Positions 1 through 64,000 of a stretch of DNA of 64,000 bases are shown piece by piece. The notes beneath the pieces were generated by a model. It saw only the letters and a list, made by a program, of their open reading frames with translations, was not told where the DNA came from and made no database searches. The position numbers and the translations under genes are program-made. Source of the stretch: Christiangramia echinicola DSM 19838 (GTDB taxonomy: Bacteria > Bacteroidota > Bacteroidia > Flavobacteriales > Flavobacteriaceae); contig NZ_AUHG01000010.1 in NCBI RefSeq assembly GCF_000423065.1, positions 434,001-498,000 of the forward strand, read 5' to 3'. The first letter of the stretch is position 1; every line of letters starts with the position of its first letter.

Positions 1-1
1 G

Positions 2-1144
2 GAGCCTTATCGCTATGTCATACTAAGAAAGACGATCCTTTATCCGCAGAAGACTGGAGAATTAAATATAGAGCCGCTAACGCTTTCTATAGCTGTTGAT
101 GTGCCTAGTGAAAGAAGAGACATCTTTGGTAGCAGGATCTACAAAACGGTTAATAAAACCGTTGCTGCAAATAATAAGAAGGTCAATGTTAAGCCATTGC
201 CTGCTGGGAAACCGGTCGATTTTACCGGAGCCGTCGGGAAATTCAATTTCAATGTAACTACCAGTAAGAATGAGTTGAATGCAGGTGAAAGTTTACAGGC
301 TAAAGTTGAGGTTCGTGGAAATGGAAATTTAAAATTATTTGATCTTCCAGAGCTTACAGCGCCTGCTTCTCTAGAGATGTATGATCCAGAAAGAGTTGAG
401 AATGTAAATACAAACCTTCAGGGAATGCAGGGGAGTATTACTCAAACCTATACTGTAGTTCCAACACGTAAAGGTAAATACCCAATACCGGCATTAACTT
501 TTTCGTATTTCGATCCCACAAGCGAAACTTATAAAACCCAGACTTCAGAAGAAATTCTTATTAATGTAAATAACGGTCCGTTAGCAGGCAATGAACCTTC
601 AAGTATGTCTGGTGTGAATAAACAAACCCTGGCAGTAGATGGTAGGCAGTTTAGATTTATCAAACTAAATACAAAGCTGAAGTCTTTAAATAGGGACGAT
701 TTTCTTGGGTCAGCGGCATTTTGGGGAGCCCTTATACTTCCATTAGCTGCAATTCCATTATTTATCTTATTCGGAAAGAAAAGAGAACAAAGAGCCAATG
801 ATGTTAGAGGGAACAGAATTAGAAAAGCAGATAAACTGGCCAGAAAATATCTTTCTGAAGCTAAAAGAAATCTTGGAGATCAGAAGGAATTCTATTTATC
901 GCTGGAGCGGTCTATGCATAATTATCTAAAGGCAAAGCTCAATATACAAACCAGTGAAATGAGTAAAGAAAGAATTGATGCTTTGCTGAGAGAAAAGGGT
1001 GTGGACGACCAAACCAATTCAGACTTTATCTCATTGCTGGAAAGCTGTGAATTCGCAAGATATACTCCTGCATCTTCAGATGCCATGCAACATGATTATG
1101 AAAAGGCCGCAAGTGTAATTTCAACTCTTGACAAACAATTATAA
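2..1144 (+). CDS. batD: BatD (BatD/oxygen-tolerance family), 5'-truncated by the window
   Basis: The frame is open from base 2, so the gene begins before the window. The GTG at 101 is internal: the codons before it read as a continuing beta-rich BatD domain (PYRYVILRKTILYPQ). About 380 residues are visible. They comprise a periplasmic beta-sandwich region, one membrane segment near 700-780 (WGALILPLAAIPLFILF), then a charged cytoplasmic tail rich in K, R and E. The family belongs to the bat operon with MoxR and VWA proteins and is linked to aerotolerance or envelope stress, but its biochemical role is unsettled. batE starts 2 nt after the stop, which supports the assignment. Confidence 0.9.
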   Translation, partial: EPYRYVILRKTILYPQKTGELNIEPLTLSIAVDVPSERRDIFGSRIYKTVNKTVAANNKKVNVKPLPAGKPVDFTGAVGKFNFNVTTSKNELNAGESLQAKVEVRGNGNLKLFDLPELTAPASLEMYDPERVENVNTNLQGMQGSITQTYTVVPTRKGKYPIPALTFSYFDPTSETYKTQTSEEILINVNNGPLAGNEPSSMSGVNKQTLAVDGRQFRFIKLNTKLKSLNRDDFLGSAAFWGALILPLAAIPLFILFGKKREQRANDVRGNRIRKADKLARKYLSEAKRNLGDQKEFYLSLERSMHNYLKAKLNIQTSEMSKERIDALLREKGVDDQTNSDFISLLESCEFARYTPASSDAMQHDYEKAASVISTLDKQL

Positions 1145-1146
1145 GG

Positions 1147-1896
1147 ATGAGAAAGTTGATATACCTTTGTTTTCTACTCTTTAGTTTTGCTGGGTTTTCC
1201 CAGAACGAAGACCTGTTTGAGGAGGCGAATTCTGCATATCAGAGTGGAGATTATCAGAATGCCGTTAATTTCTATGAAGAGATACTGGATAATGGAGAAA
1301 CTTCCGCAGAGTTATATTATAATCTGGGGAATGCACATTATAAAATGAATAATGTAGCCCCCAGCATATATTATTATGAAAAGGCTTTACAGCTGGCTCC
1401 AACAGATGAGGATATAAAAAATAATATAGAATTTGCTCGCAATATGGCGATAGACGATATAGAGGAAGTTGAGCAAACCGGAATAAACCAGTGGTTTAAC
1501 GGGCTAATTTCTACTTATAGTTATTCTACATGGGCTGTTATTGCTATCATCTTTTCCATTCTTTTCGTGGCTCTGTTTCTTTTGTATTATTTTACTTATA
1601 CCTCTTTATATAAGAGAGTTCTATTTACAGGCGCAATGCTTGCAGTTCTACTTTGTGGTCTGTCAGTAATCTTCGCTTTTCAGCAACAATCCTATATTCA
1701 GGAAAATCAATACGCTATTATTTTTGGTGAGGAGGTAGAAGTTCGGGATGAACCAAATCTTCGCGGTGATGCAAGTTTCGAACTGCATGAGGGGACTAAG
1801 GCTAAGGTTTTAGAGGACTACCAGGAATGGGCTAGAATAGAGCTTGCCAACGGAGCTCAAGGATGGGTGAAAAACTCGGCTATCAAGAAGCTATAA
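1147..1896 (+). CDS. batE: BatE, TPR and SH3-domain membrane protein
   Basis: 249 residues. An N-terminal signal segment (residues 1-18, ending FAGFSQ) is followed by TPR repeats at about 22-100 (YQSGDYQNAVNFYEEIL; YYNLGNAHYKMNN). Two membrane helices follow at about 128-152 and 158-178, and a C-terminal bacterial SH3 domain at about 188-249 ends in GWVKNSAIKKL. This is the usual BatE layout in Bacteroidetes. It directly follows batD and is probably co-transcribed with it. It likely acts as a scaffold at the inner membrane with the other Bat proteins; a precise function is not established. Confidence 0.88.
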   Translation: MRKLIYLCFLLFSFAGFSQNEDLFEEANSAYQSGDYQNAVNFYEEILDNGETSAELYYNLGNAHYKMNNVAPSIYYYEKALQLAPTDEDIKNNIEFARNMAIDDIEEVEQTGINQWFNGLISTYSYSTWAVIAIIFSILFVALFLLYYFTYTSLYKRVLFTGAMLAVLLCGLSVIFAFQQQSYIQENQYAIIFGEEVEVRDEPNLRGDASFELHEGTKAKVLEDYQEWARIELANGAQGWVKNSAIKKL

Positions 1897-1973
1897 GGAA
1901 ATTTGATAATAGTTTAACTATTTGGTATCATAAGTCTATTGAGATTTCCCTCTTTTATCTTATTTTTGCCGCC

Positions 1974-2264
1974 GTGAAGAATTTTGCATATATACTTTCT
2001 TTTGTATTTATCAGCTTTCTGTTTACTCCAAGTGTGATCGCTTTAGTAGATAGAACAGTTGACATTTCTATTGCTTATAGTGTCAATGAAGAAGAAAGTT
2101 CTTCAAAGAATCAAATCACTTTTGAATATAATATTGAAGAATTGGATTCTAATTATGAGAGTATCCATTTTCTCCAATTAAGAAAATTAGACGGACATTA
2201 TTATAAAGAGAATCTGTATAATGTATTCCTGTCTGTTACTTCTCCACCACCAAAAAAAGCATAA
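1974..2264 (+). CDS. Small hypothetical exported protein
   Basis: The reading frame is open from 1863 and would overlap batE by 34 nt. A GTG at 1974 gives a cleaner 96-residue protein that begins with a hydrophobic signal-like segment (FAYILSFVFISFLFTPS). The mature part is acidic and hydrophilic, and the protein ends in the proline/lysine run SPPPKKA. I do not recognise the family. It sits between batE and the SulP transporter on the same strand, with a 134-nt gap before the latter. The start is a judgement from the signal peptide, not from a ribosome binding site. Confidence 0.55.
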   Translation: MKNFAYILSFVFISFLFTPSVIALVDRTVDISIAYSVNEEESSSKNQITFEYNIEELDSNYESIHFLQLRKLDGHYYKENLYNVFLSVTSPPPKKA

Positions 2265-2351
2265 ACAATACGCTTTTAAGATTACTCGCTAATCTTCTGT
2301 GTTTATCTGTAAATCTCAGATAGACCACTCATTTATTTTTTCAAATCTAAT

Positions 2352-2381
2352 AACAGGTTCTAAAAAAATATAGAATCCTGT
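2352..2381 (+). promoter_or_regulatory. Hairpin 18 nt upstream of the SulP gene
   Basis: The arms ACAGGTTCTA and TAGAATCCTGT pair over 10 bp with one bulged base and an A/T-rich loop. No T-run follows, so it is not a classic terminator. It may lie in the 5' leader of the SulP transporter. Confidence 0.35.
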
Positions 2382-2398
2382 ATTAATAGTATTGTATT

Positions 2399-3976
2399 AT
2401 GTTCAAACAACTTAATAAAGATTTCCCGGCAAGTATTGTCGTATTTTTTGTAGCTATTCCATTATGTCTTGGAATTGCTTTAGCCAGTGGGGCGCCACTA
2501 TTTTCGGGTTTAATTGCCGGTATAATAGGTGGTATTGTAGTTGGATCTATTAGTGGTTCCAGTCTAGGGGTAAGTGGACCAGCAGCCGGATTAGCTGCTA
2601 TCGTACTAGCCGCTATTACTAATCTGGGTTATGAAAACCTGTTACTTGCCGTTGTTATTGGTGGGGTTATTCAAATTGGTTTTGGCTTTCTAAAAGCCGG
2701 AATTATTGGGTATTATTTTCCTAATAGTGTAATTAAAGGAATGCTTACGGGTATTGGTATCATCATTATCCTGAAACAAATTCCGCACTTTTTTGGATAT
2801 AGTAATGATCCTCAGGGAGATTGGGCATTTTTTCAGGTAGATGGTGAAAACACCTTTTCTGAAATTTTTAATATGTTCAATAACATCAGCCCGGGAGCAA
2901 CTCTTATTGCGATTATTGGTATGACCATCCTTATCTTATGGGAGGCTGTTTTATCTAAAAAAGGTAAATTCTTTAAATTAGTTCAGGGGCCGCTAGTAGC
3001 TGTTGCAGCAGGTATTATTTATTACCTGGTAACAAGGGATTCAGAAACCCTGGCAATATCTCAGAATCACCTGGTAAATGTTCCGGTACCAGATAGTTTC
3101 GATTCGTTTATTGGTCAGTTTACGGTTCCATCTTTTGAAATGATAGGTACCTTACAAATCTGGATCACAGGTTTTACAATTGCCCTGGTAGCCAGTTTAG
3201 AAACACTTCTTTGTGTTGAGGCAACAGATAAACTGGACCCTCACAAAAGAACTACTCCAACCAATAGGGAGTTATTCGCTCAGGGAACCGGTAACGTGAT
3301 GTCTGGATTAATTGGTGGATTACCAATTACTCAGGTGATCGTAAGAAGTTCAGCGAATATTCAATCTGGAGGACAAACAAAAATGGCTGCGATCCTACAC
3401 GGATTCCTGCTATTAATATCTGTGGTGATAATTCCAAATATCCTTAACTACATTCCGCTTTCTGTATTGGCAGCAATCCTATTCTTGGTAGGATATAAAC
3501 TTGCCAAGCCATCTTTGTTCAAAGAAATGTACATCAAGGGATGGAAGCAGTTCGTACCATTCATAATTACCATTGTAGGTATTGTTTTTGGTGATTTGCT
3601 TATAGGAATTGGTCTTGGTCTTGGTGTTGGGATCGTAGTGATCTTAATCAAGTCATACCAGAATTCACACTTCCTTCATATCGAAAACCAGAATAATGGA
3701 AATAAAACCATAAAAATGACGCTTGCTGAAGAGGTAACATTTATCAATAAAGGAGCAATTATCAAGGAGCTTAATAAACTTGAAAGCGATTCTTATTTGA
3801 TCATGGATGTTAGAAAAAGCAGGTACCTGGATAATGATATTATCGAAATTCTGGATGATTTTAAGATAAAAGCCGCAGAGAAGAATATCGATATAGAGGT
3901 GATTTCTGAAAGAGGAACAATTAAGAATCCAGACAGTTACCAGCAATTTTTTGAATTAGAGAAAAAACCAGCTTAA
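2399..3976 (+). CDS. SulP-family anion (probably bicarbonate) transporter
   Basis: 525 residues with about 11-14 membrane helices over residues 10-420. It carries the SulP signature region (ALVASLETLLCVEATDKLDP, then GGLPITQVIVRSSANI). A short STAS-like cytoplasmic domain follows at about 440-525. SulP proteins move sulfate, bicarbonate or other anions. The beta-carbonic anhydrase gene starts 40 nt downstream, which favours bicarbonate uptake (BicA-like) over sulfate; that is inference from context. Marine flavobacteria are known to carry SulP/carbonic anhydrase pairs for anaplerotic CO2 fixation. Confidence 0.88.
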   Translation: MFKQLNKDFPASIVVFFVAIPLCLGIALASGAPLFSGLIAGIIGGIVVGSISGSSLGVSGPAAGLAAIVLAAITNLGYENLLLAVVIGGVIQIGFGFLKAGIIGYYFPNSVIKGMLTGIGIIIILKQIPHFFGYSNDPQGDWAFFQVDGENTFSEIFNMFNNISPGATLIAIIGMTILILWEAVLSKKGKFFKLVQGPLVAVAAGIIYYLVTRDSETLAISQNHLVNVPVPDSFDSFIGQFTVPSFEMIGTLQIWITGFTIALVASLETLLCVEATDKLDPHKRTTPTNRELFAQGTGNVMSGLIGGLPITQVIVRSSANIQSGGQTKMAAILHGFLLLISVVIIPNILNYIPLSVLAAILFLVGYKLAKPSLFKEMYIKGWKQFVPFIITIVGIVFGDLLIGIGLGLGVGIVVILIKSYQNSHFLHIENQNNGNKTIKMTLAEEVTFINKGAIIKELNKLESDSYLIMDVRKSRYLDNDIIEILDDFKIKAAEKNIDIEVISERGTIKNPDSYQQFFELEKKPA

Positions 3977-4016
3977 TTTTAGCTTTAGCAGAATTTATTA
4001 ATTAAAAAATAAAATT

Positions 4017-4640
4017 ATGATAACCGAAATTATAGATAAAAACAAACAAACTCAACTATCTCCAGATGCAGTTCTTAACGACCTGATGGATGGAAATAAG
4101 AGATTTACTGAAAATAAAATGCATGAAAGGGATTATGCAGCTCAAATTGACAAGACAAGCGGAGGGCAATGGCCACAAGCCGTAGTTCTTGGATGTATAG
4201 ATTCTCGTGTTCCTGTAGAAACAATTTTTGATCAGGGAGTGGGGGATATTTTTACAGCCAGAGTAGCTGGTAATTTTGAGAATACCGATATTCTTGGAAG
4301 TATGGAATATTCCTGTAAAGTTGCTGGAAGCAAACTTGTGCTTGTGTTAGGTCACGAGGCTTGTGGAGCAGTTAAAGCAGCCTGTGATGATGTGGAGTTG
4401 GGTAATATCACTCACCTTTTAAGCAATATCAAACCAGCCGTAAAAGCTACTGAAACCGAAGGAGACAGAAATTCAAAAAATGATGCTTTCGTTGCTGGAG
4501 TTGTAGAGAACAACGTAAAGCTTACCATGAACAGGATCAGGGAAAAGAGTCCTATTCTTAAGGAAATGGAAGAAAATGGAGAAATTAAGATCGTGGGAGG
4601 AGTTTATTCTATCTCTACCGGGAAGGTTACTCTACTGTAA
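4017..4640 (+). CDS. Beta-class carbonic anhydrase
   Basis: 207 residues. Zinc ligands are visible at Cys60 (GCIDSRVP), His113 and Cys116 (GHEACGA), with the catalytic Asp62/Arg64 dyad in CIDSR. It interconverts CO2 and bicarbonate. No signal peptide is visible, so it is probably cytoplasmic. It follows the SulP transporter by 40 nt and most likely shares its transcript, forming an inorganic-carbon uptake and conversion pair. A strong hairpin terminator follows at 4681-4711. Confidence 0.94.
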   Translation: MITEIIDKNKQTQLSPDAVLNDLMDGNKRFTENKMHERDYAAQIDKTSGGQWPQAVVLGCIDSRVPVETIFDQGVGDIFTARVAGNFENTDILGSMEYSCKVAGSKLVLVLGHEACGAVKAACDDVELGNITHLLSNIKPAVKATETEGDRNSKNDAFVAGVVENNVKLTMNRIREKSPILKEMEENGEIKIVGGVYSISTGKVTLL

Positions 4641-4680
4641 TTCATTAAATGAGCCGGAATAGGCTATGAAAAAGAGATTT

Positions 4681-4711
4681 AAGGTCTGGAGCATATAATG
4701 TTCCGGACCTT
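4681..4711 (+). terminator. Terminator between carbonic anhydrase and cvpA
   Basis: A 14-bp stem (AAGGTCTGGAGCAT / ATGTTCCGGACCTT, two G-U pairs) with a 3-nt loop is followed by TTTATATT. It lies between convergent genes, abuts the cvpA stop and could serve both strands. Confidence 0.8.
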
Positions 4712-5248
4712 TTATATTAAAGAGACTTGCTCTTCGTCATTACTATTTAAAAGGTCTCTTTCTTTAACCTGTTTTATGATGGAAGGAAGAAGTATTGGAG
4801 CAATACTTTCTACAGGATCATATAAAATAGATTCTTCGAGGCTCTGGTCTTCTACTATCTCGATATGTTCGTTTGTAGCTTTAAAGAACATAATGATCAC
4901 ACTTGCTACAAAAGCAGATTTAATTAGCCCGAATACTCCACCCAGTAATTTATTTACAATACCCAAAGCTGCAAAGGCGGCAACTTTCGTTAGAATTTTA
5001 CCTGCTAATGAAACCAAAACTACGATGATCACAAAAGTGATGGCAAAGCTTATTAGATTAATGTATTGAGTTCTCCATTCTAACTGGGTTGAAAGAAAAT
5101 CTCCCAGGAAATGTGAGAGGTGTATTGCTCCATAAATTCCGGCAATGATCCCAATTAGGGAGGCGACTTCTGCTAGCAAACCTCTAAAAAAGCCGCGAAC
5201 CAAACCATATAGAAGAACGAGACTTAAAATAATATCCACAGTATTCAT
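4712..5248 (-). CDS. cvpA: CvpA-family membrane protein
   Basis: 178 residues with four predicted membrane helices in the N-terminal 150 residues and an early glycine-rich helix (LVLLYGLVRGFFRGLLAEVA), as is typical of CvpA/colicin V production proteins. The acidic C-terminal tail (SNDEEQVSLI) would be cytoplasmic. CvpA is linked to envelope homeostasis, but its molecular role is not established. A TATATTTG -7 box ends 4 nt before the ATG, so the mRNA may be essentially leaderless. Confidence 0.85.
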   Translation of the reverse strand: MNTVDIILSLVLLYGLVRGFFRGLLAEVASLIGIIAGIYGAIHLSHFLGDFLSTQLEWRTQYINLISFAITFVIIVVLVSLAGKILTKVAAFAALGIVNKLLGGVFGLIKSAFVASVIIMFFKATNEHIEIVEDQSLEESILYDPVESIAPILLPSIIKQVKERDLLNSNDEEQVSLI

Positions 5249-5252
5249 AAAT

Positions 5253-5289
5253 CAAATATAATAATTATTAAATCTAGATGGTATCTTTG
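5253..5289. promoter_or_regulatory. Divergent, mirror-placed -7 boxes for cvpA and the 5294 gene
   Basis: On the minus strand TATATTTG occupies 5260-5253, with 4 nt before the cvpA ATG (5248). On the plus strand TATCTTTG occupies 5282-5289, with 4 nt before the ATG at 5294. Both match the Bacteroidetes TAnnTTTG element. No clear -33 TTG is seen for either. Confidence 0.6.
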
Positions 5290-5293
5290 TGAC

Positions 5294-5650
5294 ATGGCAA
5301 GAGATGAACAATTAAAAGATAGATGGGATAGAATTCAGAAGAAACTTTCTGATCAATTTGCAGATGGTGATATCCTGGAGCTGGATGCTATAATTTACCT
5401 GATTGGAGTTCAGGAATTGGGACAACCCCATCGACGATATAAGAAGGATCATAAACTGGATTTGATGCATATTGCAATTTGTACTTTGCTGGAGCCTTAT
5501 GGCTATTATGAATTCGATTTTTTTGATGAAGATGGCTGGCCGCACTTCAAAGTGAAGGAGCAATTGCCTACACTTAAAGCCGGTGAACAATCTGTGTTAA
5601 TGAAAGAGGCAATAGTGCAATATTTTATGGAAAAGGAATATATTTCTTAA
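5294..5650 (+). CDS. Conserved hypothetical protein, 118 aa
   Basis: A soluble-looking protein, rich in charged and aromatic residues, with no signal peptide or membrane segment. Notable stretches are LDAIIYLIGVQELGQPHRRY and a Tyr/Phe/Asp cluster (YGYYEFDFFDEDGWPHF). I do not recognise a named domain. Its stop immediately precedes the ATG of the next gene, so the two are co-transcribed and probably translationally coupled. The TATCTTTG box 4 nt before its ATG suggests a leaderless transcript. Confidence 0.72.
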   Translation: MARDEQLKDRWDRIQKKLSDQFADGDILELDAIIYLIGVQELGQPHRRYKKDHKLDLMHIAICTLLEPYGYYEFDFFDEDGWPHFKVKEQLPTLKAGEQSVLMKEAIVQYFMEKEYIS

Positions 5651-6343
5651 ATGAATTTGTGGCCTGTTATACTTTCATTTCCTCGGGATAGCGGTCCTGT
5701 TTACCAGGAGACTTTATCCGGTAGATTACCTGTGGAGCCGTATAACACGTATAGTAATATCCTGTTTTTATTGATCATTATATACTTTTCCTTGAAGGTA
5801 TATAAGGATTATAAAAATCATAGGTTTTTAGCCTGGAGTCTGCCTGTACTTTTTATGGGATTTATAGGTGGTACTGTATATCATGCTACTCGTAGCCATG
5901 ATATTTGGATGTATATGGACTGGTTACCTATTGTGATCTTATGTTTAGCAGTTTCTGTGTACTATACTATAAAGCTGAAAATGAACCGAAGGAAACGCTT
6001 TATTTTGATCCTTATCATTCTGTTTTTAGTTTTCGGAATACGCCTTATTCCCTGGCCTGAGGCAAGCCAGACTTCTATTGGCTATATTGCCACGGCAGCC
6101 GGATTATTGCTACCTATCATCACTTATTTCTACACCACGAAACTTCATAATTGGGGGTATATACTTCTGGCGTTTCTTAGCTTTGGATTTGCAATTAGTT
6201 TCCGGGTTCTGGATAGGTTTATCTATATTATACCTATGGGAACCCATTGGCTATGGCATGTATTTGGCGCATTATCTGTGTTTTTCCTGATAAAATATAT
6301 CTATAAGGATAAATTACCCGTACCGGCTTTTCAGAAGAAATAG
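5651..6343 (+). CDS. CREST-superfamily (ceramidase-like) membrane protein
   Basis: 230 residues with about seven membrane helices. Conserved positions match the alkaline ceramidase/CREST superfamily: an early Glu/Asn/Ser-Asn motif (EPYNTYSNILFLL), a His after helix 2 (GGTVYHATRSHD), an Asp-Trp-Leu-Pro motif (MDWLPI) and a C-terminal His pair (THWLWHVFG). In characterised members the His and Asp residues bind the catalytic zinc of an amide hydrolase. The substrate is unknown here. Bacteroidetes sphingolipids or N-acyl amino lipids are possible, but that is inference. It starts directly after the stop of the upstream hypothetical gene. Confidence 0.68.
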   Translation: MNLWPVILSFPRDSGPVYQETLSGRLPVEPYNTYSNILFLLIIIYFSLKVYKDYKNHRFLAWSLPVLFMGFIGGTVYHATRSHDIWMYMDWLPIVILCLAVSVYYTIKLKMNRRKRFILILIILFLVFGIRLIPWPEASQTSIGYIATAAGLLLPIITYFYTTKLHNWGYILLAFLSFGFAISFRVLDRFIYIIPMGTHWLWHVFGALSVFFLIKYIYKDKLPVPAFQKK

Positions 6344-6360
6344 GTAAATCTTAATAAGCC

Positions 6361-6380
6361 CCTAAAAGGAGGTGTTTAGG
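6361..6380 (+). terminator. Weak terminator-like hairpin
   Basis: CCTAAA and TTTAGG form a 6-bp stem with an 8-nt loop, followed by a T-rich stretch. It separates the CREST protein gene from pheS. Confidence 0.35.
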
Positions 6381-6392
6381 TTTAAATTTTAT

Positions 6393-6400
6393 TAAATTTG
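6393..6400 (+). promoter_or_regulatory. Putative -7 box of pheS
   Basis: TAAATTTG fits the TAnnTTTG consensus 22 nt before the pheS ATG. No convincing -33 TTG was found at 19-21 nt. Confidence 0.4.
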
Positions 6401-6422
6401 CGCTTCCGAAACGAAATCACCT

Positions 6423-7442
6423 ATGATCGATAAAATAAAAGGACATATCGCTGATGTCGAAAGCTTTAATGCCAAGACAAAGGACGAAATCGAAGCTTTC
6501 CGAATTAAATATCTTGGAAAAAAAGGTATTCTGAATGAGTTTTTTACCGAGTTCAGAAATGTGCCAAATGAAGAAAAGAAAGAGTTCGGCCAGGCTATTA
6601 ACGAATTTAAAAACGCTGCTCAGGATAAAGTGAATGCTTTAAAAGAGGAGTTGGAGAATAGTCAGGAAGAAAAAGGGGTGTATGGTGATCTTTCCAGACC
6701 AGCAGAACCGGTTGAAATAGGTTCTCGTCATCCAATTTCTATCGTAAAAAATCAAATCACAGAGATCTTTTCAAATATTGGTTTCAATGTTTCTGAAGGT
6801 CCTGAGATGGAAGATGACTGGCATAACTTTACGGCGCTTAATTTACCTGAATATCACCCGGCCCGGGATATGCAGGATACATTCTTTATTCAAACAGATC
6901 CAGATATTTTATTGAGAACTCATACATCATCTGTTCAGGTGAGATATATGGAGGAGAATAAACCACCAATTAGAACCATCTCTCCGGGAAGAGTTTTCAG
7001 GAATGAAGCTATTTCAGCAAGGTCACACTGTATCTTTCACCAGGTTGAAGGTTTATATATAGACAAGGATGTTTCGTTTGCAGATATGAAACAAACGATT
7101 TTATACTTCACTGAACAATTATTCGGAAAATCGAAGATTAGATTAAGACCTTCATATTTCCCTTTTACCGAACCTAGTGCAGAGGTGGATGTATACTGGG
7201 GTCTTGAAACTGAAACAGACTACAGGATCACTAAAGGTACCGGTTGGCTTGAGATCATGGGCTGCGGAATGGTAGACCCAAACGTGCTCAGAAATTGCAA
7301 TATAGATCCTCAGGAATACTCTGGATTTGCCTTCGGGATGGGAATTGAAAGAATAGCGATGCTGTTATATCAAATAGAAGACATTCGTATGTTCTATGAG
7401 AACGATATAAGATTCCTTGAGCAATTTAAGTCGGCACTATAA
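6423..7442 (+). CDS. pheS: Phenylalanine-tRNA ligase alpha subunit
   Basis: 339 residues, the usual length. It has an N-terminal coiled-coil tRNA-binding arm (about 1-90) and a class II aminoacyl-tRNA synthetase core. Motif 2 is visible (GRVFRNEAISARSHCIFHQ) as is motif 3 (AFGMGIERIAMLLY). It forms the alpha2beta2 enzyme that charges tRNA-Phe. pheT is not adjacent, which is common in Bacteroidetes. Its TAA stop overlaps the ATG of the next small gene by one base. Confidence 0.97.
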   Translation: MIDKIKGHIADVESFNAKTKDEIEAFRIKYLGKKGILNEFFTEFRNVPNEEKKEFGQAINEFKNAAQDKVNALKEELENSQEEKGVYGDLSRPAEPVEIGSRHPISIVKNQITEIFSNIGFNVSEGPEMEDDWHNFTALNLPEYHPARDMQDTFFIQTDPDILLRTHTSSVQVRYMEENKPPIRTISPGRVFRNEAISARSHCIFHQVEGLYIDKDVSFADMKQTILYFTEQLFGKSKIRLRPSYFPFTEPSAEVDVYWGLETETDYRITKGTGWLEIMGCGMVDPNVLRNCNIDPQEYSGFAFGMGIERIAMLLYQIEDIRMFYENDIRFLEQFKSAL

Positions 7443-7618
7443 TGACTAAATATGGCCTTTTAATTCTTGCGGTAGTAATTATAGGTATAATAATCTACGT
7501 AACTTTTGTAATTGCTCTTATCAAGATCACCTTAGGCCTTATTTTATTAGCGGTGGCTGTGATACTTTTGTGGCTGCTCTGGCTAAAGATCAAAAAGAAA
7601 GCTAAAGATACATTTTGA
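7442..7618 (+). CDS. Small membrane protein, 58 aa
   Basis: The ATG overlaps the last base of the pheS stop (TAATG), and its TGA overlaps the TTG start of the next gene, so the three genes are tightly coupled. The product is two hydrophobic stretches (YGLLILAVVIIGIIIYVTFV; ITLGLILLAVAVILLWLLW) followed by a basic tail (KIKKKAKDTF), consistent with a two-helix inner-membrane protein. The family is not recognised. Hydrophobicity, the overlaps at both ends and the positive-inside tail argue that it is real. Confidence 0.6.
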   Translation: MTKYGLLILAVVIIGIIIYVTFVIALIKITLGLILLAVAVILLWLLWLKIKKKAKDTF

Positions 7619-8010
7619 AAAAAGATATTGAAATACCGGAGGTTAAGGATGTGCATGTAGCTGCAGTGAAAGTCCTGAATGAAGAATTTCAGGCAATGGA
7701 GTGGAATGTTTACCTAATCAATGATTCTGAAGAGGAAATTGATATGGTTTTAATCGTTTCTAAAGGCTTTGATAAGAAGAAGGAAACCTCGTTGATGAGA
7801 CATAAGATTGAGGTACTTCCATCCAAGAATTTCGCTAAGATTGAATATCTGCAGGATGATGTATTGAAGCTGAATAATGAGTTTAAAGTGACTTACTTTG
7901 CCAATAATAAAATGATGGAAAAGACTTTTCTTTTTAAACCCTATACTATAAATGAAACCTTAGGTACTGAAATTCCAATCATTCCTGAAAAAGGAATTTT
8001 AGCGATATAG
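7615..8010 (+). CDS. Conserved hypothetical protein, TTG start, 131 aa
   Basis: The frame opens with TTG AAA AAA at 7615, overlapping the preceding TGA. No better start exists upstream, and the first internal Met lies well into the protein. The product is soluble and beta-rich (MEWNVYLINDSEEEIDMVLIVSKGF) with no signal peptide. I do not recognise the family. Its place at the end of a pheS operon hints at a housekeeping role, but nothing in the sequence defines one. A strong terminator follows at 8032-8060. Confidence 0.7.
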   Translation: MKKDIEIPEVKDVHVAAVKVLNEEFQAMEWNVYLINDSEEEIDMVLIVSKGFDKKKETSLMRHKIEVLPSKNFAKIEYLQDDVLKLNNEFKVTYFANNKMMEKTFLFKPYTINETLGTEIPIIPEKGILAI

Positions 8011-8031
8011 GAATCATTCTATAGAATTAAG

Positions 8032-8060
8032 AAAGCCTCTGGAAATTTCAGAGGCTTTTT
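8032..8060 (+). terminator. Terminator of the pheS operon
   Basis: Arms AAGCCTCTG and CAGAGGCTT (9 bp; the flanking A and T runs extend it) with a short loop, followed by TTTTT. Confidence 0.85.
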
Positions 8061-8085
8061 AAATTCAAGTTGATTTATTCGTAAA

Positions 8086-9741
8086 CTAATCGAATTTATT
8101 ATTTAAATCTTCAAAATCGCCAATCACTTTTCCTCCACTATTTATTTTTACTCTACCAGATACGTAAATCTTCGAGTTTTCTCCAACAAACTCAAGTACA
8201 CCGTCACTAGCAATATTAAGATCCCCATGTATTTCTATCAGACCCTCAATTTTAAGGCGGCTATTGGAATTTATAACGAGATTTTCTGAAGACTTTGCGT
8301 TTCCGAGTTTAAATGAACCCAACATATTCAGGGTAGAGGCACTGCTTAAATTTGCACTTTTTTCAATTAACATATCCCCACAAAAGTTCAGTGTCCCGTT
8401 CACATTTAGATGTTTCAGGTTCATAACTCCAGAATATGAAGCTTCAGAGTTGGAAGAAATGTTGAGGTTTTTATCACCTGTATAACGATCAAATTCTGAA
8501 CATGGAAGGAAATCTCCAGTTTCAATGTCTGTTTCAGGAGCTATAATTTTCAGGATCTTCAACCCTGAACCTGAAGCTAAGTAGATATATTCTCCTTTTG
8601 CCTGGACAAAGTTTGCACTTCCGTCAATTTCAGCGATCCCTTCGGCTACTGGAACAAGCTCATTATTAAGTTTAAGAATATCCAGTCCTGCACCTCCATT
8701 GGCCATGTAAATAAAGTTACCATCAGTAGAAACTGCGTTAGTCACTTTGTTTTCAGCACTAACGCTGGAAGCATCGGGATGCACTCTTAATGGTAAGCTC
8801 ATAGCTTTAGTGCTGGATTCGAAATTGTAAATTCCAGCTCCATCTGTCCCTTCAGACACTAATATGTTTTTTCCATACCATGCTATAGTTCTTTTAGATT
8901 CCGGGGTAAGAGCTGAAGTCTCAATAGAGTTGTTTTCAATGAACTCGTTATTCAAACTGAAATCCAACAGGCCTTCTTCTCCGCTTAATACGGCGAGTTT
9001 ATCATTGTTACAGGCAGCAGATCTAAGATCGCCAAGATTAATTTCAGCTTGGGGATCAAAAACGGAATTGGTACCGGGAAGAGTAAAACTTCCTACTATT
9101 CCTGAATTCCCGCTGATTAAAATTGTTCTTCCTTCAAAATCCAGTACATGAACTCCAGTGTGACCGGCAAGTCCGTAGTCAAGGTTGAAATCTGAAGAAA
9201 AATTTCCGTTTTGGGTTGATACATATCCTAATAAGGTGTGGTTTGGCCCTTCACCGTTTATAGAGGCTCCGGTAAAAATTATGTTGTCGTTATTGTCTAT
9301 ATATAGGGAATTGATATCGGCAATGTCAGATTTCATTCTGCTAACCAGAACCGGATTATACTTATCGCTAACATCTACAATATCAATAGCACCAAGGTAA
9401 TTAGATCCTTCTTTATTATAAGAAACGTAAGCATAATTACCTTTAACGTCTACGTGCGTAGCGCGTAGTGCCTCCCCATTTAATATTGGAGATTCCAGGG
9501 AGGCTATCTGTTCTATACCGAATATCCATTCCGACTCAGAGTTTCTGGTAGTGTTTATTCGAGCAATACCGATAACCCCGGTTTCTTTAAAGCTGATCGC
9601 TCCTTTTAATTCAGAGGCATCGTTAGAAACAATAAAATGAGATTGTTGTTCGGGATTTTTGGATGAAGTTTCATTGTCCTTTTGACACGAAATAAAGAAT
9701 AAAGCCGAAATAAGGCTTATTCCAAGTAATTTTTTGTTCAT
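8086..9741 (-). CDS. LVIVD/beta-propeller-like lipoprotein with Cys-containing C-terminal module
   Basis: 551 residues. A lipoprotein signal peptide with lipobox FFISC (Cys about 19) is followed by repeated beta strands of a propeller. Its phrases resemble LVIVD repeats (YLGAIDIVDVSDKYNPVLV; YIYLASGSGLKILKI). From Cys414 to the end lies a repetitive beta module (LKHLNVNGTLNFCGDMLI, VNSGG-like turns). The same module makes up most of the neighbouring lipoprotein at 9922-10542. The two cysteines Cys414 and Cys454 are 40 residues apart, as in the neighbour, and may form a disulfide. Function unknown; probably outer-membrane or periplasmic. Confidence 0.78.
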   Translation of the reverse strand: MNKKLLGISLISALFFISCQKDNETSSKNPEQQSHFIVSNDASELKGAISFKETGVIGIARINTTRNSESEWIFGIEQIASLESPILNGEALRATHVDVKGNYAYVSYNKEGSNYLGAIDIVDVSDKYNPVLVSRMKSDIADINSLYIDNNDNIIFTGASINGEGPNHTLLGYVSTQNGNFSSDFNLDYGLAGHTGVHVLDFEGRTILISGNSGIVGSFTLPGTNSVFDPQAEINLGDLRSAACNNDKLAVLSGEEGLLDFSLNNEFIENNSIETSALTPESKRTIAWYGKNILVSEGTDGAGIYNFESSTKAMSLPLRVHPDASSVSAENKVTNAVSTDGNFIYMANGGAGLDILKLNNELVPVAEGIAEIDGSANFVQAKGEYIYLASGSGLKILKIIAPETDIETGDFLPCSEFDRYTGDKNLNISSNSEASYSGVMNLKHLNVNGTLNFCGDMLIEKSANLSSASTLNMLGSFKLGNAKSSENLVINSNSRLKIEGLIEIHGDLNIASDGVLEFVGENSKIYVSGRVKINSGGKVIGDFEDLNNKFD

Positions 9742-9872
9742 AACTATAAATAGTTTAGGTATTTGGGCAGATAAAAATAGTAATTAAACCGAGATAGAAA
9801 AGATAAACTAGTTGAATGGTACGCTTTTTCGTTAAAATGTAAGAAACATCTGGTAAGAGAATTCTTCGCATT

Positions 9873-9903
9873 AAAAAAGCCGTTCATTGAACGGCTTTTT
9901 TTT
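9873..9903 (-). terminator. Terminator of the 206-aa lipoprotein gene
   Basis: AAAAAAGCCGTTCA / TGAACGGCTTTTTT forms a long near-perfect stem with T-runs on either strand. It lies just after the 9922 stop on the minus strand. Confidence 0.82.
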
Positions 9904-9921
9904 ATTGAAGTCTTACTGTGC

Positions 9922-10542
9922 TTATTTTATTTTATTGGAAACATCGTTGAACTCTCCTTCGAAAGTAACGTTTTTATTGATTTTTGTTTTTCCTAGTACC
10001 TCGATAGCACTCTCTGTTCCAAGAAACCTTACTAAAGCGCCGTCATTAAGAACTAGATCTCCTTTGATAACGACCTTCCCTTCTATTACAAGATGACCAT
10101 TGTGATTAACTTTCACATCACCTTCAGCGATCATTTCTCCACCAAGGTTAAATATCCCTCCGTAATTTACCACTACATTCTTATTTACAGATAGAGTACC
10201 GCAAATATTCAATTGATCATTGATGGCGATAGAAGTTACATCTACTTCACCATGATATGACTGCGGAGAATTTTGTAATACAGTTAAATTTTTTCCACCT
10301 TCATAATGTGCGTAAGTATCACAATTGGCTAAAGCTCCCTGAAAAAAACCAGGTTCATGCAATTTCAGACCTCCATCAATAAAAAATGGCTCATCATGCC
10401 ATTTATTTACGTCATGCTTTTTCTCCTTCAAAGATTCCTGAATATCATTTACTTCCTGAGGATCTTCAGAATTAATATCAGACTGACATGAAGTGAAGGC
10501 CAATGCGCCAATTAAGGCCAGGCTTAAGAATTTAGTTTTCAT
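9922..10542 (-). CDS. Lipoprotein with right-handed beta-type repeats
   Basis: 206 residues. A signal peptide with lipobox AFTSC (Cys about 19) is followed by an acidic linker. From Cys74 to the end is a repetitive beta module with short rungs (NHNGHLVIEGKVVIKGDLVL, VLGKTKINKNVTFEGEF). It is paralogous to the C-terminal 138 residues of the 551-aa lipoprotein just downstream, with the same Cys-x39-Cys spacing (Cys74, Cys114) and similar ends (FNDVSNKIK versus FEDLNNKFD). The rungs resemble bactofilin-like or pectin-lyase-like beta helices, but I cannot name a family. It may be a surface or periplasmic structural module. Confidence 0.75.
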   Translation of the reverse strand: MKTKFLSLALIGALAFTSCQSDINSEDPQEVNDIQESLKEKKHDVNKWHDEPFFIDGGLKLHEPGFFQGALANCDTYAHYEGGKNLTVLQNSPQSYHGEVDVTSIAINDQLNICGTLSVNKNVVVNYGGIFNLGGEMIAEGDVKVNHNGHLVIEGKVVIKGDLVLNDGALVRFLGTESAIEVLGKTKINKNVTFEGEFNDVSNKIK

Positions 10543-10663
10543 AAAGTTGGTTATTAGATTTGTTGCTGTAAAAGTAATATTAAAATCTATAACTTTTACA
10601 TAAAATCGCTGAAATGTATGTTAGTCAGTATTTTAGCCTGAAGGACGTAGGAAAAAACCTATT

Positions 10664-11659
10664 TTAATCTAATTTGTCTACTAACTTTTCGAAGACTTTT
10701 TTAGGGTTCTTGCCTTCATAGAGGATGGCATAAACAGCATTGATAATTGGCGTTTTCGCTTTTTTCTCCTTGTTAATTTTATAGGCGCTTTCTGTAGCAT
10801 AATAGCCTTCAGCGATCATACTCATCTCCATTTGAGCGCTTTTAACGGTATAACCCTTACCAATCATATTACCAAACATACGGTTTCGGCTAAATACTGA
10901 ATATCCAGTTACTAATAGATCACCAAGATAGGCGGAGTCATTAATATTCCGTTTCATCTTATGCACCTTCTTGATAAATTTCTTCATTTCCCTTATGGCA
11001 TTGCTCATAAGAACACTCTGAAAATTATCTCCGTAACCCAGGCCATGTGCAATTCCAGCAGCAATGGCATAAATATTTTTGAGGACAGCGGCATATTCTG
11101 TTCCAATTACATCATCACTAATTTTACATGTTATATAATCGCTTCCCAGGTATCCGGCAACTATTTCAGCCTTTTTTTCGTCCTGGCAGGCAACCGTTAG
11201 GTAAGACAATCTTTCCAGCGCAACCTCTTCAGCATGACAAGGCCCGGTTAAAACGCCAATATTGTCCATAGGAACATCAAAAAATTCATTGAAATGTTCT
11301 CCTACAATAAGACTGGTCTCAGGGACTATACCCTTAATTGCTGAAAAAACAACCTTATCGCTTAATGATACCTTAAGGTTATCTAGTTCTCTTTTAAGGA
11401 AGGCAGAAGGAATGGCAAAAATTATATATTCTGAAGCTGCAACGACCTCATTAATATCATTACTAAGATTTAGCTGTTCATTATCAAATTCTACCGAACT
11501 AAGATAATTGGGGTTGTGATCCTGTTTTTTGATGTGCTCAAGGGCATAAACACTGCGCATATACCAGTTAACCTCCTCGAGGTTCTCACATAACATTTTC
11601 ACTATTGCAGTAGCCCAGCTACCACCACCAATAACGCCAAAACTAGGAGCTTTATTCAT
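10664..11659 (-). CDS. gpsA: NAD(P)H-dependent glycerol-3-phosphate dehydrogenase
   Basis: 331 residues. The N-terminal dinucleotide-binding motif GVIGGGSWATAIVKML is intact. The family motifs GPCHAEEVA (about 140) and KNIYAIAAGIAHGLGYGDN (about 193, with the catalytic Lys) are also present. It reduces dihydroxyacetone phosphate to sn-glycerol-3-phosphate for phospholipid synthesis in the cytoplasm. It appears monocistronic on the minus strand, divergent from kbp across a 355-bp gap. Confidence 0.95.
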   Translation of the reverse strand: MNKAPSFGVIGGGSWATAIVKMLCENLEEVNWYMRSVYALEHIKKQDHNPNYLSSVEFDNEQLNLSNDINEVVAASEYIIFAIPSAFLKRELDNLKVSLSDKVVFSAIKGIVPETSLIVGEHFNEFFDVPMDNIGVLTGPCHAEEVALERLSYLTVACQDEKKAEIVAGYLGSDYITCKISDDVIGTEYAAVLKNIYAIAAGIAHGLGYGDNFQSVLMSNAIREMKKFIKKVHKMKRNINDSAYLGDLLVTGYSVFSRNRMFGNMIGKGYTVKSAQMEMSMIAEGYYATESAYKINKEKKAKTPIINAVYAILYEGKNPKKVFEKLVDKLD

Positions 11660-12014
11660 ATAATTACATTCTCTGTCCCAAAAATAATCAATTTTACAGG
11701 GATATAAAGGTTTTTGCTGTTTTTAGGAATTTTCATTGCGAATTTCACAATAAATTGATCTCTAAACTTTAACAAAGCTAACTGTAGAAATATACAATCT
11801 AGGTAGAACTCTTCCGTTATCTAATTGTTCTACTTGCAATCTTTTATTTGTAGAACATTAGTTTTTTTGGTTGGTTATTTAGTTGAAAAAACCGTTTCGT
11901 TAGAAGCGGTTTTTTTAATTTGAGATTAATTTTTTTTGGAAAACTTTAGGAGTACGCAGGCTTCAAAACTTAGTTCACTTTTGTACATTTAATAACTAAC
12001 TATAAATCAATATA
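11660..12014. other. 355-bp divergent intergenic region with repeats and an orphan hairpin
   Basis: It separates the 5' ends of gpsA and kbp. No ORF of note is present. It holds three GTAGAAC words (11803-11809, inverted at 11827-11833, direct again at 11850-11856) that can form alternative hairpins. A strong terminator-like hairpin follows at 11886-11916. A terminator between two gene starts suggests a small transcript. Confidence 0.5.
11886..11916 (+). terminator. Orphan intrinsic terminator upstream of kbp
   Basis: A 13-bp stem (AAAAAACCGTTTC / GAAGCGGTTTTTT, one G-U pair) with a GTTA loop ends in a T-run. Neither neighbouring gene ends here: gpsA and kbp both start from this gap. Confidence 0.65.
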
Positions 12015-12503
12015 ATGGGTATATTTTCATTTATTAAAGATGCAGGTAAGAAGATTTTTGGAATCGATAAACCTAATACAACCGAAGTTGGTACAATGGA
12101 TGAAACAAAAGTAAATGATAAGGCTGCAAGGAAACTGGAGGAAACAATTGCAGACTTGAATTTAAAAGCTGAAAATCTAAAAATTCATATTGAAAATGAT
12201 ATGGCCGTAGTATCTGGAAGAGCGTTAGATCAGGCCACACGAGAAAAAATCATTCTGGTTGTTGGAAACTCTGAAGGTATTTCTCAGGTAGATGACAGGA
12301 TGGATGTTGAAAATACAGAGCCAGAAGCTGTATTCCATACAGTAGAAAGAGGAGATACTCTTAGTAAGATCTCCAAAGAACATTATGGAGACCCTAATCA
12401 ATATCCATTGATTTTCGAAGCGAACAAGCCAATGTTACAGGATCCAGATAAGATTTATCCTGGACAGGTATTAAGAATACCGCCACTTGGCGATAAAAGA
12501 TAA
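12015..12503 (+). CDS. kbp: Kbp-like BON/LysM protein (potassium-binding protein YgaU family)
   Basis: 162 residues. The amphipathic N-terminus MGIFSFIKDAGKKIFG matches E. coli Kbp/YgaU, followed by a BON domain (about 40-103; ENDMAVVSGRALDQATREKI) and a C-terminal LysM domain (about 107-158; HTVERGDTLSKISKEHYGD ... KIYPGQVLRIP). There is no signal peptide. The E. coli homologue binds K+ in the cytoplasm and supports growth at high K+ and osmotic stress. The match covers the full length, so the role is likely shared. It is single, with no obvious operon partners. Confidence 0.88.
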   Translation: MGIFSFIKDAGKKIFGIDKPNTTEVGTMDETKVNDKAARKLEETIADLNLKAENLKIHIENDMAVVSGRALDQATREKIILVVGNSEGISQVDDRMDVENTEPEAVFHTVERGDTLSKISKEHYGDPNQYPLIFEANKPMLQDPDKIYPGQVLRIPPLGDKR

Positions 12504-12509
12504 ATAACA

Positions 12510-12641
12510 AAAGACTGTTTGAAAATTTTGAGAATGTTAAACTGAGAGCAGACGACGTTCTATAGCTTGTAGTTCCACAATGAAAAAAGTAGGATCAATC
12601 AGCTAAATTGAAGATTCAAAATAGATTTTTAAACAGTCTTT
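12510..12641. repeat. 132-bp element bounded by 16-bp imperfect inverted repeats
   Basis: The left end AAAGACTGTTTGAAAA (12510-12525) matches the reverse complement of the right end TTTTTAAACAGTCTTT (12626-12641) at 15 of 16 positions, around about 100 nt of non-coding sequence. It fills the gap between convergent kbp and nadD. It may be a MITE-like remnant or a long-loop terminator/RNA structure. Confidence 0.5.
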
Positions 12642-12647
12642 CACTTA

Positions 12648-13232
12648 TTATTTATAGAAATTCATCAGGTCGATATATTCCCAGACTTTTTGATCCAGTA
12701 ACGGTCTCACGTTCCTGGACTCCTTTATAGATTTACGAATAAAAGTTGACGAGATCTCCACAATTGGAGCATCCACCTTTGTAATCTTAGGATTGTGTAG
12801 TAAAGTTGGATCTGCTATTCCTTCAGCAATTCTGGGATATACATATATCTCGTGATTTTCCAGTATTACTTCATTATTCTTCCATTTATGAAAGCTTTTC
12901 AGGTTGTCTTCACCCATTATTAAACAGAAATCGTTTGTAGGGAATTTTTCCTGAAGATGAGCAAGTGTATTTACCGTATAATTTGGCTGTGGAAGGCCAA
13001 ATTCTATATTGCTTGGTTTTAACTTTTCATAGGTCTCGCAGGCTTTATAAACCATTTCGAGTCTTTGATGATTATCTAATAAACTGCTTTTTTTCTTAAG
13101 CGGATTATGAGGAGTAACTACCAGCCAGACCTCTTCCAGATCTGAATATTCAGCCATATGATTGGCAATGATCAGGTGGCCGGTATGAATAGGGTTAAAG
13201 GTTCCAAAAAACAAGCCTACCTTTCTATTCAT
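12648..13232 (-). CDS. nadD: Nicotinate-nucleotide adenylyltransferase
   Basis: 194 residues. The nucleotidyltransferase motif GLFFGTFNPIHTGHLIIANH (GxFxPxHxGH) and the C-terminal ISSTFIRKSI (SSTxIR) are intact. It adenylates nicotinate mononucleotide to deamido-NAD in NAD biosynthesis. Its ATG overlaps the end of gmk by 4 nt, and the order yicC-gmk-nadD forms a tight three-gene operon. Confidence 0.96.
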   Translation of the reverse strand: MNRKVGLFFGTFNPIHTGHLIIANHMAEYSDLEEVWLVVTPHNPLKKKSSLLDNHQRLEMVYKACETYEKLKPSNIEFGLPQPNYTVNTLAHLQEKFPTNDFCLIMGEDNLKSFHKWKNNEVILENHEIYVYPRIAEGIADPTLLHNPKITKVDAPIVEISSTFIRKSIKESRNVRPLLDQKVWEYIDLMNFYK

Positions 13233-13816
13233 TCCTCTGGTTTTTCAGCTCCAACATAATTAGAAACCAGGCTGTAAGCTTCTTTTAAAGCAGTGCCTAA
13301 ATGATTATTTTCAATGATGAAGTCAAATTGAGGTGCCGTTGCCAGTTCAATTGATGCTTTTGCAACTCTCATATTTATCTTATCGTCACTCTCGGTCTTT
13401 CGCTTCTTAAGACGGATCTTTAATTCTTCGATACTCGGCGGTTTTACGAATACAGCCAGGGTATTCTCTGGATAGATCTTTTTAATATCCAGGCCTCCCA
13501 CGACATCAATATCAAAGATCACATGTTTCCCTTCTTTCCAGATACGTTCAACTTCGCTTTTTAAGGTGCCGTAGAAATTATCACGATAAACTTCTTCCCA
13601 TTCCAGGAAATCGTCATTCTTGATCTTTTGCTTAAAGTCCTTTAATGATAGAAAATAGTAGTCTTTCCCATCTACCTCATTTCCTCTGGGTTCACGGGAA
13701 GTGGCTGAAATAGAAAAGTCCAGCTTTAATTCCTGATGCCTTAATAAGTGACGTACTATCGTTGTTTTACCAGATCCCGAAGGAGCAGAAAATACGATAA
13801 GTTTCCCTTCGCTCAT
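13229..13816 (-). CDS. gmk: Guanylate kinase
   Basis: 195 residues. The P-loop SAPSGSGKTTIVRHLL is near the N-terminus, followed by the GMP-binding region (ISATSREPRGNEVDGKDYYF) and lid. It converts GMP to GDP using ATP. It starts directly after the yicC stop and overlaps nadD by 4 nt. The pairing with yicC is widespread in bacteria. Confidence 0.97.
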   Translation of the reverse strand: MSEGKLIVFSAPSGSGKTTIVRHLLRHQELKLDFSISATSREPRGNEVDGKDYYFLSLKDFKQKIKNDDFLEWEEVYRDNFYGTLKSEVERIWKEGKHVIFDIDVVGGLDIKKIYPENTLAVFVKPPSIEELKIRLKKRKTESDDKINMRVAKASIELATAPQFDFIIENNHLGTALKEAYSLVSNYVGAEKPEE

Positions 13817-14674
13817 TTAGAGTACGTTTAGAATTTGTTCTTTAATCTTTTCCAGTTCATCCTTCATTTGCACCACTAGCTGCTGCATCGGTGCGTAGTT
13901 GGATTTACTACCTATAGTATTTATTTCACGACCAATTTCCTGAGAAATAAAGGCTAGTTTTCTTCCGTTTGAGTCTTTAGAATCCAGTGTTTTCTGAAAA
14001 TACTCAAGATGGTTATCCAGTCTTACCTTCTCTTCAGTAATATCGAATTTTTCAATATAATAAACGATCTCCTGCTCAAAGCGGTTTTCATCTGCCTGTT
14101 CTTTGATCTCTTCGATACCTTTTCTAAGTCTTTCCCTTACGGCATCAACACGATCTGGGTCTATTTTAATAACTTCAGCAAGTAGATTATTTATATTGGC
14201 GATCCTTAATGAAAGATCTTTTTCGAGAGCTTCACCTTCATCAGATCTAAAGCTGTTGATTTCGGTAAGAGCATCTTTTACTGCACCTTCAATTGCTTTG
14301 AATTCTTCATCATCTATCTCATCTCTTTCCGTTTTTAGGGAATCGGGCATTTTTACGGCCATTTTCAATAGTTCAACCTCACTGGCATTCACTATATCCC
14401 TAAGTTGGTCCATGTAGTTTTTTACTACTTCGGTATTTACATTTGTAGAAGTTTGTTCACCAGTATATTCTACGTAGATAGAAAGATCTACTTTACCACG
14501 GCCAAGAGAATTTGAAATAATATTCCGAAGGTCTAACTCCTTTTCCCTGTACTGGGAAGGAATGCGCGCATTCAGGTCAAAATTCTTACTGTTTAGAGAC
14601 TTAAGCTCTACGGTGATTTTTTTATTGGGAATTTGAGTAACGCTTTTCCCGAAGCCTGTCATAGATTGAATCAT
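13817..14674 (-). CDS. yicC: YicC-family endoribonuclease
   Basis: 285 residues. The N-terminal YicC motif IQSMTGFGKS and the conserved SLNSKNFDLNARIP are visible. The C-terminal DUF1732 region has EITEEKVRLDNHLEYF-type sequence (here DITEEKVRLDNHLEYFQKTL) and ends in GREINTIGSKSN and a coiled tail. YicC-like proteins have been described as RNA endonucleases; this one is assigned by family. It is first in the yicC-gmk-nadD operon, behind a consensus promoter. Confidence 0.93.
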   Translation of the reverse strand: MIQSMTGFGKSVTQIPNKKITVELKSLNSKNFDLNARIPSQYREKELDLRNIISNSLGRGKVDLSIYVEYTGEQTSTNVNTEVVKNYMDQLRDIVNASEVELLKMAVKMPDSLKTERDEIDDEEFKAIEGAVKDALTEINSFRSDEGEALEKDLSLRIANINNLLAEVIKIDPDRVDAVRERLRKGIEEIKEQADENRFEQEIVYYIEKFDITEEKVRLDNHLEYFQKTLDSKDSNGRKLAFISQEIGREINTIGSKSNYAPMQQLVVQMKDELEKIKEQILNVL

Positions 14675-14696
14675 GCCTGAATTTTAAATGCTTGCG

Positions 14697-14726
14697 CAAA
14701 GATAATCAATTCTATAGCATCTCCAA
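14697..14726 (-). promoter_or_regulatory. Promoter of yicC-gmk-nadD
   Basis: Read on the minus strand: TTG (14726-14724), a 19-nt spacer and TATCTTTG (14704-14697). This fits the Bacteroidetes -33/-7 consensus. The ATG at 14674 lies 22 nt downstream. Confidence 0.7.
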
Positions 14727-14752
14727 TTGAATCGAGTCCCTATAAACCTAAA

Positions 14753-15718
14753 TTACAAAAGGGATTCCATGAAATCCAGAGCTCTTTTTTCATGATAATA
14801 AGTACTGGTTTTAGTCACGAATCCTACATGACCTCCATATGGCGGGACTTCAAGATGCAGGTATTCTGAATTTTCAGCCATCTTATATGGATAACATTTT
14901 TCAGAAAGGAAACTGTCATTTTCAGCATTTATCATGAATGTAGGTACCTCTATGCCCTCAAGGAATTGAAGAGCGCTGGTTTTTTCATAATAGTCGGCCG
15001 CATTTTTATATCCATGAGCCCTTGAAGTATATAAATCATCAATATCCCTGAGTGAGTTGCAATTAGAAATATCACTTTTTTTAAGTTGTTCGGGGAATTT
15101 TTCTGCTCTTAAATTAAGATGTTGTTTTAGATTTAATTCGAACCTTTTGGAATATACAAAATTCCGCATCTTATTAATTGCACCCAATGAACCCGCCAGA
15201 TCACATGGAACTGAAACCCCAACAGCCCCAATGATCTCTGTTGGTCTGGTTCGGTTTTCTCCAAGGTATTTCATTAACATATTTCCGCCCAGGCTAAAAC
15301 CAACAAGAGCTATCTTCTTATACTTGTTTAAGGCGAGAACATGCGCAAAAAGTTCGGCAAGATCGTCACTGGCACCGGCGTGATAACTTTTAAAAAGTCG
15401 GTTTAACTCTTCGCTGCATCCTCTAAAATTCATGGCTAAAGCATCCCACTTCTTAAAATTGAATACACGAGCCATTCCTTTCATATAAGGACGATCTGTT
15501 TTTCCAGCCAGACCATGTAAAAGGATAACCAATTTATCAGAATTTTCATCGCTGGAATAACTCCAATCCAGGTCTAAAAAATCACCATCGCTAAGTTCTA
15601 TCCGCTCTCTTTTATATTCAGAAATATCTACCTTTCTTAAGGTAGCGGCATAGATAGTGGAGGCATCGGCATTTTTAAAAATTCCCGGGGGAACATAATT
15701 TCCTGTAAGGACCGGCAT
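14753..15718 (-). CDS. YheT-family alpha/beta hydrolase
   Basis: 321 residues, close to the family's usual length. The oxyanion region HGLAGKTDRPYMKGMA, nucleophile elbow VGFSLGGNMLMKYLGE and terminal His motif PPYGGHVGFV are present, with the catalytic Asp probably in NAENDSFLS. The family acts as esterases or lipid-linked hydrolases in the cytosol. The substrate cannot be read from sequence. It is divergent from the thioesterase at 15800. Confidence 0.85.
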   Translation of the reverse strand: MPVLTGNYVPPGIFKNADASTIYAATLRKVDISEYKRERIELSDGDFLDLDWSYSSDENSDKLVILLHGLAGKTDRPYMKGMARVFNFKKWDALAMNFRGCSEELNRLFKSYHAGASDDLAELFAHVLALNKYKKIALVGFSLGGNMLMKYLGENRTRPTEIIGAVGVSVPCDLAGSLGAINKMRNFVYSKRFELNLKQHLNLRAEKFPEQLKKSDISNCNSLRDIDDLYTSRAHGYKNAADYYEKTSALQFLEGIEVPTFMINAENDSFLSEKCYPYKMAENSEYLHLEVPPYGGHVGFVTKTSTYYHEKRALDFMESLL

Positions 15719-15777
15719 CTTTTTAATTTTAATATAAACTTAGGTAAAATAAGGTATGCACGCATAAGAATTATTGG

Positions 15778-15785
15778 TAGTTTTG
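15778..15785 (+). promoter_or_regulatory. Putative -7 box of the thioesterase operon
   Basis: TAGTTTTG fits TAnnTTTG and lies 14 nt before the ATG at 15800. No -33 TTG was found at the expected distance. Confidence 0.4.
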
Positions 15786-15799
15786 AATAAATTGAAGAT

Positions 15800-16297
15800 A
15801 TGTATACAAAGAAATTCGAAATAAGATGGAGCGATCTGGATGCTAACAGGCACCTGGCAAATTCAGCTTTCATCAATTTTATGAGCCATACCAGAATGGG
15901 TTTTTTAACTGAAAATGGATTCGGGCAGAAACAGCTTTCTCATTACAATCTTGGGCCCATCGTTTTTTATGAGCATATCTATTATTTTAAAGAAATTTTT
16001 GCCGGGGAGCCTGTTACTGTAACTCTGGAATTAAGCGGACTATCTAAAGATGGAATGTACTTTGAATTTATTCATAAGATCTACGATCATAAAGGGAATA
16101 ACTGCGCTTCATGTGAAATGATGGGTTCATGGATAGATCTTGAGGAGCGAAAGTTAACCACTTTACCTAAGGAACTTTTTGATCAATTAGATCACACTCC
16201 CAAAACCAGGGACTTCAGGATCCTTACTAAAGAAGATACCCGCAAATATGGAAAAAGACCTGAAAACCTTTCTCCAGAAGAATTAAAAGATCTCTAA
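15800..16297 (+). CDS. Hotdog-fold acyl-CoA thioesterase (FadM/YbgC-like)
   Basis: 165 residues. The motif WSDLDANRHLANSAFINF is the 4-hydroxybenzoyl-CoA thioesterase signature with the catalytic-type Asp. An aromatic beta strand (VFYEHIYYFKEIFAGEPVTV) follows. It probably hydrolyses acyl-CoA or acyl-ACP in the cytoplasm, with the exact substrate unknown. It is followed after 6 nt by a gamma-glutamylcyclotransferase-like gene, probably on the same transcript. Confidence 0.83.
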   Translation: MYTKKFEIRWSDLDANRHLANSAFINFMSHTRMGFLTENGFGQKQLSHYNLGPIVFYEHIYYFKEIFAGEPVTVTLELSGLSKDGMYFEFIHKIYDHKGNNCASCEMMGSWIDLEERKLTTLPKELFDQLDHTPKTRDFRILTKEDTRKYGKRPENLSPEELKDL

Positions 16298-16303
16298 AAT
16301 TTT

Positions 16304-16948
16304 ATGGCTGAAGGAATTGATGAAGTATGGTATGCTTGTTATGGTTCTAATATCCGGGAAGAACGGTTTCTCTGTTATATAAATGGGGGTACGCCACCGG
16401 GCGCTCTTAAACACTTTATTGGGTGCACAGATAAGTCTAAGCCTAAGCAAAGTAGAAAGATCACGATAGATCATGAAATGTATTTTGCTAAGGAGTCCCC
16501 AACCTGGAATGGTGGAGGTATTTGTTTTCTGAAGCCTGAAAAAGACGCTACAGCAAGGACTTTTGGTAGAACCTACCTTATAAATTCCGGCCAGTTTATA
16601 GATCTGGTAAGACAGGAGCTTAAGTTTGAAGGTGAGATTTTCATTGATTTTGATAAGCTCAAGAAAGAAGGAAGTTATAATTGTTTTACCGATGGGAGAT
16701 ATGGACTATTGCTTTACCTGGGAGAAATCCAGGGAAAGCCGGTAGTTTCCTTTACCAGTGAGGTCTGTTTAGAGGATGAATTAAATGCTCCAGATATTAC
16801 GTATCTAACTACGATCCTTAAAGGAATGAATGAAATTTATGATCTTAAAGATTCTGAATTGATAGATTACTTCCGTACAAAAAAAGGCATTGAAAATTCA
16901 GATATTGAAAAGGAGCTTCCACGTATCATTTCCGAAATAGATTATTAG
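16304..16948 (+). CDS. Gamma-glutamylcyclotransferase-like protein
   Basis: 214 residues. The N-terminal motif WYACYGSNIREERFLCY resembles the YGSN substrate-binding loop of the GGCT/AIG2 fold. A later stretch (GRTYLINSGQFIDLVRQEL) fits the fold's second half. No catalytic Glu can be assigned with certainty. Such proteins act on gamma-glutamyl amines or peptides. It lies 6 nt after the thioesterase gene. The product is larger than minimal GGCTs, so a specialised subfamily is likely. Confidence 0.6.
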   Translation: MAEGIDEVWYACYGSNIREERFLCYINGGTPPGALKHFIGCTDKSKPKQSRKITIDHEMYFAKESPTWNGGGICFLKPEKDATARTFGRTYLINSGQFIDLVRQELKFEGEIFIDFDKLKKEGSYNCFTDGRYGLLLYLGEIQGKPVVSFTSEVCLEDELNAPDITYLTTILKGMNEIYDLKDSELIDYFRTKKGIENSDIEKELPRIISEIDY

Positions 16949-16961
16949 TTAGTTTCTTGCC

Positions 16962-16990
16962 CCTGATGAATCCTATAAAGGATCTTCAGG
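16962..16990 (+). terminator. Hairpin after the GGCT-like gene
   Basis: CCTGA..ATCC and GGAT..TCAGG form an interrupted stem of about 9 bp. No strong T-run follows, so this is a weak call. Confidence 0.35.
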
Positions 16991-17031
16991 AATAAATCAT
17001 ATATAATTTCTAGGCTACCAGATCAATAGAG

Positions 17032-17166
17032 ATGATATCAATAAATTTCAGGCAAAAATTATTCAGCTTTCACCCTGCCAATATCGAAATTTCAGTTGTA
17101 GGCTTACTAGTAATTATTCTTACAATAGCTGGATTTTCTTGGACCAATGACGATTTTGAACTTTAG
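17032..17166 (+). CDS. Possible 44-aa single-pass membrane protein
   Basis: The ATG ORF encodes a basic/aromatic head (MISINFRQKLFSFHPA), one membrane helix (ISVVGLLVIILTIAGF) and a short acidic tail (SWTNDDFEL). It fills the gap between the GGCT-like gene and the convergent EamA gene. No ribosome binding site is seen, which is usual in this lineage. The clean membrane topology is the main support. Confidence 0.35.
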   Translation: MISINFRQKLFSFHPANIEISVVGLLVIILTIAGFSWTNDDFEL

Positions 17167-17172
17167 TAAGTA

Positions 17173-18072
17173 CTAAGATTTTACAGTTGTCTTTTTGATA
17201 CTAACCATATAAACCCCTATAAATACTAATACTGCAGCCAACCCTTTGATCAAGGTAAGCTTATCTGCTCCCACTGAAATTGCAAATGTGATGGCGATCA
17301 ATGGCTGGAGGTAAATAAATGCGCTTATAGTTGATGGCGACAATTGTTTTAGCGCATATATATTCAGCAAATAGGTCATAAAAGTAGTGCCGAGAACCAC
17401 AAATCCCATTTTCCAGACGGCGTCAAAAGGCAAATTAGGCCAGTCTACCGCCATGAATTCTGTATATGTAACCGGGAGATTGATAAAGATCGCTATAAGG
17501 AAAAGCCATTTCATTAAAGTGATCGCATGATATTTCTTAGTTAAAGGTTTTACCAGGATGAGGTATAGACCGTAAGAAAAGGCATTTACGATAAATAGAA
17601 TATTTCCCAGGGGAATATTAGGTGCGTTGAAATTCTCTCCTTTGCTAAAAAGAACCAGTACCAGAGCTCCGCCCATTCCAATGATGATCCCAAGGGTTTT
17701 AAGTAGAGTTATGCGTTCTTTAATAAGTATAGACCCAAGAATAAGAACTATTACAGGGGATAATGTAATAATTACCGAACTATTTATTGGTGTGGAAAGA
17801 CTTAGGCCTTTAAAAAAGAATAGCATGTTGATCACCATTCCAAAGACCGCACAGCCTAAAATTCTTGGCCAGTCTGAGGTTGCTATCTTTTCTTTAGGGG
17901 CGAAAAGACTAATGATCCAGAATAGAATAGCAGCTCCTGTAACTCTTAATAAAATGAATCCGAAAGGTTCAATATATAAAGGCATAAGACCTTTGGCAAT
18001 AGTATGGTTTACACCATAGATCGCACTTGCAGCAAAGGCGGCCAGGATAGCCATTAATCGGCTATTATCCAT
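17173..18072 (-). CDS. EamA/DMT-superfamily transporter
   Basis: 299 residues with ten hydrophobic helices in two EamA halves of about 140 residues each. Each half has characteristic glycine/proline positions (ASAIYGVNHTIAKGLMP; ASFIYLQPL-like AFIYLQPLIAITFA). It is likely an inner-membrane exporter of metabolites, with substrate unknown. Its start overlaps the end of the ArsC/Spx-like gene by 8 nt, so the pair is one operon. Confidence 0.88.
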   Translation of the reverse strand: MDNSRLMAILAAFAASAIYGVNHTIAKGLMPLYIEPFGFILLRVTGAAILFWIISLFAPKEKIATSDWPRILGCAVFGMVINMLFFFKGLSLSTPINSSVIITLSPVIVLILGSILIKERITLLKTLGIIIGMGGALVLVLFSKGENFNAPNIPLGNILFIVNAFSYGLYLILVKPLTKKYHAITLMKWLFLIAIFINLPVTYTEFMAVDWPNLPFDAVWKMGFVVLGTTFMTYLLNIYALKQLSPSTISAFIYLQPLIAITFAISVGADKLTLIKGLAAVLVFIGVYMVSIKKTTVKS

Positions 18073-18418
18073 GAATTGATTCTTTAGCCGTAGCTATTGT
18101 TTTCTTTGAATTTCCTACAAATATTTCATCTTCCTTAATGATGACCGGACGCTTTAAAAAAGTGTAATGTTCCAGGATCAGGTTTTTATAATCTGCTTCA
18201 TTCAGATCTTTATTCTTAAGATCCCTTTCTTTATATAGTCTTGCTCTCTTGCTAAATAAGGCTTCGTAACTTCCGGTTAGAGCGTGCATTTCCTCAAGTT
18301 GTTCAGGAGTGATCTCTTCAGTTTTTATATCCTGAAAAATAAAAGTTTCAGGAAGATCAAGTTCTTCAATTATTCTTTTACAGGTGTCGCAGGTAGACAG
18401 ATGATACACTTTTTTCAT
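18065..18418 (-). CDS. ArsC/Spx-family (arsenate reductase-like) protein
   Basis: The frame opens at 18427, but MKKVYHLSTCDTCKRI from the ATG at 18418 is the natural start (117 residues). A CxxC pair (Cys10, Cys13) sits at the N-terminus of a thioredoxin-like fold. The family's C-terminal region FLKRPVIIKEDEIFVGNSK is present. It could be a glutaredoxin-dependent arsenate reductase-type enzyme or a Spx/YffB-like redox protein. No ars genes are near, so arsenate resistance is not supported. Coupled to the EamA gene. Confidence 0.8.
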   Translation of the reverse strand: MKKVYHLSTCDTCKRIIEELDLPETFIFQDIKTEEITPEQLEEMHALTGSYEALFSKRARLYKERDLKNKDLNEADYKNLILEHYTFLKRPVIIKEDEIFVGNSKKTIATAKESIHG

Positions 18419-18453
18419 AACCGGCATATTTCAATTCGAAAGATTTATTTTTA

Positions 18454-19245
18454 CTAGATCTGAGGTTTTTCTTCGTTGATCTTCAGGTATTGTTCGATTT
18501 CGGACTTGGGATACGTTAGAATAAAATTTCCTGCGGAATAAGGAGCTATTTCGTAAGCATTATAATGCAAGATGATTTCATCTTTCTTGATCCCAATATT
18601 AGCAGGTAGGTGGAATTCATCATTTTTAAAGAACATCCCGGTACTATTGATATTTGTATCCACGGGAATATTCTTTTTTTGCCTGAAATCCTTCTCTACA
18701 TAATCTATAAAATCTGAATTGAAAAGGTCAGATTCTTTAAGAGCTTTACCGGTTTCAGGATCAAAATTAAGATAGTTCGTGCTGCGGTATCCATGGGCTC
18801 CACCCGTGAACATATCTGTATTGAATTTAATAGAAACTATAGAAGGTGATCTATAATTGATCTTTCCTATAACCGTTGCTTCCCAGGGTAGTTCATATTC
18901 CGGAAAATCATTGGCGGTTTCCTTGTAATCCCTGATGAAATTCTCAGCTAATTCTTCCGGCTTTTCAGAGTGTCCTTCATCCTGAAAATCTATAGTGCGA
19001 ACTATAATATCTTCGATCTCATTATTTATCTTTTCAGCTTCCCCGTTTCCATCTTCAGCAACTGGATAGGTCAGACTTATGAAAGTACATTCTCCATTTT
19101 CAGGAAGGCAATCATTCAGTCTTTTTTCAATGGTCCTGGAAGAAAAGGAAAGGGCCTTAATTTCGTTTTCTTCATTTTCCTTTTTCTCGTCTGCGCAGGA
19201 AATAACAAGGAATACAGCGATAAAGGCAAACAAAATTCTTCTCAC
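18454..19245 (-). CDS. DUF4163/DUF3298 (RsiV-like) lipoprotein
   Basis: 263 residues. The lipobox FLVISC ends the signal peptide. The mature part holds a DUF4163-like segment (about 40-140) and a C-terminal DUF3298 region with the family phrase FTGGAHGYRSTNYLNFDPETG. In RsiV and related proteins this region binds lysozyme. Here there is no anti-sigma N-terminus, so only the fold is assigned. It probably lies in the periplasm or at the outer membrane. Confidence 0.8.
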   Translation of the reverse strand: MRRILFAFIAVFLVISCADEKKENEENEIKALSFSSRTIEKRLNDCLPENGECTFISLTYPVAEDGNGEAEKINNEIEDIIVRTIDFQDEGHSEKPEELAENFIRDYKETANDFPEYELPWEATVIGKINYRSPSIVSIKFNTDMFTGGAHGYRSTNYLNFDPETGKALKESDLFNSDFIDYVEKDFRQKKNIPVDTNINSTGMFFKNDEFHLPANIGIKKDEIILHYNAYEIAPYSAGNFILTYPKSEIEQYLKINEEKPQI

Positions 19246-19286
19246 AATAATTAGGTGTTAAATAACAGCATAAAGGTAAAGGCAAT

Positions 19287-19318
19287 TTTGTGATTGCCCA
19301 ACGGGCTCACTACATTTG
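19287..19318 (+). promoter_or_regulatory. Consensus promoter of the cystathionine gamma-synthase-like gene
   Basis: TTTG (19287-19290), a 20-nt spacer and TACATTTG (19311-19318) fit the Bacteroidetes consensus. Transcription would begin near 19325. This rules out the longer reading frame start at 19294 and supports the GTG at 19339. Confidence 0.75.
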
Positions 19319-19338
19319 TTTTTCAAATTTTTACGGAA

Positions 19339-20481
19339 GTGAAATTCAATACTAAAACAATACATGGTGGCCAGGAGAATACAGACCCTGCATATGGTTC
19401 TGTAATGCCTCCAATCTATCAAACAAGTACTTATTCCCAGAGCACTCCGGGAGGTCATAAAGGATTTGAATACTCCAGAAGTGGTAACCCAACCAGGTCA
19501 GCTTTGGAAAAGTCTGTGGCTAGTATCGAAAATGGAGAGTTTGGACTGGCTTTTGGTTCCGGACTCGCGGCGATAGATGCAGTATTGAAGCTTTTTAAAC
19601 CAGGTGACGAGATCATCACTACAAATGATCTCTATGGCGGATCCTACAGATTGTTTACCAGGATCTTTGAAGATCTGGGTATAAAATTTCACTTTATCGG
19701 GATGCAGGATGCGTCAGCAATTGAAAATTATATCAATGAGAAGACAAAACTTATCTGGATAGAGACTCCAACCAATCCTATGATGAATATCATTGATATT
19801 GAGGCGGTTTCTAGTATTGCTAAAAGACATGATCTTTTACTTGCGGTAGACAATACCTTTGCGACTCCGTATCTTCAGCAACCACTGGATCTTGGTGCAG
19901 ATATTATTATGCATAGCGCGACCAAATATCTTGGCGGGCATAGTGATGTTGTAATGGGATGCCTTGTGGTTAATGATAAAGAACTGGCAGAAAAATTATA
20001 TTTCATTCAAAAAGCTAGTGGCGCCATTTGTGGGCCACAAGATAGTTTCCTGGTATTACGTGGCATAAAAACCCTTCATCTTAGAATGCAACGTCATTGT
20101 GAAAATGGTGAAGCTGTTGCTAAATTTTTGAAATCGAACCCAAAAATCGATAAAGTGTACTGGCCTGGATTTGAAGATCATCCAAATCATAATATCGCAA
20201 AAAGACAAATGTCAGGTTTTGGAGGGATGATCTCCTTTTCTACTAAAGAGAACACCCTGGAAAGTGCTACCAGATTAGTTGAAAAACTGAAGGTGTTTAC
20301 GCTTGCCGAATCTCTTGGAGGGGTAGAATCCCTTGCAGGGCACCCGGCAACTATGACGCATGCCTCTATTCCTAAGGAGGATAGAGAGAAAACAGGAGTT
20401 GTAGATTCTCTAATCAGGCTAAGTGTGGGCGTGGAAGATGAGGAAGATCTTATCTTAGACCTGAAACAAGCTATCGGATAA
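19339..20481 (+). CDS. Cystathionine gamma-synthase/lyase-family PLP enzyme
   Basis: 380 residues from the GTG at 19339; the upstream codons lie within the promoter. The Cys/Met-metabolism PLP fold is clear: KFNTKTIHGGQ at the N-terminus, YSRSGNPTRSALEK, LYGGSYRLF, and the PLP lysine in MHSATKYLGGHSDVVMG. The C-terminal motif LAESLGGVESLAGHPATMTH is typical of cystathionine gamma-synthase and gamma-lyase, which sequence alone does not separate. It acts in transsulfuration in the cytoplasm. Confidence 0.9.
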   Translation: MKFNTKTIHGGQENTDPAYGSVMPPIYQTSTYSQSTPGGHKGFEYSRSGNPTRSALEKSVASIENGEFGLAFGSGLAAIDAVLKLFKPGDEIITTNDLYGGSYRLFTRIFEDLGIKFHFIGMQDASAIENYINEKTKLIWIETPTNPMMNIIDIEAVSSIAKRHDLLLAVDNTFATPYLQQPLDLGADIIMHSATKYLGGHSDVVMGCLVVNDKELAEKLYFIQKASGAICGPQDSFLVLRGIKTLHLRMQRHCENGEAVAKFLKSNPKIDKVYWPGFEDHPNHNIAKRQMSGFGGMISFSTKENTLESATRLVEKLKVFTLAESLGGVESLAGHPATMTHASIPKEDREKTGVVDSLIRLSVGVEDEEDLILDLKQAIG

Positions 20482-20492
20482 TTTTATAATAA

Positions 20493-22685
<2,193 letters not shown>

Positions 22686-22690
22686 AATAA

Positions 22691-22718
22691 AAAAAGCCCT
22701 GCGATCGCAGGGCTTTTT
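22691..22718. terminator. Perfect 28-nt palindromic bidirectional terminator
   Basis: AAAAAGCCCTGCGATCGCAGGGCTTTTT reads the same on both strands. It sits between the convergent GH97 and metallopeptidase genes and can end transcripts from both sides. Confidence 0.9.
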
Positions 22719-22739
22719 AATAATTCTTAATATCAGGAA

Positions 22740-23930
22740 TTATAGAATGTTTTCGAAATTCTGCAGGAACTCCGCATGAACTTCCGTAGCATCAGGTAAA
22801 AATCCTTTTTCCTGAATAGACTGAGCATAATCGTATCCAGCTTTTGCAGATTTCAATCGTTGTACCGGAGTACCGTGGTGACCATTGCTGTCAAACCCAC
22901 AATCACCAATAAAGTAAAAGTTAGTCAGAGCTTCTTTTACACGTTTCCAGTTATAAGTTCCACCTCTTTTATGTGTAAGATAGAATCCGGTTAAGAAATC
23001 TGCCTCTAATTCTGTTATTCTCGTAGATTCCGGAGTGTTTGAAAATGCTGCAACGGGATATTCCCATGCTCCGAAATTAGTGAATTGCAATTGATGGGCC
23101 CATTCATGAGAAAGGATACTGGAGATCACGATCTTATCTTCTAATCCTGTTCTCGATAATAATTCAATGATTCCATCACCTAGAACGATCGTTCCTCCAA
23201 ATGTTGCAAAAGCATCTGATGCATATACGACGTTCTCAGGAATTTGATTGCTTTCGGTATTAAATTTCTCAGCAATACTTAGTAGCTCTTCAATTGTAGC
23301 ACCTTCCTGTATGATCTCGTCGTTTTCATCTAATATAGGGTCATCAGCAATAAGTCCTAAATCACTGTAATTAGTGTACATGAATTCGATTACGGCTAGA
23401 TTATCAAGTGTTTCAGTGTGTTGACCATGTACTCTGAACATATCAGGAGTTTGCCAGAATTTCTCCAGACTTCTTTTTTCGTTATTTACATATTTTGTGT
23501 ATTCACCATCTTTTCCGAAGTAATCTACGTTGATTCCTAATTGTGCCGCATAATTGTTGATAGTAAAGTAATCTGCGTAAATAAGGTCTATTACTGGAGT
23601 ATAGTTTTGTCCATCCCATATTTGAAGGATAGAACCAACAAGTTCATTGTATGCAGATGAAGTAACATCATTAAATGCAGTAGTTGAACATGCAGATGGT
23701 TCCACAGCATCGAATGCTGGAATTACAAAATTTAAATCCTGAACAGTATTCGTCTCAATTTTCAAATTGGATGATTGCTTAAAAAGATTATCAAATCCTT
23801 TTGTTTTTGTGCTAATTTCTGAACTTTCTACTGTTGAATTTTCTAGAGGAGTTTCATCCTTTTCACAGGAGGTTAACCCAAGAGTTACTGATGCAATTGC
23901 TAAATAACTTAAGTAATTTCTTAATTTCAT
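22740..23930 (-). CDS. Putative zinc metallopeptidase lipoprotein
   Basis: 396 residues. The lipobox LGLTSC ends the signal peptide. The HExxH zinc motif occurs in SSILSHEWAHQLQF, followed by a third-ligand-type ELEADFLTGFYLTHKRGG and a C-terminal HGTPVQRLKSA. This three-part pattern resembles the YpfJ-like neutral zinc metallopeptidases (HE..H, ELQAD, HGT..QR). The N-terminal 200 residues are specific to this protein. The target is unknown. The protein should be anchored to the outer membrane facing the periplasm or the outside. Confidence 0.75.
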   Translation of the reverse strand: MKLRNYLSYLAIASVTLGLTSCEKDETPLENSTVESSEISTKTKGFDNLFKQSSNLKIETNTVQDLNFVIPAFDAVEPSACSTTAFNDVTSSAYNELVGSILQIWDGQNYTPVIDLIYADYFTINNYAAQLGINVDYFGKDGEYTKYVNNEKRSLEKFWQTPDMFRVHGQHTETLDNLAVIEFMYTNYSDLGLIADDPILDENDEIIQEGATIEELLSIAEKFNTESNQIPENVVYASDAFATFGGTIVLGDGIIELLSRTGLEDKIVISSILSHEWAHQLQFTNFGAWEYPVAAFSNTPESTRITELEADFLTGFYLTHKRGGTYNWKRVKEALTNFYFIGDCGFDSNGHHGTPVQRLKSAKAGYDYAQSIQEKGFLPDATEVHAEFLQNFENIL

Positions 23931-24173
23931 TGTTTGTCTTTTTTAAAATGTCCTCGAAAATATTAATATCTTAATAAAAACTTAAAAGTATTGAGGTTTT
24001 AATTAACTCATTTCGCTATAATTTAAAACTTTATGAATTGTTTAAACTTTTAATATTGTAATTCATAATTGTTTATTTTGAATGAAATAAATTCAGTTTG
24101 ACAGATTCAGGCTTATTTTTTAAATTCGATTTATTAATTCCCTACTTTTCCTACCTGAAAAGGAATTCTAACT

Positions 24174-24782
24174 ATGGCTAAAAATTTACTGTTCTCTCTT
24201 ATTTTCCTTTTTGCTATTAATGCATTCGGGCAACGATATAAGGATTATGAAATTGGCCCTATGGTTAATTATGAGCATACCACTTTGTATGCTTCCAATA
24301 GTGTTTTTGTGGGAGGAGAAGGTGATGATAAGGGTTTTTCAGGATTTGAGCCTAGCTACGCAGTAGGTGTTTATTTTATCTACTATTTCAAACCTAAACT
24401 TGGTTTGGGTACAGAACTTTATTTCCAGAGAACAACTTCAGCAGAGCTCGCCGGAGAATATTATAATTCTATAACATTTATGCCTTATGCCAATTTTGAT
24501 CCCTTCAGGCATATACAAAACTGGTATTTTGGAGCAGGGATTGGTGCAGCATTTATCCAGGAATCACCAGATTATGGTTCAAGAGTGGCTGAAGAAGATA
24601 TTAAAGTGATCACTTTACCTGTAAAGTTATCGACTTCTTATCGTATAAGAAATCATATCACATTTGAGCTTGGGGCACAAACTGAAATAATAGAGGTTGT
24701 AAGTGATAATGCCAGGAGAGTAGCTGTGTATTTAGGTGTTAAAATACCTCTTAATCGCCTTAACCGTTATTATTACCGGTAG
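24174..24782 (+). CDS. Outer-membrane beta-barrel protein (porin family)
   Basis: 202 residues. The signal peptide (1-19, ending NAFGQ) is followed by alternating beta strands with aromatic girdle residues (YAVGVYFIYYFKPKLGLGTELYFQR; the pattern repeats) and a terminal strand ending in YYR. It fits the PorT/OmpW-like small barrel group found in Bacteroidetes. No ligand can be inferred. It is a single gene. The 243 bp upstream are AT-rich with one 9-bp inverted repeat at 24031-24068. Confidence 0.75.
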   Translation: MAKNLLFSLIFLFAINAFGQRYKDYEIGPMVNYEHTTLYASNSVFVGGEGDDKGFSGFEPSYAVGVYFIYYFKPKLGLGTELYFQRTTSAELAGEYYNSITFMPYANFDPFRHIQNWYFGAGIGAAFIQESPDYGSRVAEEDIKVITLPVKLSTSYRIRNHITFELGAQTEIIEVVSDNARRVAVYLGVKIPLNRLNRYYYR

Positions 24783-24790
24783 CTAATTTT

Positions 24791-26017
24791 CTAGAAAATA
24801 TTTCTGAAAACCTTTATCAATTTGTTTACTTCCTCTTTCGTGTTGTAGTGCACGAGGCTTACGCGTACTACACCATTCCTGTCTTCAATGCCTAGCGTTT
24901 CAATTAATTTCTTGGCATAAAAATCACCGAATCTTATTCCTATTCTGTGCTCATCTACCTGTTCCACGATCTCATCGCTTTTTAAAGTCTCATGAATAAA
25001 AGATATTGTAGGTACTCTGAGCGAAGCATCTGCAGAAGTATTTCCAATGATCCTGATCTCTGGAATGCCATTAAGGTAATTTAGTACCAGTGAAGCTAGA
25101 TCTTCTTCATGTTTGGCAATGATTTGAAATGTTTTATTCAGTCTTTCTGAAAAATCTACAGTGTTATTTTCAAAATGGTGCCTGTACATTTCTTCGTAAT
25201 ACTCTATGATCCCAATCGTACCATAAGTGAGTTCAAAATTCATATTACCAGGTTGTAATTTATAGGGTATAGTATCCTTTCCTATAAAATAATGATTGAG
25301 ACTTTCCAGTTTTGCCAGTTCATCATATTTACCATACATAACCGCCAAATGAGGTCCGTAGGTTTTGTACCAGCTAAAAGTGTAAAAATCGGCATCCAGC
25401 TCCTGGATATCTACTTTTCTATGCGGGGCGTAAGCTACACCATCAACACAAATTAAAGCGTCTGCAGCATGTACTTCTTTAGCGATCTGTTTAACAGGAT
25501 TGATAGTTCCCAGGACATTGGAAGCGTGAGTAACTGCAACGAGCCTGGTCTTTTCGGTCATTAATTTCTTCAGATCCTGGATATCCAGCTCGAGAGTTTC
25601 CGTATTCACTTTCCAGGTTTTTACCTCAAAGCCTTTTTCTTTAAGATCCATCCAAGGGGAAACATTAGCCTCGTGCTCTGTATCAGTTACAATGATCTCA
25701 TCGCCCTTCTTCCATTGCTGACTAATGGTAAGACTCAGAATTCTTAGGAGCATTGTAGTAGAAGAACCAATAACAATTTCCTCATCTCTGGAAGCGTTTA
25801 AAAGTTCAGTAATTCTGGAAGTTGCATGTTTCAGCTTCTTGCCAGCTTCAGCAGAAACCTTATAAGAAGCACCAAGCTGCACATTATGATTTACAAGATA
25901 GTCGCTGATATACTCTACTACTTTGCCCAATACCTGTGAGCCACCGGCATTATCCATAAAGACAAAATCTTGCTTTAATGCAGGGAATTGCTTTCTTACA
26001 AAATCTATATCTATCAT
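24791..26017 (-). CDS. Class V aminotransferase, cysteine desulfurase-like
   Basis: 408 residues. The N-terminus FPALKQDFVFMDNAGGSQV and the PLP lysine region FYTFSWYKTYGPHLAVMYG place it in the class V family near SufS/NifS. The region that normally carries the catalytic cysteine reads GIRFGDFYAKKL, with no Cys, so true desulfurase activity is doubtful. It belongs to the VC1184-type desulfurase-like subfamily as I remember it. It overlaps the peptidase gene upstream by 4 nt, so the two share an operon. Confidence 0.82.
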   Translation of the reverse strand: MIDIDFVRKQFPALKQDFVFMDNAGGSQVLGKVVEYISDYLVNHNVQLGASYKVSAEAGKKLKHATSRITELLNASRDEEIVIGSSTTMLLRILSLTISQQWKKGDEIIVTDTEHEANVSPWMDLKEKGFEVKTWKVNTETLELDIQDLKKLMTEKTRLVAVTHASNVLGTINPVKQIAKEVHAADALICVDGVAYAPHRKVDIQELDADFYTFSWYKTYGPHLAVMYGKYDELAKLESLNHYFIGKDTIPYKLQPGNMNFELTYGTIGIIEYYEEMYRHHFENNTVDFSERLNKTFQIIAKHEEDLASLVLNYLNGIPEIRIIGNTSADASLRVPTISFIHETLKSDEIVEQVDEHRIGIRFGDFYAKKLIETLGIEDRNGVVRVSLVHYNTKEEVNKLIKVFRNIF

Positions 26018-28380
26018 TTCTCTAATAAACTTTCATTAAATAATTCGAGTATTCTCCTGTACTCATCGGTCCAGCTGCTTGGTTCCACGAAACCATGACC
26101 TTCAACCGGGTAAACGGCCATTTCCCAATCTTCTTTTCCTAGTTCGATAAGTCTCTGGGCGAGCCTTACCACATCCTGATAATGTACATTGGTGTCTACC
26201 ATTCCGTGGGCGATCAATAGATCTCCTTTAAGTCCTTCAGCAAAATAAATCGGAGAGGAACGTCGATAGGCGATTGGATCTTTTGATGGTTCATTAAGGA
26301 TATTTGAAGTATAACCGTGGTTGTAATGTGCCCAGTCTGTAACAGATCTAAGAGCGGCACCGGCTTTAAAAATATCGGCTTCGGTAAACATGGCCATTAG
26401 GGTGATAAAGCCACCATAACTACCTCCATAGATCCCAACTTTTTCCGGGTCGATATCATGATTTTCTAAAAGATATTTTACTCCGTCAACCTGGTCGGTA
26501 AGATCTTTGCCTCCCATATGTCGATAGATTCCGGTTCTCCAATCTCTACCGTAGCCCGCACTACCTCTGTAATCTATGTCAATTACGGTATAACCAAGGT
26601 CGGTAAGCAGGTTATGGAACATATATTCCCTGAAGTAACTGGACCACCATTTATGGGCATTTTGTAAATATCCTGCACCATGTACAAATACAACCGCAGC
26701 ATTATTTTTCACATTCCCTTCAGGCACATAAAGCCTCGCAGGAACCATGGCTCCGTCACGAGCTTCAAACTTTATAAGTTCAGGCTCTCTCCAGTGGTAT
26801 GCTGAAAATTCGCTTGATTGTCCGCTGGTTAATTTCTTAGCTTCAGCACTGGCCTTATTTGGTTTTAAATAAAGTTCTTCAGGCGAATTCATATAAGAAT
26901 AAGTAATAGCCAGATGTTTTTCATCTGGTGATAATTTAACCTCATTTTTTCCGGTCATCGAAGTAAGTTGCTCCATTTTTCCACCCATTAATGGCATTTT
27001 ATAGAAATGTCTTTCGCCGGGATGGGTTTTAGAAGAAGTGAAATACCAGTTTTTTTCATCCTTTGATATGATAGGGTCAAAGACCTCATAATCACCCGGG
27101 GTAAGATTAGTTTTCTTTCCGGTTTCAACATTGAGGATATACAAGTTGGAATATCCTGTTTCCTCACTTTGAAAATAGATGTGCTTGTTGTCTGGCAGCC
27201 ATCCCATTTCCTCATATCCGTAGTAGGTATAGCCAATTCCGGGACCTGCAAGCCAGGCGTTATCACTTTGTCTTTCTATGGATTTAATTTCTCCGGTTTT
27301 AAGATCTATTAGGCCTATCCACCTGTCTTTATTATCTGTAGATCTTATATTTACTACTGCTTTTTCGCCATTTTCTGAAAATTTGACCTGGGAAGGAATA
27401 ACCTTTCTAGGTTCTTCTTTCCACTCACGATCGGGGTAGTCTTCGGTATAATCTGGTAAATCACTAATCCCGGATAAGTTCGAAAGGTCTACTATAATTA
27501 CAGTATCTTTTTCAAAATTATAGATGCCGAGTTCTGCGGTATATTCCATGTCACCAACTTTACTGCGCGCAGATAAATTTTCGGTATAAGCACTCTCATC
27601 TACATAATCTGGAACGTCTGTGCTTTTTCCTCTTTCCCTTTCTATTAAGCTGAATCCAGCGTACTTTGCATCAGGCGATACCTGGAGATTTCCCAGGTCT
27701 TTACCTTTTAAATAGAATTCGAATTCATCTTCAGCAATAGATTCCCGGTAAGCTTTAGAATTTTCTTTTTCTTCTTTTCTTTCTCTAACTACCTGTAGAA
27801 GCTCGATATTTTCATTCTGCAACCACTCATCTTTTTCTGAAATTTTATCTTCCTTGTCCTCTTTGGAAGAACCTTTTTTAAAATGTGTAAGTTGTTTGAT
27901 GCTTCCTGTTTTCAGATCATAAACAAATGCATTGTCTTCCGCATGAAAAACCAGTTGATCTTCATTTTTTAAAAATTCGGGAGAATTAATTGCAAAAGAA
28001 AGATCCAGAAGTTCCTTGCTGGTTCGTGATTTAAGGTCATATAAATACAGGTCTCCATCTTTAATATAGATCTTCCTGGATGCGGTAGAATTGAAATCAC
28101 CACTTTCAGGAATTAGCTGTTGCTTTTCTGAAGCCGTAACCTTCAGGATCTTCTCTGGGTTATCAATTTCAATTCTATAAAGGGAATCTGAAGTGTTTTT
28201 TTCAGGATTATAATCAAAATAAATATTCTCATTATGAATACCCCAACGAACATTTTGGGGGAAAGTTCCCATCCAGCTGGGATCTTGCATGATCTTTTGT
28301 ACGCTTAGATCTGAAGTCTGGGAAAAAGAGAATAAGGTTCCTGCAAAAATCAGGAACGCGGTAGAAAAACTTCTGAACAT
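26014..28380 (-). CDS. S9-family prolyl oligopeptidase/DPP IV-like peptidase
   Basis: 788 residues. A signal peptide (about 1-20, ending FSFSQ) is followed by a long beta-propeller N-terminal domain (WD-like repeats to about 520). The C-terminal alpha/beta hydrolase carries the nucleophile in YGGSYGGFITLMAM, the Asp in HGMVDTNVHYQD and the His in VEGHGFVEP. It probably removes dipeptides from peptides in the periplasm. It is upstream of, and coupled to, the class V aminotransferase gene. Confidence 0.92.
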   Translation of the reverse strand: MFRSFSTAFLIFAGTLFSFSQTSDLSVQKIMQDPSWMGTFPQNVRWGIHNENIYFDYNPEKNTSDSLYRIEIDNPEKILKVTASEKQQLIPESGDFNSTASRKIYIKDGDLYLYDLKSRTSKELLDLSFAINSPEFLKNEDQLVFHAEDNAFVYDLKTGSIKQLTHFKKGSSKEDKEDKISEKDEWLQNENIELLQVVRERKEEKENSKAYRESIAEDEFEFYLKGKDLGNLQVSPDAKYAGFSLIERERGKSTDVPDYVDESAYTENLSARSKVGDMEYTAELGIYNFEKDTVIIVDLSNLSGISDLPDYTEDYPDREWKEEPRKVIPSQVKFSENGEKAVVNIRSTDNKDRWIGLIDLKTGEIKSIERQSDNAWLAGPGIGYTYYGYEEMGWLPDNKHIYFQSEETGYSNLYILNVETGKKTNLTPGDYEVFDPIISKDEKNWYFTSSKTHPGERHFYKMPLMGGKMEQLTSMTGKNEVKLSPDEKHLAITYSYMNSPEELYLKPNKASAEAKKLTSGQSSEFSAYHWREPELIKFEARDGAMVPARLYVPEGNVKNNAAVVFVHGAGYLQNAHKWWSSYFREYMFHNLLTDLGYTVIDIDYRGSAGYGRDWRTGIYRHMGGKDLTDQVDGVKYLLENHDIDPEKVGIYGGSYGGFITLMAMFTEADIFKAGAALRSVTDWAHYNHGYTSNILNEPSKDPIAYRRSSPIYFAEGLKGDLLIAHGMVDTNVHYQDVVRLAQRLIELGKEDWEMAVYPVEGHGFVEPSSWTDEYRRILELFNESLLEK

Positions 28381-28531
28381 AAATAAATCGTTTCAATCTA
28401 AATTAAGGATTGCCAATATAACTAAATTTTGAATGTGGTTTAAACCTTAGGCACTTCCCAGGGTCTAATTTCAAAGGTTTTATAAAAAGCCGATATTGTA
28501 AACCAAATATTTACCACCAAAACATTTATTT

Positions 28532-30088
28532 ATGATTAAAAAAATTACTGTTACTGGAATTCTTCTTTTCTTTTCGGTAATACAGTTCTCTGCACAAACT
28601 AAACAGGAAATGGTTAGTAAGATCGTGACAGAGGTAAACGAAAATTCTCAATTAGAAGTACTGGCACATGAACTTATGGATGTAGTAGGTCCGCGTCTTG
28701 TTGGAACTCCACAAATGAAAAATGCCAATGACTGGGCTGTAAAAAAATACAATAGCTGGGATATATCTGCCAGAAATGAAGAATGGGGAAAATGGAAAGG
28801 CTGGGAAAGAGGAATTACTCATGTAGACCTAATTTCACCTCGAGTACAAAGTCTTGAGGCCAGACAACTTGCCTGGAGCCCTTCTACAGGTAAGAAAGGA
28901 GTGACTGCTGAGGTTATGATCCTTCCGGAAGCAAGCGATTCTCTTGATTTTGTTGAAAAACTGAAATCTGTGAAAGGCAAATTTGTGATGATCTCTATGC
29001 CACAGCCAACAGGAAGACCAGATGATAACTGGGAAGAATGGGCTACAAAAGAATCTTTTGAGAAAATGAAAAAAGACAGAGATTCTCTGGATAAATTATG
29101 GGATGAAAGACTAAGAAAAACGGGACTTTCCAGAAGAGAATTACCAAAAGCTCTGGAAGATGCTGGAGCAGAAGGAATTATTAGTTCTTACTGGTCCAGA
29201 GGTTTTGGAGTAAACAAGATCTTTTCGGCTTCTACAGAAGAAGTTCCTACTATAGATGTTTCCCTGGAAGACTATGGACTTCTATACAGACTAGCGGAAT
29301 ACGGTAATAAACCAACCATAAAAGTAGTTGCGGAATCTTCAGAACTTGGAGAAGTACCAACCTTTAATACTATAGCAGAGATCAAGGGAACTGAAAAGCC
29401 AGAAGAATATGTGATTCTTTCCGCGCATTTTGACAGTTGGGATGGAGCTACCGGAGCAACAGATAATGGTACCGGTACTATCGTAATGATGGAAGCAATG
29501 CGAATACTGAAGAAATTCTATCCTAATCCAAAAAGAACTATTCTGGTTGGACATTGGGGGAGTGAAGAGCAGGGACTTAACGGTTCACGCGCTTTTGTAA
29601 AGGATCACCCGGAAATTGTAGAGAACGTTCAGGCATTATTCAACCAGGATAACGGAACAGGTAGAGTTGTAAATATTTCTGGAAACGGATTTCTTAATTC
29701 TTATGATTACATAGGAAGCTGGTTGTATGAAGTCCCAGAGGATGTGACCAAACATATCGAAACAAATTTCCCGGGTACTCCAGGTAGAGGAGGATCAGAT
29801 TATGCATCTTTTGTTGCTGCTGGTGCACCTGCATTCAATTTAAGTTCTTTAAGCTGGGATTACTGGAATTATACCTGGCATACGAACAGAGATACTTATG
29901 ATAAGATCGTTTTTGATGATGTTAAGAATAATGTGATCTTAACGGCAGTTTTGGCCTATATGGCCAGTGAAGATCCAGAAAGGACCTCTAGAGAAAAGAT
30001 TAAATTACCTGTAAGTAAAAGAACAGGAGAGCAGATGAGCTGGCCAGAAGCCAGAGATGCTGAGAGAGCAGGTATGCTTGAAGACTAA
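28532..30088 (+). CDS. M28-family zinc aminopeptidase
   Basis: 518 residues. The signal peptide (1-22, ending FSAQ) is followed by a PA-like insert domain and a co-catalytic zinc site. Visible ligands are HFDSWDGATGATDNGTG (His, Asp), the catalytic Glu pair GHWGSEEQGLNGSR and a later Asp/His (FNQDNGTGR; YTWHTNRDTYDKI). It is an exported aminopeptidase, likely periplasmic, and complements the S9 peptidase encoded divergently upstream. Confidence 0.92.
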   Translation: MIKKITVTGILLFFSVIQFSAQTKQEMVSKIVTEVNENSQLEVLAHELMDVVGPRLVGTPQMKNANDWAVKKYNSWDISARNEEWGKWKGWERGITHVDLISPRVQSLEARQLAWSPSTGKKGVTAEVMILPEASDSLDFVEKLKSVKGKFVMISMPQPTGRPDDNWEEWATKESFEKMKKDRDSLDKLWDERLRKTGLSRRELPKALEDAGAEGIISSYWSRGFGVNKIFSASTEEVPTIDVSLEDYGLLYRLAEYGNKPTIKVVAESSELGEVPTFNTIAEIKGTEKPEEYVILSAHFDSWDGATGATDNGTGTIVMMEAMRILKKFYPNPKRTILVGHWGSEEQGLNGSRAFVKDHPEIVENVQALFNQDNGTGRVVNISGNGFLNSYDYIGSWLYEVPEDVTKHIETNFPGTPGRGGSDYASFVAAGAPAFNLSSLSWDYWNYTWHTNRDTYDKIVFDDVKNNVILTAVLAYMASEDPERTSREKIKLPVSKRTGEQMSWPEARDAERAGMLED

Positions 30089-30104
30089 AATTTAATAAAG
30101 GCAG

Positions 30105-31253
30105 TTAATCCTGAAATTTCAACTTCAGCTGGTTAGCTGCCTTTGTATATCCGCCATCACCACCATCAATAAAATGAATGTGTTGATCTGAGCTCATATC
30201 CTTTACATAACAGGACATGATGCTTTCCTTACTTACATGGTGGCCGTATTTAATAAGGCCAAGATTTTCAAGTTTATCCAGGTACTTTATAAGCCTTTTT
30301 CTCTGGGAACTATTTCCTGTGATCACCGTATTTATTCTCCCATCCAGGGTTAAATTATCAGAGAGTTCAACTAATTTCAGCATATAGCTTTTACCGGCAT
30401 TTGTCTTTTTCAGATAGATCTCTCCAAAATTTGCGATCAGAAAGCTTTTTATGAAAACTGCGAAGTTCCAGGTTCCCAGTTTTGCCTTCATTTCATCTTT
30501 GATCCTTTGGAGTCCGGCTTTTATCTTAAGCCTTTTGATTGAAATAGGTTTTCTTTTTCCAATGGAGCCGTAGATCTCATCTATAGCTTTCATCACTTTG
30601 GAATATACTCTGGAAAAATCTGCTTCTTCGCATCCCGAAATGATCAAACTAACTACTTCCTGATCTTTGTATGGGGGTTTAATGCGATCCCATTTACATT
30701 CCATCCCCTCGAGATCAAGAGGCGTAGAATCTGGAGATATCTCCTGTGTGTTAGGATTATTTTTGATCTTTTCTTCAGCATATTGAAGACCATTTCCCAG
30801 AACTACCGGGATATTCATTACCTGGTTCACTTTCACTCTTGCTATCTTCAGGTCTATATTGTCTTTATACACACTAGCTATACTATAACTGCCAATGGCC
30901 AGACTAAAACCAAAGTTCTTTTCAGAATTTAGATTATGCTTTTGTAATACTGAAAGGGATTGTGCGAGGATCACTTCAGGAATTAGAAAAGTAGCCCCAT
31001 CTCCTCCGAAGAAAAAAGGAACGTTTAGATTATGCATTTCTGCCAGGTTTAAAACAGCAATAACGCATCCCGTAGCGACAAGATTAACGTGATTATGATT
31101 ACCGTTTTTAACCGCCTGGGTAGAATTGCGAATATCAGCAACCAGAATATACCAGTCCTCTGGTAATTCCTTAAAATTTTTCTCTGCACCTAGAAGAGCA
31201 CTTAAAGAAGTATCCCGAATTTCGAGATTAGCATAGAAATTAGTAGTACTCAT
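30105..31253 (-). CDS. DUF3095 protein with class III cyclase-like N-terminus
   Basis: 382 residues from MSTTNFYANLEI; the frame opens two codons earlier. The first half carries the nucleotidyl-cyclase-like pattern DIRNSTQAVKNGNHNHVN followed by FFFGGDGATFLIP, with metal-binding-type aspartates. The rest is a long alpha-rich region without a named domain. DUF3095 proteins are often annotated as adenylate-cyclase-related, but activity is unproven. No second-messenger partner is encoded beside it. No signal peptide, so cytoplasmic. Confidence 0.82.
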   Translation of the reverse strand: MSTTNFYANLEIRDTSLSALLGAEKNFKELPEDWYILVADIRNSTQAVKNGNHNHVNLVATGCVIAVLNLAEMHNLNVPFFFGGDGATFLIPEVILAQSLSVLQKHNLNSEKNFGFSLAIGSYSIASVYKDNIDLKIARVKVNQVMNIPVVLGNGLQYAEEKIKNNPNTQEISPDSTPLDLEGMECKWDRIKPPYKDQEVVSLIISGCEEADFSRVYSKVMKAIDEIYGSIGKRKPISIKRLKIKAGLQRIKDEMKAKLGTWNFAVFIKSFLIANFGEIYLKKTNAGKSYMLKLVELSDNLTLDGRINTVITGNSSQRKRLIKYLDKLENLGLIKYGHHVSKESIMSCYVKDMSSDQHIHFIDGGDGGYTKAANQLKLKFQD

Positions 31254-31315
31254 ACACAATAGGTCCCAACATAAGCCAAATAATTTCTAATGGAACAATC
31301 TGGAAATAGATATTT

Positions 31316-31684
31316 TTAGTTTAGTTCAGATCCAACAGGAACACTGCAATCATGACCAGGTTCTCCATGTGCAGGATTGATCTTTGGCGTAGCACTTTGA
31401 AGTCTTACGGGTGAAGTGGTCATATCTGTATTATTTGTAGACGATGTTGTTGCCTGGTCTAGTGGTGCACCAACCGGAAGATCACATCTATGTCCTTCTT
31501 CACCGTGAGCAGGATTGTATTTTGTATCAGAACTTTTCGCCATTTCTTCCTTCATCTTTTCAGAAGAAGATGTCTCGGTAACTGCCTCTTCTTTTTGCTC
31601 GTTTTTTTCTTCATCCTTGCAGGAATAGATCAACACAGATAAAAGACAGATCATTATAACGGGTAAGTGATGTATTCTTTTCAT
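31316..31684 (-). CDS. Lipoprotein with two NPAHGxxGHxCxxPVG repeats
   Basis: 122 residues. The lipobox VLIYSC is followed by a low-complexity K/E/S linker and two copies of a short motif, YNPAHGEEGHRCDLPVGAPL and, at the C-terminus, INPAHGEPGHDCSVPVGSEL. Each copy has two His and one Cys spaced HGxxGHxC, a possible metal- or haem-binding arrangement. I recall similar motifs in other Bacteroidetes lipoproteins but no assigned function. It sits before the DUF3095 gene on the same strand, with a 63-bp gap. Confidence 0.68.
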   Translation of the reverse strand: MKRIHHLPVIMICLLSVLIYSCKDEEKNEQKEEAVTETSSSEKMKEEMAKSSDTKYNPAHGEEGHRCDLPVGAPLDQATTSSTNNTDMTTSPVRLQSATPKINPAHGEPGHDCSVPVGSELN

Positions 31685-31717
31685 AACTAAGTATTTTATG
31701 ATATAAAGATATTTAAA

Positions 31718-32701
31718 TTATTCGGTAATTTCTTTTAGCTCTGCTTCTGAAATTGTTAGAATTCCGGAAGGTGGTAACCTGGTGATCATCTCTTTCCAGT
31801 TCTTATCTGCTTCAAAAACAATATTAAAGATCGGTTTAGCGTCCTCTATTCTACCGCTGTTAGCTAGGGCAACTGCTTTCCAGAATTTCATCTCGAGGTT
31901 TTCCGGGAACATTTTTTCGGCAGTGCCATATTCTTTAAGCGCTTTTTCCATATCTCCGGCTTCTACAGCAAGATCACCTTTGTTCATATGCTCATAGGCT
32001 CTGGCGACCTTTAATAGTCTTGATAATTCCTGAATAGGATTTTCATGATCATCAACTCTAAGATCTATCTTTTTGTCTTCCCAGCTTTTATCTGTTCTTT
32101 CAGGACCAACCACGATAAGTGCAGCAGATTGTTTACCGCGTATATCGCCTCCTGCTTCCTGGGCAGCTTTTAAAGCTTCAACAACTCTTTCTGCCAGTGG
32201 ATAATCTGAATATTGAACGAATGCTTCAGCCATGGCTGGAACAACCTTATCGTTGATCATCATATTAGCCTGAACCGAGAAGTTCTTTCCCTGAAGATCT
32301 TCAGCTGCTTCTACGCAATTCTTTCCGGTGAATCCGGAAACATTTCCGTTAGCGTCCAAAAATGCGATCTGCCTGAATGCTCTACCTTCATCCTTTTCAA
32401 CCAATTGGGTTAAAGCCTGTTCCGCAGAAACTCCGCTGGCCATTAATTCCAGGCCTTCAGGTCCGTAAGCAGGATTTACAAAAGATTGGGTGGCCACAAC
32501 TCCTACACCAGCTTTACCCCAGGAAACTATAGAACCAACCGAAAACCAGTGACTCTGCACTCCAACTGCCATTTCACCGGTAACGGTATCCCTGGCTACG
32601 ATAGAATAGGTATGAGCAAACGCATCTTTTTCAGCATTAATATTCTGTGAAGAAAGTGAGGTTATGCTAAGAAAACAAAAAAATAGTAATAGTCTGTTCA
32701 T
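31718..32701 (-). CDS. DUF1028 (Ntn-hydrolase-like) exported protein with TPR-like tail
   Basis: 327 residues. The signal peptide (1-21, ending SLSSQ) is followed by a DUF1028 domain (about 28-225; THTYSIVARDTVTGEMAVGV and GVGVVATQSFVNPAYGPEGL). The C-terminal helices (MNKGDLAVEAGDMEKALKEY) look like TPRs. DUF1028 is predicted to have an Ntn-hydrolase fold. An export signal is unusual for such enzymes in other phyla but common in flavobacteria. Possible periplasmic amidase; substrate unknown. Confidence 0.83.
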   Translation of the reverse strand: MNRLLLFFCFLSITSLSSQNINAEKDAFAHTYSIVARDTVTGEMAVGVQSHWFSVGSIVSWGKAGVGVVATQSFVNPAYGPEGLELMASGVSAEQALTQLVEKDEGRAFRQIAFLDANGNVSGFTGKNCVEAAEDLQGKNFSVQANMMINDKVVPAMAEAFVQYSDYPLAERVVEALKAAQEAGGDIRGKQSAALIVVGPERTDKSWEDKKIDLRVDDHENPIQELSRLLKVARAYEHMNKGDLAVEAGDMEKALKEYGTAEKMFPENLEMKFWKAVALANSGRIEDAKPIFNIVFEADKNWKEMITRLPPSGILTISEAELKEITE

Positions 32702-32750
32702 AATTTCCGGCTTGCGTGAATGCTTAAAGATATAGATTCTACAGCAGACT

Positions 32751-33440
32751 TTAGAAAGAATGATGCAGGCTTAATTGCAGCTGGCCTTTATCTACAGAAT
32801 TAGTGCTTTGCAACATATACCCAGCCTGGATTTTCAGATTGTCTTTTAAAGCATAACCCAACGCGGAATAAAATCTATTGCGGTCAAAAATTTCTACATT
32901 ACGTCCATTCCCAATATCCCGCTGACCATTGATGAAAACTTCGTTATACAGAGCCAGGTAAATGGCATCTTTGTTTAAGTTAGGCTGATTAAAGGGAATA
33001 TTAATGAACAGGTTGTAACGATATCTCGTCCTGAAATCCTGGTCTTCTACCCAGCGCTGTTCATATCTAAATCTATGTTTAAGGTAAATTCTTTCAGAAA
33101 TTTTATGCGGAAACAGAGCTTCCTGGTAGATCCTGCTTTCAGAGGAAGTATCATTGGAGTCGCCAAAGGCTCCCGTGGTTATATTTCCATAACCCAGAGT
33201 TAGCAGGATGTTTTCATTAGCGCGGTAAGTAACGCCAGCCCTTAACAATAATTGTTCAAGGTCACCAATAACATCCCAGTTTCGATATTGCACATCACCC
33301 TGGAGTCCAAATCTTGATTCGCCAAGATCTGTGTTCCAGAAATACATATACCACCCACCCAATTGATCACCATCGACCTGGGCCAGCGCATTAAAATTGA
33401 AAAATAAAGAGAAAAGTAATAGTAAGGTAAATTTTTTCAA
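32751..33440 (-). CDS. DUF2490 outer-membrane protein, TTG start
   Basis: 230 residues from the TTG at 33440 (LKKFTLLLLFSLFFNFNALAQ signal peptide). The frame extends to 33488, but that codon is itself part of the promoter (see 33458-33488). The mature protein is a beta-barrel-type DUF2490 domain with paired aromatic strands (GGWYMYFWNTDLGESRFGLQ; KHRFRYEQRWVED) and a C-terminal F. Such proteins are probably outer-membrane barrels of unknown function. Confidence 0.82.
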   Translation of the reverse strand: MKKFTLLLLFSLFFNFNALAQVDGDQLGGWYMYFWNTDLGESRFGLQGDVQYRNWDVIGDLEQLLLRAGVTYRANENILLTLGYGNITTGAFGDSNDTSSESRIYQEALFPHKISERIYLKHRFRYEQRWVEDQDFRTRYRYNLFINIPFNQPNLNKDAIYLALYNEVFINGQRDIGNGRNVEIFDRNRFYSALGYALKDNLKIQAGYMLQSTNSVDKGQLQLSLHHSF

Positions 33441-33457
33441 AGCAAAGATTTTTAGGG

Positions 33458-33488
33458 CAAATCTAAAATTATGCTGCCTTAAAGACAA
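33458..33488 (-). promoter_or_regulatory. Consensus promoter of the DUF2490 gene
   Basis: On the minus strand: TTG (33488-33486), 20 nt, TAGATTTG (33465-33458). The start at 33440 would leave a leader of about 10 nt. Confidence 0.72.
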
Positions 33489-33506
33489 GTCTGCTCTGGT
33501 ATTCAG

Positions 33507-33806
33507 TTAATTTTTAACTTTTGTTACTAGAAGATAAACCGGGCCACCATCTACCGGGTAGCCTTCTATGCGAGAAGCCGTAATTTCTACTTCCTGATCT
33601 TCATATTCTTCCAGGTTCACAGTATCGCTTTTAAGTGCGTAAAAGTCACTTTGCGCTTCTAGTCTGTGGGTTCCATATTGGTAAGTTGTAATTCCGGCCG
33701 GCTTGATGATGCCATAATATTTCTCTTCGTTATGAGTTCTTCCTGAGCTGCAACTGGTTTGAAACAGTAAAAAGAAACTGGTAAATAGTGTAATTGCTAA
33801 CCGCAT
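33507..33806 (-). CDS. Small lipoprotein, 99 aa
   Basis: The signal peptide ends in a lipobox-type FQTSC. The mature 80 residues are predicted beta-rich (KYYGIIKPAGITTYQYGTHR; QEVEITASRIEGYPVDGGPV) and resemble a small OB or SH3-like barrel, but I cannot name a family. It precedes the DUF2490 gene on the same strand, though that gene has its own promoter. Confidence 0.65.
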   Translation of the reverse strand: MRLAITLFTSFFLLFQTSCSSGRTHNEEKYYGIIKPAGITTYQYGTHRLEAQSDFYALKSDTVNLEEYEDQEVEITASRIEGYPVDGGPVYLLVTKVKN

Positions 33807-33920
33807 TAATCATGATTTATAGATACCTTTAATATAATATTTTAAATAAATTTTAGAAAATTGAATATTTAGGGATGCATTTTTATTTTCTAGCTGAAAC
33901 CGCTTATTTTTGTGGCAACC

Positions 33921-33992
33921 GGCCTCATAGTTCAATGGATAGAATAGAAGTTTCCTAAACTTTAGATCCAGGTTCGATTCCTGGTGAGGCTA
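33921..33992 (+). tRNA. tRNA-Arg(CCT)
   Basis: 72 nt fold as a cloverleaf. The acceptor arm is GGCCTCA with TGAGGCT (last pair G-U). The anticodon stem GAAGT/ACTTT encloses the loop TTCCTAA, with anticodon CCT reading AGG. The T arm CCAGG-TTCGATT-CCTGG is intact. The CCA end is not encoded. A TATTTTTG -7 box lies at 33905-33912. It sits directly before the pectin locus. Confidence 0.9.
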
Positions 33993-34169
33993 CTAGGAAG
34001 GGCATACCTCAAACCAAAAGCCTGTTAATCATCTCATTATTGAGGGCTTATTTTTTTTGATATTATCTGATCGTATAATAGCAAAGTATAACAGCCTAGA
34101 ATATGTTTCAATTAGAAATCCATAATTGACAAGACACCGAAAGTTAGGTGTATCAGGAAGTTTATAAGT

Positions 34170-35204
34170 TTATACAAAGGCGTCATCTTTTATTCCAAAT
34201 TTTCTAGTTGAGTCGCGCTGTATTATTTGCGCTTTAAGAATAAAAGATACTGGTTCAGGTGGCAGTATACCTTCTATTCTATCTACCATGGTACTCACCG
34301 CAAGTTCACCTTGTTCTTTAGCTTTTTGATCTATACTAGTTAATGACGGGATAAAAGTTTCCCCCATTTTTCCATTTGTAAAACCAATTAGAGAAACTTC
34401 ATGCGGAATTGTATAGCCACAACCCAGAATATTTCTTGCTGTGAGGATTGTAGTAAGCTCATCTGAAGTTATTATACCGTCCAGTTGTTTATTCTTCAGC
34501 AGTTTTTTTAACTCTGCTACTGGAAAGTTGTCACAATTTACCTCAAGGATCTTTGGTTCGAAATCATTTTGAGTAACCACTTTTGTATAGCCCTCGATTC
34601 TATTTTCATTTACACTTGTATTCGAAATTCCGGAGAAGTAACAAACCTGCTTGCAACCGGAATTGATGAGTTCCATCGTCGCAAGCTCAGCTTCAAGAGT
34701 GTCATTAATTGATATTTTATCGGCTTCAATACCTTCAATGAGCCTATCGAACATTACAATGGGAATATCAAATTTTTTAGGAAGGTTAAGGTGATCAGTT
34801 TTTAAAGTCGCTTGGGTTTCTTTGGAAGGAGATATCAATATTCCATCTACCTGGGACCTTATGAGCATTTCAACCGCTTGTTTCTCTTTTTGTATAGATT
34901 CCTTAGAAATACATATAATGACTTTATAACCAAGTTGAGAAGCTTTCTCTTCTATACCATCCAGGACCATAGAAAAGAAATTGGATAGAATAGCCGGAAC
35001 TATTACTCCCAAAGTTCTGGTCTTTTTGAATTTTAGCCCCTGGGCAAAGCTATTTGGAAAATATTCGTGGATGTCTGCAAGTTCTTTAACTCTCTTCTTC
35101 GTTAAAGAACTTATCTCGGGGCTGTCATTAAGAGCTTTAGAAACGGTACTTACAGACAGGTCTAATTGCTTGGCCAGTTCCTTTAAAGTTATGTGATTTT
35201 TCAT
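34170..35204 (-). CDS. LacI-family transcriptional regulator (left edge of pectin locus)
   Basis: 344 residues. The N-terminal helix-turn-helix (LKELAKQLDLSVSTVSKALN) and hinge are followed by a periplasmic-binding-like sensor domain (about 60-335; TLGVIVPAILSNFFSMVLDG). It is divergent from susC. Its own start region contains a copy of the palindrome TGTTATCGATTACA (35243-35256), which suggests autoregulation. It probably senses a pectin-derived sugar acid and controls the locus together with the second LacI protein at 60670; the ligand is not predictable. Confidence 0.9.
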   Translation of the reverse strand: MKNHITLKELAKQLDLSVSTVSKALNDSPEISSLTKKRVKELADIHEYFPNSFAQGLKFKKTRTLGVIVPAILSNFFSMVLDGIEEKASQLGYKVIICISKESIQKEKQAVEMLIRSQVDGILISPSKETQATLKTDHLNLPKKFDIPIVMFDRLIEGIEADKISINDTLEAELATMELINSGCKQVCYFSGISNTSVNENRIEGYTKVVTQNDFEPKILEVNCDNFPVAELKKLLKNKQLDGIITSDELTTILTARNILGCGYTIPHEVSLIGFTNGKMGETFIPSLTSIDQKAKEQGELAVSTMVDRIEGILPPEPVSFILKAQIIQRDSTRKFGIKDDAFV

Positions 35205-35242
35205 AAAGGGTATTCTTTAGGAATCCAATATAATAACAATAA

Positions 35243-35256
35243 TGTTATCGATTACA
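35243..35256. promoter_or_regulatory. LacI-type operator upstream of lacI (left)
   Basis: TGTTATCGATTACA differs from the perfect palindrome TGTAATCGATTACA at one position. It is 39 nt upstream of the lacI start. A TATATTGG box lies on the minus strand at 35232-35225, between the operator and the start. Confidence 0.65.
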
Positions 35257-35418
35257 TTATAGGGGATAGTTGGGAAATATGTCAATGATTCTAGTCAATA
35301 TATTTTGAAATCCTAAAAAATACAGCCATAAAACCTATTTATTCTATAATTAGGCAGCTCTTGAATCAGAAAAATTCAAAAATTAGCCGTAAAAATTTTG
35401 TAATTAGTAATTAATAAA

Positions 35419-35440
35419 TATATTTACGTAATCGATTGCA
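35419..35440 (+). promoter_or_regulatory. susC promoter box with abutting operator
   Basis: TATATTTA (35419-35426) directly joins CGTAATCGATTGCA (35427-35440). A TTG at 35398-35400 gives an 18-nt spacer. A regulator bound here would cover the expected start point. Confidence 0.68.
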
Positions 35441-35465
35441 TTATTAAAATATTAAGAATAATAGA

Positions 35466-35518
35466 AGTTATTCAGCCATAGCATCCCATAATTGGGATTT
35501 TGTGCTGTTTTAATAACT
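35466..35518 (+). promoter_or_regulatory. Structured susC leader
   Basis: AGTTATT (35466-35472) pairs perfectly with AATAACT (35512-35518). It encloses a second hairpin with the stem ATCCC/GGGAT, extended by AGC/GCT outside. It lies in the inferred susC 5' leader. Confidence 0.4.
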
Positions 35519-35618
35519 AATTTTTAACATTTAAACCAAGTGTTTTTTAACCAATACTCGATAAGGTTATAAAAGGAGTGAAAGAGCACTAACTATTAAT
35601 TTTAACTAACTAATTTTT

Positions 35619-38600
35619 ATGGAACAAGTTTTTACTAAAACGATTTCGTTCTTTTCGGGTTTTCCGGAAAATAGGATAAAATATAAGTTACATACCTTTC
35701 TATTGGTATGTGTACTTCTTGGTACAAATATGGTCTTTGCTCAGGATACTGAAATTAATGGTACTGTGGTTGCCGCAGATTCTAAAATGCCGTTAGCCGG
35801 AGTTACTATATTAGAGAAAGGTACTTCTAATGGAGCGGTTACTAATTTTGATGGTGAGTATTCCATTCAGGTATCTGGTCAAGATGCTGTATTAGTATTT
35901 AGTTATGTTGGTTTTCAAACACTCGAGACTAGTGTGGATGGCAGAAGCACTGTTAATATCGACCTTCTTGTAGATTCAAATGCCTTGGATGAGGTTGTTG
36001 TTGTGGGATATGGTACAACCAGAAAATCAGATTTAACGGGTTCTGTAGTATCTATTTCCGGAAATGAATTAGCCGAACAGGGAAGAGCAAGCGTTGCTGA
36101 GGCCTTAACCGGTAGGCTTCCTGGTGTACAGGTACTTTCAACTGAAGGTTCTCCAGATGCCCAGGTTAATATTAGAATTCGAGGGAACGGATCCTTAACT
36201 CAAGATAGTTCACCTCTTATTATTGTAGATGGATTCCCGGTTGGAAGCATGAGTGATATTAGCCCAACAGATATTGCCAGTATTTCCGTTTTAAAAGATG
36301 CCTCCTCTACCGCTATTTACGGTTCCAGAGGGGCTAATGGTGTAATCATCATTACCACCAAAGAAGGAAGAAGTGGTAAAGTAAGTGTGAATTTAAACAC
36401 TTTCTACGGATTTCAAAAAATTGCTAATACGCTGGATGTTTTAAGTCCGGAAGACTTTGTTAAGTGGCAATATGAGTATGCTTTACTTAGAGATTCCGAA
36501 AATATTGACTCCTATGAAAGATATTTTGGCTTGTGGCAGGATTATGATTTATATGAAGGTAAGGAGGGAAATAACTGGCAAAAACAAGTTTACGGCAATA
36601 TGGGTGAAGTTCAGAGCCATGATTTAGCCATTAGAGGAGGTTCTGAGAAAGCCAGCTTCAACTTTAATTATGCTCATTATGATGTTAATACTATCATGAT
36701 TGGTTCGGATTTTAAAAGGGATAACCTATCTCTTGCTTTAAAAAGTCAGGCAGGGGAAAAAGTAGATTTATCCTTTACAGTTAGGTTTTCAGACACAGAG
36801 ATCAACGGAGGAGGAGCTAATGAGCAAAATGAGATTTCTTCTGCAGATTCACGCTTGAAGTATAGTGTTCAATATTCTCCTATTCCAATCTCAGGTCTTA
36901 CCACAACCAGGGCAGATACTGAAGGGGCTGTCGCAAGTTATTTAATAAATCCATTTGTGGCTACAGATGATAACCAAAGACAGCAGCTTAGAAGGAATTA
37001 TAATATGTTAGGAAGTTTTGGTTGGGATATAATTGATAATTTGAGATTCCAATCAGATTTTGGATTGGATTACCGCATAGAACAGGATTACAGGTATTAT
37101 GGTCGCTCTACCTATTACTCAAACAATAGACCGTCTGCAGAAAACCAGGGCTTACCATCTTTGGTTTATAGCGATAGAAAACGTGAGAGTTTCAGGAATG
37201 CTAATACTATTAATTATGATTTCGGCAACTTCCTTAATGAAGACCATAATCTTAAAGTATTATTAGGTGAAGAAATGATCATCACTAAGGATAATGAAGA
37301 AACTTCAGAAATTCAGGGGTTTCCTAATGACTTCGATTTTGAAACTACAAGAAGATTAACAACACAGGGTACTCCTCAATCTGTTGATAATTTTTATCGC
37401 CCGGATGATAAGCTTTTATCATTCTTTGGTCGTGTTAACTATGATTATAAAAGCAAATATTTACTTACTGCTACTTACAGGGCAGATGGTTCAAGTAAAT
37501 TCCTTGGTGATAATCGTTGGGGGTATTTCCCATCGGCTGCAGTAGCTTGGAAGATAAATGAGGAAGCCTTTTTAAATGATGTAGAATGGTTGAATGCTCT
37601 TAAGTTGAGGTTAAGTTATGGAGAGGCTGGTAATAATAATATTCCGGCAGGTCAAACCGTGCAAAGTTTTCAATCTAATACCACTACCTATTTAAATGAA
37701 ATTCCAAATTATTGGTCGGCTTCACGAGTACTGGCTAATCCAAATCTTAAATGGGAAACTACGGTAACTCAAAATGCTGGTCTTGACTTTGAAATGTTCG
37801 ATGGAGTGTTAAGAGGAAGTATTGAGGCCTATAAAAATATAACTACAGACCTGTTACTTGCATTTCGTACTCCTGGATCTGGCTATGATTTTCAATATAG
37901 AAATCTTGGAGAGATCCAGAACACTGGTGTAGAAGGTTCTTTGAATATAAACGCGATTACGAAAGAAGACTACGGATTAAGTTTCGCCTTTAATATGTCT
38001 GCAAACAAGAACAAGATTAATTCCTTAGGTACATTAGAAGATTACCAGGAATACTCTGGCTGGGCTTCTTCACAAATTGGTAGTGATTATGCCGTTTGGG
38101 TTGGCCAACCTGTAGGAGCTATGTATGGTTACAGAAATGACGGTCGTTATGAAGTTTCAGATTTTGACTTTGATCCTGCAACAGACACCTATACGTTGAA
38201 GCCTGATGTGGTAGATAATAGTGATGTTGTTGGCGAGGTAATGCCTGGGTCATTAAAATTGAAGGATATCACTGGCGATGGAGTTGTAGATATAAATGAT
38301 AATTCACTTATTGGCGATGCAAACCCAGATTTTACAGGAGGTTTTGCTATAGATGCGTATGCATACGGATTTGATTTTTCAGCAGCTTTTAATTTTAGCG
38401 TGGGAAATGATGTTTATAACGCAAATAAGGTTCAATTTACAACTGCTAATGAAAACAGCCAGTATAGAAACCTAACTACGGCTATGGCAGATGGCACAAG
38501 GTGGACAAACCTTAACCCTGAAACCGGTGAGCTTATAACCGATCCTGATGCGCTTGCAGCTGCCAATGCAAACACTACTATGTGGTCTCCATATATGCGT

Positions 38601-38879
38601 AATTACGTATTTAGTGATTGGGCAGTAGAAGATGGCTCCTTCCTGAGGTTGAACACACTTACCTTAGGATATACCCTGCCAAATTCACTGGTTTCTAAAT
38701 ATAACATTACGACCCTGAGATTTTACGCGACGGCGAATAATGTATTTATTTTAACTGATTATTCCGGTCTTGATCCTGAAGTTTCTACCAGGAGAAATAC
38801 CCCGCTTACACCGGGAGTTGATTACTCGCCATTTCCGAGAAATAGACAAGTAGTATTCGGTTTAAACCTTAATTTTTAA
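35619..38879 (+). CDS. SusC/RagA-family TonB-linked outer-membrane transporter
   Basis: 1086 residues. The signal peptide (ending TNMVFAQ, about residue 41) is followed by a carboxypeptidase-like domain (about 45-120; GTVVAADSKMPLAGVTILEK). Next come the TonB box/plug (DEVVVVGYGTTRKSDLTGSV and SVAEALTGRLPGVQV) and a 22-strand barrel ending in VVFGLNLNF. It imports oligosaccharides across the outer membrane with the SusD protein that follows 6 nt later. Context indicates oligogalacturonides. Expression is probably under the operator at 35427. Confidence 0.96.
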   Translation: MEQVFTKTISFFSGFPENRIKYKLHTFLLVCVLLGTNMVFAQDTEINGTVVAADSKMPLAGVTILEKGTSNGAVTNFDGEYSIQVSGQDAVLVFSYVGFQTLETSVDGRSTVNIDLLVDSNALDEVVVVGYGTTRKSDLTGSVVSISGNELAEQGRASVAEALTGRLPGVQVLSTEGSPDAQVNIRIRGNGSLTQDSSPLIIVDGFPVGSMSDISPTDIASISVLKDASSTAIYGSRGANGVIIITTKEGRSGKVSVNLNTFYGFQKIANTLDVLSPEDFVKWQYEYALLRDSENIDSYERYFGLWQDYDLYEGKEGNNWQKQVYGNMGEVQSHDLAIRGGSEKASFNFNYAHYDVNTIMIGSDFKRDNLSLALKSQAGEKVDLSFTVRFSDTEINGGGANEQNEISSADSRLKYSVQYSPIPISGLTTTRADTEGAVASYLINPFVATDDNQRQQLRRNYNMLGSFGWDIIDNLRFQSDFGLDYRIEQDYRYYGRSTYYSNNRPSAENQGLPSLVYSDRKRESFRNANTINYDFGNFLNEDHNLKVLLGEEMIITKDNEETSEIQGFPNDFDFETTRRLTTQGTPQSVDNFYRPDDKLLSFFGRVNYDYKSKYLLTATYRADGSSKFLGDNRWGYFPSAAVAWKINEEAFLNDVEWLNALKLRLSYGEAGNNNIPAGQTVQSFQSNTTTYLNEIPNYWSASRVLANPNLKWETTVTQNAGLDFEMFDGVLRGSIEAYKNITTDLLLAFRTPGSGYDFQYRNLGEIQNTGVEGSLNINAITKEDYGLSFAFNMSANKNKINSLGTLEDYQEYSGWASSQIGSDYAVWVGQPVGAMYGYRNDGRYEVSDFDFDPATDTYTLKPDVVDNSDVVGEVMPGSLKLKDITGDGVVDINDNSLIGDANPDFTGGFAIDAYAYGFDFSAAFNFSVGNDVYNANKVQFTTANENSQYRNLTTAMADGTRWTNLNPETGELITDPDALAAANANTTMWSPYMRNYVFSDWAVEDGSFLRLNTLTLGYTLPNSLVSKYNITTLRFYATANNVFILTDYSGLDPEVSTRRNTPLTPGVDYSPFPRNRQVVFGLNLNF

Positions 38880-38885
38880 AATTAG

Positions 38886-40685
38886 ATGATAATGAAAAAC
38901 ATAATAAAAATCTGTTCGGTAATTCTCGTGACATGCTTTATTGTATCATGTGAGGAAGATTTTTTAGATAATGACTTTTTAGAAGCGCCGGCAAAATCAA
39001 GCCTGGATGAATCGACTATTTTCTCGACGGTTGGTTTAGCAAAGGGAGCAGTAGATGGAATCCTGGAGCCAATGGGACAAACGAATTCTTACCGAGGTAG
39101 ATTCATTCCGTATTACGGATTTAATACAGATGTAGAATATAATTATAGTGCAGGGGATGAAGGTTCAGATGCAGACCTGGTGTATTATGACGCTAAACCG
39201 GGTAATTCCAGAATGAATACAGATAATAATGCCTGGGCGATGATGTATCAGGGAATTGAGCGAGCAAATATTGTGATACGCGGTCTGAGGAATTATGGTA
39301 ATCCTGAGCCGGGTACTGAATTTGGGCAACTTTTAGGAGCAGCTCTAACCTATAGAGCAGTGTATTATGCCGATCTTATGAAAACATGGGGTGATGTGCC
39401 GGCTCGTTTTGAACCTATTACTTCTGAGACACTGTATTTGCCTAAAACTAGTAGAGATTCTATATATAAAAAGCTTATTGCAGATTTAGGGGAAGCTTCA
39501 ACCTTAGTAGCCTGGCCAAATGCAAGCCCTGCAACTTCTACGGTTGAACGTGTGAATAAAGCATTTGTAAAAGGGTTTAGAGCTAGATTGGCAATGGTAG
39601 CCAGTGGTTTTCAGCAATATCCCGATGGAGTAAGAAGAAGTAATGACCCTGAACTGTCGGTTCAAAATATGTATAAGCTGGCACTGGATGAAACCAGAGA
39701 TGTAATTAATAGTGGGACTGCTTCTCTTGAACCTTCATTTGAAGGTTTCTGGAGAAATTATAACGAGGAAAATATTAGTGCCGGTGGTGAATCTCTATGG
39801 GAAATCCCGTTTGCAGATGGTCGTGGCCGTGTCTTATTTTCTTTTGCTATACGTCACCGTAGTGTAGACCAGTTTACCGGTCAGCCTAGAGGAGGTACCG
39901 CTGGACCTTCGCCTACTGTCTTTTATGATTTTGATGAAGAAGATACCCGTAGAGATGTTACTGCTGTACCTTATGAATGGGGTGCGGCTATAGAAGGAAT
40001 TGCACAGCAGGAACTTGTTGGAATTGATACCTGGTATTTCGGTAAATATAGATACGAATGGATGAATCGATATGTGACTTCTACAAATGATGATGGTGGA
40101 AATCTGATCTACATGAGGTATGCCGAAATTCTTCTTACCGCAGCTGAAGCAGCAAATGAACTTGAAGGTCCGGCAGCAGCAGCTCCATATCTTAAAGAGA
40201 TTCGTAGACGAGCATTTCCTTCAGATCTACATAACGAGAAAGTCGATGCTTATGTTGATGCGCTTTCTTCCAAGGAACAAATGTTTGAGGCAATCGTAGA
40301 AGAATATAAATTTGAATATACTGGCGAAATGGATCGTAAAATGGATCTCATTCGATGGAATCTTCTTAGCGAGAAATTAAATGAAGAAAAACAGGAATTG
40401 GCAGATTTGAACAACAGAACTGGAGACTATGCAAATGTGCCTACCACGCTTTACTTTAAATATGAAGAAGATGGATACACATTAGATATTTATGGTCTGG
40501 AAAGAGGTGAAACTTCTAACCCCGGACCAGAGTATTCTGCATTCTCCTGGGATCAACCCTTGGATGAAATAATAAACACCATTTATAAGCCCGGCGTGGA
40601 CCCTGATAACAGGCAGTTCTGGCCTATCTGGCAGGTTTTCATTGATGCTAGTAATGGACAGTTGGTAAACGATTACGGTTACTAG
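38886..40685 (+). CDS. SusD/RagB-family surface glycan-binding lipoprotein
   Basis: 599 residues; the second Met (38892) gives the clearer signal peptide, with lipobox FIVSC. It has the N-terminal SusD motif EEDFLDNDFLEAPAK, the TPR-like core (MYQGIERANIVIRGLRNYG; GAALTYRAVYYADLMKTWGD) and a C-terminal region (ELYWE-type segment EYKFEYTGEMDRKMDLIRWN). It caps the SusC barrel at the cell surface and captures oligosaccharide. Translationally close to susC. Confidence 0.96.
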   Translation: MIMKNIIKICSVILVTCFIVSCEEDFLDNDFLEAPAKSSLDESTIFSTVGLAKGAVDGILEPMGQTNSYRGRFIPYYGFNTDVEYNYSAGDEGSDADLVYYDAKPGNSRMNTDNNAWAMMYQGIERANIVIRGLRNYGNPEPGTEFGQLLGAALTYRAVYYADLMKTWGDVPARFEPITSETLYLPKTSRDSIYKKLIADLGEASTLVAWPNASPATSTVERVNKAFVKGFRARLAMVASGFQQYPDGVRRSNDPELSVQNMYKLALDETRDVINSGTASLEPSFEGFWRNYNEENISAGGESLWEIPFADGRGRVLFSFAIRHRSVDQFTGQPRGGTAGPSPTVFYDFDEEDTRRDVTAVPYEWGAAIEGIAQQELVGIDTWYFGKYRYEWMNRYVTSTNDDGGNLIYMRYAEILLTAAEAANELEGPAAAAPYLKEIRRRAFPSDLHNEKVDAYVDALSSKEQMFEAIVEEYKFEYTGEMDRKMDLIRWNLLSEKLNEEKQELADLNNRTGDYANVPTTLYFKYEEDGYTLDIYGLERGETSNPGPEYSAFSWDQPLDEIINTIYKPGVDPDNRQFWPIWQVFIDASNGQLVNDYGY

Positions 40686-40716
40686 AATCTAAAAAAACAG
40701 ATTTAATTTATAAATT

Positions 40717-42273
40717 ATGAAAGTAGGAGATATCTTAAAAAGTTTACTGGCAGCTATTCTGCTAACGGCTACTTTTGCAGCTTGCGATTATGATAAAGAT
40801 CTTATCGAGGAGCTACCTGTAGACAGAGAATTTGCACCGGTAAATCTAACATCCTTTGTTAGGAATCAGGTCAATGTAGAATTGAACTGGACGGTAGAGG
40901 AAAATGTCAATAGTTATATAGTTGAGTTTGCTAAAGATTCATTGCAATTCAATAATATTGTAAGAACCCTAGAGGTAAATCCTAATGAGTTACCGGTCCT
41001 GGTACCTTTACAGAGTGAAACTCTATATTCTGTTAGGGTAAAGGCAATTAGTGACCGGGGGCTGGATGATTCCTCCTGGGCTACTACCACTGCCCGAACC
41101 TTAACTGAACAGATCTTTATTGAAGGCGAAGACGGTGATATCAAGTCTGGTGAGGCCATCCTGAGATGGGTGCCAGGTAGCGAGGTCACTGAAATTACTT
41201 TAAGTCCTGGTGATATTACATATACTATTACAGATGAAGATAGGGCAAGCGGAATAGCTTCCATAACAGGTCTTACTTCAGAAACTGAATACACAGCGAC
41301 CCTCTTAAATGGAAGTAATATTAGAGGTGTAAAAACCTTTACTACCGGGATTGATATAGGAGATGGTAAACTGGTCACCCCTGAGGATGATTTATTGCAA
41401 ATGATCGCAGATGCGGTTGCAGGGGATATTTTAGTGCTTGAACCAGGTGATTATACCGCACAAACGGGAACGATAACCCTGGATAAATCTTTAACCATTA
41501 GAGGCCTTAGGAGCTTTGATAAACCACTACTTCAGTTAAACTTCGAATTGGTTGCGGGAGCAGATGATGTTGAACTGATAGACCTTAATTTGCAGGGTCT
41601 TGGAGAAGGCTCATCAGATTTACAGGATGTTGTAAGGTATACAGGCCCAGGAAATTATAATTCTTTATTGATCAGTGGTTCGGTGATCCATGATTATGGT
41701 CGTTCCTTTATTGCTGGTAATGAAACAGATGCGATCTTACAGAATCTGACGGTTGAGAACTCTATAATCTATAATATCTTCACATCTGGAGGTGATTTCA
41801 TAGATTTCAGAAACTCTGATGTACTCAACCTGAATCTTACCACAAGTACATTCTATAACTGTGCTCCTGGAAGGGATTTCATAAGAATGGATGCTAGTGG
41901 GACCTCTAATGATACCGGTGTAACTTCAAACATACTTATAGATAGCTGTACTTTATATGCAGTCTCTGATGACGACAGTAGAAGGATACTATATGTACGT
42001 TTCGTTTCAAATGATGTGACTGTTAGAAATACAATCATTGCCGAAACAGAATCTGAAGGTTATGCCGATAGAGAAGGAATAGATGAATCTCCAAGTTTCA
42101 GTGATAATAATTACTGGAATGCCCCTGGATTCCTGGATGATGGCCAGTACATTTTTGATGGAAGTAATCCATTTAATCTGGATCCGGGATTTGTAGACCC
42201 ATCAACCGGAGATTTCACGGTGACAAACCAAACATTAATAGACAATAATGTGGGGGATCCGCGCTGGAGATAA
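40717..42273 (+). CDS. FN3 plus DUF4957/DUF5123 beta-helix surface lipoprotein
   Basis: 518 residues. The lipobox is FAAC (Cys about 23). Two fibronectin-III-like domains (about 37-125 and 130-215) precede a right-handed beta-helix region (about 225-515; LTIRGLRSFDKPLLQLNFEL, then NLTVENSIIYNIFTSGGDFI). This is the DUF4957/DUF5123 layout that accompanies SusCD in pectin loci. No lyase catalytic cluster (Asp/Lys/Arg) can be assigned, so it is more likely a surface glycan-binding protein than an enzyme. It is third in the susC operon and ends at a strong terminator. Confidence 0.8.
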   Translation: MKVGDILKSLLAAILLTATFAACDYDKDLIEELPVDREFAPVNLTSFVRNQVNVELNWTVEENVNSYIVEFAKDSLQFNNIVRTLEVNPNELPVLVPLQSETLYSVRVKAISDRGLDDSSWATTTARTLTEQIFIEGEDGDIKSGEAILRWVPGSEVTEITLSPGDITYTITDEDRASGIASITGLTSETEYTATLLNGSNIRGVKTFTTGIDIGDGKLVTPEDDLLQMIADAVAGDILVLEPGDYTAQTGTITLDKSLTIRGLRSFDKPLLQLNFELVAGADDVELIDLNLQGLGEGSSDLQDVVRYTGPGNYNSLLISGSVIHDYGRSFIAGNETDAILQNLTVENSIIYNIFTSGGDFIDFRNSDVLNLNLTTSTFYNCAPGRDFIRMDASGTSNDTGVTSNILIDSCTLYAVSDDDSRRILYVRFVSNDVTVRNTIIAETESEGYADREGIDESPSFSDNNYWNAPGFLDDGQYIFDGSNPFNLDPGFVDPSTGDFTVTNQTLIDNNVGDPRWR

Positions 42274-42298
42274 TATGTTAGATAAATAGAAATATTGA

Positions 42299-42337
42299 AA
42301 AGGGTATGCATCTTAAAGATGCACACCCTTTTTTTAT
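42299..42337 (+). terminator. Terminator after the susC-susD-binding protein operon
   Basis: AAGGGTATGCATCTT pairs with AAGATGCACACCCTT over 15 bp with one mismatch, followed by a seven-T run. It separates the SusCD unit from the T9SS module protein. Confidence 0.88.
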
Positions 42338-42494
42338 TTGCATAAGCTGAGAAAAGCTGCTAAAAAATTTAATTCGAACTCTGATTTGATTTCAAAGACT
42401 CAGGTCTAGAATTAAGTCAACGTGCTTACAATTAAAGCCGTAAACAATTCTGATGCCAGCGTATGGTACATTTTAAATTTAAATCTTTTATGGA

Positions 42495-45400
42495 ATGATG
42501 AAACGATTACACATTTTTTACCTCTTCCTTTTTTTAGGGATTTTAACGGGGTATTCACAGGAACCTTCAAATCTACCCGATGTTTGGGATTTTGGTGCCA
42601 CACAGTTGGATGAAACTCAGTTCAATAATCAATTATCAGTAGAAACTATTAATTCCTGGTATGATGCATCCATAGCCCCGGGAACCTCAGGCATTAATTT
42701 GCCAGATTTCACGGCTGGAGATCTTAGCTTTACCGGAGGCGGGAGTGACCGCCTGCGAACTTCTAATACGAACCTAACCCGTTATGATGAGAATATAGAT
42801 AATCATGAAGAATTCAAAGGGAGAGTATATATCAATTCCTCGGGAGCAACCGGTAGATTTCTCAGTCTGGAATTGGCGGAAGGTGATGAAGTAACAATCT
42901 GGGCTAATTCCCAGGAAGGCGACAGTAATATTCATTTTGAAAATACTGCCGATTCAGAAGATCAGAAAGATGTAATTGCCGTAGGGAAAGAAATTACAGA
43001 ACTAAAATTTACGGCTGAAGCTTCCGGAACCTATAATATTTATGACGATACTGGAAAACCGAGTTATTTTAGAATTGTACGTGAAAGTAATGCGTCGATT
43101 TCTGTACCAGACAATGATCTTACCGATGTTTGGGATTTTGGTGCCACCCAGTTGGATGAAACTCAGTTCAATAATCAATTATCAGTAGAAACTATTAATT
43201 CCTGGTATGATGCATCTATCACCCCAGGAACCTCTGGCATTAATTTGCCAGATTTCACGGCTGGAGATCTTAGCTTTACCGGAGGCGGAAGTGACAGCCT
43301 ACGAACCACTAATACGAACCTAACCCGTTATGATGAGAATATAGACGATCATGAAGAATTCAAAGGGAGAGTATATATCAATTCATCAGGAGCAACCGGT
43401 AGATTTCTCAGTCTGGAATTGGCGGAAGGTGATGAAGTAACAATCTGGGCTAATTCCCAGGAAGGCGACAGTAATATTCATTTTGAAAATACTGCCGATT
43501 CAGAAGATCAGAATGATGTAATTGCCGTAGGGAAAGAAATTACAGAACTAAAATTTACGGCTGAAGCTTCCGGAACTTTTAATATCTATGATGATACAGG
43601 GAAACCAAGTTATTTTCGAGTTACACGAAAAAGTGTTGCCTTTGCTAAGGTTACAGGGAGTGTAGATGTTAGCGCAGCGACAGGTATTCCTGGAGATTTT
43701 AGTTTAGTTTTTACTAATGAAAGTGGCGACACCTGGAGTTCTTCCCTTTCTGAAGGAACATTTACTGTAGATGTGCCAGCGGGTTATACTTATGATATTT
43801 CTCTTGAAGGAGCCGATGGTTTTTCAATCACCGGTAGTACCAATATTGAAATTACAGAAAACACTTCTTTAAATCTGCTAATTCAAAAGGATGGAGCATC
43901 TGGAAATGGATTAACAGATGTCTGGGACTTTGGTGCCACACAGCTGGATGAAACTCAGTTCAATAATCAATTATCAATAGAAACTATCAATTCCTGGTAT
44001 GATGAATCTATAGTCCCAGGAACTTCAGACATTAATTTACCAGACTTTATAGCTGGGGACCTTAGCTTTACCGGGGGTGGAAGTGATCGTTTACGAACTA
44101 CCAATACAGCACTTACTCGTTACGATGATGATATTGACGAATATGAAGAATTTAAAGGGAGGATCTATATCAATTCTTCGGGAGCTACCGGGAGGTATTT
44201 TAGTCTGGAGCTAAATGAAGATGATGAAATCAACCTTTGGGCACTATCCCAAAATGGAAATGGTAAAATTCATTTTGAATATGTAGCAGATCCAGATCTT
44301 CAAAATGATGTAGTTGCGGTGGGCCAGGAGCTTTCAGAAGTTAAATTTATGGCAAAAGCTACAGGTACTTATCGCATCTATGATGATACCGATAAACCAA
44401 GTTATTTTAGAATAACACGTAAAGGTGCCAGTTATACAACGGTAACAGGTAGCGTGGATGTGGCGGATGCTGATGGCCTTCCTTCAGATTATAGTGTAGT
44501 TTTCACAAATGAACTTGGGAAGACATGGAAACTTCCTTTTACCAATGGGGGATCCTATAGCGTAGTCCTTCCTGTAGGCTATCAATACGAGGTTTCTTTA
44601 GAAGGAGCTGAGAATTATTCAATCAGTAGCAATACCAGCCTGGAAGTTACAGAAGGTACTTCTAGCTTTGATATTAGCATAACTAAAGACTTGATTTATG
44701 TAGAAGGCCTGGCCGATGTTTGGGATTTTGGAGCGACCCAACTGGACGAGTCTGAATATAATAATATGCTGAATGTAGCTAAAATCAATTCCTGGTATGA
44801 TGAATCTATTACTCCTGGAAGCGCAGATAATAATTTGCCAGATTTCACAGTTGGCGATCTTAGCTTTACCGGAGGAGGAAGTGACAGGTTACGAACTACC
44901 AATACAGAACTCACGCGTTACGATGATGATATTGATGATTACGAGGAGTTCAAGGGGAGAATTTATATAAACTCCAGAGGCGCTACCAACAGATTTTTCA
45001 GTATTGAGCTGAGTGAAGATGATAAGTTGAGCCTTTGGGTTTCTGGTCAGGATGGTAATGGGGAGATTCATTTTGAATATGTTGCAGATCCTGAGTTACA
45101 GAATGATTCCGTGAAAACTAGCGGTGAACTTTCAGAAATTAACTTTGTGGCTAAAGCAGGTGGTACTTATCATATCTACGATGTAGTGGATAAGCCGAGT
45201 TACTTCAGGATCGTCAGGCAACCAGCTTCTTATGTCAACCTTTCTGGAGATATTGATTTAACGGATGCTCCGGGAATACCTGAAGATTATTCCGTTGTTT
45301 TTTCAATTAAAGAAGGAAAAACCTGGAACGTTAGTCCAACTGATGGATCGTATAATGTTGAACTACCCACAGGCTTCGAATATAATATTTCTTTAGAAGG

Positions 45401-46688
45401 AGCTGATGGTTACGTAATTTCTAATGGTACTTCAGTAGAGGTTACTGAAGGTACAACCACTTATGATTTAACTATAGAAAAGGTGGAAATTTATTCGGTT
45501 ACCGGATCAATTATTGGTCTGGGCGATAAGATTGGAGATTTAGATCTAACATTTGTTCCAAATACTTCTGAAGCTCTTTATGTGCCGAAACCAGTAGTTG
45601 ATACAGATGCGGGCACCTATACTGTTAATCTTGAGCCGAACATTAATTATACTATTAGTGGTGGAGTTGATGGTTATTTTATTCCTGATAATCAATTGGA
45701 AATTACCGGAGAAACCTCTCAGGATATTGTTTTTGAAGCCGATCCCGAAGGTCCTTTCGGTGATATCGATGAAGACGGAATTCTGAATGCAGATGATAAT
45801 TGTATGTATACACCGAATCCAGATCAGGTAGATTCTGATAGTAATGGGTTTGGAGATGTATGTGAAGATGATGATGGAGATGGAGTGATTAATTATGAGG
45901 ACGATTGTCCAAATTCTCCGGAAGGAGCAGTTGTTAATGTTTTTGGATGCGAAGTTTTTGACCTGGCGGCAGACAATTTTAGCCTTGCCGTACATGAGGT
46001 AAGCTGTAATGGGAATAGTGATGGCTACATCAGCGTAAACGCTCAGGACACTAATTATACCTACAATGTAGCGGTATCCGGTACGGGTAGTGGATCTGCA
46101 AGTTTATCATCTTCAAATGGTTTTTCTGCCAATATAGAGAACCTGGCTGCAGGTAACTATGATGTATGTATAACTATAGATGGAGAGGATGGCTATGAAC
46201 AATGTTTTAATGTAACTGTAGAAGGTCCTACTCCTTTAGCGGCTTATTCTTCTGTAAATTATTCAAATAATACCGTAACCTTTTCTCTGGATGGTAGTAG
46301 TGAGTATAAAATAGAACATAACGGTAAAATTACCACGACATCTCAATCAAGAGTTGTACTGGACCTGGAAAAGGGAAGGAATAAATTTACAGTATTCACA
46401 GACTCTGAATGTCAGGGAACTGTATATGAGGAAGTCTTAATGTCTGAAGAAGTGGTGCTGTTCCCGAATCCTACTCAGGGAGATCTTAGGGTGTACATCA
46501 ATGGAACAGATACGAATATGGATGTATCCCTGGTAAATCTTAACGGGCAGCAATTTATTTCAAAAGAAATGCAAGTTCCTTCAGACAGGGTGATTCACCT
46601 TGATCTTACAAATTTCAGGAATGGAATATACTTTCTTGTATTGAAGTCCGCTACGGTAAGTAAAACTATAAAAGTTATTAAATCATGA
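42495..46688 (+). CDS. Large T9SS-secreted protein with four WDFGATQLDE modules
   Basis: 1397 residues. A signal peptide (1-22) is followed by four ~165-residue modules starting near 29, 211, 475 and 741, each opening VWDFGATQLDE and ending PSYFRI/V-R. Linker domains of about 80 residues (VTGSVDVSAATGIPGDFSLV type) follow modules 2, 3 and 4, with a fourth related one near 1000-1085. Thrombospondin type 3 Ca2+ repeats lie at about 1090-1150 (DIDEDGILNADDNC), then a Cys-containing region. A T9SS C-terminal sorting domain begins at about 1320 (VVLFPNPTQGDLRV). No hydrolase or lyase domain is visible. I recall such modules attached to pectate lyases, so carbohydrate binding is inferred. Its stop overlaps the PL9 start. 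Confidence 0.85.
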   Translation: MMKRLHIFYLFLFLGILTGYSQEPSNLPDVWDFGATQLDETQFNNQLSVETINSWYDASIAPGTSGINLPDFTAGDLSFTGGGSDRLRTSNTNLTRYDENIDNHEEFKGRVYINSSGATGRFLSLELAEGDEVTIWANSQEGDSNIHFENTADSEDQKDVIAVGKEITELKFTAEASGTYNIYDDTGKPSYFRIVRESNASISVPDNDLTDVWDFGATQLDETQFNNQLSVETINSWYDASITPGTSGINLPDFTAGDLSFTGGGSDSLRTTNTNLTRYDENIDDHEEFKGRVYINSSGATGRFLSLELAEGDEVTIWANSQEGDSNIHFENTADSEDQNDVIAVGKEITELKFTAEASGTFNIYDDTGKPSYFRVTRKSVAFAKVTGSVDVSAATGIPGDFSLVFTNESGDTWSSSLSEGTFTVDVPAGYTYDISLEGADGFSITGSTNIEITENTSLNLLIQKDGASGNGLTDVWDFGATQLDETQFNNQLSIETINSWYDESIVPGTSDINLPDFIAGDLSFTGGGSDRLRTTNTALTRYDDDIDEYEEFKGRIYINSSGATGRYFSLELNEDDEINLWALSQNGNGKIHFEYVADPDLQNDVVAVGQELSEVKFMAKATGTYRIYDDTDKPSYFRITRKGASYTTVTGSVDVADADGLPSDYSVVFTNELGKTWKLPFTNGGSYSVVLPVGYQYEVSLEGAENYSISSNTSLEVTEGTSSFDISITKDLIYVEGLADVWDFGATQLDESEYNNMLNVAKINSWYDESITPGSADNNLPDFTVGDLSFTGGGSDRLRTTNTELTRYDDDIDDYEEFKGRIYINSRGATNRFFSIELSEDDKLSLWVSGQDGNGEIHFEYVADPELQNDSVKTSGELSEINFVAKAGGTYHIYDVVDKPSYFRIVRQPASYVNLSGDIDLTDAPGIPEDYSVVFSIKEGKTWNVSPTDGSYNVELPTGFEYNISLEGADGYVISNGTSVEVTEGTTTYDLTIEKVEIYSVTGSIIGLGDKIGDLDLTFVPNTSEALYVPKPVVDTDAGTYTVNLEPNINYTISGGVDGYFIPDNQLEITGETSQDIVFEADPEGPFGDIDEDGILNADDNCMYTPNPDQVDSDSNGFGDVCEDDDGDGVINYEDDCPNSPEGAVVNVFGCEVFDLAADNFSLAVHEVSCNGNSDGYISVNAQDTNYTYNVAVSGTGSGSASLSSSNGFSANIENLAAGNYDVCITIDGEDGYEQCFNVTVEGPTPLAAYSSVNYSNNTVTFSLDGSSEYKIEHNGKITTTSQSRVVLDLEKGRNKFTVFTDSECQGTVYEEVLMSEEVVLFPNPTQGDLRVYINGTDTNMDVSLVNLNGQQFISKEMQVPSDRVIHLDLTNFRNGIYFLVLKSATVSKTIKVIKS
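42579..43626 (+). repeat. Near-identical tandem duplication inside the T9SS protein gene
   Basis: The module at 42579-43080 and that at 43125-43626 are almost identical at the DNA level (period 546 bp; only scattered substitutions such as AGCC/ATCACC near 42676). The modules at 43917 and 44715 are clearly diverged. This points to a recent duplication of modules 1-2. Confidence 0.9.
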
Positions 46689-48535
46689 AAAACCTTATAA
46701 ATATACCCTATAAAAAACTGCTTCTAATTCTGGTAATGGGTACAACCTTATCCTGTTCAGATGATGATGATGCGCAGATCACAACCCCTGAAGCCCCAGG
46801 AATGGCAAATCTAGTGCTTCCGGCAGATAACACTGAATGTGAAGTGGGAGAAGTTGTAGCCAATATGGCTGAAGTATTTTTTGAATGGAATGAGGCGGGT
46901 GGTGCCGAAAATTATGACCTGGTGATCACTAATCTGGCCACCCAGGAGGTTAAACAAAGACCTAATCTTAATACAACTGAGATCATGGTAAGGCTGGAAA
47001 GAGGTAATGCTTATTCCTGGATGGTTGTTGCAAAAAATGAAGGAGAAGAAACTACAGCTTCTGAATCTAACAGGTTCTATGTAGCTGGCGTACCGGGGTC
47101 TAATAATGTACCATTTCCAGCAACCTTAGTTTCACCTGAATCTGGAGCTACGATATCTTCAGTTGATGGTAGGATTAGCCTGGAATGGGATGCTACCGCC
47201 ACAGATACAGATGGTGATGCATTGACCTATACTTTATTCGCAGATACCGTAGATGGAAATCAGGAACCTCCTGAAGAATGGATCGGTTTAACCGAAACAT
47301 CTCTGGAAATTGAAGTAGAAGCAAATAGTGTATACTACTGGCACGTTGAAACTACCGATGGAAAGAACACAGCAATTAGTAATACCTATTCATTTCGAAC
47401 CGGTGAGAATATTTCCTCAATAGTAGGAGAGGTCGTGAGTTCCTCTCAGGAAATTTTAGATGCGATCGCTGCAGCTATTCCTGGTGAGAATATTTATATA
47501 CGTGGTGGTGAATATACATTTGATTCTACCATAGAAATAAATACCAGTGGTAGTGCGAACGCTATGATTTCATTATTAGCACATCCTGAAGATGATACCA
47601 GGCCGAAATTTGATTTTTCTGCGATGGAGGAGAATTCTTCGAACCGTGGAATTGAATTGAAGGCTAGTTACTGGCACATCAAAGGAATAGATGTATTCAA
47701 GGCCGGTGATAATGGAATGCTCATAACAGGAAATAATAACCTGGTAGAATTCAGTACTTTTTCTGAATGTTCAGACACAGGACTTCAATTGTCTAGCGGA
47801 GCTGCCAATAACACCATTCTTAACTGTGATTCATACTTTAATGCTGATTCTACTCTGGAGAATGCCGATGGTTTTGCAGCCAAACTGGATGTAGGAACTG
47901 GTAATAAATTTATTGGCTGTAGAGCCTGGAATAATCTGGATGACGGTTGGGATGGTTATCTGAGAGGAGGAGATAATGTAACTACTACTCACGAAGATTG
48001 CTGGTCAATTCAAAATGGTTATTTAATGGACGGCACTGCAAGTGGAGGAGACGGTAATGGCTTTAAGACCGGAGGAAGCGATAATAAGGATCTTAAGCAT
48101 AACGCTATCTACATTAGAACAGTAGCTGTAGGTAATAGATTTGATGGCTTTGATCATAACAGTAACAGGGGAGAGGTAACACTTTATAACTGTTCTGCTT
48201 ATGACAATGGAACCAATTATGGTTTTGGAAGTACAAATCCACTTGAATCCCTGATAATTAAGAATAGCAATGTGTTAGGTGAAGTGGGAAGTGTAAATGC
48301 TACAAGCCTGGATGTTACTAATAATAGCTGGGATACAGAAGGAGTAGAAAGTTCAGTAGATGATTATGTAAGTATAGATTATGCTGAATTAACAGGACCT
48401 AGAAAAGAAGATGGAAGTCTTCCAGATGTTAGTTTTTTCCACCTTGAAGCAGATAGTGATCTTATCGATGCAGGAGTGGATCTAGGCTTGCCTTTCAACG
48501 GTTCTGCGCCAGACCTCGGAGCATTTGAATTTTAA
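46685..48535 (+). CDS. PL9-family pectate lyase, lipoprotein
   Basis: 616 residues. The lipobox is GTTLSC (Cys about 24). FN3-like domains (about 40-130 and 145-240) precede a right-handed beta-helix. The PL9 calcium site is visible: Asp395 (ADGFAAK) and Asp419, Asp420 and Asp423 (NLDDGWDGY). The candidate catalytic Lys is near 461 in DGNGFKTGG. The spacing between the first Asp and the DDxxD cluster matches Pel9A as I remember it. It cleaves polygalacturonate by beta-elimination, making unsaturated oligomers. The lipid anchor places it at the outer membrane, probably outside. Its start overlaps the T9SS protein stop by 4 nt. Confidence 0.9.
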   Translation: MKNLINIPYKKLLLILVMGTTLSCSDDDDAQITTPEAPGMANLVLPADNTECEVGEVVANMAEVFFEWNEAGGAENYDLVITNLATQEVKQRPNLNTTEIMVRLERGNAYSWMVVAKNEGEETTASESNRFYVAGVPGSNNVPFPATLVSPESGATISSVDGRISLEWDATATDTDGDALTYTLFADTVDGNQEPPEEWIGLTETSLEIEVEANSVYYWHVETTDGKNTAISNTYSFRTGENISSIVGEVVSSSQEILDAIAAAIPGENIYIRGGEYTFDSTIEINTSGSANAMISLLAHPEDDTRPKFDFSAMEENSSNRGIELKASYWHIKGIDVFKAGDNGMLITGNNNLVEFSTFSECSDTGLQLSSGAANNTILNCDSYFNADSTLENADGFAAKLDVGTGNKFIGCRAWNNLDDGWDGYLRGGDNVTTTHEDCWSIQNGYLMDGTASGGDGNGFKTGGSDNKDLKHNAIYIRTVAVGNRFDGFDHNSNRGEVTLYNCSAYDNGTNYGFGSTNPLESLIIKNSNVLGEVGSVNATSLDVTNNSWDTEGVESSVDDYVSIDYAELTGPRKEDGSLPDVSFFHLEADSDLIDAGVDLGLPFNGSAPDLGAFEF

Positions 48536-48577
48536 ACTTTTTTGAAGGTCTAAGGTGTTTTTTGAGTTAGTTTAATT

Positions 48578-48608
48578 AAAAGGTGCGGCAATAAGTCGCA
48601 TCTTTTTT
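48578..48608 (+). terminator. Terminator after PL9
   Basis: AAAAGGTGCG pairs with CGCATCTTTT (one G-U) around a 9-11 nt loop, ending in an eight-T run. Confidence 0.75.
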
Positions 48609-48793
48609 TTCTTAAATCTTCGCTTCTGAAAATGCTGAAATTGGGTTTGTAAAGAACGATTCTATCTAGCTTAAGTCAAAAAATGAATAGTACCAAATTC
48701 AGTACAGAACATATTTAACAAGCTTTAAGTTTGAGAATCCTGCTTTTTTTTGAGGAAAAAATTGTCAAAACTTTAAAAAAGGAAATTTTTCAT

Positions 48794-48815
48794 TATATTC
48801 GTGTAATCGATTGCA
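48794..48815 (+). promoter_or_regulatory. kduI promoter box with abutting LacI-type operator
   Basis: TATATTCG (48794-48801) directly joins TGTAATCGATTGCA (48802-48815), 21 nt before the kduI ATG. It has the same arrangement as at susC and the GH28 gene. Control here would set the whole 11-gene catabolic operon. Confidence 0.72.
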
Positions 48816-48836
48816 TTTGAATTTAAAATTAAAAAT

Positions 48837-49670
48837 ATGACTCGATCAGAATTTAGATATGCGCATCATCCTAATGATGTTAAAAAATATACTACGAAAG
48901 ATTTAAGAGAGCATTTTTTGATCCCGGAACTTTTCGTTAAGGATCAGATCTCGCTTACTTATACCATGTATGACAGGTACATTGCCGGAGGAGCTTTTCC
49001 AGTTTCTAAACCTCTCAAGCTGGAAGCCATTGATGAGCTGAAAGCTGAAAACTTTCTGGATCGTCGTGAATTAGGGATTATAAATGTAGGAGGTAATGGG
49101 AAAGTTACTGTAGATGGTAAAGTATATGAGTTAGGTCACAGGGAAGCCCTTTACGTAGGTAGAGGGAATAAAGAAGTGATCTTTGAAGCAACAGATGAAC
49201 AACCTTATTTCTATATAAATTCAGCTCCTGCCCATAAATCTTATCCAACTAAAAAAGTAACTAAAAAAGAGGCTGAAGTCGTTGAACTTGGAGATTCAAA
49301 ATATTCGAATAAAAGAGTGATCAATAAACTGCTGGTGAATTCGGTAATTGAAACCTGTCAGTTACAAATGGGAATGACCGAACTTCAGGAAGGTAATATC
49401 TGGAACACCATGCCACCGCATACTCACGAAAGAAGAATGGAAGTATATTTCTATTTCGATCTTGAGGAAGGGCAAACAGTAAGTCATTTTATGGGTCAGC
49501 CAGATGAAACCAGGCATATTTTCCTTCAAAATCATCAGGCGGTAATCTCTCCGGAGTGGTCTATCCATGCTGGAGCCGGAACTTCAAATTATACTTTTAT
49601 CTGGGGGATGGCAGGTGAGAACCTGGATTATGGAGATATGGATAAAGTTTCTGTTGACGAATTGAAATAA
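48837..49670 (+). CDS. kduI: 5-keto-4-deoxyuronate isomerase
   Basis: 277 residues, full length. The zinc site of KduI is intact: His195, His197 and Glu202 in PPHTHERRMEVYFYF, plus His244 in WSIHAGAG. It isomerises 4-deoxy-L-threo-5-hexosulose uronate, the spontaneous product of unsaturated galacturonate, to 3-deoxy-D-glycero-2,5-hexodiulosonate. First gene of the catabolic operon, behind the operator at 48802; kduD follows after 6 nt. Confidence 0.96.
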   Translation: MTRSEFRYAHHPNDVKKYTTKDLREHFLIPELFVKDQISLTYTMYDRYIAGGAFPVSKPLKLEAIDELKAENFLDRRELGIINVGGNGKVTVDGKVYELGHREALYVGRGNKEVIFEATDEQPYFYINSAPAHKSYPTKKVTKKEAEVVELGDSKYSNKRVINKLLVNSVIETCQLQMGMTELQEGNIWNTMPPHTHERRMEVYFYFDLEEGQTVSHFMGQPDETRHIFLQNHQAVISPEWSIHAGAGTSNYTFIWGMAGENLDYGDMDKVSVDELK

Positions 49671-49676
49671 TTAAAG

Positions 49677-50438
49677 ATGGAACTATTCAATCTAGAAGGT
49701 AAGACAGCACTGGTTACGGGTTGCAAAAGGGGAATTGGTTTTGCAATGGCCGAAGCTCTGGCCGAGGCTGGAGCCGATATTATTGGAGTTTCGGCAAGCC
49801 TGGAAACTTCGGGGTCAGATATTGAAAATGCCGTAGTCGCCAAAGGAAGAAAATTTAAAGGATATCAATGTGATTTTTCCAAACGGGAATCATTACATGA
49901 ATTCATAAAAAAGGTAAAGTCAGAGAACCTTGCCATTGACATTCTTGTTAATAATGCTGGAACAATTTTAAGAGCACCGGCTGCAGAACATTCCGATGAA
50001 TACTGGGATAAGGTGATAGAGGTGAATCAAAGTGCACAATTCATTCTGTCTAGAGAATTTGGAAAGGAAATGATCAAACGAGGTAGCGGAAAAGTGATCT
50101 TTACTGCATCCTTGCTAACCTTTCAGGGAGGTATTACCGTACCGGGATATGCCGCATCCAAAGGAGCTATTGGTCAGCTTACAATGGCACTGTCTAATGA
50201 ATGGGCTGGAAAGGGAGTGCAGGTAAATGCGATTGCACCGGGCTATATCGCTACAGATAATACCGAAGCTTTGAGAAATGATCCTGATAGGAGTGAATCT
50301 ATTCTAGCCAGGATACCTGCCGGACGTTGGGGAAAACCTGAGGATTTTAAAGGCCCTATCATTTTCCTTGCTTCAAAAGCAAGTGACTACATGAGTGGTG
50401 CTATCCTTACCGTTGATGGTGGATGGATGGGACGCTAA
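49677..50438 (+). CDS. kduD: 2-dehydro-3-deoxy-D-gluconate 5-dehydrogenase (SDR)
   Basis: 253 residues. SDR motifs are the cofactor loop TGCKRGIGFAMAEAL, NNAG (VNNAGTILRAPA) and the active site YAASKGAIGQ. The product ends with the usual TVDGGWMGR. It reduces 3-deoxy-D-glycero-2,5-hexodiulosonate to 2-keto-3-deoxygluconate (KDG), the step after KduI. The direct kduI-kduD pairing makes the specific assignment strong. Confidence 0.95.
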   Translation: MELFNLEGKTALVTGCKRGIGFAMAEALAEAGADIIGVSASLETSGSDIENAVVAKGRKFKGYQCDFSKRESLHEFIKKVKSENLAIDILVNNAGTILRAPAAEHSDEYWDKVIEVNQSAQFILSREFGKEMIKRGSGKVIFTASLLTFQGGITVPGYAASKGAIGQLTMALSNEWAGKGVQVNAIAPGYIATDNTEALRNDPDRSESILARIPAGRWGKPEDFKGPIIFLASKASDYMSGAILTVDGGWMGR

Positions 50439-50484
50439 TTAGTCAATTTTATTGACTGAATGGATTAATGAGAAAAATTAGAAC

Positions 50485-51888
50485 ATGGAAAATAAGACAT
50501 TTATAAAAGATAATTTTCTGCTTCAAAACAAATATTCGGAGGAGCTATATGAGAAATATGCTGCCAAACAGCCAATCATAGATTATCATAATCATTTACC
50601 GCCGAAGGATATTGCCGAGGATAGACATTTTGAAAATATTACGCAGGTCTGGCTGAATGGCGATCATTATAAATGGCGTGCCATGCGTACCATGGGGGTA
50701 GATGAAAAGTTTATTACCGGTGATGCTTCAGATAAGGAAAAGTTTCTTGCCTGGGCTAAAACTGTTCCCCATACACTTAGAAATCCTTTATATCACTGGA
50801 CACATCTCGAGTTAAAGCGATATTTCGGAATAGATGAATTGTTGAACGAAGATTCTGCAGAACGTATATATGATGAAGTGAATCGGCAGTTACAATTACC
50901 AGAAAATTCATGTCGGGGTCTGCTGAAAAAGATGAATGTAAAAACTTTGTGCACTACTGAAGATCCGGTAGATACATTGGAGTATCATCAACAGCTTGCT
51001 AATAGTGATTTCAGTATTAAGGTTAGCACTGCTTTTAGACCAGACAAATCTATTCTTATTGCGAATGAAAATTATTCAGAATATATAAAAGATCTGGGTA
51101 AGGCATCAGATATTCAAATATCTTCTTATGATGATCTGAAAAATGCACTTCGTAGCCGAATAGAATATTTCCATAAAAATGGATGTAGACTTTGTGATCA
51201 CGGCTTGAATTATATCTCCTTTGAAGATTTTTCTGCTGAGGAGATAAATGGAATTTTTGAAAAGAAACTGAACGGTAAATCTTTGACAGATCTTGAAGCG
51301 GAAAAGTTTCATACTTCAATTCTACTTTTCCTTTGTGAAACCTATCATGAGTTTGGCTGGGTACAGCAATTTCACCTTGGAGCCCTAAGGAACAATAATA
51401 AAAGAATGCTAAAGGAGCTTGGTCCTGATACTGGCTGGGATTCTATCGCAGATTATAGCCAGGCAGAGAATCTTTCTGCATTCCTGGATGCATTGGACGG
51501 CAAGGATAAACTCACCAAAACGATCCTTTACAATCTAAACCCTTCAGATAATGAGATCTTTGCAACCATGATAGGGAATTTCAATGACGGAAGTATTAAA
51601 GGGAAAGTTCAATTTGGTTCGGGCTGGTGGTTTCTGGATCAAAAGGATGGTATCATCAAACAATTGAATGCCTTGTCTAATATGGGACTGGTTAGTTGTT
51701 TTATTGGAATGCTTACCGATTCAAGAAGTTTTCTCTCATTTCCACGTCATGAATACTTTAGAAGAGTATTGTGTAATTTGTTTGGGGAAGAAATGGAAAG
51801 CGGTGAGCTTCCAGATGACATGGAGCTTGTAGGGAAAACCATCTCCAATATTTCTTATCATAACGCTGAAGAATATTTTAACTTTTAA
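50485..51888 (+). CDS. uxaC: Uronate isomerase
   Basis: 467 residues, usual length. The amidohydrolase-like N-terminal metal motif IIDYHNHLPPKDIAEDR is visible. Further family blocks are CTTEDPVDTLEYH and FGSGWWFLDQKDG with LTDSRSFLSFPRHEYFRR near the end. It isomerises D-galacturonate to D-tagaturonate (and glucuronate to fructuronate). With UxaB and UxaA encoded downstream it opens the saturated galacturonate branch. The stop overlaps the kdgK ATG. Confidence 0.96.
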   Translation: MENKTFIKDNFLLQNKYSEELYEKYAAKQPIIDYHNHLPPKDIAEDRHFENITQVWLNGDHYKWRAMRTMGVDEKFITGDASDKEKFLAWAKTVPHTLRNPLYHWTHLELKRYFGIDELLNEDSAERIYDEVNRQLQLPENSCRGLLKKMNVKTLCTTEDPVDTLEYHQQLANSDFSIKVSTAFRPDKSILIANENYSEYIKDLGKASDIQISSYDDLKNALRSRIEYFHKNGCRLCDHGLNYISFEDFSAEEINGIFEKKLNGKSLTDLEAEKFHTSILLFLCETYHEFGWVQQFHLGALRNNNKRMLKELGPDTGWDSIADYSQAENLSAFLDALDGKDKLTKTILYNLNPSDNEIFATMIGNFNDGSIKGKVQFGSGWWFLDQKDGIIKQLNALSNMGLVSCFIGMLTDSRSFLSFPRHEYFRRVLCNLFGEEMESGELPDDMELVGKTISNISYHNAEEYFNF

Positions 51889-52913
51889 TGGAGCAGGAGA
51901 AAACGAATACAGCAAAGATCGTCACTTTTGGAGAAGTGCTTATGAGGCTTTCACCTTCTGAACATAGAAAACTTCAACAGGCACATCAAATGGATTTTTT
52001 CTTTGGTGGTACCGAAATGAACGTGGCAGCTTCACTTGCTCAATTTGGTTTAAAAACCCAGCATATTACCAATGTTTCTAATGACTTGGTGGGCGATGCA
52101 GCCATTGCTGCTATGCGTCAGGTTGGGATCGAGGTTTCTGCGGTTAATAAGGTAGAGCATCCTCTTGGACTGTATTTTCTTGAAGTTGGTTCTTCCGCCC
52201 GTTCCAGTAAAATCGCCTATAACAGGCTTCACGGAGCATTTGCTAATATTTTACCAGAGCAGGTGAATTGGGAAGAAATATTAAAGGATTGTACTCATTT
52301 TCACTGGACCGGGATCACCCCGGCAATTTCAGAAGGTGCTTATGCAACCTTAAAGGAAGGTTTAAAAGTAGCCAGGAAAAATGGAATTGTAGTGACGGCA
52401 GATCCGGCTTATCGAAGTAATTTATGGAAATATGGAAAAGATGGCTATAAGATTTTAAAGGAGCTGGTCTCTTCCTCTACAATTTTCATAGGTGGAGTGA
52501 ACGAGATCAATGAGATCCTTGGGACTAATTTTTCTTTTAATAAGGAAGATTTTATTAAGGCGAGTAAAAAACTAATGGAGGAATGTCCTTCAATTGAAAA
52601 AGTTTTTGATAAAGTTAGAACAGGATTAAGCGCTTCCTGGCAGAAAATTTATGGACAGGCCTGGACTGGAAAAGTATACATATCAACCATCGAACTTGAA
52701 ATCACTTCAGTGGTGGACAGAATAGGAACAGGTGACGCATATGCCGCCGGTATTCTTTATGGACTTAAGAATTATGATGATCAAAAAACGCTTGATTTTG
52801 CCAATGCAGCCTGTGCTTTAAAACACACAATTCTGGGAGATGCTAACCTGGTAAGTGTAGAAGAAGTTTTAGAAGTAATGGAAGGCAGGACCGGTGGCAG
52901 GATTAAAAGATAA
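51888..52913 (+). CDS. kdgK: 2-keto-3-deoxygluconate kinase (PfkB family)
   Basis: 341 residues. The PfkB sugar-kinase pattern includes GGTEMNVAASLAQFGL near the N-terminus and the anion-hole/catalytic motif VVDRIGTGDAYAAGILYGL with the base Asp. It phosphorylates KDG to KDPG, where the two uronate branches meet. It overlaps uxaC by one base, and the aldolase gene follows after 42 nt. Position between uxaC and kdgA makes KdgK the best call among PfkB kinases. Confidence 0.92.
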   Translation: MEQEKTNTAKIVTFGEVLMRLSPSEHRKLQQAHQMDFFFGGTEMNVAASLAQFGLKTQHITNVSNDLVGDAAIAAMRQVGIEVSAVNKVEHPLGLYFLEVGSSARSSKIAYNRLHGAFANILPEQVNWEEILKDCTHFHWTGITPAISEGAYATLKEGLKVARKNGIVVTADPAYRSNLWKYGKDGYKILKELVSSSTIFIGGVNEINEILGTNFSFNKEDFIKASKKLMEECPSIEKVFDKVRTGLSASWQKIYGQAWTGKVYISTIELEITSVVDRIGTGDAYAAGILYGLKNYDDQKTLDFANAACALKHTILGDANLVSVEEVLEVMEGRTGGRIKR

Positions 52914-52955
52914 GTATACAAATCACAGGAGATAATCCTGAAAAGAAATATAAGA

Positions 52956-53627
52956 ATGGCAAAATATACTAGAATTGAGGTTGCTCAAACTATGAAAGAA
53001 ATGGGAATTGTACCTGTTTTTTATGACGGCGATCTTGAGGTTTGCAAAAAATTAGTTGAAGCCTGTTATCAAGGTGGCGCCAGGGTTTTTGAATTTACTA
53101 ACCGGGGTGATTTTGCACATAAAGTTTTTGATGAATTAAACATCTATGTTCAGAAGAATTTTAAGGAAATGATATTAGGAGTAGGCTCTGTGATAGATCC
53201 AGGTACAACTTCAATATATATACAGCTGGGAGCGAATTTTATTGTCTCTCCAATTGTAAATCCTGAAATGGCTAAAACCTGTAATCGTAGAAAGATAGCC
53301 TGGATGCCGGGTTGCGGTTCGGTTTCTGAAATTTCGTATGCCGAAGAACTAGGTGCTGAGGTGGTAAAGATATTTCCAGGAAGTCAGGTTGGAGGGCCTT
53401 CTTTTGTGAAAGCTGTAAAAGGTCCTTTTCCATGGAGTAGTATTATGCCCACAGGAGGTGTGAGTCCTACTATAGAAAATCTGGCAGAATGGTTTGATGC
53501 GGGAGTTCACTGTGTTGGGATCGGCTCAAAGCTTTTTGTAAGGAAAGAAAATGGTGAGTATGATTATGAAGCTATTTCAAAGAAGGTAAAATCTTCAATT
53601 GAGATCGTACAAAGTTTGAGGAAATGA
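52956..53627 (+). CDS. kdgA: KDPG aldolase (bifunctional KHG/KDPG aldolase)
   Basis: 223 residues. The class I aldolase TIM barrel is recognised by the N-terminal GIVPVFYDGDLEVCKKLVEA and the Schiff-base Lys in AEVVKIFPGSQVGGPSF. The final phosphate loop reads MPTGGVSPTIENLAEWFDAG. It splits KDPG into pyruvate and glyceraldehyde-3-phosphate. The stop overlaps the DctP start by 4 nt, tying catabolism to transport on one message. Confidence 0.94.
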   Translation: MAKYTRIEVAQTMKEMGIVPVFYDGDLEVCKKLVEACYQGGARVFEFTNRGDFAHKVFDELNIYVQKNFKEMILGVGSVIDPGTTSIYIQLGANFIVSPIVNPEMAKTCNRRKIAWMPGCGSVSEISYAEELGAEVVKIFPGSQVGGPSFVKAVKGPFPWSSIMPTGGVSPTIENLAEWFDAGVHCVGIGSKLFVRKENGEYDYEAISKKVKSSIEIVQSLRK

Positions 53628-54616
53628 GCGTGAGAAAACAGGATATACTTAAAAGAACATTTCTTATGCTTCTTTTCATTTTCGCAACACTTGGTTGTGA
53701 AAGATATAGTGATACCCGGGTTATAAAGCTGGGGCATGGGCTGGATATCAGTCACCCGGTGCATAAAGCGATGATCTTTATGGGGGAACGGGTAAAGGAG
53801 AAATCTGGAGGTAGAATGCAAATAGATATTTATCCTAATCAGCAGCTGGGTTCAGAAAGAGAATGTCTCGAGCTACTCCAGATTGGTAGCCTTGGAATGA
53901 CCAAGGTTTCTACCGGAGTAATGGAAAATTTTGCGCCTGGACTTAAAGTATTCGGACTTCCGTTTTTATTCCGGGACCGCGAGCATAGATTCAATGTTCT
54001 GGAAGGAGAAATAGGAGAAATGTTCCTTAATTCCAGTTTAGATAAAAGATTAAAAGGGCTCACCTTTTATGATGCCGGAAGCCGTAGTTTTTATACCAAG
54101 GAACCAATTAAGACACCAAAGGACCTGGAAGGGCTTAAGATCAGGGTAATGGAAAGTCAGACTGCTATTAACATGGTTAAGAACCTTGGAGGATCGCCAA
54201 CTCCTATCGCCTGGGGTGAATTATATACAGCACTTCAACAGGGAATCGTAGATGGGGCAGAGAATAATCTGCCCAGTTTTCATTTATCCAGGCATTACGA
54301 GGTTTGTAAATATTTTCTGGTAGACGAACATACTGCGCTGCCAGATGAATTAGTGATAGGGACACCTGTCTGGAATAAACTTTCTGCGGAAGAAAAGCAA
54401 TGGCTTAAAGAAGCCGCTATGGAATCCTCAGAATACCAAAAGAAATTATGGCGTGAAGCTGAATTGGAAGCTCTAGAGAAGATCAAGGAAGCCGGAGTAA
54501 CAGTGATCAATGCCGATAAAGAGGAATTCAGAAGTATGGTAAAACCCATGTATGACGAATTTGGACTGGACCCGAAAATGAAAAATATTATTGAAGAAAT
54601 ACAAGCTGTACAATGA
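53624..54616 (+). CDS. TRAP transporter substrate-binding protein (DctP-like lipoprotein)
   Basis: 330 residues. A lipobox FATLGC (Cys near 26) replaces the usual soluble signal, so the protein should be tethered to the inner membrane. DctP-family blocks are visible: DISHPVHKAMIFMGERVKEK, YPNQQLGSERECLELLQ, LEGLKIRVMESQ with the carboxylate-binding Arg, and LQQGIVDGAENN. It delivers a uronate or related acid to the permease pair that follows. Coupled by 4-nt overlaps on both sides. Confidence 0.93.
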   Translation: MSVRKQDILKRTFLMLLFIFATLGCERYSDTRVIKLGHGLDISHPVHKAMIFMGERVKEKSGGRMQIDIYPNQQLGSERECLELLQIGSLGMTKVSTGVMENFAPGLKVFGLPFLFRDREHRFNVLEGEIGEMFLNSSLDKRLKGLTFYDAGSRSFYTKEPIKTPKDLEGLKIRVMESQTAINMVKNLGGSPTPIAWGELYTALQQGIVDGAENNLPSFHLSRHYEVCKYFLVDEHTALPDELVIGTPVWNKLSAEEKQWLKEAAMESSEYQKKLWREAELEALEKIKEAGVTVINADKEEFRSMVKPMYDEFGLDPKMKNIIEEIQAVQ

Positions 54617-55080
54617 AAAAAAGATTGGATAAGACATTAGGTACTATTCTGGTTTTTCTAATGACTATTATGGTTGTCGCAGTTTTGTGGCAGGTATTTT
54701 CCAGGTACGTAATGCAATCTCCAAGTTCAATAACAGAGGAACTGGCCAGGTATTTACTAATATGGATAGGTATCCTTGGAGCGGCATATGCTGCCGGCCA
54801 GCAGGAACATCTTGCTATAAATTTACTGGAAGAAAAATTAGAAAAAAAGAATAAGAGGAAGCTTAGGATCATAATAAATGTACTAATAATATTCTTTGGT
54901 ATCACTGTCCTTATTATTGGTGGTGGCAATCTGGTGTATGTTAATTATGAATTGGGGCAGAGTTCTGCAGCTTTGGAAATTCCTTTATACATAGTTTATC
55001 TGGTAGTTCCTTTTAGCGGAATTCTGGTGATTATCTACAAGATCAATGAAATTATGAACCCGGAAAAATATTTAGTATGA
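54613..55080 (+). CDS. TRAP transporter small permease (DctQ)
   Basis: 155 residues with four membrane helices. The DctQ-type sequence VLWQVFSRYVMQSPSSITEELARYLLIWIGILGAAYA is characteristic. It overlaps both neighbours by 4 nt and pairs with the DctM subunit. Confidence 0.93.
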   Translation: MKKRLDKTLGTILVFLMTIMVVAVLWQVFSRYVMQSPSSITEELARYLLIWIGILGAAYAAGQQEHLAINLLEEKLEKKNKRKLRIIINVLIIFFGITVLIIGGGNLVYVNYELGQSSAALEIPLYIVYLVVPFSGILVIIYKINEIMNPEKYLV

Positions 55081-56366
55081 TATCTGAAATTTTAATTCTG
55101 GTAATTTCGTTCGTGGTTCTACTTGCTATCGGTGTACCGGTAGCCTGGTCTATAGGATTATCCTGTTTGTTCACGATGCTGGCAAGCATAGATTCACTAG
55201 CTGCCTTTACAACGGTTTCTCAAAGGATGGCTACAGGCCTGGATAGTTTTTCCTTACTTGCTATCCCCTTCTTTATCCTGGCCGGCCAGATAATGAACCA
55301 GGGAGGTATAGCCAACCGGTTAATAAATTTTGCTAAGGCATTAATAGGTTCTCTGCCCGGGGGGCTGGTATATGTAAATGTTATCGCGGCAATGCTTTTT
55401 GGAGCAATATCTGGTTCTGCAGTAGCAGCGGCGTCGGCGATAGGTGGAATTCTTGGGCCACCAATGGAAAAGGAAAATTATTCCCGCGAATTTGGCGCAG
55501 CTATTAATGTAACCTCTTCAACTACCGGACTGGTAATTCCACCTTCGAATGTACTCATTGTATATTCCCTGGCAAGTGGAGGTGTTTCTATCGCTTCGTT
55601 ATTCCTGGCAGGATATCTACCGGGTATATTAATGGGACTGGCCTTGATGCTGGTAGCAGCTGTATGGATAAAGAAAAAGAAATATCCGGCGGGGAATGCC
55701 AGCAGTTTCGGACTCATTATTTCGACTTTTTTAAAGGCTTTGCCAAGTTTATTATTGTTAGTTGTGGTTATTGGAGGGATAGTTTCTGGAATATTTACCG
55801 CCACAGAAGCTTCTGGAATTGCCGTGTTATACTGCCTTGTGCTTTCAATGATATATGGGGAGCTTAATAGAAGTATGCTCCATAAAGTTTTCCTTAGCTC
55901 TATTAGCACTACCGCCATCGTTATGTTACTTATTGCTACTTCTATGAGTATGTCTTGGGTAATGTCTTATGAAAATATCCCTCAAACGGTGAGTGAGGCT
56001 CTACTGGCCCTAAGCGATAATAAATATGTGATTCTGCTTATCATAAACCTTTTATTGTTATTCGTGGGGACCTTTATGGATATGACCCCGGCAGTTCTGA
56101 TTTTTACCCCAATATTTTTACCGGTAATGGAGAATTTAGGAGTAGATCCTGTTCATTTCGGGATCATCATGGTGATGAATTTATGTGTTGGACTTTGTAC
56201 ACCACCTGTTGGCTCCGTACTTTTTATTGGAGTAGGAGTAGCCAAAACCACTATTCAAAAAGTTATAAAACCCTTGCTGCCACTATATGTGGTCATGGCA
56301 ATAGTATTGTTAATGGTGACTTTTATTCCGGCGATCAGTCTTTGGTTACCAGAATTATTTGATTAA
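55077..56366 (+). CDS. TRAP transporter large permease (DctM)
   Basis: 429 residues with about 12 membrane helices. Family signature stretches are SFSLLAIPFFILAGQIMNQG, GAISGSAVAAASAIGGILGP and HFGIIMVMNLCVGLCTPPVG. It is the Na+-coupled transmembrane channel of the uronate importer. A TRAP system inside a SusCD pectin locus is less common than MFS or SSS permeases in this phylum. uxaB follows after 17 nt. Confidence 0.95.
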   Translation: MISEILILVISFVVLLAIGVPVAWSIGLSCLFTMLASIDSLAAFTTVSQRMATGLDSFSLLAIPFFILAGQIMNQGGIANRLINFAKALIGSLPGGLVYVNVIAAMLFGAISGSAVAAASAIGGILGPPMEKENYSREFGAAINVTSSTTGLVIPPSNVLIVYSLASGGVSIASLFLAGYLPGILMGLALMLVAAVWIKKKKYPAGNASSFGLIISTFLKALPSLLLLVVVIGGIVSGIFTATEASGIAVLYCLVLSMIYGELNRSMLHKVFLSSISTTAIVMLLIATSMSMSWVMSYENIPQTVSEALLALSDNKYVILLIINLLLLFVGTFMDMTPAVLIFTPIFLPVMENLGVDPVHFGIIMVMNLCVGLCTPPVGSVLFIGVGVAKTTIQKVIKPLLPLYVVMAIVLLMVTFIPAISLWLPELFD

Positions 56367-56383
56367 AATTTAATATTCTGAAA

Positions 56384-57853
56384 ATGGAAAATATTAAAGC
56401 AAAGAGACTAAACAGAGATAATGCGGGAATTACTGAAAAGCTTCCCATTAAAATAGTTCAGTACGGGGAAGGTAACTTTTTGAGAGCCTTCGTAGATTAC
56501 CTGGTCAATAAACTTAATAATGAAGCCGATTTTAATGCCGGGGTTGCAGTGATACAGCCCTTACCGGGTGGAATGATAATCGTTCTTAATGAGCAGGATG
56601 GAATTTATAACCTTTTTATGAAAGGCATAAAGCAAGGTAAGGAAATCCAGGAGAATGAATTGATAACCTGCATTCAGAAAGGCTATGATCCGTATAAGGA
56701 TTATGATGAATATCTTGAACTTGCAAAGGAAGAAGAATTGGAGTTTTTAATTTCCAATACTACTGAAGCCGGAATAGCTTATAATGAAAATGACAAATTT
56801 CAGGAATATCCTCATCAAAGTTTTCCTGCCAAGGTAACTGCGCTACTTTATAAAAGGTTTCAACATTTCAATGCAGCTCCAGATAAAGGTCTTACCATTA
56901 TTCCATGTGAACTTATCAACCATAACGCCGATAATCTAAAGAAGATTATTTTACGCTATGCTGAAAGTTGGAATCTGGATAAAGAATTTGTTAACTGGAT
57001 CCATGAGCATAATAGTTTTCATAATACCCTCGTAGACCGTATTGTTCCTGGATACCCAAAGGAAGATATCGATAGTTACCAGAGCCAGCTGGAGTTGGAA
57101 GATACATTGATCGTTTCTGCGGAAGTATTTTTGCTTTGGGTTATTGAAGGAGGAGCAGCGCTTAAAGCTAAAATTCCGTTCGATAAGATCGATGAAAATG
57201 TGCTTATTGTTGAGGACCTTCAACCGTATCGTACGCGAAAAGTCCGTATATTGAATGGAGCTCATACCACCATGGTACCATTCTCAATTTTATTCGGTAA
57301 TGAAACCGTAAAAGAAACGGTAGATCATGAATTTACTGGTGATTTTATTAAAAAAGCAGTGTTCGAGGAGATCAATCCTACCTTATCCCTTTCTTCTAAA
57401 GAATTGAACTCTTTTGCTGAAGAGGTTTTCGACAGGTTTAGAAATCCATTTATCAAACATCAGCTCTCTAGCATAGCCCTGAATAGTATTTCTAAATTTA
57501 AGGTTAGAGTACTGCCTAGTCTTTTAGGTTTTGTGAAAAAATTCAATCGATTGCCCTTAAGACTTACCTTTGCCTTTGCTTGTTTGATTAGGTTCTATGA
57601 TGGAAAATGGAAGGGACAAAGTCTTCCTGTAAAAGATGATGAAAAGTCTGTTACAGCGATGAGAGAAATATGGGAATTGCATAGTTATAATGAGATAGCG
57701 GGTAGGGTTTTGGGAAAAACCGATTTCTGGGATTTAGATCTTAACGAGATTCCCGAATTAAAGGAAAAGATAGCATATGCCCTGGAGGTAATAGACAATA
57801 AAGGAATTGAAAATGGTTTTAAGGTCTTTACTGAAAAATATACCCAGGCTTAA
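56384..57853 (+). CDS. uxaB: Tagaturonate reductase (altronate oxidoreductase)
   Basis: 489 residues, the usual length of the mannitol dehydrogenase-like family. The N-terminal cofactor region IVQYGEGNFLRAFVDYLVNK and the catalytic-region sequence KVRILNGAHTTMVPFSILFG (Lys...Asn-x-x-His) are visible. It reduces D-tagaturonate to D-altronate with NADH. The uxaC and uxaA neighbours favour UxaB over fructuronate reductase UxuB. Coupled to uxaA 12 nt later. Confidence 0.94.
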   Translation: MENIKAKRLNRDNAGITEKLPIKIVQYGEGNFLRAFVDYLVNKLNNEADFNAGVAVIQPLPGGMIIVLNEQDGIYNLFMKGIKQGKEIQENELITCIQKGYDPYKDYDEYLELAKEEELEFLISNTTEAGIAYNENDKFQEYPHQSFPAKVTALLYKRFQHFNAAPDKGLTIIPCELINHNADNLKKIILRYAESWNLDKEFVNWIHEHNSFHNTLVDRIVPGYPKEDIDSYQSQLELEDTLIVSAEVFLLWVIEGGAALKAKIPFDKIDENVLIVEDLQPYRTRKVRILNGAHTTMVPFSILFGNETVKETVDHEFTGDFIKKAVFEEINPTLSLSSKELNSFAEEVFDRFRNPFIKHQLSSIALNSISKFKVRVLPSLLGFVKKFNRLPLRLTFAFACLIRFYDGKWKGQSLPVKDDEKSVTAMREIWELHSYNEIAGRVLGKTDFWDLDLNEIPELKEKIAYALEVIDNKGIENGFKVFTEKYTQA

Positions 57854-57865
57854 AAAATTGTAGTG

Positions 57866-59482
57866 ATGAAGAGTAAACTTATTAAAGTACATGAAAGTGA
57901 TAATGTCGCCATTGCCCTGGTAGATCTTTTTCAGGGTGATAAAGTCGAGTTTGAAGGGGAAATGATAATTATACTTTCAGACGTCAAGGCCAAGCATAAA
58001 ATTAGTATGGTAGATCTTGCCGCGGAAGATAAGATTTATATGTACGGAGTGCTCGTGGGGAAAGCAACGGAAGAAATCAAGAGAGGCGGAGTTCTCACAG
58101 TTGACAATGTTAAACACGAAGCCAGCCAGACATTCCAGAAATCTGAAATTACCCAATGGCAGGCTCCTGATATTTCTAAATGGAAAGACCGTACTTTTAT
58201 GGGATATCATCGTCCAGACGGACAGGTAGGAACAGCCAATGTATGGTTATTCTTCCCACTTGTTTTTTGTGAAAACAGAAATGTTGAATTGCTGAAAGAT
58301 ATCTTTGAAAAAGAATTTTCTTTTCATAAATCTCCAAAACAGCGCCAGTTACTTCGAAATCTTATTAGTGGAAAAGATGAGGATGCCAATGTAGAATTTG
58401 AAGAGGAAGAAGCCGGAGTTTTCGATAATATAGAGGTGAAATTCATCACCCATCAGGGTGGCTGTGGAGGTATCAGGCAGGATTCTGTAATGCTATCTAA
58501 ACTTCTGGCCGGCTACGTAAATAATCCGAATGTTGCGGGAGCCACCGTTCTTAGTCTTGGTTGTCAAAACCTGCAGATAGATATTTTCAAAAATGCCCTT
58601 GATGAGATAAATTCTGAAATAGAGAAACCGGTTCTTATCTATGAGCAACAACAAATGGGAACCGTAGATGAAATGCTGAATACCATAATTCGCGATTCTT
58701 TTGAAGGGATTAAAAAGGCGAATGAAATTAAAAGGGAACCTGCGCCACTTTCTAAACTAAAATTAGGATTGGAGTGCGGAGGCTCTGATGGTTTCTCTGG
58801 AATTTCTGCAAATCCTGCTTTGGGATATACTTCAGATTTGTTGTCTGCTTTGGGAGGCTCGCCAATACTATCTGAATTCCCCGAACTTTGCGGAGTGGAA
58901 CAGGAACTGGTGAACCGATGTACAGATGAAGAAACGGCCGACAAATTCATGAAATTGATGAAGTCTTATGAAAATGCGGCTGAAGCGGCAGGTTCAGGTT
59001 TCGATATGAATCCTTCTCCCGGGAATATTAAAGATGGATTAATTACCGATGCCATGAAATCGGCTGGTGCTGCTAAAAAAGGTGGTACATCACCTATAGC
59101 AGCCGTGCTGGATTATGGAGAATATGTTACAAAACCCGGACTCAATTTATTATGTACCCCGGGAAATGACGTGGAAAGTACCACTGGGATGGTAGGTTCG
59201 GGAGCAAACGTGGTGGTATTCACTACGGGGCTGGGCACACCAACAGGAAACCCTATTGCACCGGTTATTAAGATGTCATCTAACTCAACTCTTGCTCGCA
59301 GAATGCCAGATATCATCGATGTAGACTCAGGAGCGGTTATAAGAGGGGAGAAAACGATCCCTGAAATGGGAGAAGAACTTTTTGAATATATTATTCAAGT
59401 GGCTAGTGGAGAGATTAAGTCTAAAGCAGACCAGTTAAATCAGAATGATTTTATCCCCTGGAAAAGAGGAGTATCATTATAA
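57866..59482 (+). CDS. uxaA: Altronate dehydratase
   Basis: 538 residues from ATG 57866; the frame opens one codon earlier with GTG. An N-terminal SAF-like domain (about 5-90) joins the UxaA catalytic region (GYHRPDGQVGTANVWLFFP; THQGGCGGIRQDSVMLSKLL; GLECGGSDGFSGISANPALG). It dehydrates D-altronate to KDG using Fe2+. It is a full-length single chain, not split. It completes the saturated galacturonate branch to KDG. Confidence 0.95.
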   Translation: MKSKLIKVHESDNVAIALVDLFQGDKVEFEGEMIIILSDVKAKHKISMVDLAAEDKIYMYGVLVGKATEEIKRGGVLTVDNVKHEASQTFQKSEITQWQAPDISKWKDRTFMGYHRPDGQVGTANVWLFFPLVFCENRNVELLKDIFEKEFSFHKSPKQRQLLRNLISGKDEDANVEFEEEEAGVFDNIEVKFITHQGGCGGIRQDSVMLSKLLAGYVNNPNVAGATVLSLGCQNLQIDIFKNALDEINSEIEKPVLIYEQQQMGTVDEMLNTIIRDSFEGIKKANEIKREPAPLSKLKLGLECGGSDGFSGISANPALGYTSDLLSALGGSPILSEFPELCGVEQELVNRCTDEETADKFMKLMKSYENAAEAAGSGFDMNPSPGNIKDGLITDAMKSAGAAKKGGTSPIAAVLDYGEYVTKPGLNLLCTPGNDVESTTGMVGSGANVVVFTTGLGTPTGNPIAPVIKMSSNSTLARRMPDIIDVDSGAVIRGEKTIPEMGEELFEYIIQVASGEIKSKADQLNQNDFIPWKRGVSL

Positions 59483-59491
59483 ATTTATTTA

Positions 59492-60667
59492 ATGCAAGCG
59501 ATAAAGGTTGGGATTATAGGTTCAGGATTTGCCGCAAGGTTTCATTATGAGGCGCTGAAGCGAGTTTACGGGGTTAAATTGGAAATTATAGGTGCTTTTT
59601 CCAGGAATCCTGAAAATCTCAATGCGTTTTGTGATGAAAATAACCTACCTGCTTTTTCTTCAGTAGAAAAGTTGATTGACCAGGCTGAAGTACTTCATCT
59701 ATGTACTCCGCCTGTTACTCACGAAGATTTATGTGTCAAAATTCTTGAACGCGATAAATATGCGATCGTTGAAAAACCTCTTACGGGGTATTTTGGTGAG
59801 GACGAAAAAAATTTTTCAGGTGATACTTTCTCCAGGGAATCAGGCTTAAAAAAGAGCCTCCAGAGTTTAAAGAATATCCTACAGGCTGAAGATAAGAGTA
59901 AAGCCGGAATCCTATATGCCGAGAATTGGATCTACGCTCCGGCTATTCAAAAGGAAAAAGAGGTAATAGAAAAAACGAAATCACAGATCCTTTGGATTCA
60001 GGCGCAGCAATCTCATTCAGGATCGCATTCCCTGGATTATGGAAAATGGAGGCTCTCCGGCGGAGGTTCGCTAATGGGAAAAGGATGTCATCCGCTTTCA
60101 GGGGCAATTTATCTTAAACACGTAGAAGGGCGTAGCAAAAATGGGAAGCCTATCAGGCCAAAATCTGTTAGTTGCAGAGTTCATGCTATTACCCGCATGG
60201 ATAATTACAAAAATAATCCGCATTTAAGGGATTCTTATACAGATGTAGAAGATTATGCATTCACACATGTAGTTTTTGAAGATGGAACAGTTGCCGATAT
60301 TACTGCCAGTGAATTACTTCATGGTGGAGTTAAGAATTATCTGGAAGTTCACGCACATAACCACCGCACTATATGTAATCTTACTTCAAATAACGCTATG
60401 CAAACCTATAATCCGGAGGAAGAAAACTTTAAGGATATTTATGTGGTTGAAAAGACCGGGACCAAACAGGGCTGGTCCAATATTTCTCCAGACGAGGCAT
60501 GGTTTAATGGGTATCAGGCCGAGATGGAAGCTTTCTACAATTCTATAGCAAATGGAGAGGCTCCTGAAAGTGACAGCACGCTGGCTGCAGATGTGATAAG
60601 TACCATTTACTCTGCCTATCTTTCTGCAGAACGAAAAGGGCTGGAAGTTGAAATTAAGCAGCTCTGA
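59492..60667 (+). CDS. Gfo/Idh/MocA-family oxidoreductase
   Basis: 391 residues. The N-terminal NAD(P) motif GIIGSGFAARFHYEALKRV and the conserved EKPL (YAIVEKPLTGYF) are intact. The second half contains HSGSHSLDYGKWRLSGGGSLMGKGCHPLSG, with a possible catalytic His. The substrate cannot be read from sequence. As last gene of the uronate operon it may process a galacturonate-derived or side-chain sugar. It ends 2 nt from the convergent lacI stop, leaving no room for a terminator between them. Confidence 0.88.
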   Translation: MQAIKVGIIGSGFAARFHYEALKRVYGVKLEIIGAFSRNPENLNAFCDENNLPAFSSVEKLIDQAEVLHLCTPPVTHEDLCVKILERDKYAIVEKPLTGYFGEDEKNFSGDTFSRESGLKKSLQSLKNILQAEDKSKAGILYAENWIYAPAIQKEKEVIEKTKSQILWIQAQQSHSGSHSLDYGKWRLSGGGSLMGKGCHPLSGAIYLKHVEGRSKNGKPIRPKSVSCRVHAITRMDNYKNNPHLRDSYTDVEDYAFTHVVFEDGTVADITASELLHGGVKNYLEVHAHNHRTICNLTSNNAMQTYNPEEENFKDIYVVEKTGTKQGWSNISPDEAWFNGYQAEMEAFYNSIANGEAPESDSTLAADVISTIYSAYLSAERKGLEVEIKQL

Positions 60668-60669
60668 TC

Positions 60670-61719
60670 TTAGACCGCGTTCTCCAGGTTAATTAATTTT
60701 CTATTTGAAGAATTCCGGATGAATAGTTCCGGAGGTAGAACTACTCTTTTTTCTACGCTAATGGTTTTGTCTTCTTTCACCTGTTCAAGAAAAACCTGTG
60801 CTGCAATTTTACCCATCATTTGTGGTGTTTGATCCATTGACGTAATGGGTAGTTCCATATATTTGGTAAATGGCTCATTACTGAAGCCAACCACGCAAAC
60901 ATCTTTGGGAATATTTATTTTCCGGGATTTTAGTTCCTGTATGGCGCCAAGTGCCGCATAATCACCAGCAGAAAAGATCGCATCGGGTTTTTGCTCCAGC
61001 TCCCATAGCTCTTCTACGGCCTGAATTCCAGATTCAATTTTACTACTGGTTTGGATAACGTAGGCAGGATTAAATTCAATTTCATTATCCTTCAGCGCTG
61101 CCTTAAAGCCTTCAAACCTGTTTTTATAAATTTCTAGATTAATATCTCCCGAAAGATGGGCAATTCTTCTGCAACCTTCTTTTATCAAATGATCAGTAGC
61201 CATATATCCCGCTTTATAATCGTCCAGTACTACCGAACTAACTCCGGGAACATCTATCTTTCTATCAAAGAAGACCAGCGGGGTACCTTCTTCCTGTATC
61301 TTTTTAATATGTTCCGTAGTTTGGGTTGTCTTAGAAACAGACATGAAAATACCGTCGATCTGGGTATTTAATAGAGCATTGATTTGTTCAGCTTCATTCG
61401 CCACTTCTTCGTGAGACTGGCAGATAATTATATGGTAGCCGTGTGGGGTTAGTTCTTCTTCAATTCCGCGGATTACTGATGAGAAAAAACTACGATTAAT
61501 ATAAGGGACTATTACTCCAACGTTATTCGTCCTTCCTTTTTTAAGGGCCTGAGCCAGTCGGTTTTGTTTATAATTCATTTCAGCGGCCGTCTTGGCAACA
61601 AGTTTCCTGGTCTTTTCGCTGATTTTAGGATTATTATTTAAAGCCCGTGAAACAGTAGCAGCACTGATATTTAACCTTTTTGAAATATCATAGATGGTGA
61701 CTTTTTCTTTATTTTTCAT
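60670..61719 (-). CDS. LacI-family transcriptional regulator (right side of pectin locus)
   Basis: 349 residues. The helix-turn-helix is IYDISKRLNISAATVSRALN, followed by the hinge and a sugar-binding sensor domain (NVGVIVPYINRSFFSSVIRG). Its DNA-reading helix resembles that of the left LacI protein (AATVSRALN versus VSTVSKALN), so they may read the same operator. A copy, AGTAATCGATTACA (61875-61888), lies about 155 nt upstream of its start. Tail-to-tail with the oxidoreductase gene. Confidence 0.92.
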   Translation of the reverse strand: MKNKEKVTIYDISKRLNISAATVSRALNNNPKISEKTRKLVAKTAAEMNYKQNRLAQALKKGRTNNVGVIVPYINRSFFSSVIRGIEEELTPHGYHIIICQSHEEVANEAEQINALLNTQIDGIFMSVSKTTQTTEHIKKIQEEGTPLVFFDRKIDVPGVSSVVLDDYKAGYMATDHLIKEGCRRIAHLSGDINLEIYKNRFEGFKAALKDNEIEFNPAYVIQTSSKIESGIQAVEELWELEQKPDAIFSAGDYAALGAIQELKSRKINIPKDVCVVGFSNEPFTKYMELPITSMDQTPQMMGKIAAQVFLEQVKEDKTISVEKRVVLPPELFIRNSSNRKLINLENAV

Positions 61720-61874
61720 TTAGGCTGGATTAGGACTGGGAATAGATTGAGTATATGTTCTGAATTGAAGGTGCAAAAATATGACTTTTAATCCTTTAAT
61801 AAAATATTTACTCACTTACATAAGGATTAAAAAATCCAATAATTTAGGAAAATTAGTGAAATTTCATTTAATTA

Positions 61875-61888
61875 AGTAATCGATTACA
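61875..61888. promoter_or_regulatory. LacI-type operator upstream of the right lacI gene
   Basis: AGTAATCGATTACA matches 13 of 14 positions of TGTAATCGATTACA. It lies about 155 nt upstream of the lacI start, within the 61720-62487 gap. Confidence 0.62.
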
Positions 61889-62456
61889 AAAAAAATCGAA
61901 ATATCCTTATTTTTTAAAAAAGACCTGTTTATTTTATTAATATGGTGAGCATTTTTAAAAACGCCAAGTGGCCTATTAATGCTATTCCGGATTTCTGAAA
62001 AAATGAAACCCATGTTTAAACAAAGATTGAATTTTATAAAGAGAAACTTTTTCTACAAGAATTCTTAATAGGAATGCTACCGTTTTTAGCTTAGGCTGGT
62101 CTCGGAAAAAGATCTGAGTTCGAGTCATTTTTATTTAGGCAGGCCGATGCTGGCCTATGCATAGACCGTTTTTATCAATACTGAAATATCTTCTTTGTTC
62201 AAACCTGAAGTCCGATATAACTGTATTCAGTCCCCTATGGGCAAAGCAAATAATTCCGATGGAGATAGAGAAAATTACCATGCATAAGGTGCTGGCCGGT
62301 AATGATAAATGGGATTCAACTGGAAGATTAGGTAAATAACTACATATTTAATTGTCTAAAGGTGTTATTAATACTTTTTTCGTAGTAAAAACTATCAATC
62401 TATAACAGGTTAATAATTTTTCAATGAAAAAATTATGTAAACTGGTGTAGCTTTAC

Positions 62457-62478
62457 TATTTTAGTGCAATCGATTACA
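62457..62478 (+). promoter_or_regulatory. GH28 promoter box with abutting LacI-type operator
   Basis: TATTTTAG (62457-62464) directly joins TGCAATCGATTACA (62465-62478), 9 nt before the ATG at 62488. The operator overlaps the first codons of the longer reading frame that opens at 62464, which shows that 62488 is the true start. Confidence 0.72.
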
Positions 62479-62487
62479 AAAATAAAT

Positions 62488-63915
62488 ATGAAAAAAGATT
62501 CAGTAATTAATTTTATCATCAACGCAGTAGTTTTCGGATTGATATTTATGCTGGCTTCCTGTAAAGCCGGAGCTCAGGATTTCAATTCTGATGAAGCCTG
62601 GAAAAAGGCCGACGATATTATTAAAAATATTACAGTTCCTGAATTTCCTGACCGAACCTTCAATGTTACTGATTTTGGAGCTAAACGCGATGGGGTAACT
62701 GATAATACCGAGGCTTTTAAAAAAGCCATTGCAGCTTGTAATGAACAGGGAGGAGGGAAAGTTCTGGTTCCTGAAGGTAAATACTTAACAGGACCTATAC
62801 ACTTGAAATCTAATGTAAATTTTCATCTGGAAGAGGGTGCTGAGATTCTTTTTACCACAAATACATCAGCATACCTGCCAATGGTGCATACTTCCTATGA
62901 AGGTATGGAATTAATGAATTATTCACCTTTGATCTACGCTTATGGTCAGAAGAATATTGCGGTAACAGGTAAAGGTGTGTTTAACGGCCAGGCAGATAAT
63001 GAGAACTGGTGGCCATGGGCTGGAAAAGATGTGTATGGATATCAGGAAGGACAGCCAAAACAGCACGATGACAAGAATCTACCAAGTTTAAGAAAAATGG
63101 TTGCAGATGGAGTTGCTGTGGAGAATAGAAAATTTGGAGAGGGACATCAGCTACGGCCAACCTTTTTTGAACCATTCGAATGCGAAAATATACTCATTGA
63201 AGGGGTGACTTTTACCAATGCTCCATTCTGGATCATCCATCCTATAAAAAGCAACAATATAACGGTTGATGGAGTGACTGTACGTAGTCATGGTCCTAAT
63301 AATGACGGTTGTGATCCCGAATATTCTAAAAATGTTCATATCAAAAATTCCGTTTTTGATACGGGTGATGATTGTATCGCAATTAAATCAGGTCGTAACA
63401 ACGATGGGCGTCGCGTGAATATACCCAGTGAGAATATCGTGATTGAGAATTGTGAAATGGCAGATGGCCATGGAGGAGTAGTAATGGGAAGCGAGATCTC
63501 TGCCGGGGTTAGAAATGTTTTTGTGAGAAACTGTACGATGGACAGTCCAAATCTTGATCGTGCTATAAGAATTAAAACCAATACCATTCGTGGAGGTTTT
63601 GTTGATGGAGTTTATGTTAAAGATGTTCAGGTAGGACAGGTTAAGGAAGCGGTATTAAAAATAAATACCTACTACGCTATTTATGACAATCAGGAAGGGG
63701 ATCACATTCCAGAGATCAGGAATATTTTTCTTGAAAACGTGACGGTAGAAAATGGAGGTGAATATGGTTTACTTATAAAAGGAAGGGAGCAATCACCCGT
63801 TCAGAATGTCAGGCTTAAAAATGTAACTATTAAAAGCACGGAAGTTCCTTTGAGCATTGAGAATTGTGAACCTGTAATCTTTGTAAATACCACTATAAAC
63901 GGTAAAGAATATTAA
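62488..63915 (+). CDS. GH28 polygalacturonase, lipoprotein-type
   Basis: 475 residues from ATG 62488. The signal peptide ends in the lipobox-like FMLASC. GH28 motifs are complete: NND at 271-273, the catalytic pair GDD (Asp294, Asp295) in FDTGDDCIAIKSG, His328 (ADGHGGVVMGSE) and RIK at 361-363. It hydrolyses alpha-1,4 galacturonan, probably exo-acting on oligomers from the PL9 lyase, in the periplasm or at the surface. It is behind its own operator and is followed 24 nt later by another lipoprotein gene. Confidence 0.95.
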   Translation: MKKDSVINFIINAVVFGLIFMLASCKAGAQDFNSDEAWKKADDIIKNITVPEFPDRTFNVTDFGAKRDGVTDNTEAFKKAIAACNEQGGGKVLVPEGKYLTGPIHLKSNVNFHLEEGAEILFTTNTSAYLPMVHTSYEGMELMNYSPLIYAYGQKNIAVTGKGVFNGQADNENWWPWAGKDVYGYQEGQPKQHDDKNLPSLRKMVADGVAVENRKFGEGHQLRPTFFEPFECENILIEGVTFTNAPFWIIHPIKSNNITVDGVTVRSHGPNNDGCDPEYSKNVHIKNSVFDTGDDCIAIKSGRNNDGRRVNIPSENIVIENCEMADGHGGVVMGSEISAGVRNVFVRNCTMDSPNLDRAIRIKTNTIRGGFVDGVYVKDVQVGQVKEAVLKINTYYAIYDNQEGDHIPEIRNIFLENVTVENGGEYGLLIKGREQSPVQNVRLKNVTIKSTEVPLSIENCEPVIFVNTTINGKEY

Positions 63916-63939
63916 GCGTTCCATTTTATTTAAATTATT

Positions 63940-64000
63940 ATGAAGAAATATTTTATTCCTGTATTAATGGCTCTGGCTATCATTTCCTGTAAAGAAGGAA
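63940..64000 (+). CDS. Start of a further lipoprotein gene (truncated by window)
   Basis: The ATG at 63940 opens MKKYFIPVLMALAIISCKEG, a lipoprotein signal with lipobox AIISC, and runs off the window after 20 codons. It lies 24 nt behind the GH28 gene and so is probably another pectin enzyme, for example a GH105 or pectin esterase. That is a guess from context. Confidence 0.7.
   Translation, partial: MKKYFIPVLMALAIISCKEG

Follow-up and report, generated by a model that had tools for sequence, protein, structure and literature searches.

A 14-bp palindrome joins the -7 box at zero gap in the susC, kduI and GH28 promoters of the pectin locus of the marine bacterium Christiangramia echinicola DSM 19838, a locus that runs on beyond the 64,000-nucleotide stretch analysed here (the window). 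Judged from sequence, it is very probable that LacI-right, a predicted pectin/galacturonate repressor encoded in the same locus, acts on this operator, covers the transcription start at all three promoters and is released by a pathway intermediate. The composite can be read as the -7 half of a sigma-A promoter (TTTG, 18-20 nt, TAnnTTTG) plus a 14-bp LacI-family operator. When no substrate is present, LacI-right (a dimer by family analogy) would sit on the operator, spanning about -4 to +10, and would block RNA polymerase at the susC, kduI and GH28 promoters, as it may formerly have done at a pectinesterase promoter. During pectin use, galacturonate or a ketodeoxygluconate-type intermediate, as the operon content suggests, would release it and so induce the genes for uptake, uronate catabolism and pectin hydrolysis as one set. 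Repression at the susC operator is probably strengthened by a second operator, placed 184 bp further upstream, possibly via looping. The elements of the three promoters and their genes are:

35397-35400, + strand: TTTG, the -33 element of susC, separated from its -7 box by 18 nt, the spacing of the family-wide peak
35419-35426, + strand: -7 box TATATTTA of the susC promoter, identical in 4/4 genus relatives shown and in genome G111
35427-35440, + strand: candidate operator CGTAATCGATTGCA of susC, conserved, spanning the predicted start at about 35431-35432
35243-35256, no strand assigned: second candidate operator TGTTATCGATTACA, without a box, upstream of both the susC operator (184 bp) and lacI-left (39 bp)
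35619-38879, + strand: susC (SusC/RagA TonB-linked receptor), then susD at 38886-40685 (TIGR04056; PF07980)
48794-48801, + strand: -7 box TATATTCG of the kduI promoter, identical in 5/6 relatives shown
48802-48815, + strand: candidate operator TGTAATCGATTGCA of kduI, ending 22 bp before the kduI ATG
48837-60667, + strand: uronate run kduI, kduD, uxaC, kdgK, eda, TRAP dctPQM, uxaB, uxaA and a Gfo/Idh oxidoreductase
62457-62464, + strand: -7 box TATTTTAG of the GH28 promoter
62465-62478, + strand: candidate operator TGCAATCGATTACA before GH28 (ATG 62488)
62488-63915, + strand: GH28 hydrolase

An earlier note on this DNA had placed five palindromes at 35243, 35427, 48802, 61875 and 62465, and all five were found there, those at 48802 and 62465 matching TGYAATCGATTRCA perfectly and those at 35243, 35427 and 61875 with one mismatch each. 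TGYAATCGATTRCA is an even palindrome with a central CG, which is the norm for LacI-family sites in the available text of PMC4052901. With at most one mismatch it occurs at five places in the 3.51-Mb genome, every one in the pectin locus, against one place genome-wide for the backwards-read control; with at most two mismatches the whole-genome count is 33 places vs 15 in the control, so that the palindrome is specific only at one mismatch or fewer. The GTG at 62464 is a mechanical ORF start, and with the conserved GH28 start at 62488 the last of the five sites lies just upstream of its gene.

The abutment of box and palindrome at susC, kduI and GH28 was likewise found as the earlier note had described it, and the genome-wide search that it proposed returned three exact matches to the composite TAWWTTNNNGNAATCGATTNC, precisely these three promoters, and not the many copies at unrelated genes that the note had named as counter-evidence. 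Across 299 family genomes, 127 composites were found in 43 genomes, against 4 matches to the reversed pattern; in relatives, sites precede kduI, susC, GH28, uxaC, PL9-type and lacI genes; the kduI of relative G302 has no abutting box. The geometry was evaluated on 82 distinct sites from 45 loci carrying or adjoining a LacI-right gene, a selection independent of the box, which was scored as TA plus at least 5/6 of TAnnTTTG. A box stood at gap 0 on 47 of 164 flanks, compared with a mean of 2.2 for gaps 1-49 and a next highest count of 14 at gap 42. A spacing-free scan of the 299 genomes (TTTG, gap 0-30, half-site) pointed the same way: among the 150 matches listed, 37 abutted and 30 fell at gaps 27-29, the expected position of a -33 element, with other gaps at ~3 each and 7 at most.

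The proposal that the box is the -7 element gains support from its agreement with the Bacteroidetes sigma-A consensus TAnnTTTG, of which each of the three own boxes matches 5/6 fixed positions, and from the -33 TTTG, which peaks family-wide at the 18-20 nt upstream expected of a sigma-A promoter. The profile of 161 composites reads TAtaTTtG, in columns biased by preselection on TA and at least 5/6. In the own genome, a full -33 TTTG was seen at susC only, the kduI and GH28 promoters having no TTTG at the expected -33 spacing. Transcripts of F. johnsoniae are described in the available text of PMC6847099 as starting 4-5 nt after the -7 element, and this spacing puts the predicted start inside the operator, which would therefore cover it, as the earlier note had suggested.

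LacI-right is encoded at the far end of the uronate run:

60670-61719, - strand: LacI-right, LacI/GalR-family, proposed cognate repressor (PF00356, PF00532, PF13377)

It is one of four LacI proteins in its genome and combines a helix-turn-helix domain (PF00356, 49.9 bits at a cut-off of 27) with periplasmic-binding-like domains (PF00532 and PF13377). The composite is present in 40/42 genomes with a LacI-right orthologue (54-100% identity) vs 3/257 without (Fisher p ~1e-43), and among the 115 uxaC-positive genomes in 40/42 vs 2/73 (p ~5e-26), both p values being only indicative because related genomes are not independent. The uxaC control rules out pathway presence as the cause of the co-occurrence. 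When 32 named Bacteroidetes loci were found by LacI-right alone, 30 had a site within 10 kb and the reversed control had none; together with the reversed controls of palindrome and composite, this rules out chance matches as the source of the sites. The recognition helix AATVSRA is shared by 64/66 LacI-right orthologues, and also occurs in one LacI of <52% identity. The palindrome could in principle be an activator or sigma-factor feature, such as an extended promoter element, with no repressor involved, and its constant position beside the -7 element would suit that; however, box-less copies occur upstream of composites, many within ~250 bp, the palindrome follows the LacI orthologue and not the pathway, and a central-CG palindrome is the type of site described for LacI proteins (PMC4052901, as far as its available text goes), which leaves this reading extremely improbable.

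Co-occurrence differs from binding, and there are exceptions to it. G266, of the same genus, lacks a LacI-right orthologue, yet a composite stands upstream of its uxaC (91% identical), so that another protein may use this composite, or it has been orphaned. G037 and G012 each have one composite without LacI-right, that of G012 inside an ORF, and G014 has a LacI-right orthologue and no composite, with no central-CG site at up to two mismatches in the 20 kb around the gene. It is nevertheless very unlikely that some other conserved DNA-binding protein occupies the operator: all 19 genes from lacI-left to GH28 were scanned against Pfam or NCBIfam and the two LacI proteins were the only regulators found, while the composite is missing in 71/73 genomes that have uxaC but lack LacI-right.

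The earlier note had named both LacI proteins as binders; the co-occurrence speaks for LacI-right, on sequence grounds, and that part of the claim gains support, whereas its extension to the second protein does not:

34170-35204, - strand: LacI-left, a LacI paralogue sharing 31% identity with LacI-right and confined to the genus in the genomes sampled

LacI-left has the same Pfam families as LacI-right, its gene adjoins one palindrome (39 bp), and it is found at the same locus in 4/24 genus genomes (own included), all four with LacI-right, so that binding by LacI-left, or by both proteins jointly, deserves consideration. Against this, no orthologue of >46% identity was found in the 299 family genomes besides its own, while the composite is widespread; its helix is STVSKA and not AATVSRA; and the palindrome next to lacI-left survives in G111, which has no lacI-left. 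LacI-left is thus ruled out as a general binder, its binding at the operator is unsupported, and a part for it in the regulation seems unlikely. Palindromes were also scanned at 13 loci (11 LacI-left relatives and two other own LacI genes), the result at three of them coming from a whole-locus perfect-palindrome scan only. One of the 11 relatives, the 46% relative in G266, has a AATCGATT-centred palindrome ~160 bp upstream, which would favour LacI-left; the whole-locus scan found a different motif, ACGAAAACGTTTTCGT, at one of the two other own lacI loci.

With LacI-right as the preferred repressor, two of the five sites are better described by other labels than those of the earlier note. The site at 35243, labelled as belonging to lacI-left, is more plausibly an auxiliary operator of susC, since it persists in G111 without lacI-left, there at a spacing of 185 bp; the 184-bp spacing is shared by relatives G320, G314 and G306, and the upstream operator probably strengthens repression of susC. 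The site at 61875, assigned to lacI-right, is better read as the operator of a pectinesterase promoter:

61875-61888, + strand: candidate operator AGTAATCGATTACA, 156 bp upstream of lacI-right, with the pectinesterase remnant downstream
61954-62336, + strand: pectinesterase (CE8-type) remnant, in pieces in different frames, with stops

The pieces are 54-59% identical to the G320 protein by tblastn (best E 1.9e-15), and a further weak piece starts at 61907 (E 0.27). Directly after the equivalent site, a pectinesterase-like frame is open in four genus relatives and in G111, identified as PF01095 for G320, and on this comparison the operator at 61875 probably belonged to the promoter of a gene that has since decayed. 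As to a possible autoregulation of lacI-right, in several genomes operator sites lie 57-86 bp before lacI-right orthologues, with a composite in three of them; for the own lacI-right the nearest site is the one 156 bp away that it has in common with the pectinesterase promoter. Beyond the window, GH28 is followed by DUF4861, GH88/105-type, GH43, Pel9A-like, GDSL esterase, pectinesterase, pectic acid lyase and second GH28 genes.

Pairs of operators were tested for helical phasing, using a clade grouping of my own and a 130-200 bp range picked after the data had been seen. One pair per clade gave R 0.68 and p 0.0003 (n=24), and distinct distances gave p 0.003 (130-200 bp) and 0.14 (130-260 bp). 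Adding three further pairs (184, 179 and 190) changed this to R 0.56 and p 0.0013 (n=27), with p 0.006 for 130-260 bp, and for distinct distances to p 0.06 and 0.33 (130-260 bp), a weakened periodicity; an additional pair (174 in G302) stands outside these statistics. Given the grouping, the post hoc range and the weakening by added pairs, looping between helically phased operator pairs is only suggestive. The C-terminal tail of LacI-right is short, presumably too short for the tetramer helix of LacI. One further candidate lies inside a gene, and its codon test used an alignment of 65 uxaB genes:

57542-57555, + strand: candidate intragenic operator TTCAATCGATTGCC in uxaB, 2 mismatches

I tentatively consider, as a possibility less likely to hold than to fail, a lac-like multi-operator system: the operator at the start site, joined to the -7 box, would have a helically phased looping partner ~143-196 bp upstream, a third operator in uxaB would be kept by DNA-level selection in one clade, and outer-membrane uptake, hydrolases and uronate catabolism would form one switch in dozens of flavobacterial genera.

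Pectin utilisation in Flavobacteriaceae thereby gains a likely cognate regulator, its operator and an exact promoter geometry, and the same fused operator-promoter unit recurs in many related bacteria. The zero gap would predict start sites and regulon members from sequence alone, and the composite is a natural starting point for the design of inducible promoters in Bacteroidetes. Judged by titles and the openings of abstracts, none of the open-licence papers listed dealt with a flavobacterial pectin LacI operator, and the three that contained the sequence strings searched did not concern Bacteroidetes. Most LacI-type operators proved inadequate singly in engineered B. theta promoters, which required a pair, with one member between -33 and -7 and the other at the start (PMC9259675, in its available text); the natural pairs share the start-site operator, while their second operator lies much further upstream.

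Among known systems, Bacteroides KdgR (BT0487), UxaR (BT0824) and UxuR (BT1434) head predicted LacI-family uronate regulons (PMC3878776 and PMC4052901, in their available text) and resemble LacI-right in family, phylum and pathway (galacturonate, glucuronate, ketodeoxygluconate), but these regulons were reconstructed in Bacteroides and the likeness is one of description. The rhamnogalacturonan/pectin loci of B. theta are described as HTCS-regulated; here, in contrast, one operator type appears to serve susC, the hydrolases and catabolism alike. GH109 is presumably Gfo/Idh-type. UxuR2 of Algoriphagus marincola HL-49, compared by description from the available text of PMC5507952, is a LacI-family regulator with a TRAP uronate transporter and a GH109 gene alongside uronate genes, as here. 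The closest solved sequences to LacI-right are CcpA and PurR (1rzr, E 1.9e-53; 1jh9, E 1.7e-38), which share its family and full-length architecture, with orthology not indicated. CcpA and PurR are global or purine regulators with co-repressors. E. coli LacI uses a primary operator, lacO1, at the start site together with auxiliary operators, one of them inside a structural gene; the pectin locus likewise has candidate start-site and auxiliary operators, one possibly intragenic, on a different class of promoter.

The window (C1:434001-498000 of the 3.51-Mb genome) holds a pectin/galacturonate utilisation locus with the gene order lacI-left, susC, susD, a DUF4957/DUF5123 protein, a large secreted protein with a Por sorting tail, a Pel9A-like protein, kduI, kduD, uxaC, kdgK, eda, a TRAP transporter, uxaB, uxaA, a Gfo/Idh oxidoreductase, lacI-right and GH28. 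Further pectin enzymes, including a pectinesterase, a pectic acid lyase, a GH43 and a second GH28, lie past the window end. The features discussed here are:

34170-35204, minus strand, LacI-left, a paralogue of LacI-right
35243, 14-bp palindromic operator beside lacI-left
35427, susC operator, joined to a box
48802, kduI operator, joined to a box
57542-57555, operator-like TTCAATCGATTGCC inside the uxaB coding sequence (56384-57853)
60670-61719, minus strand, LacI-right, the proposed repressor
61875, operator between lacI-right and GH28
61954-62336, decayed gene for a pectinesterase, in pieces with stops, located between lacI-right and GH28
62465, GH28 operator, joined to a box

The five palindromes and three abutting boxes claimed in the earlier note were all found as described. 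At up to one mismatch, the palindrome occurred at 5 places in the whole genome, all within the locus (1 for the pattern read backwards), and the 22-bp composite of 8-nt box and operator had 3 exact places genome-wide, the susC, kduI and GH28 promoters. Because the palindrome is confined to the locus and the composite to three promoters, the many copies at unrelated genes that the earlier note had named as speaking against its proposal are absent from this genome. At up to two mismatches, 33 places were found genome-wide versus 15 for the backwards pattern, so that weaker sites are not trustworthy individually, and at up to three mismatches in the window alone the count was not above chance (14 versus a mean of 10.3).

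The reading of the box as a -7 element was borne out across the family. The pattern TANNTTNNNGYAATCGATTRC had 127 matches in 43 of 299 family genomes and 4 when read backwards (a site flanked by boxes on both sides being counted twice), and its open positions frequently read TATATTTG, the canonical Bacteroidetes -7 element. When TTTG was scanned against the half-site at any gap of 0-30, the abutting gap had 37 among the 150 matches listed. Another 30 fell at gaps 27-29, a second maximum that corresponded to a -33 TTTG spaced by 18-20 nt; the remaining 28 gaps had a mean of about 3 and a maximum of 7 among these matches. In 45 loci chosen for carrying or adjoining a LacI-right gene rather than for the box (82 distinct sites), a box abutted on 47 of 164 flanks versus a mean of 2.2 at gaps 1-49, the next-highest being gap 42 (14) and gap 9 (9). 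A secondary peak of -7-like boxes lay 42-43 nt before the sites in these loci (14 and 7 flanks). In F. johnsoniae the -7 element TAHHTTTG is described as occupying -12 to -5 and transcripts as starting 4-5 nt further on (PMC6847099), and F. psychrophilum data give the same -7 position (PMC9723704). By analogy with these start positions, the 14-mer would cover about -4 to +10.

The last two -7 bases were conserved per promoter among the species compared (TATATTTA at susC, TATATTCG at kduI and TATTTTAG at GH28), except that kduI of G302 lacked TATATTCG and G304 had a TACTTTAG composite where GH28 does not follow. Since each promoter keeps its own two bases, the pattern suggests tuned promoter strength.

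LacI-right orthologues formed a separate score class in 42 of 299 genomes (54-100% identity; best among the other genomes, 46%). The nearest named relatives were Gramella/Christiangramia (81-84%) and Gillisia (82%), followed by Salegentibacter, Zunongwangia, Mesonia and others, in a comparison from which records very near this genome were possibly left out. Among orthologues at 52% identity or more, 64 of 66 shared the recognition helix AATVSRA. I found the composite in 40 of the 42 genomes with a LacI-right orthologue and in 3 of the 257 without. Composite and LacI-right could both simply mark uronate users, and uxaC served as a control that separates the two: it was found in 115 genomes, including all 42 with LacI-right, and among these the composite occurred in 40/42 with LacI-right versus 2/73 without, which rules out mere joint marking.

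The exceptions were few. G144 has LacI-right and a GH28 operator with an abutting TATTTTCG, one base off the search core; G014, whose orthologue is located away from uronate genes, had no composite genome-wide, and the 20 kb fetched around the orthologue contained no site. Among genomes without LacI-right, the single composite of G012 falls inside an ORF, G037 is the third case, and G266, of the same genus, carries the composite ahead of a gene run with a 91% identical uxaC, beside unrelated genes (L049, G266:C1:800000-819999, near 9692), which suggests an orphan operator or another regulator. In named genomes found by LacI-right alone, a sample that probably overlaps in part with the 299 genomes, a site lay within 10 kb in 30 of 32 Bacteroidetes loci, the other two being Chryseobacterium piscicola and a contig that has just 187 bases ahead of lacI. 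Four Bacillota loci had no site, and the reversed sequence gave 0 in all 36 loci. LacI relatives in Pedobacter (41%) and, more broadly, in Pedobacter and Mucilaginibacter (39-41%; L157, L158, L159) have TGCAATCGGTTGCA or GGCAATCGATTGCA shortly upstream, 45-91 bp before the aligned lacI start; the Pedobacter copies read TGCAATCGGTTGCA. None of the copies in these three loci abuts a box, and the motif may be older than the fused geometry.

The earlier note had both LacI proteins binding the operator, and the part concerning LacI-left found no support: no orthologue above 46% was found in the 299 family genomes besides its own, its helix is of the STVSKA type, and the palindrome beside it is retained at the same place in G111, where lacI-left is absent. 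LacI-left is 31% identical to LacI-right, occurs at this locus in four of 24 genomes of the genus (its own, G320, G314 and G306), and may still bind. Close to another LacI gene of this genome (L167, C2, near 660403) lies a perfect ACGAAAACGTTTTCGT palindrome, which represents a different operator type. On the best reading, LacI-right would sterically repress at the start site and be released by a uronate-pathway intermediate.

Sites 35243 and 61875, which had been assigned to lacI-left and lacI-right, are reread here as a partner of the susC operator and as a probable pectinesterase promoter operator. The former stands upstream of the susC operator at a distance of 184 bp, which recurs in G320, G314 and G306 and is 185 in G111. 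At the position of the decayed pectinesterase gene, the frame is open in four genus relatives and in G111 (pectinesterase PF01095 in G320), and operator 61875 appears to correspond to its promoter. The equivalent operator is preceded by TTAATTTA in 3 of 4 genus relatives shown, CATTCAATTA in G320, a TAATTTA-like sequence in G111 and TTTAATTA in this genome. In G302, which lacks an open pectinesterase frame there, an operator with 2 mismatches is found upstream of lacI-right, at 174 bp from that of GH28.

Searching around 148 composites for a second site (up to 2 mismatches with a central CG, within 420 bp) gave 63 rows, of which 54 were upstream and 9 downstream, with mutual pairs counted twice. 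Upstream distances clustered near 143, 153, 164, 174-177, 184-186 and 194-198, with others at 134, 148, 160, 201-249 and above 320. When each clade contributed a single value (author's grouping; n=24; 130-200 bp), the Rayleigh statistic was 0.68 at a period of 10.58 (p 0.0003), and 0.56 (p 0.0013, n=27) after adding three pairs (184, 179, 190). Looping between paired operators is put forward as a hypothesis, since the periodicity dropped when each distinct distance, added pairs included, was taken once (p 0.06; p 0.33 in the range 130-260) and the 130-200 bp range was picked after looking at the data. In L205 (G304:C1:2356000-2375999), a single divergent region of lacI-right and susC holds three operators, at 8067, 8246 and 8436 (179 and 190 bp apart), of which two have -7 boxes; a composite resembling the GH28 promoter is present, yet GH28 does not follow.

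Within uxaB, Arg stood at the TTCAATCGATTGCC position in 17 of 65 aligned genes and was encoded by CGA in 16 of the 17, all from related, non-independent genomes, versus a CGA share of 12% among the Arg codons of these genes. Because of this bias, and because the DNA stays palindromic while the first residue varies, an operator within the coding sequence is possible.

Systems of this kind are known: local regulators of the LacI family that have CG-centred palindromes include the predicted Bacteroides uronate regulators (PMC3878776) and UxuR2 of Algoriphagus (PMC5507952). The paired spacings differ from the inter-site peaks of 13, 22 and 32 bp published for the LacI family in general (PMC4052901). 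In the literature searched, no account was found of this Flavobacteriaceae regulon or of the fixed joining of its operator to the -7 element; the regulon is of a known type, with an unusually rigid promoter geometry.
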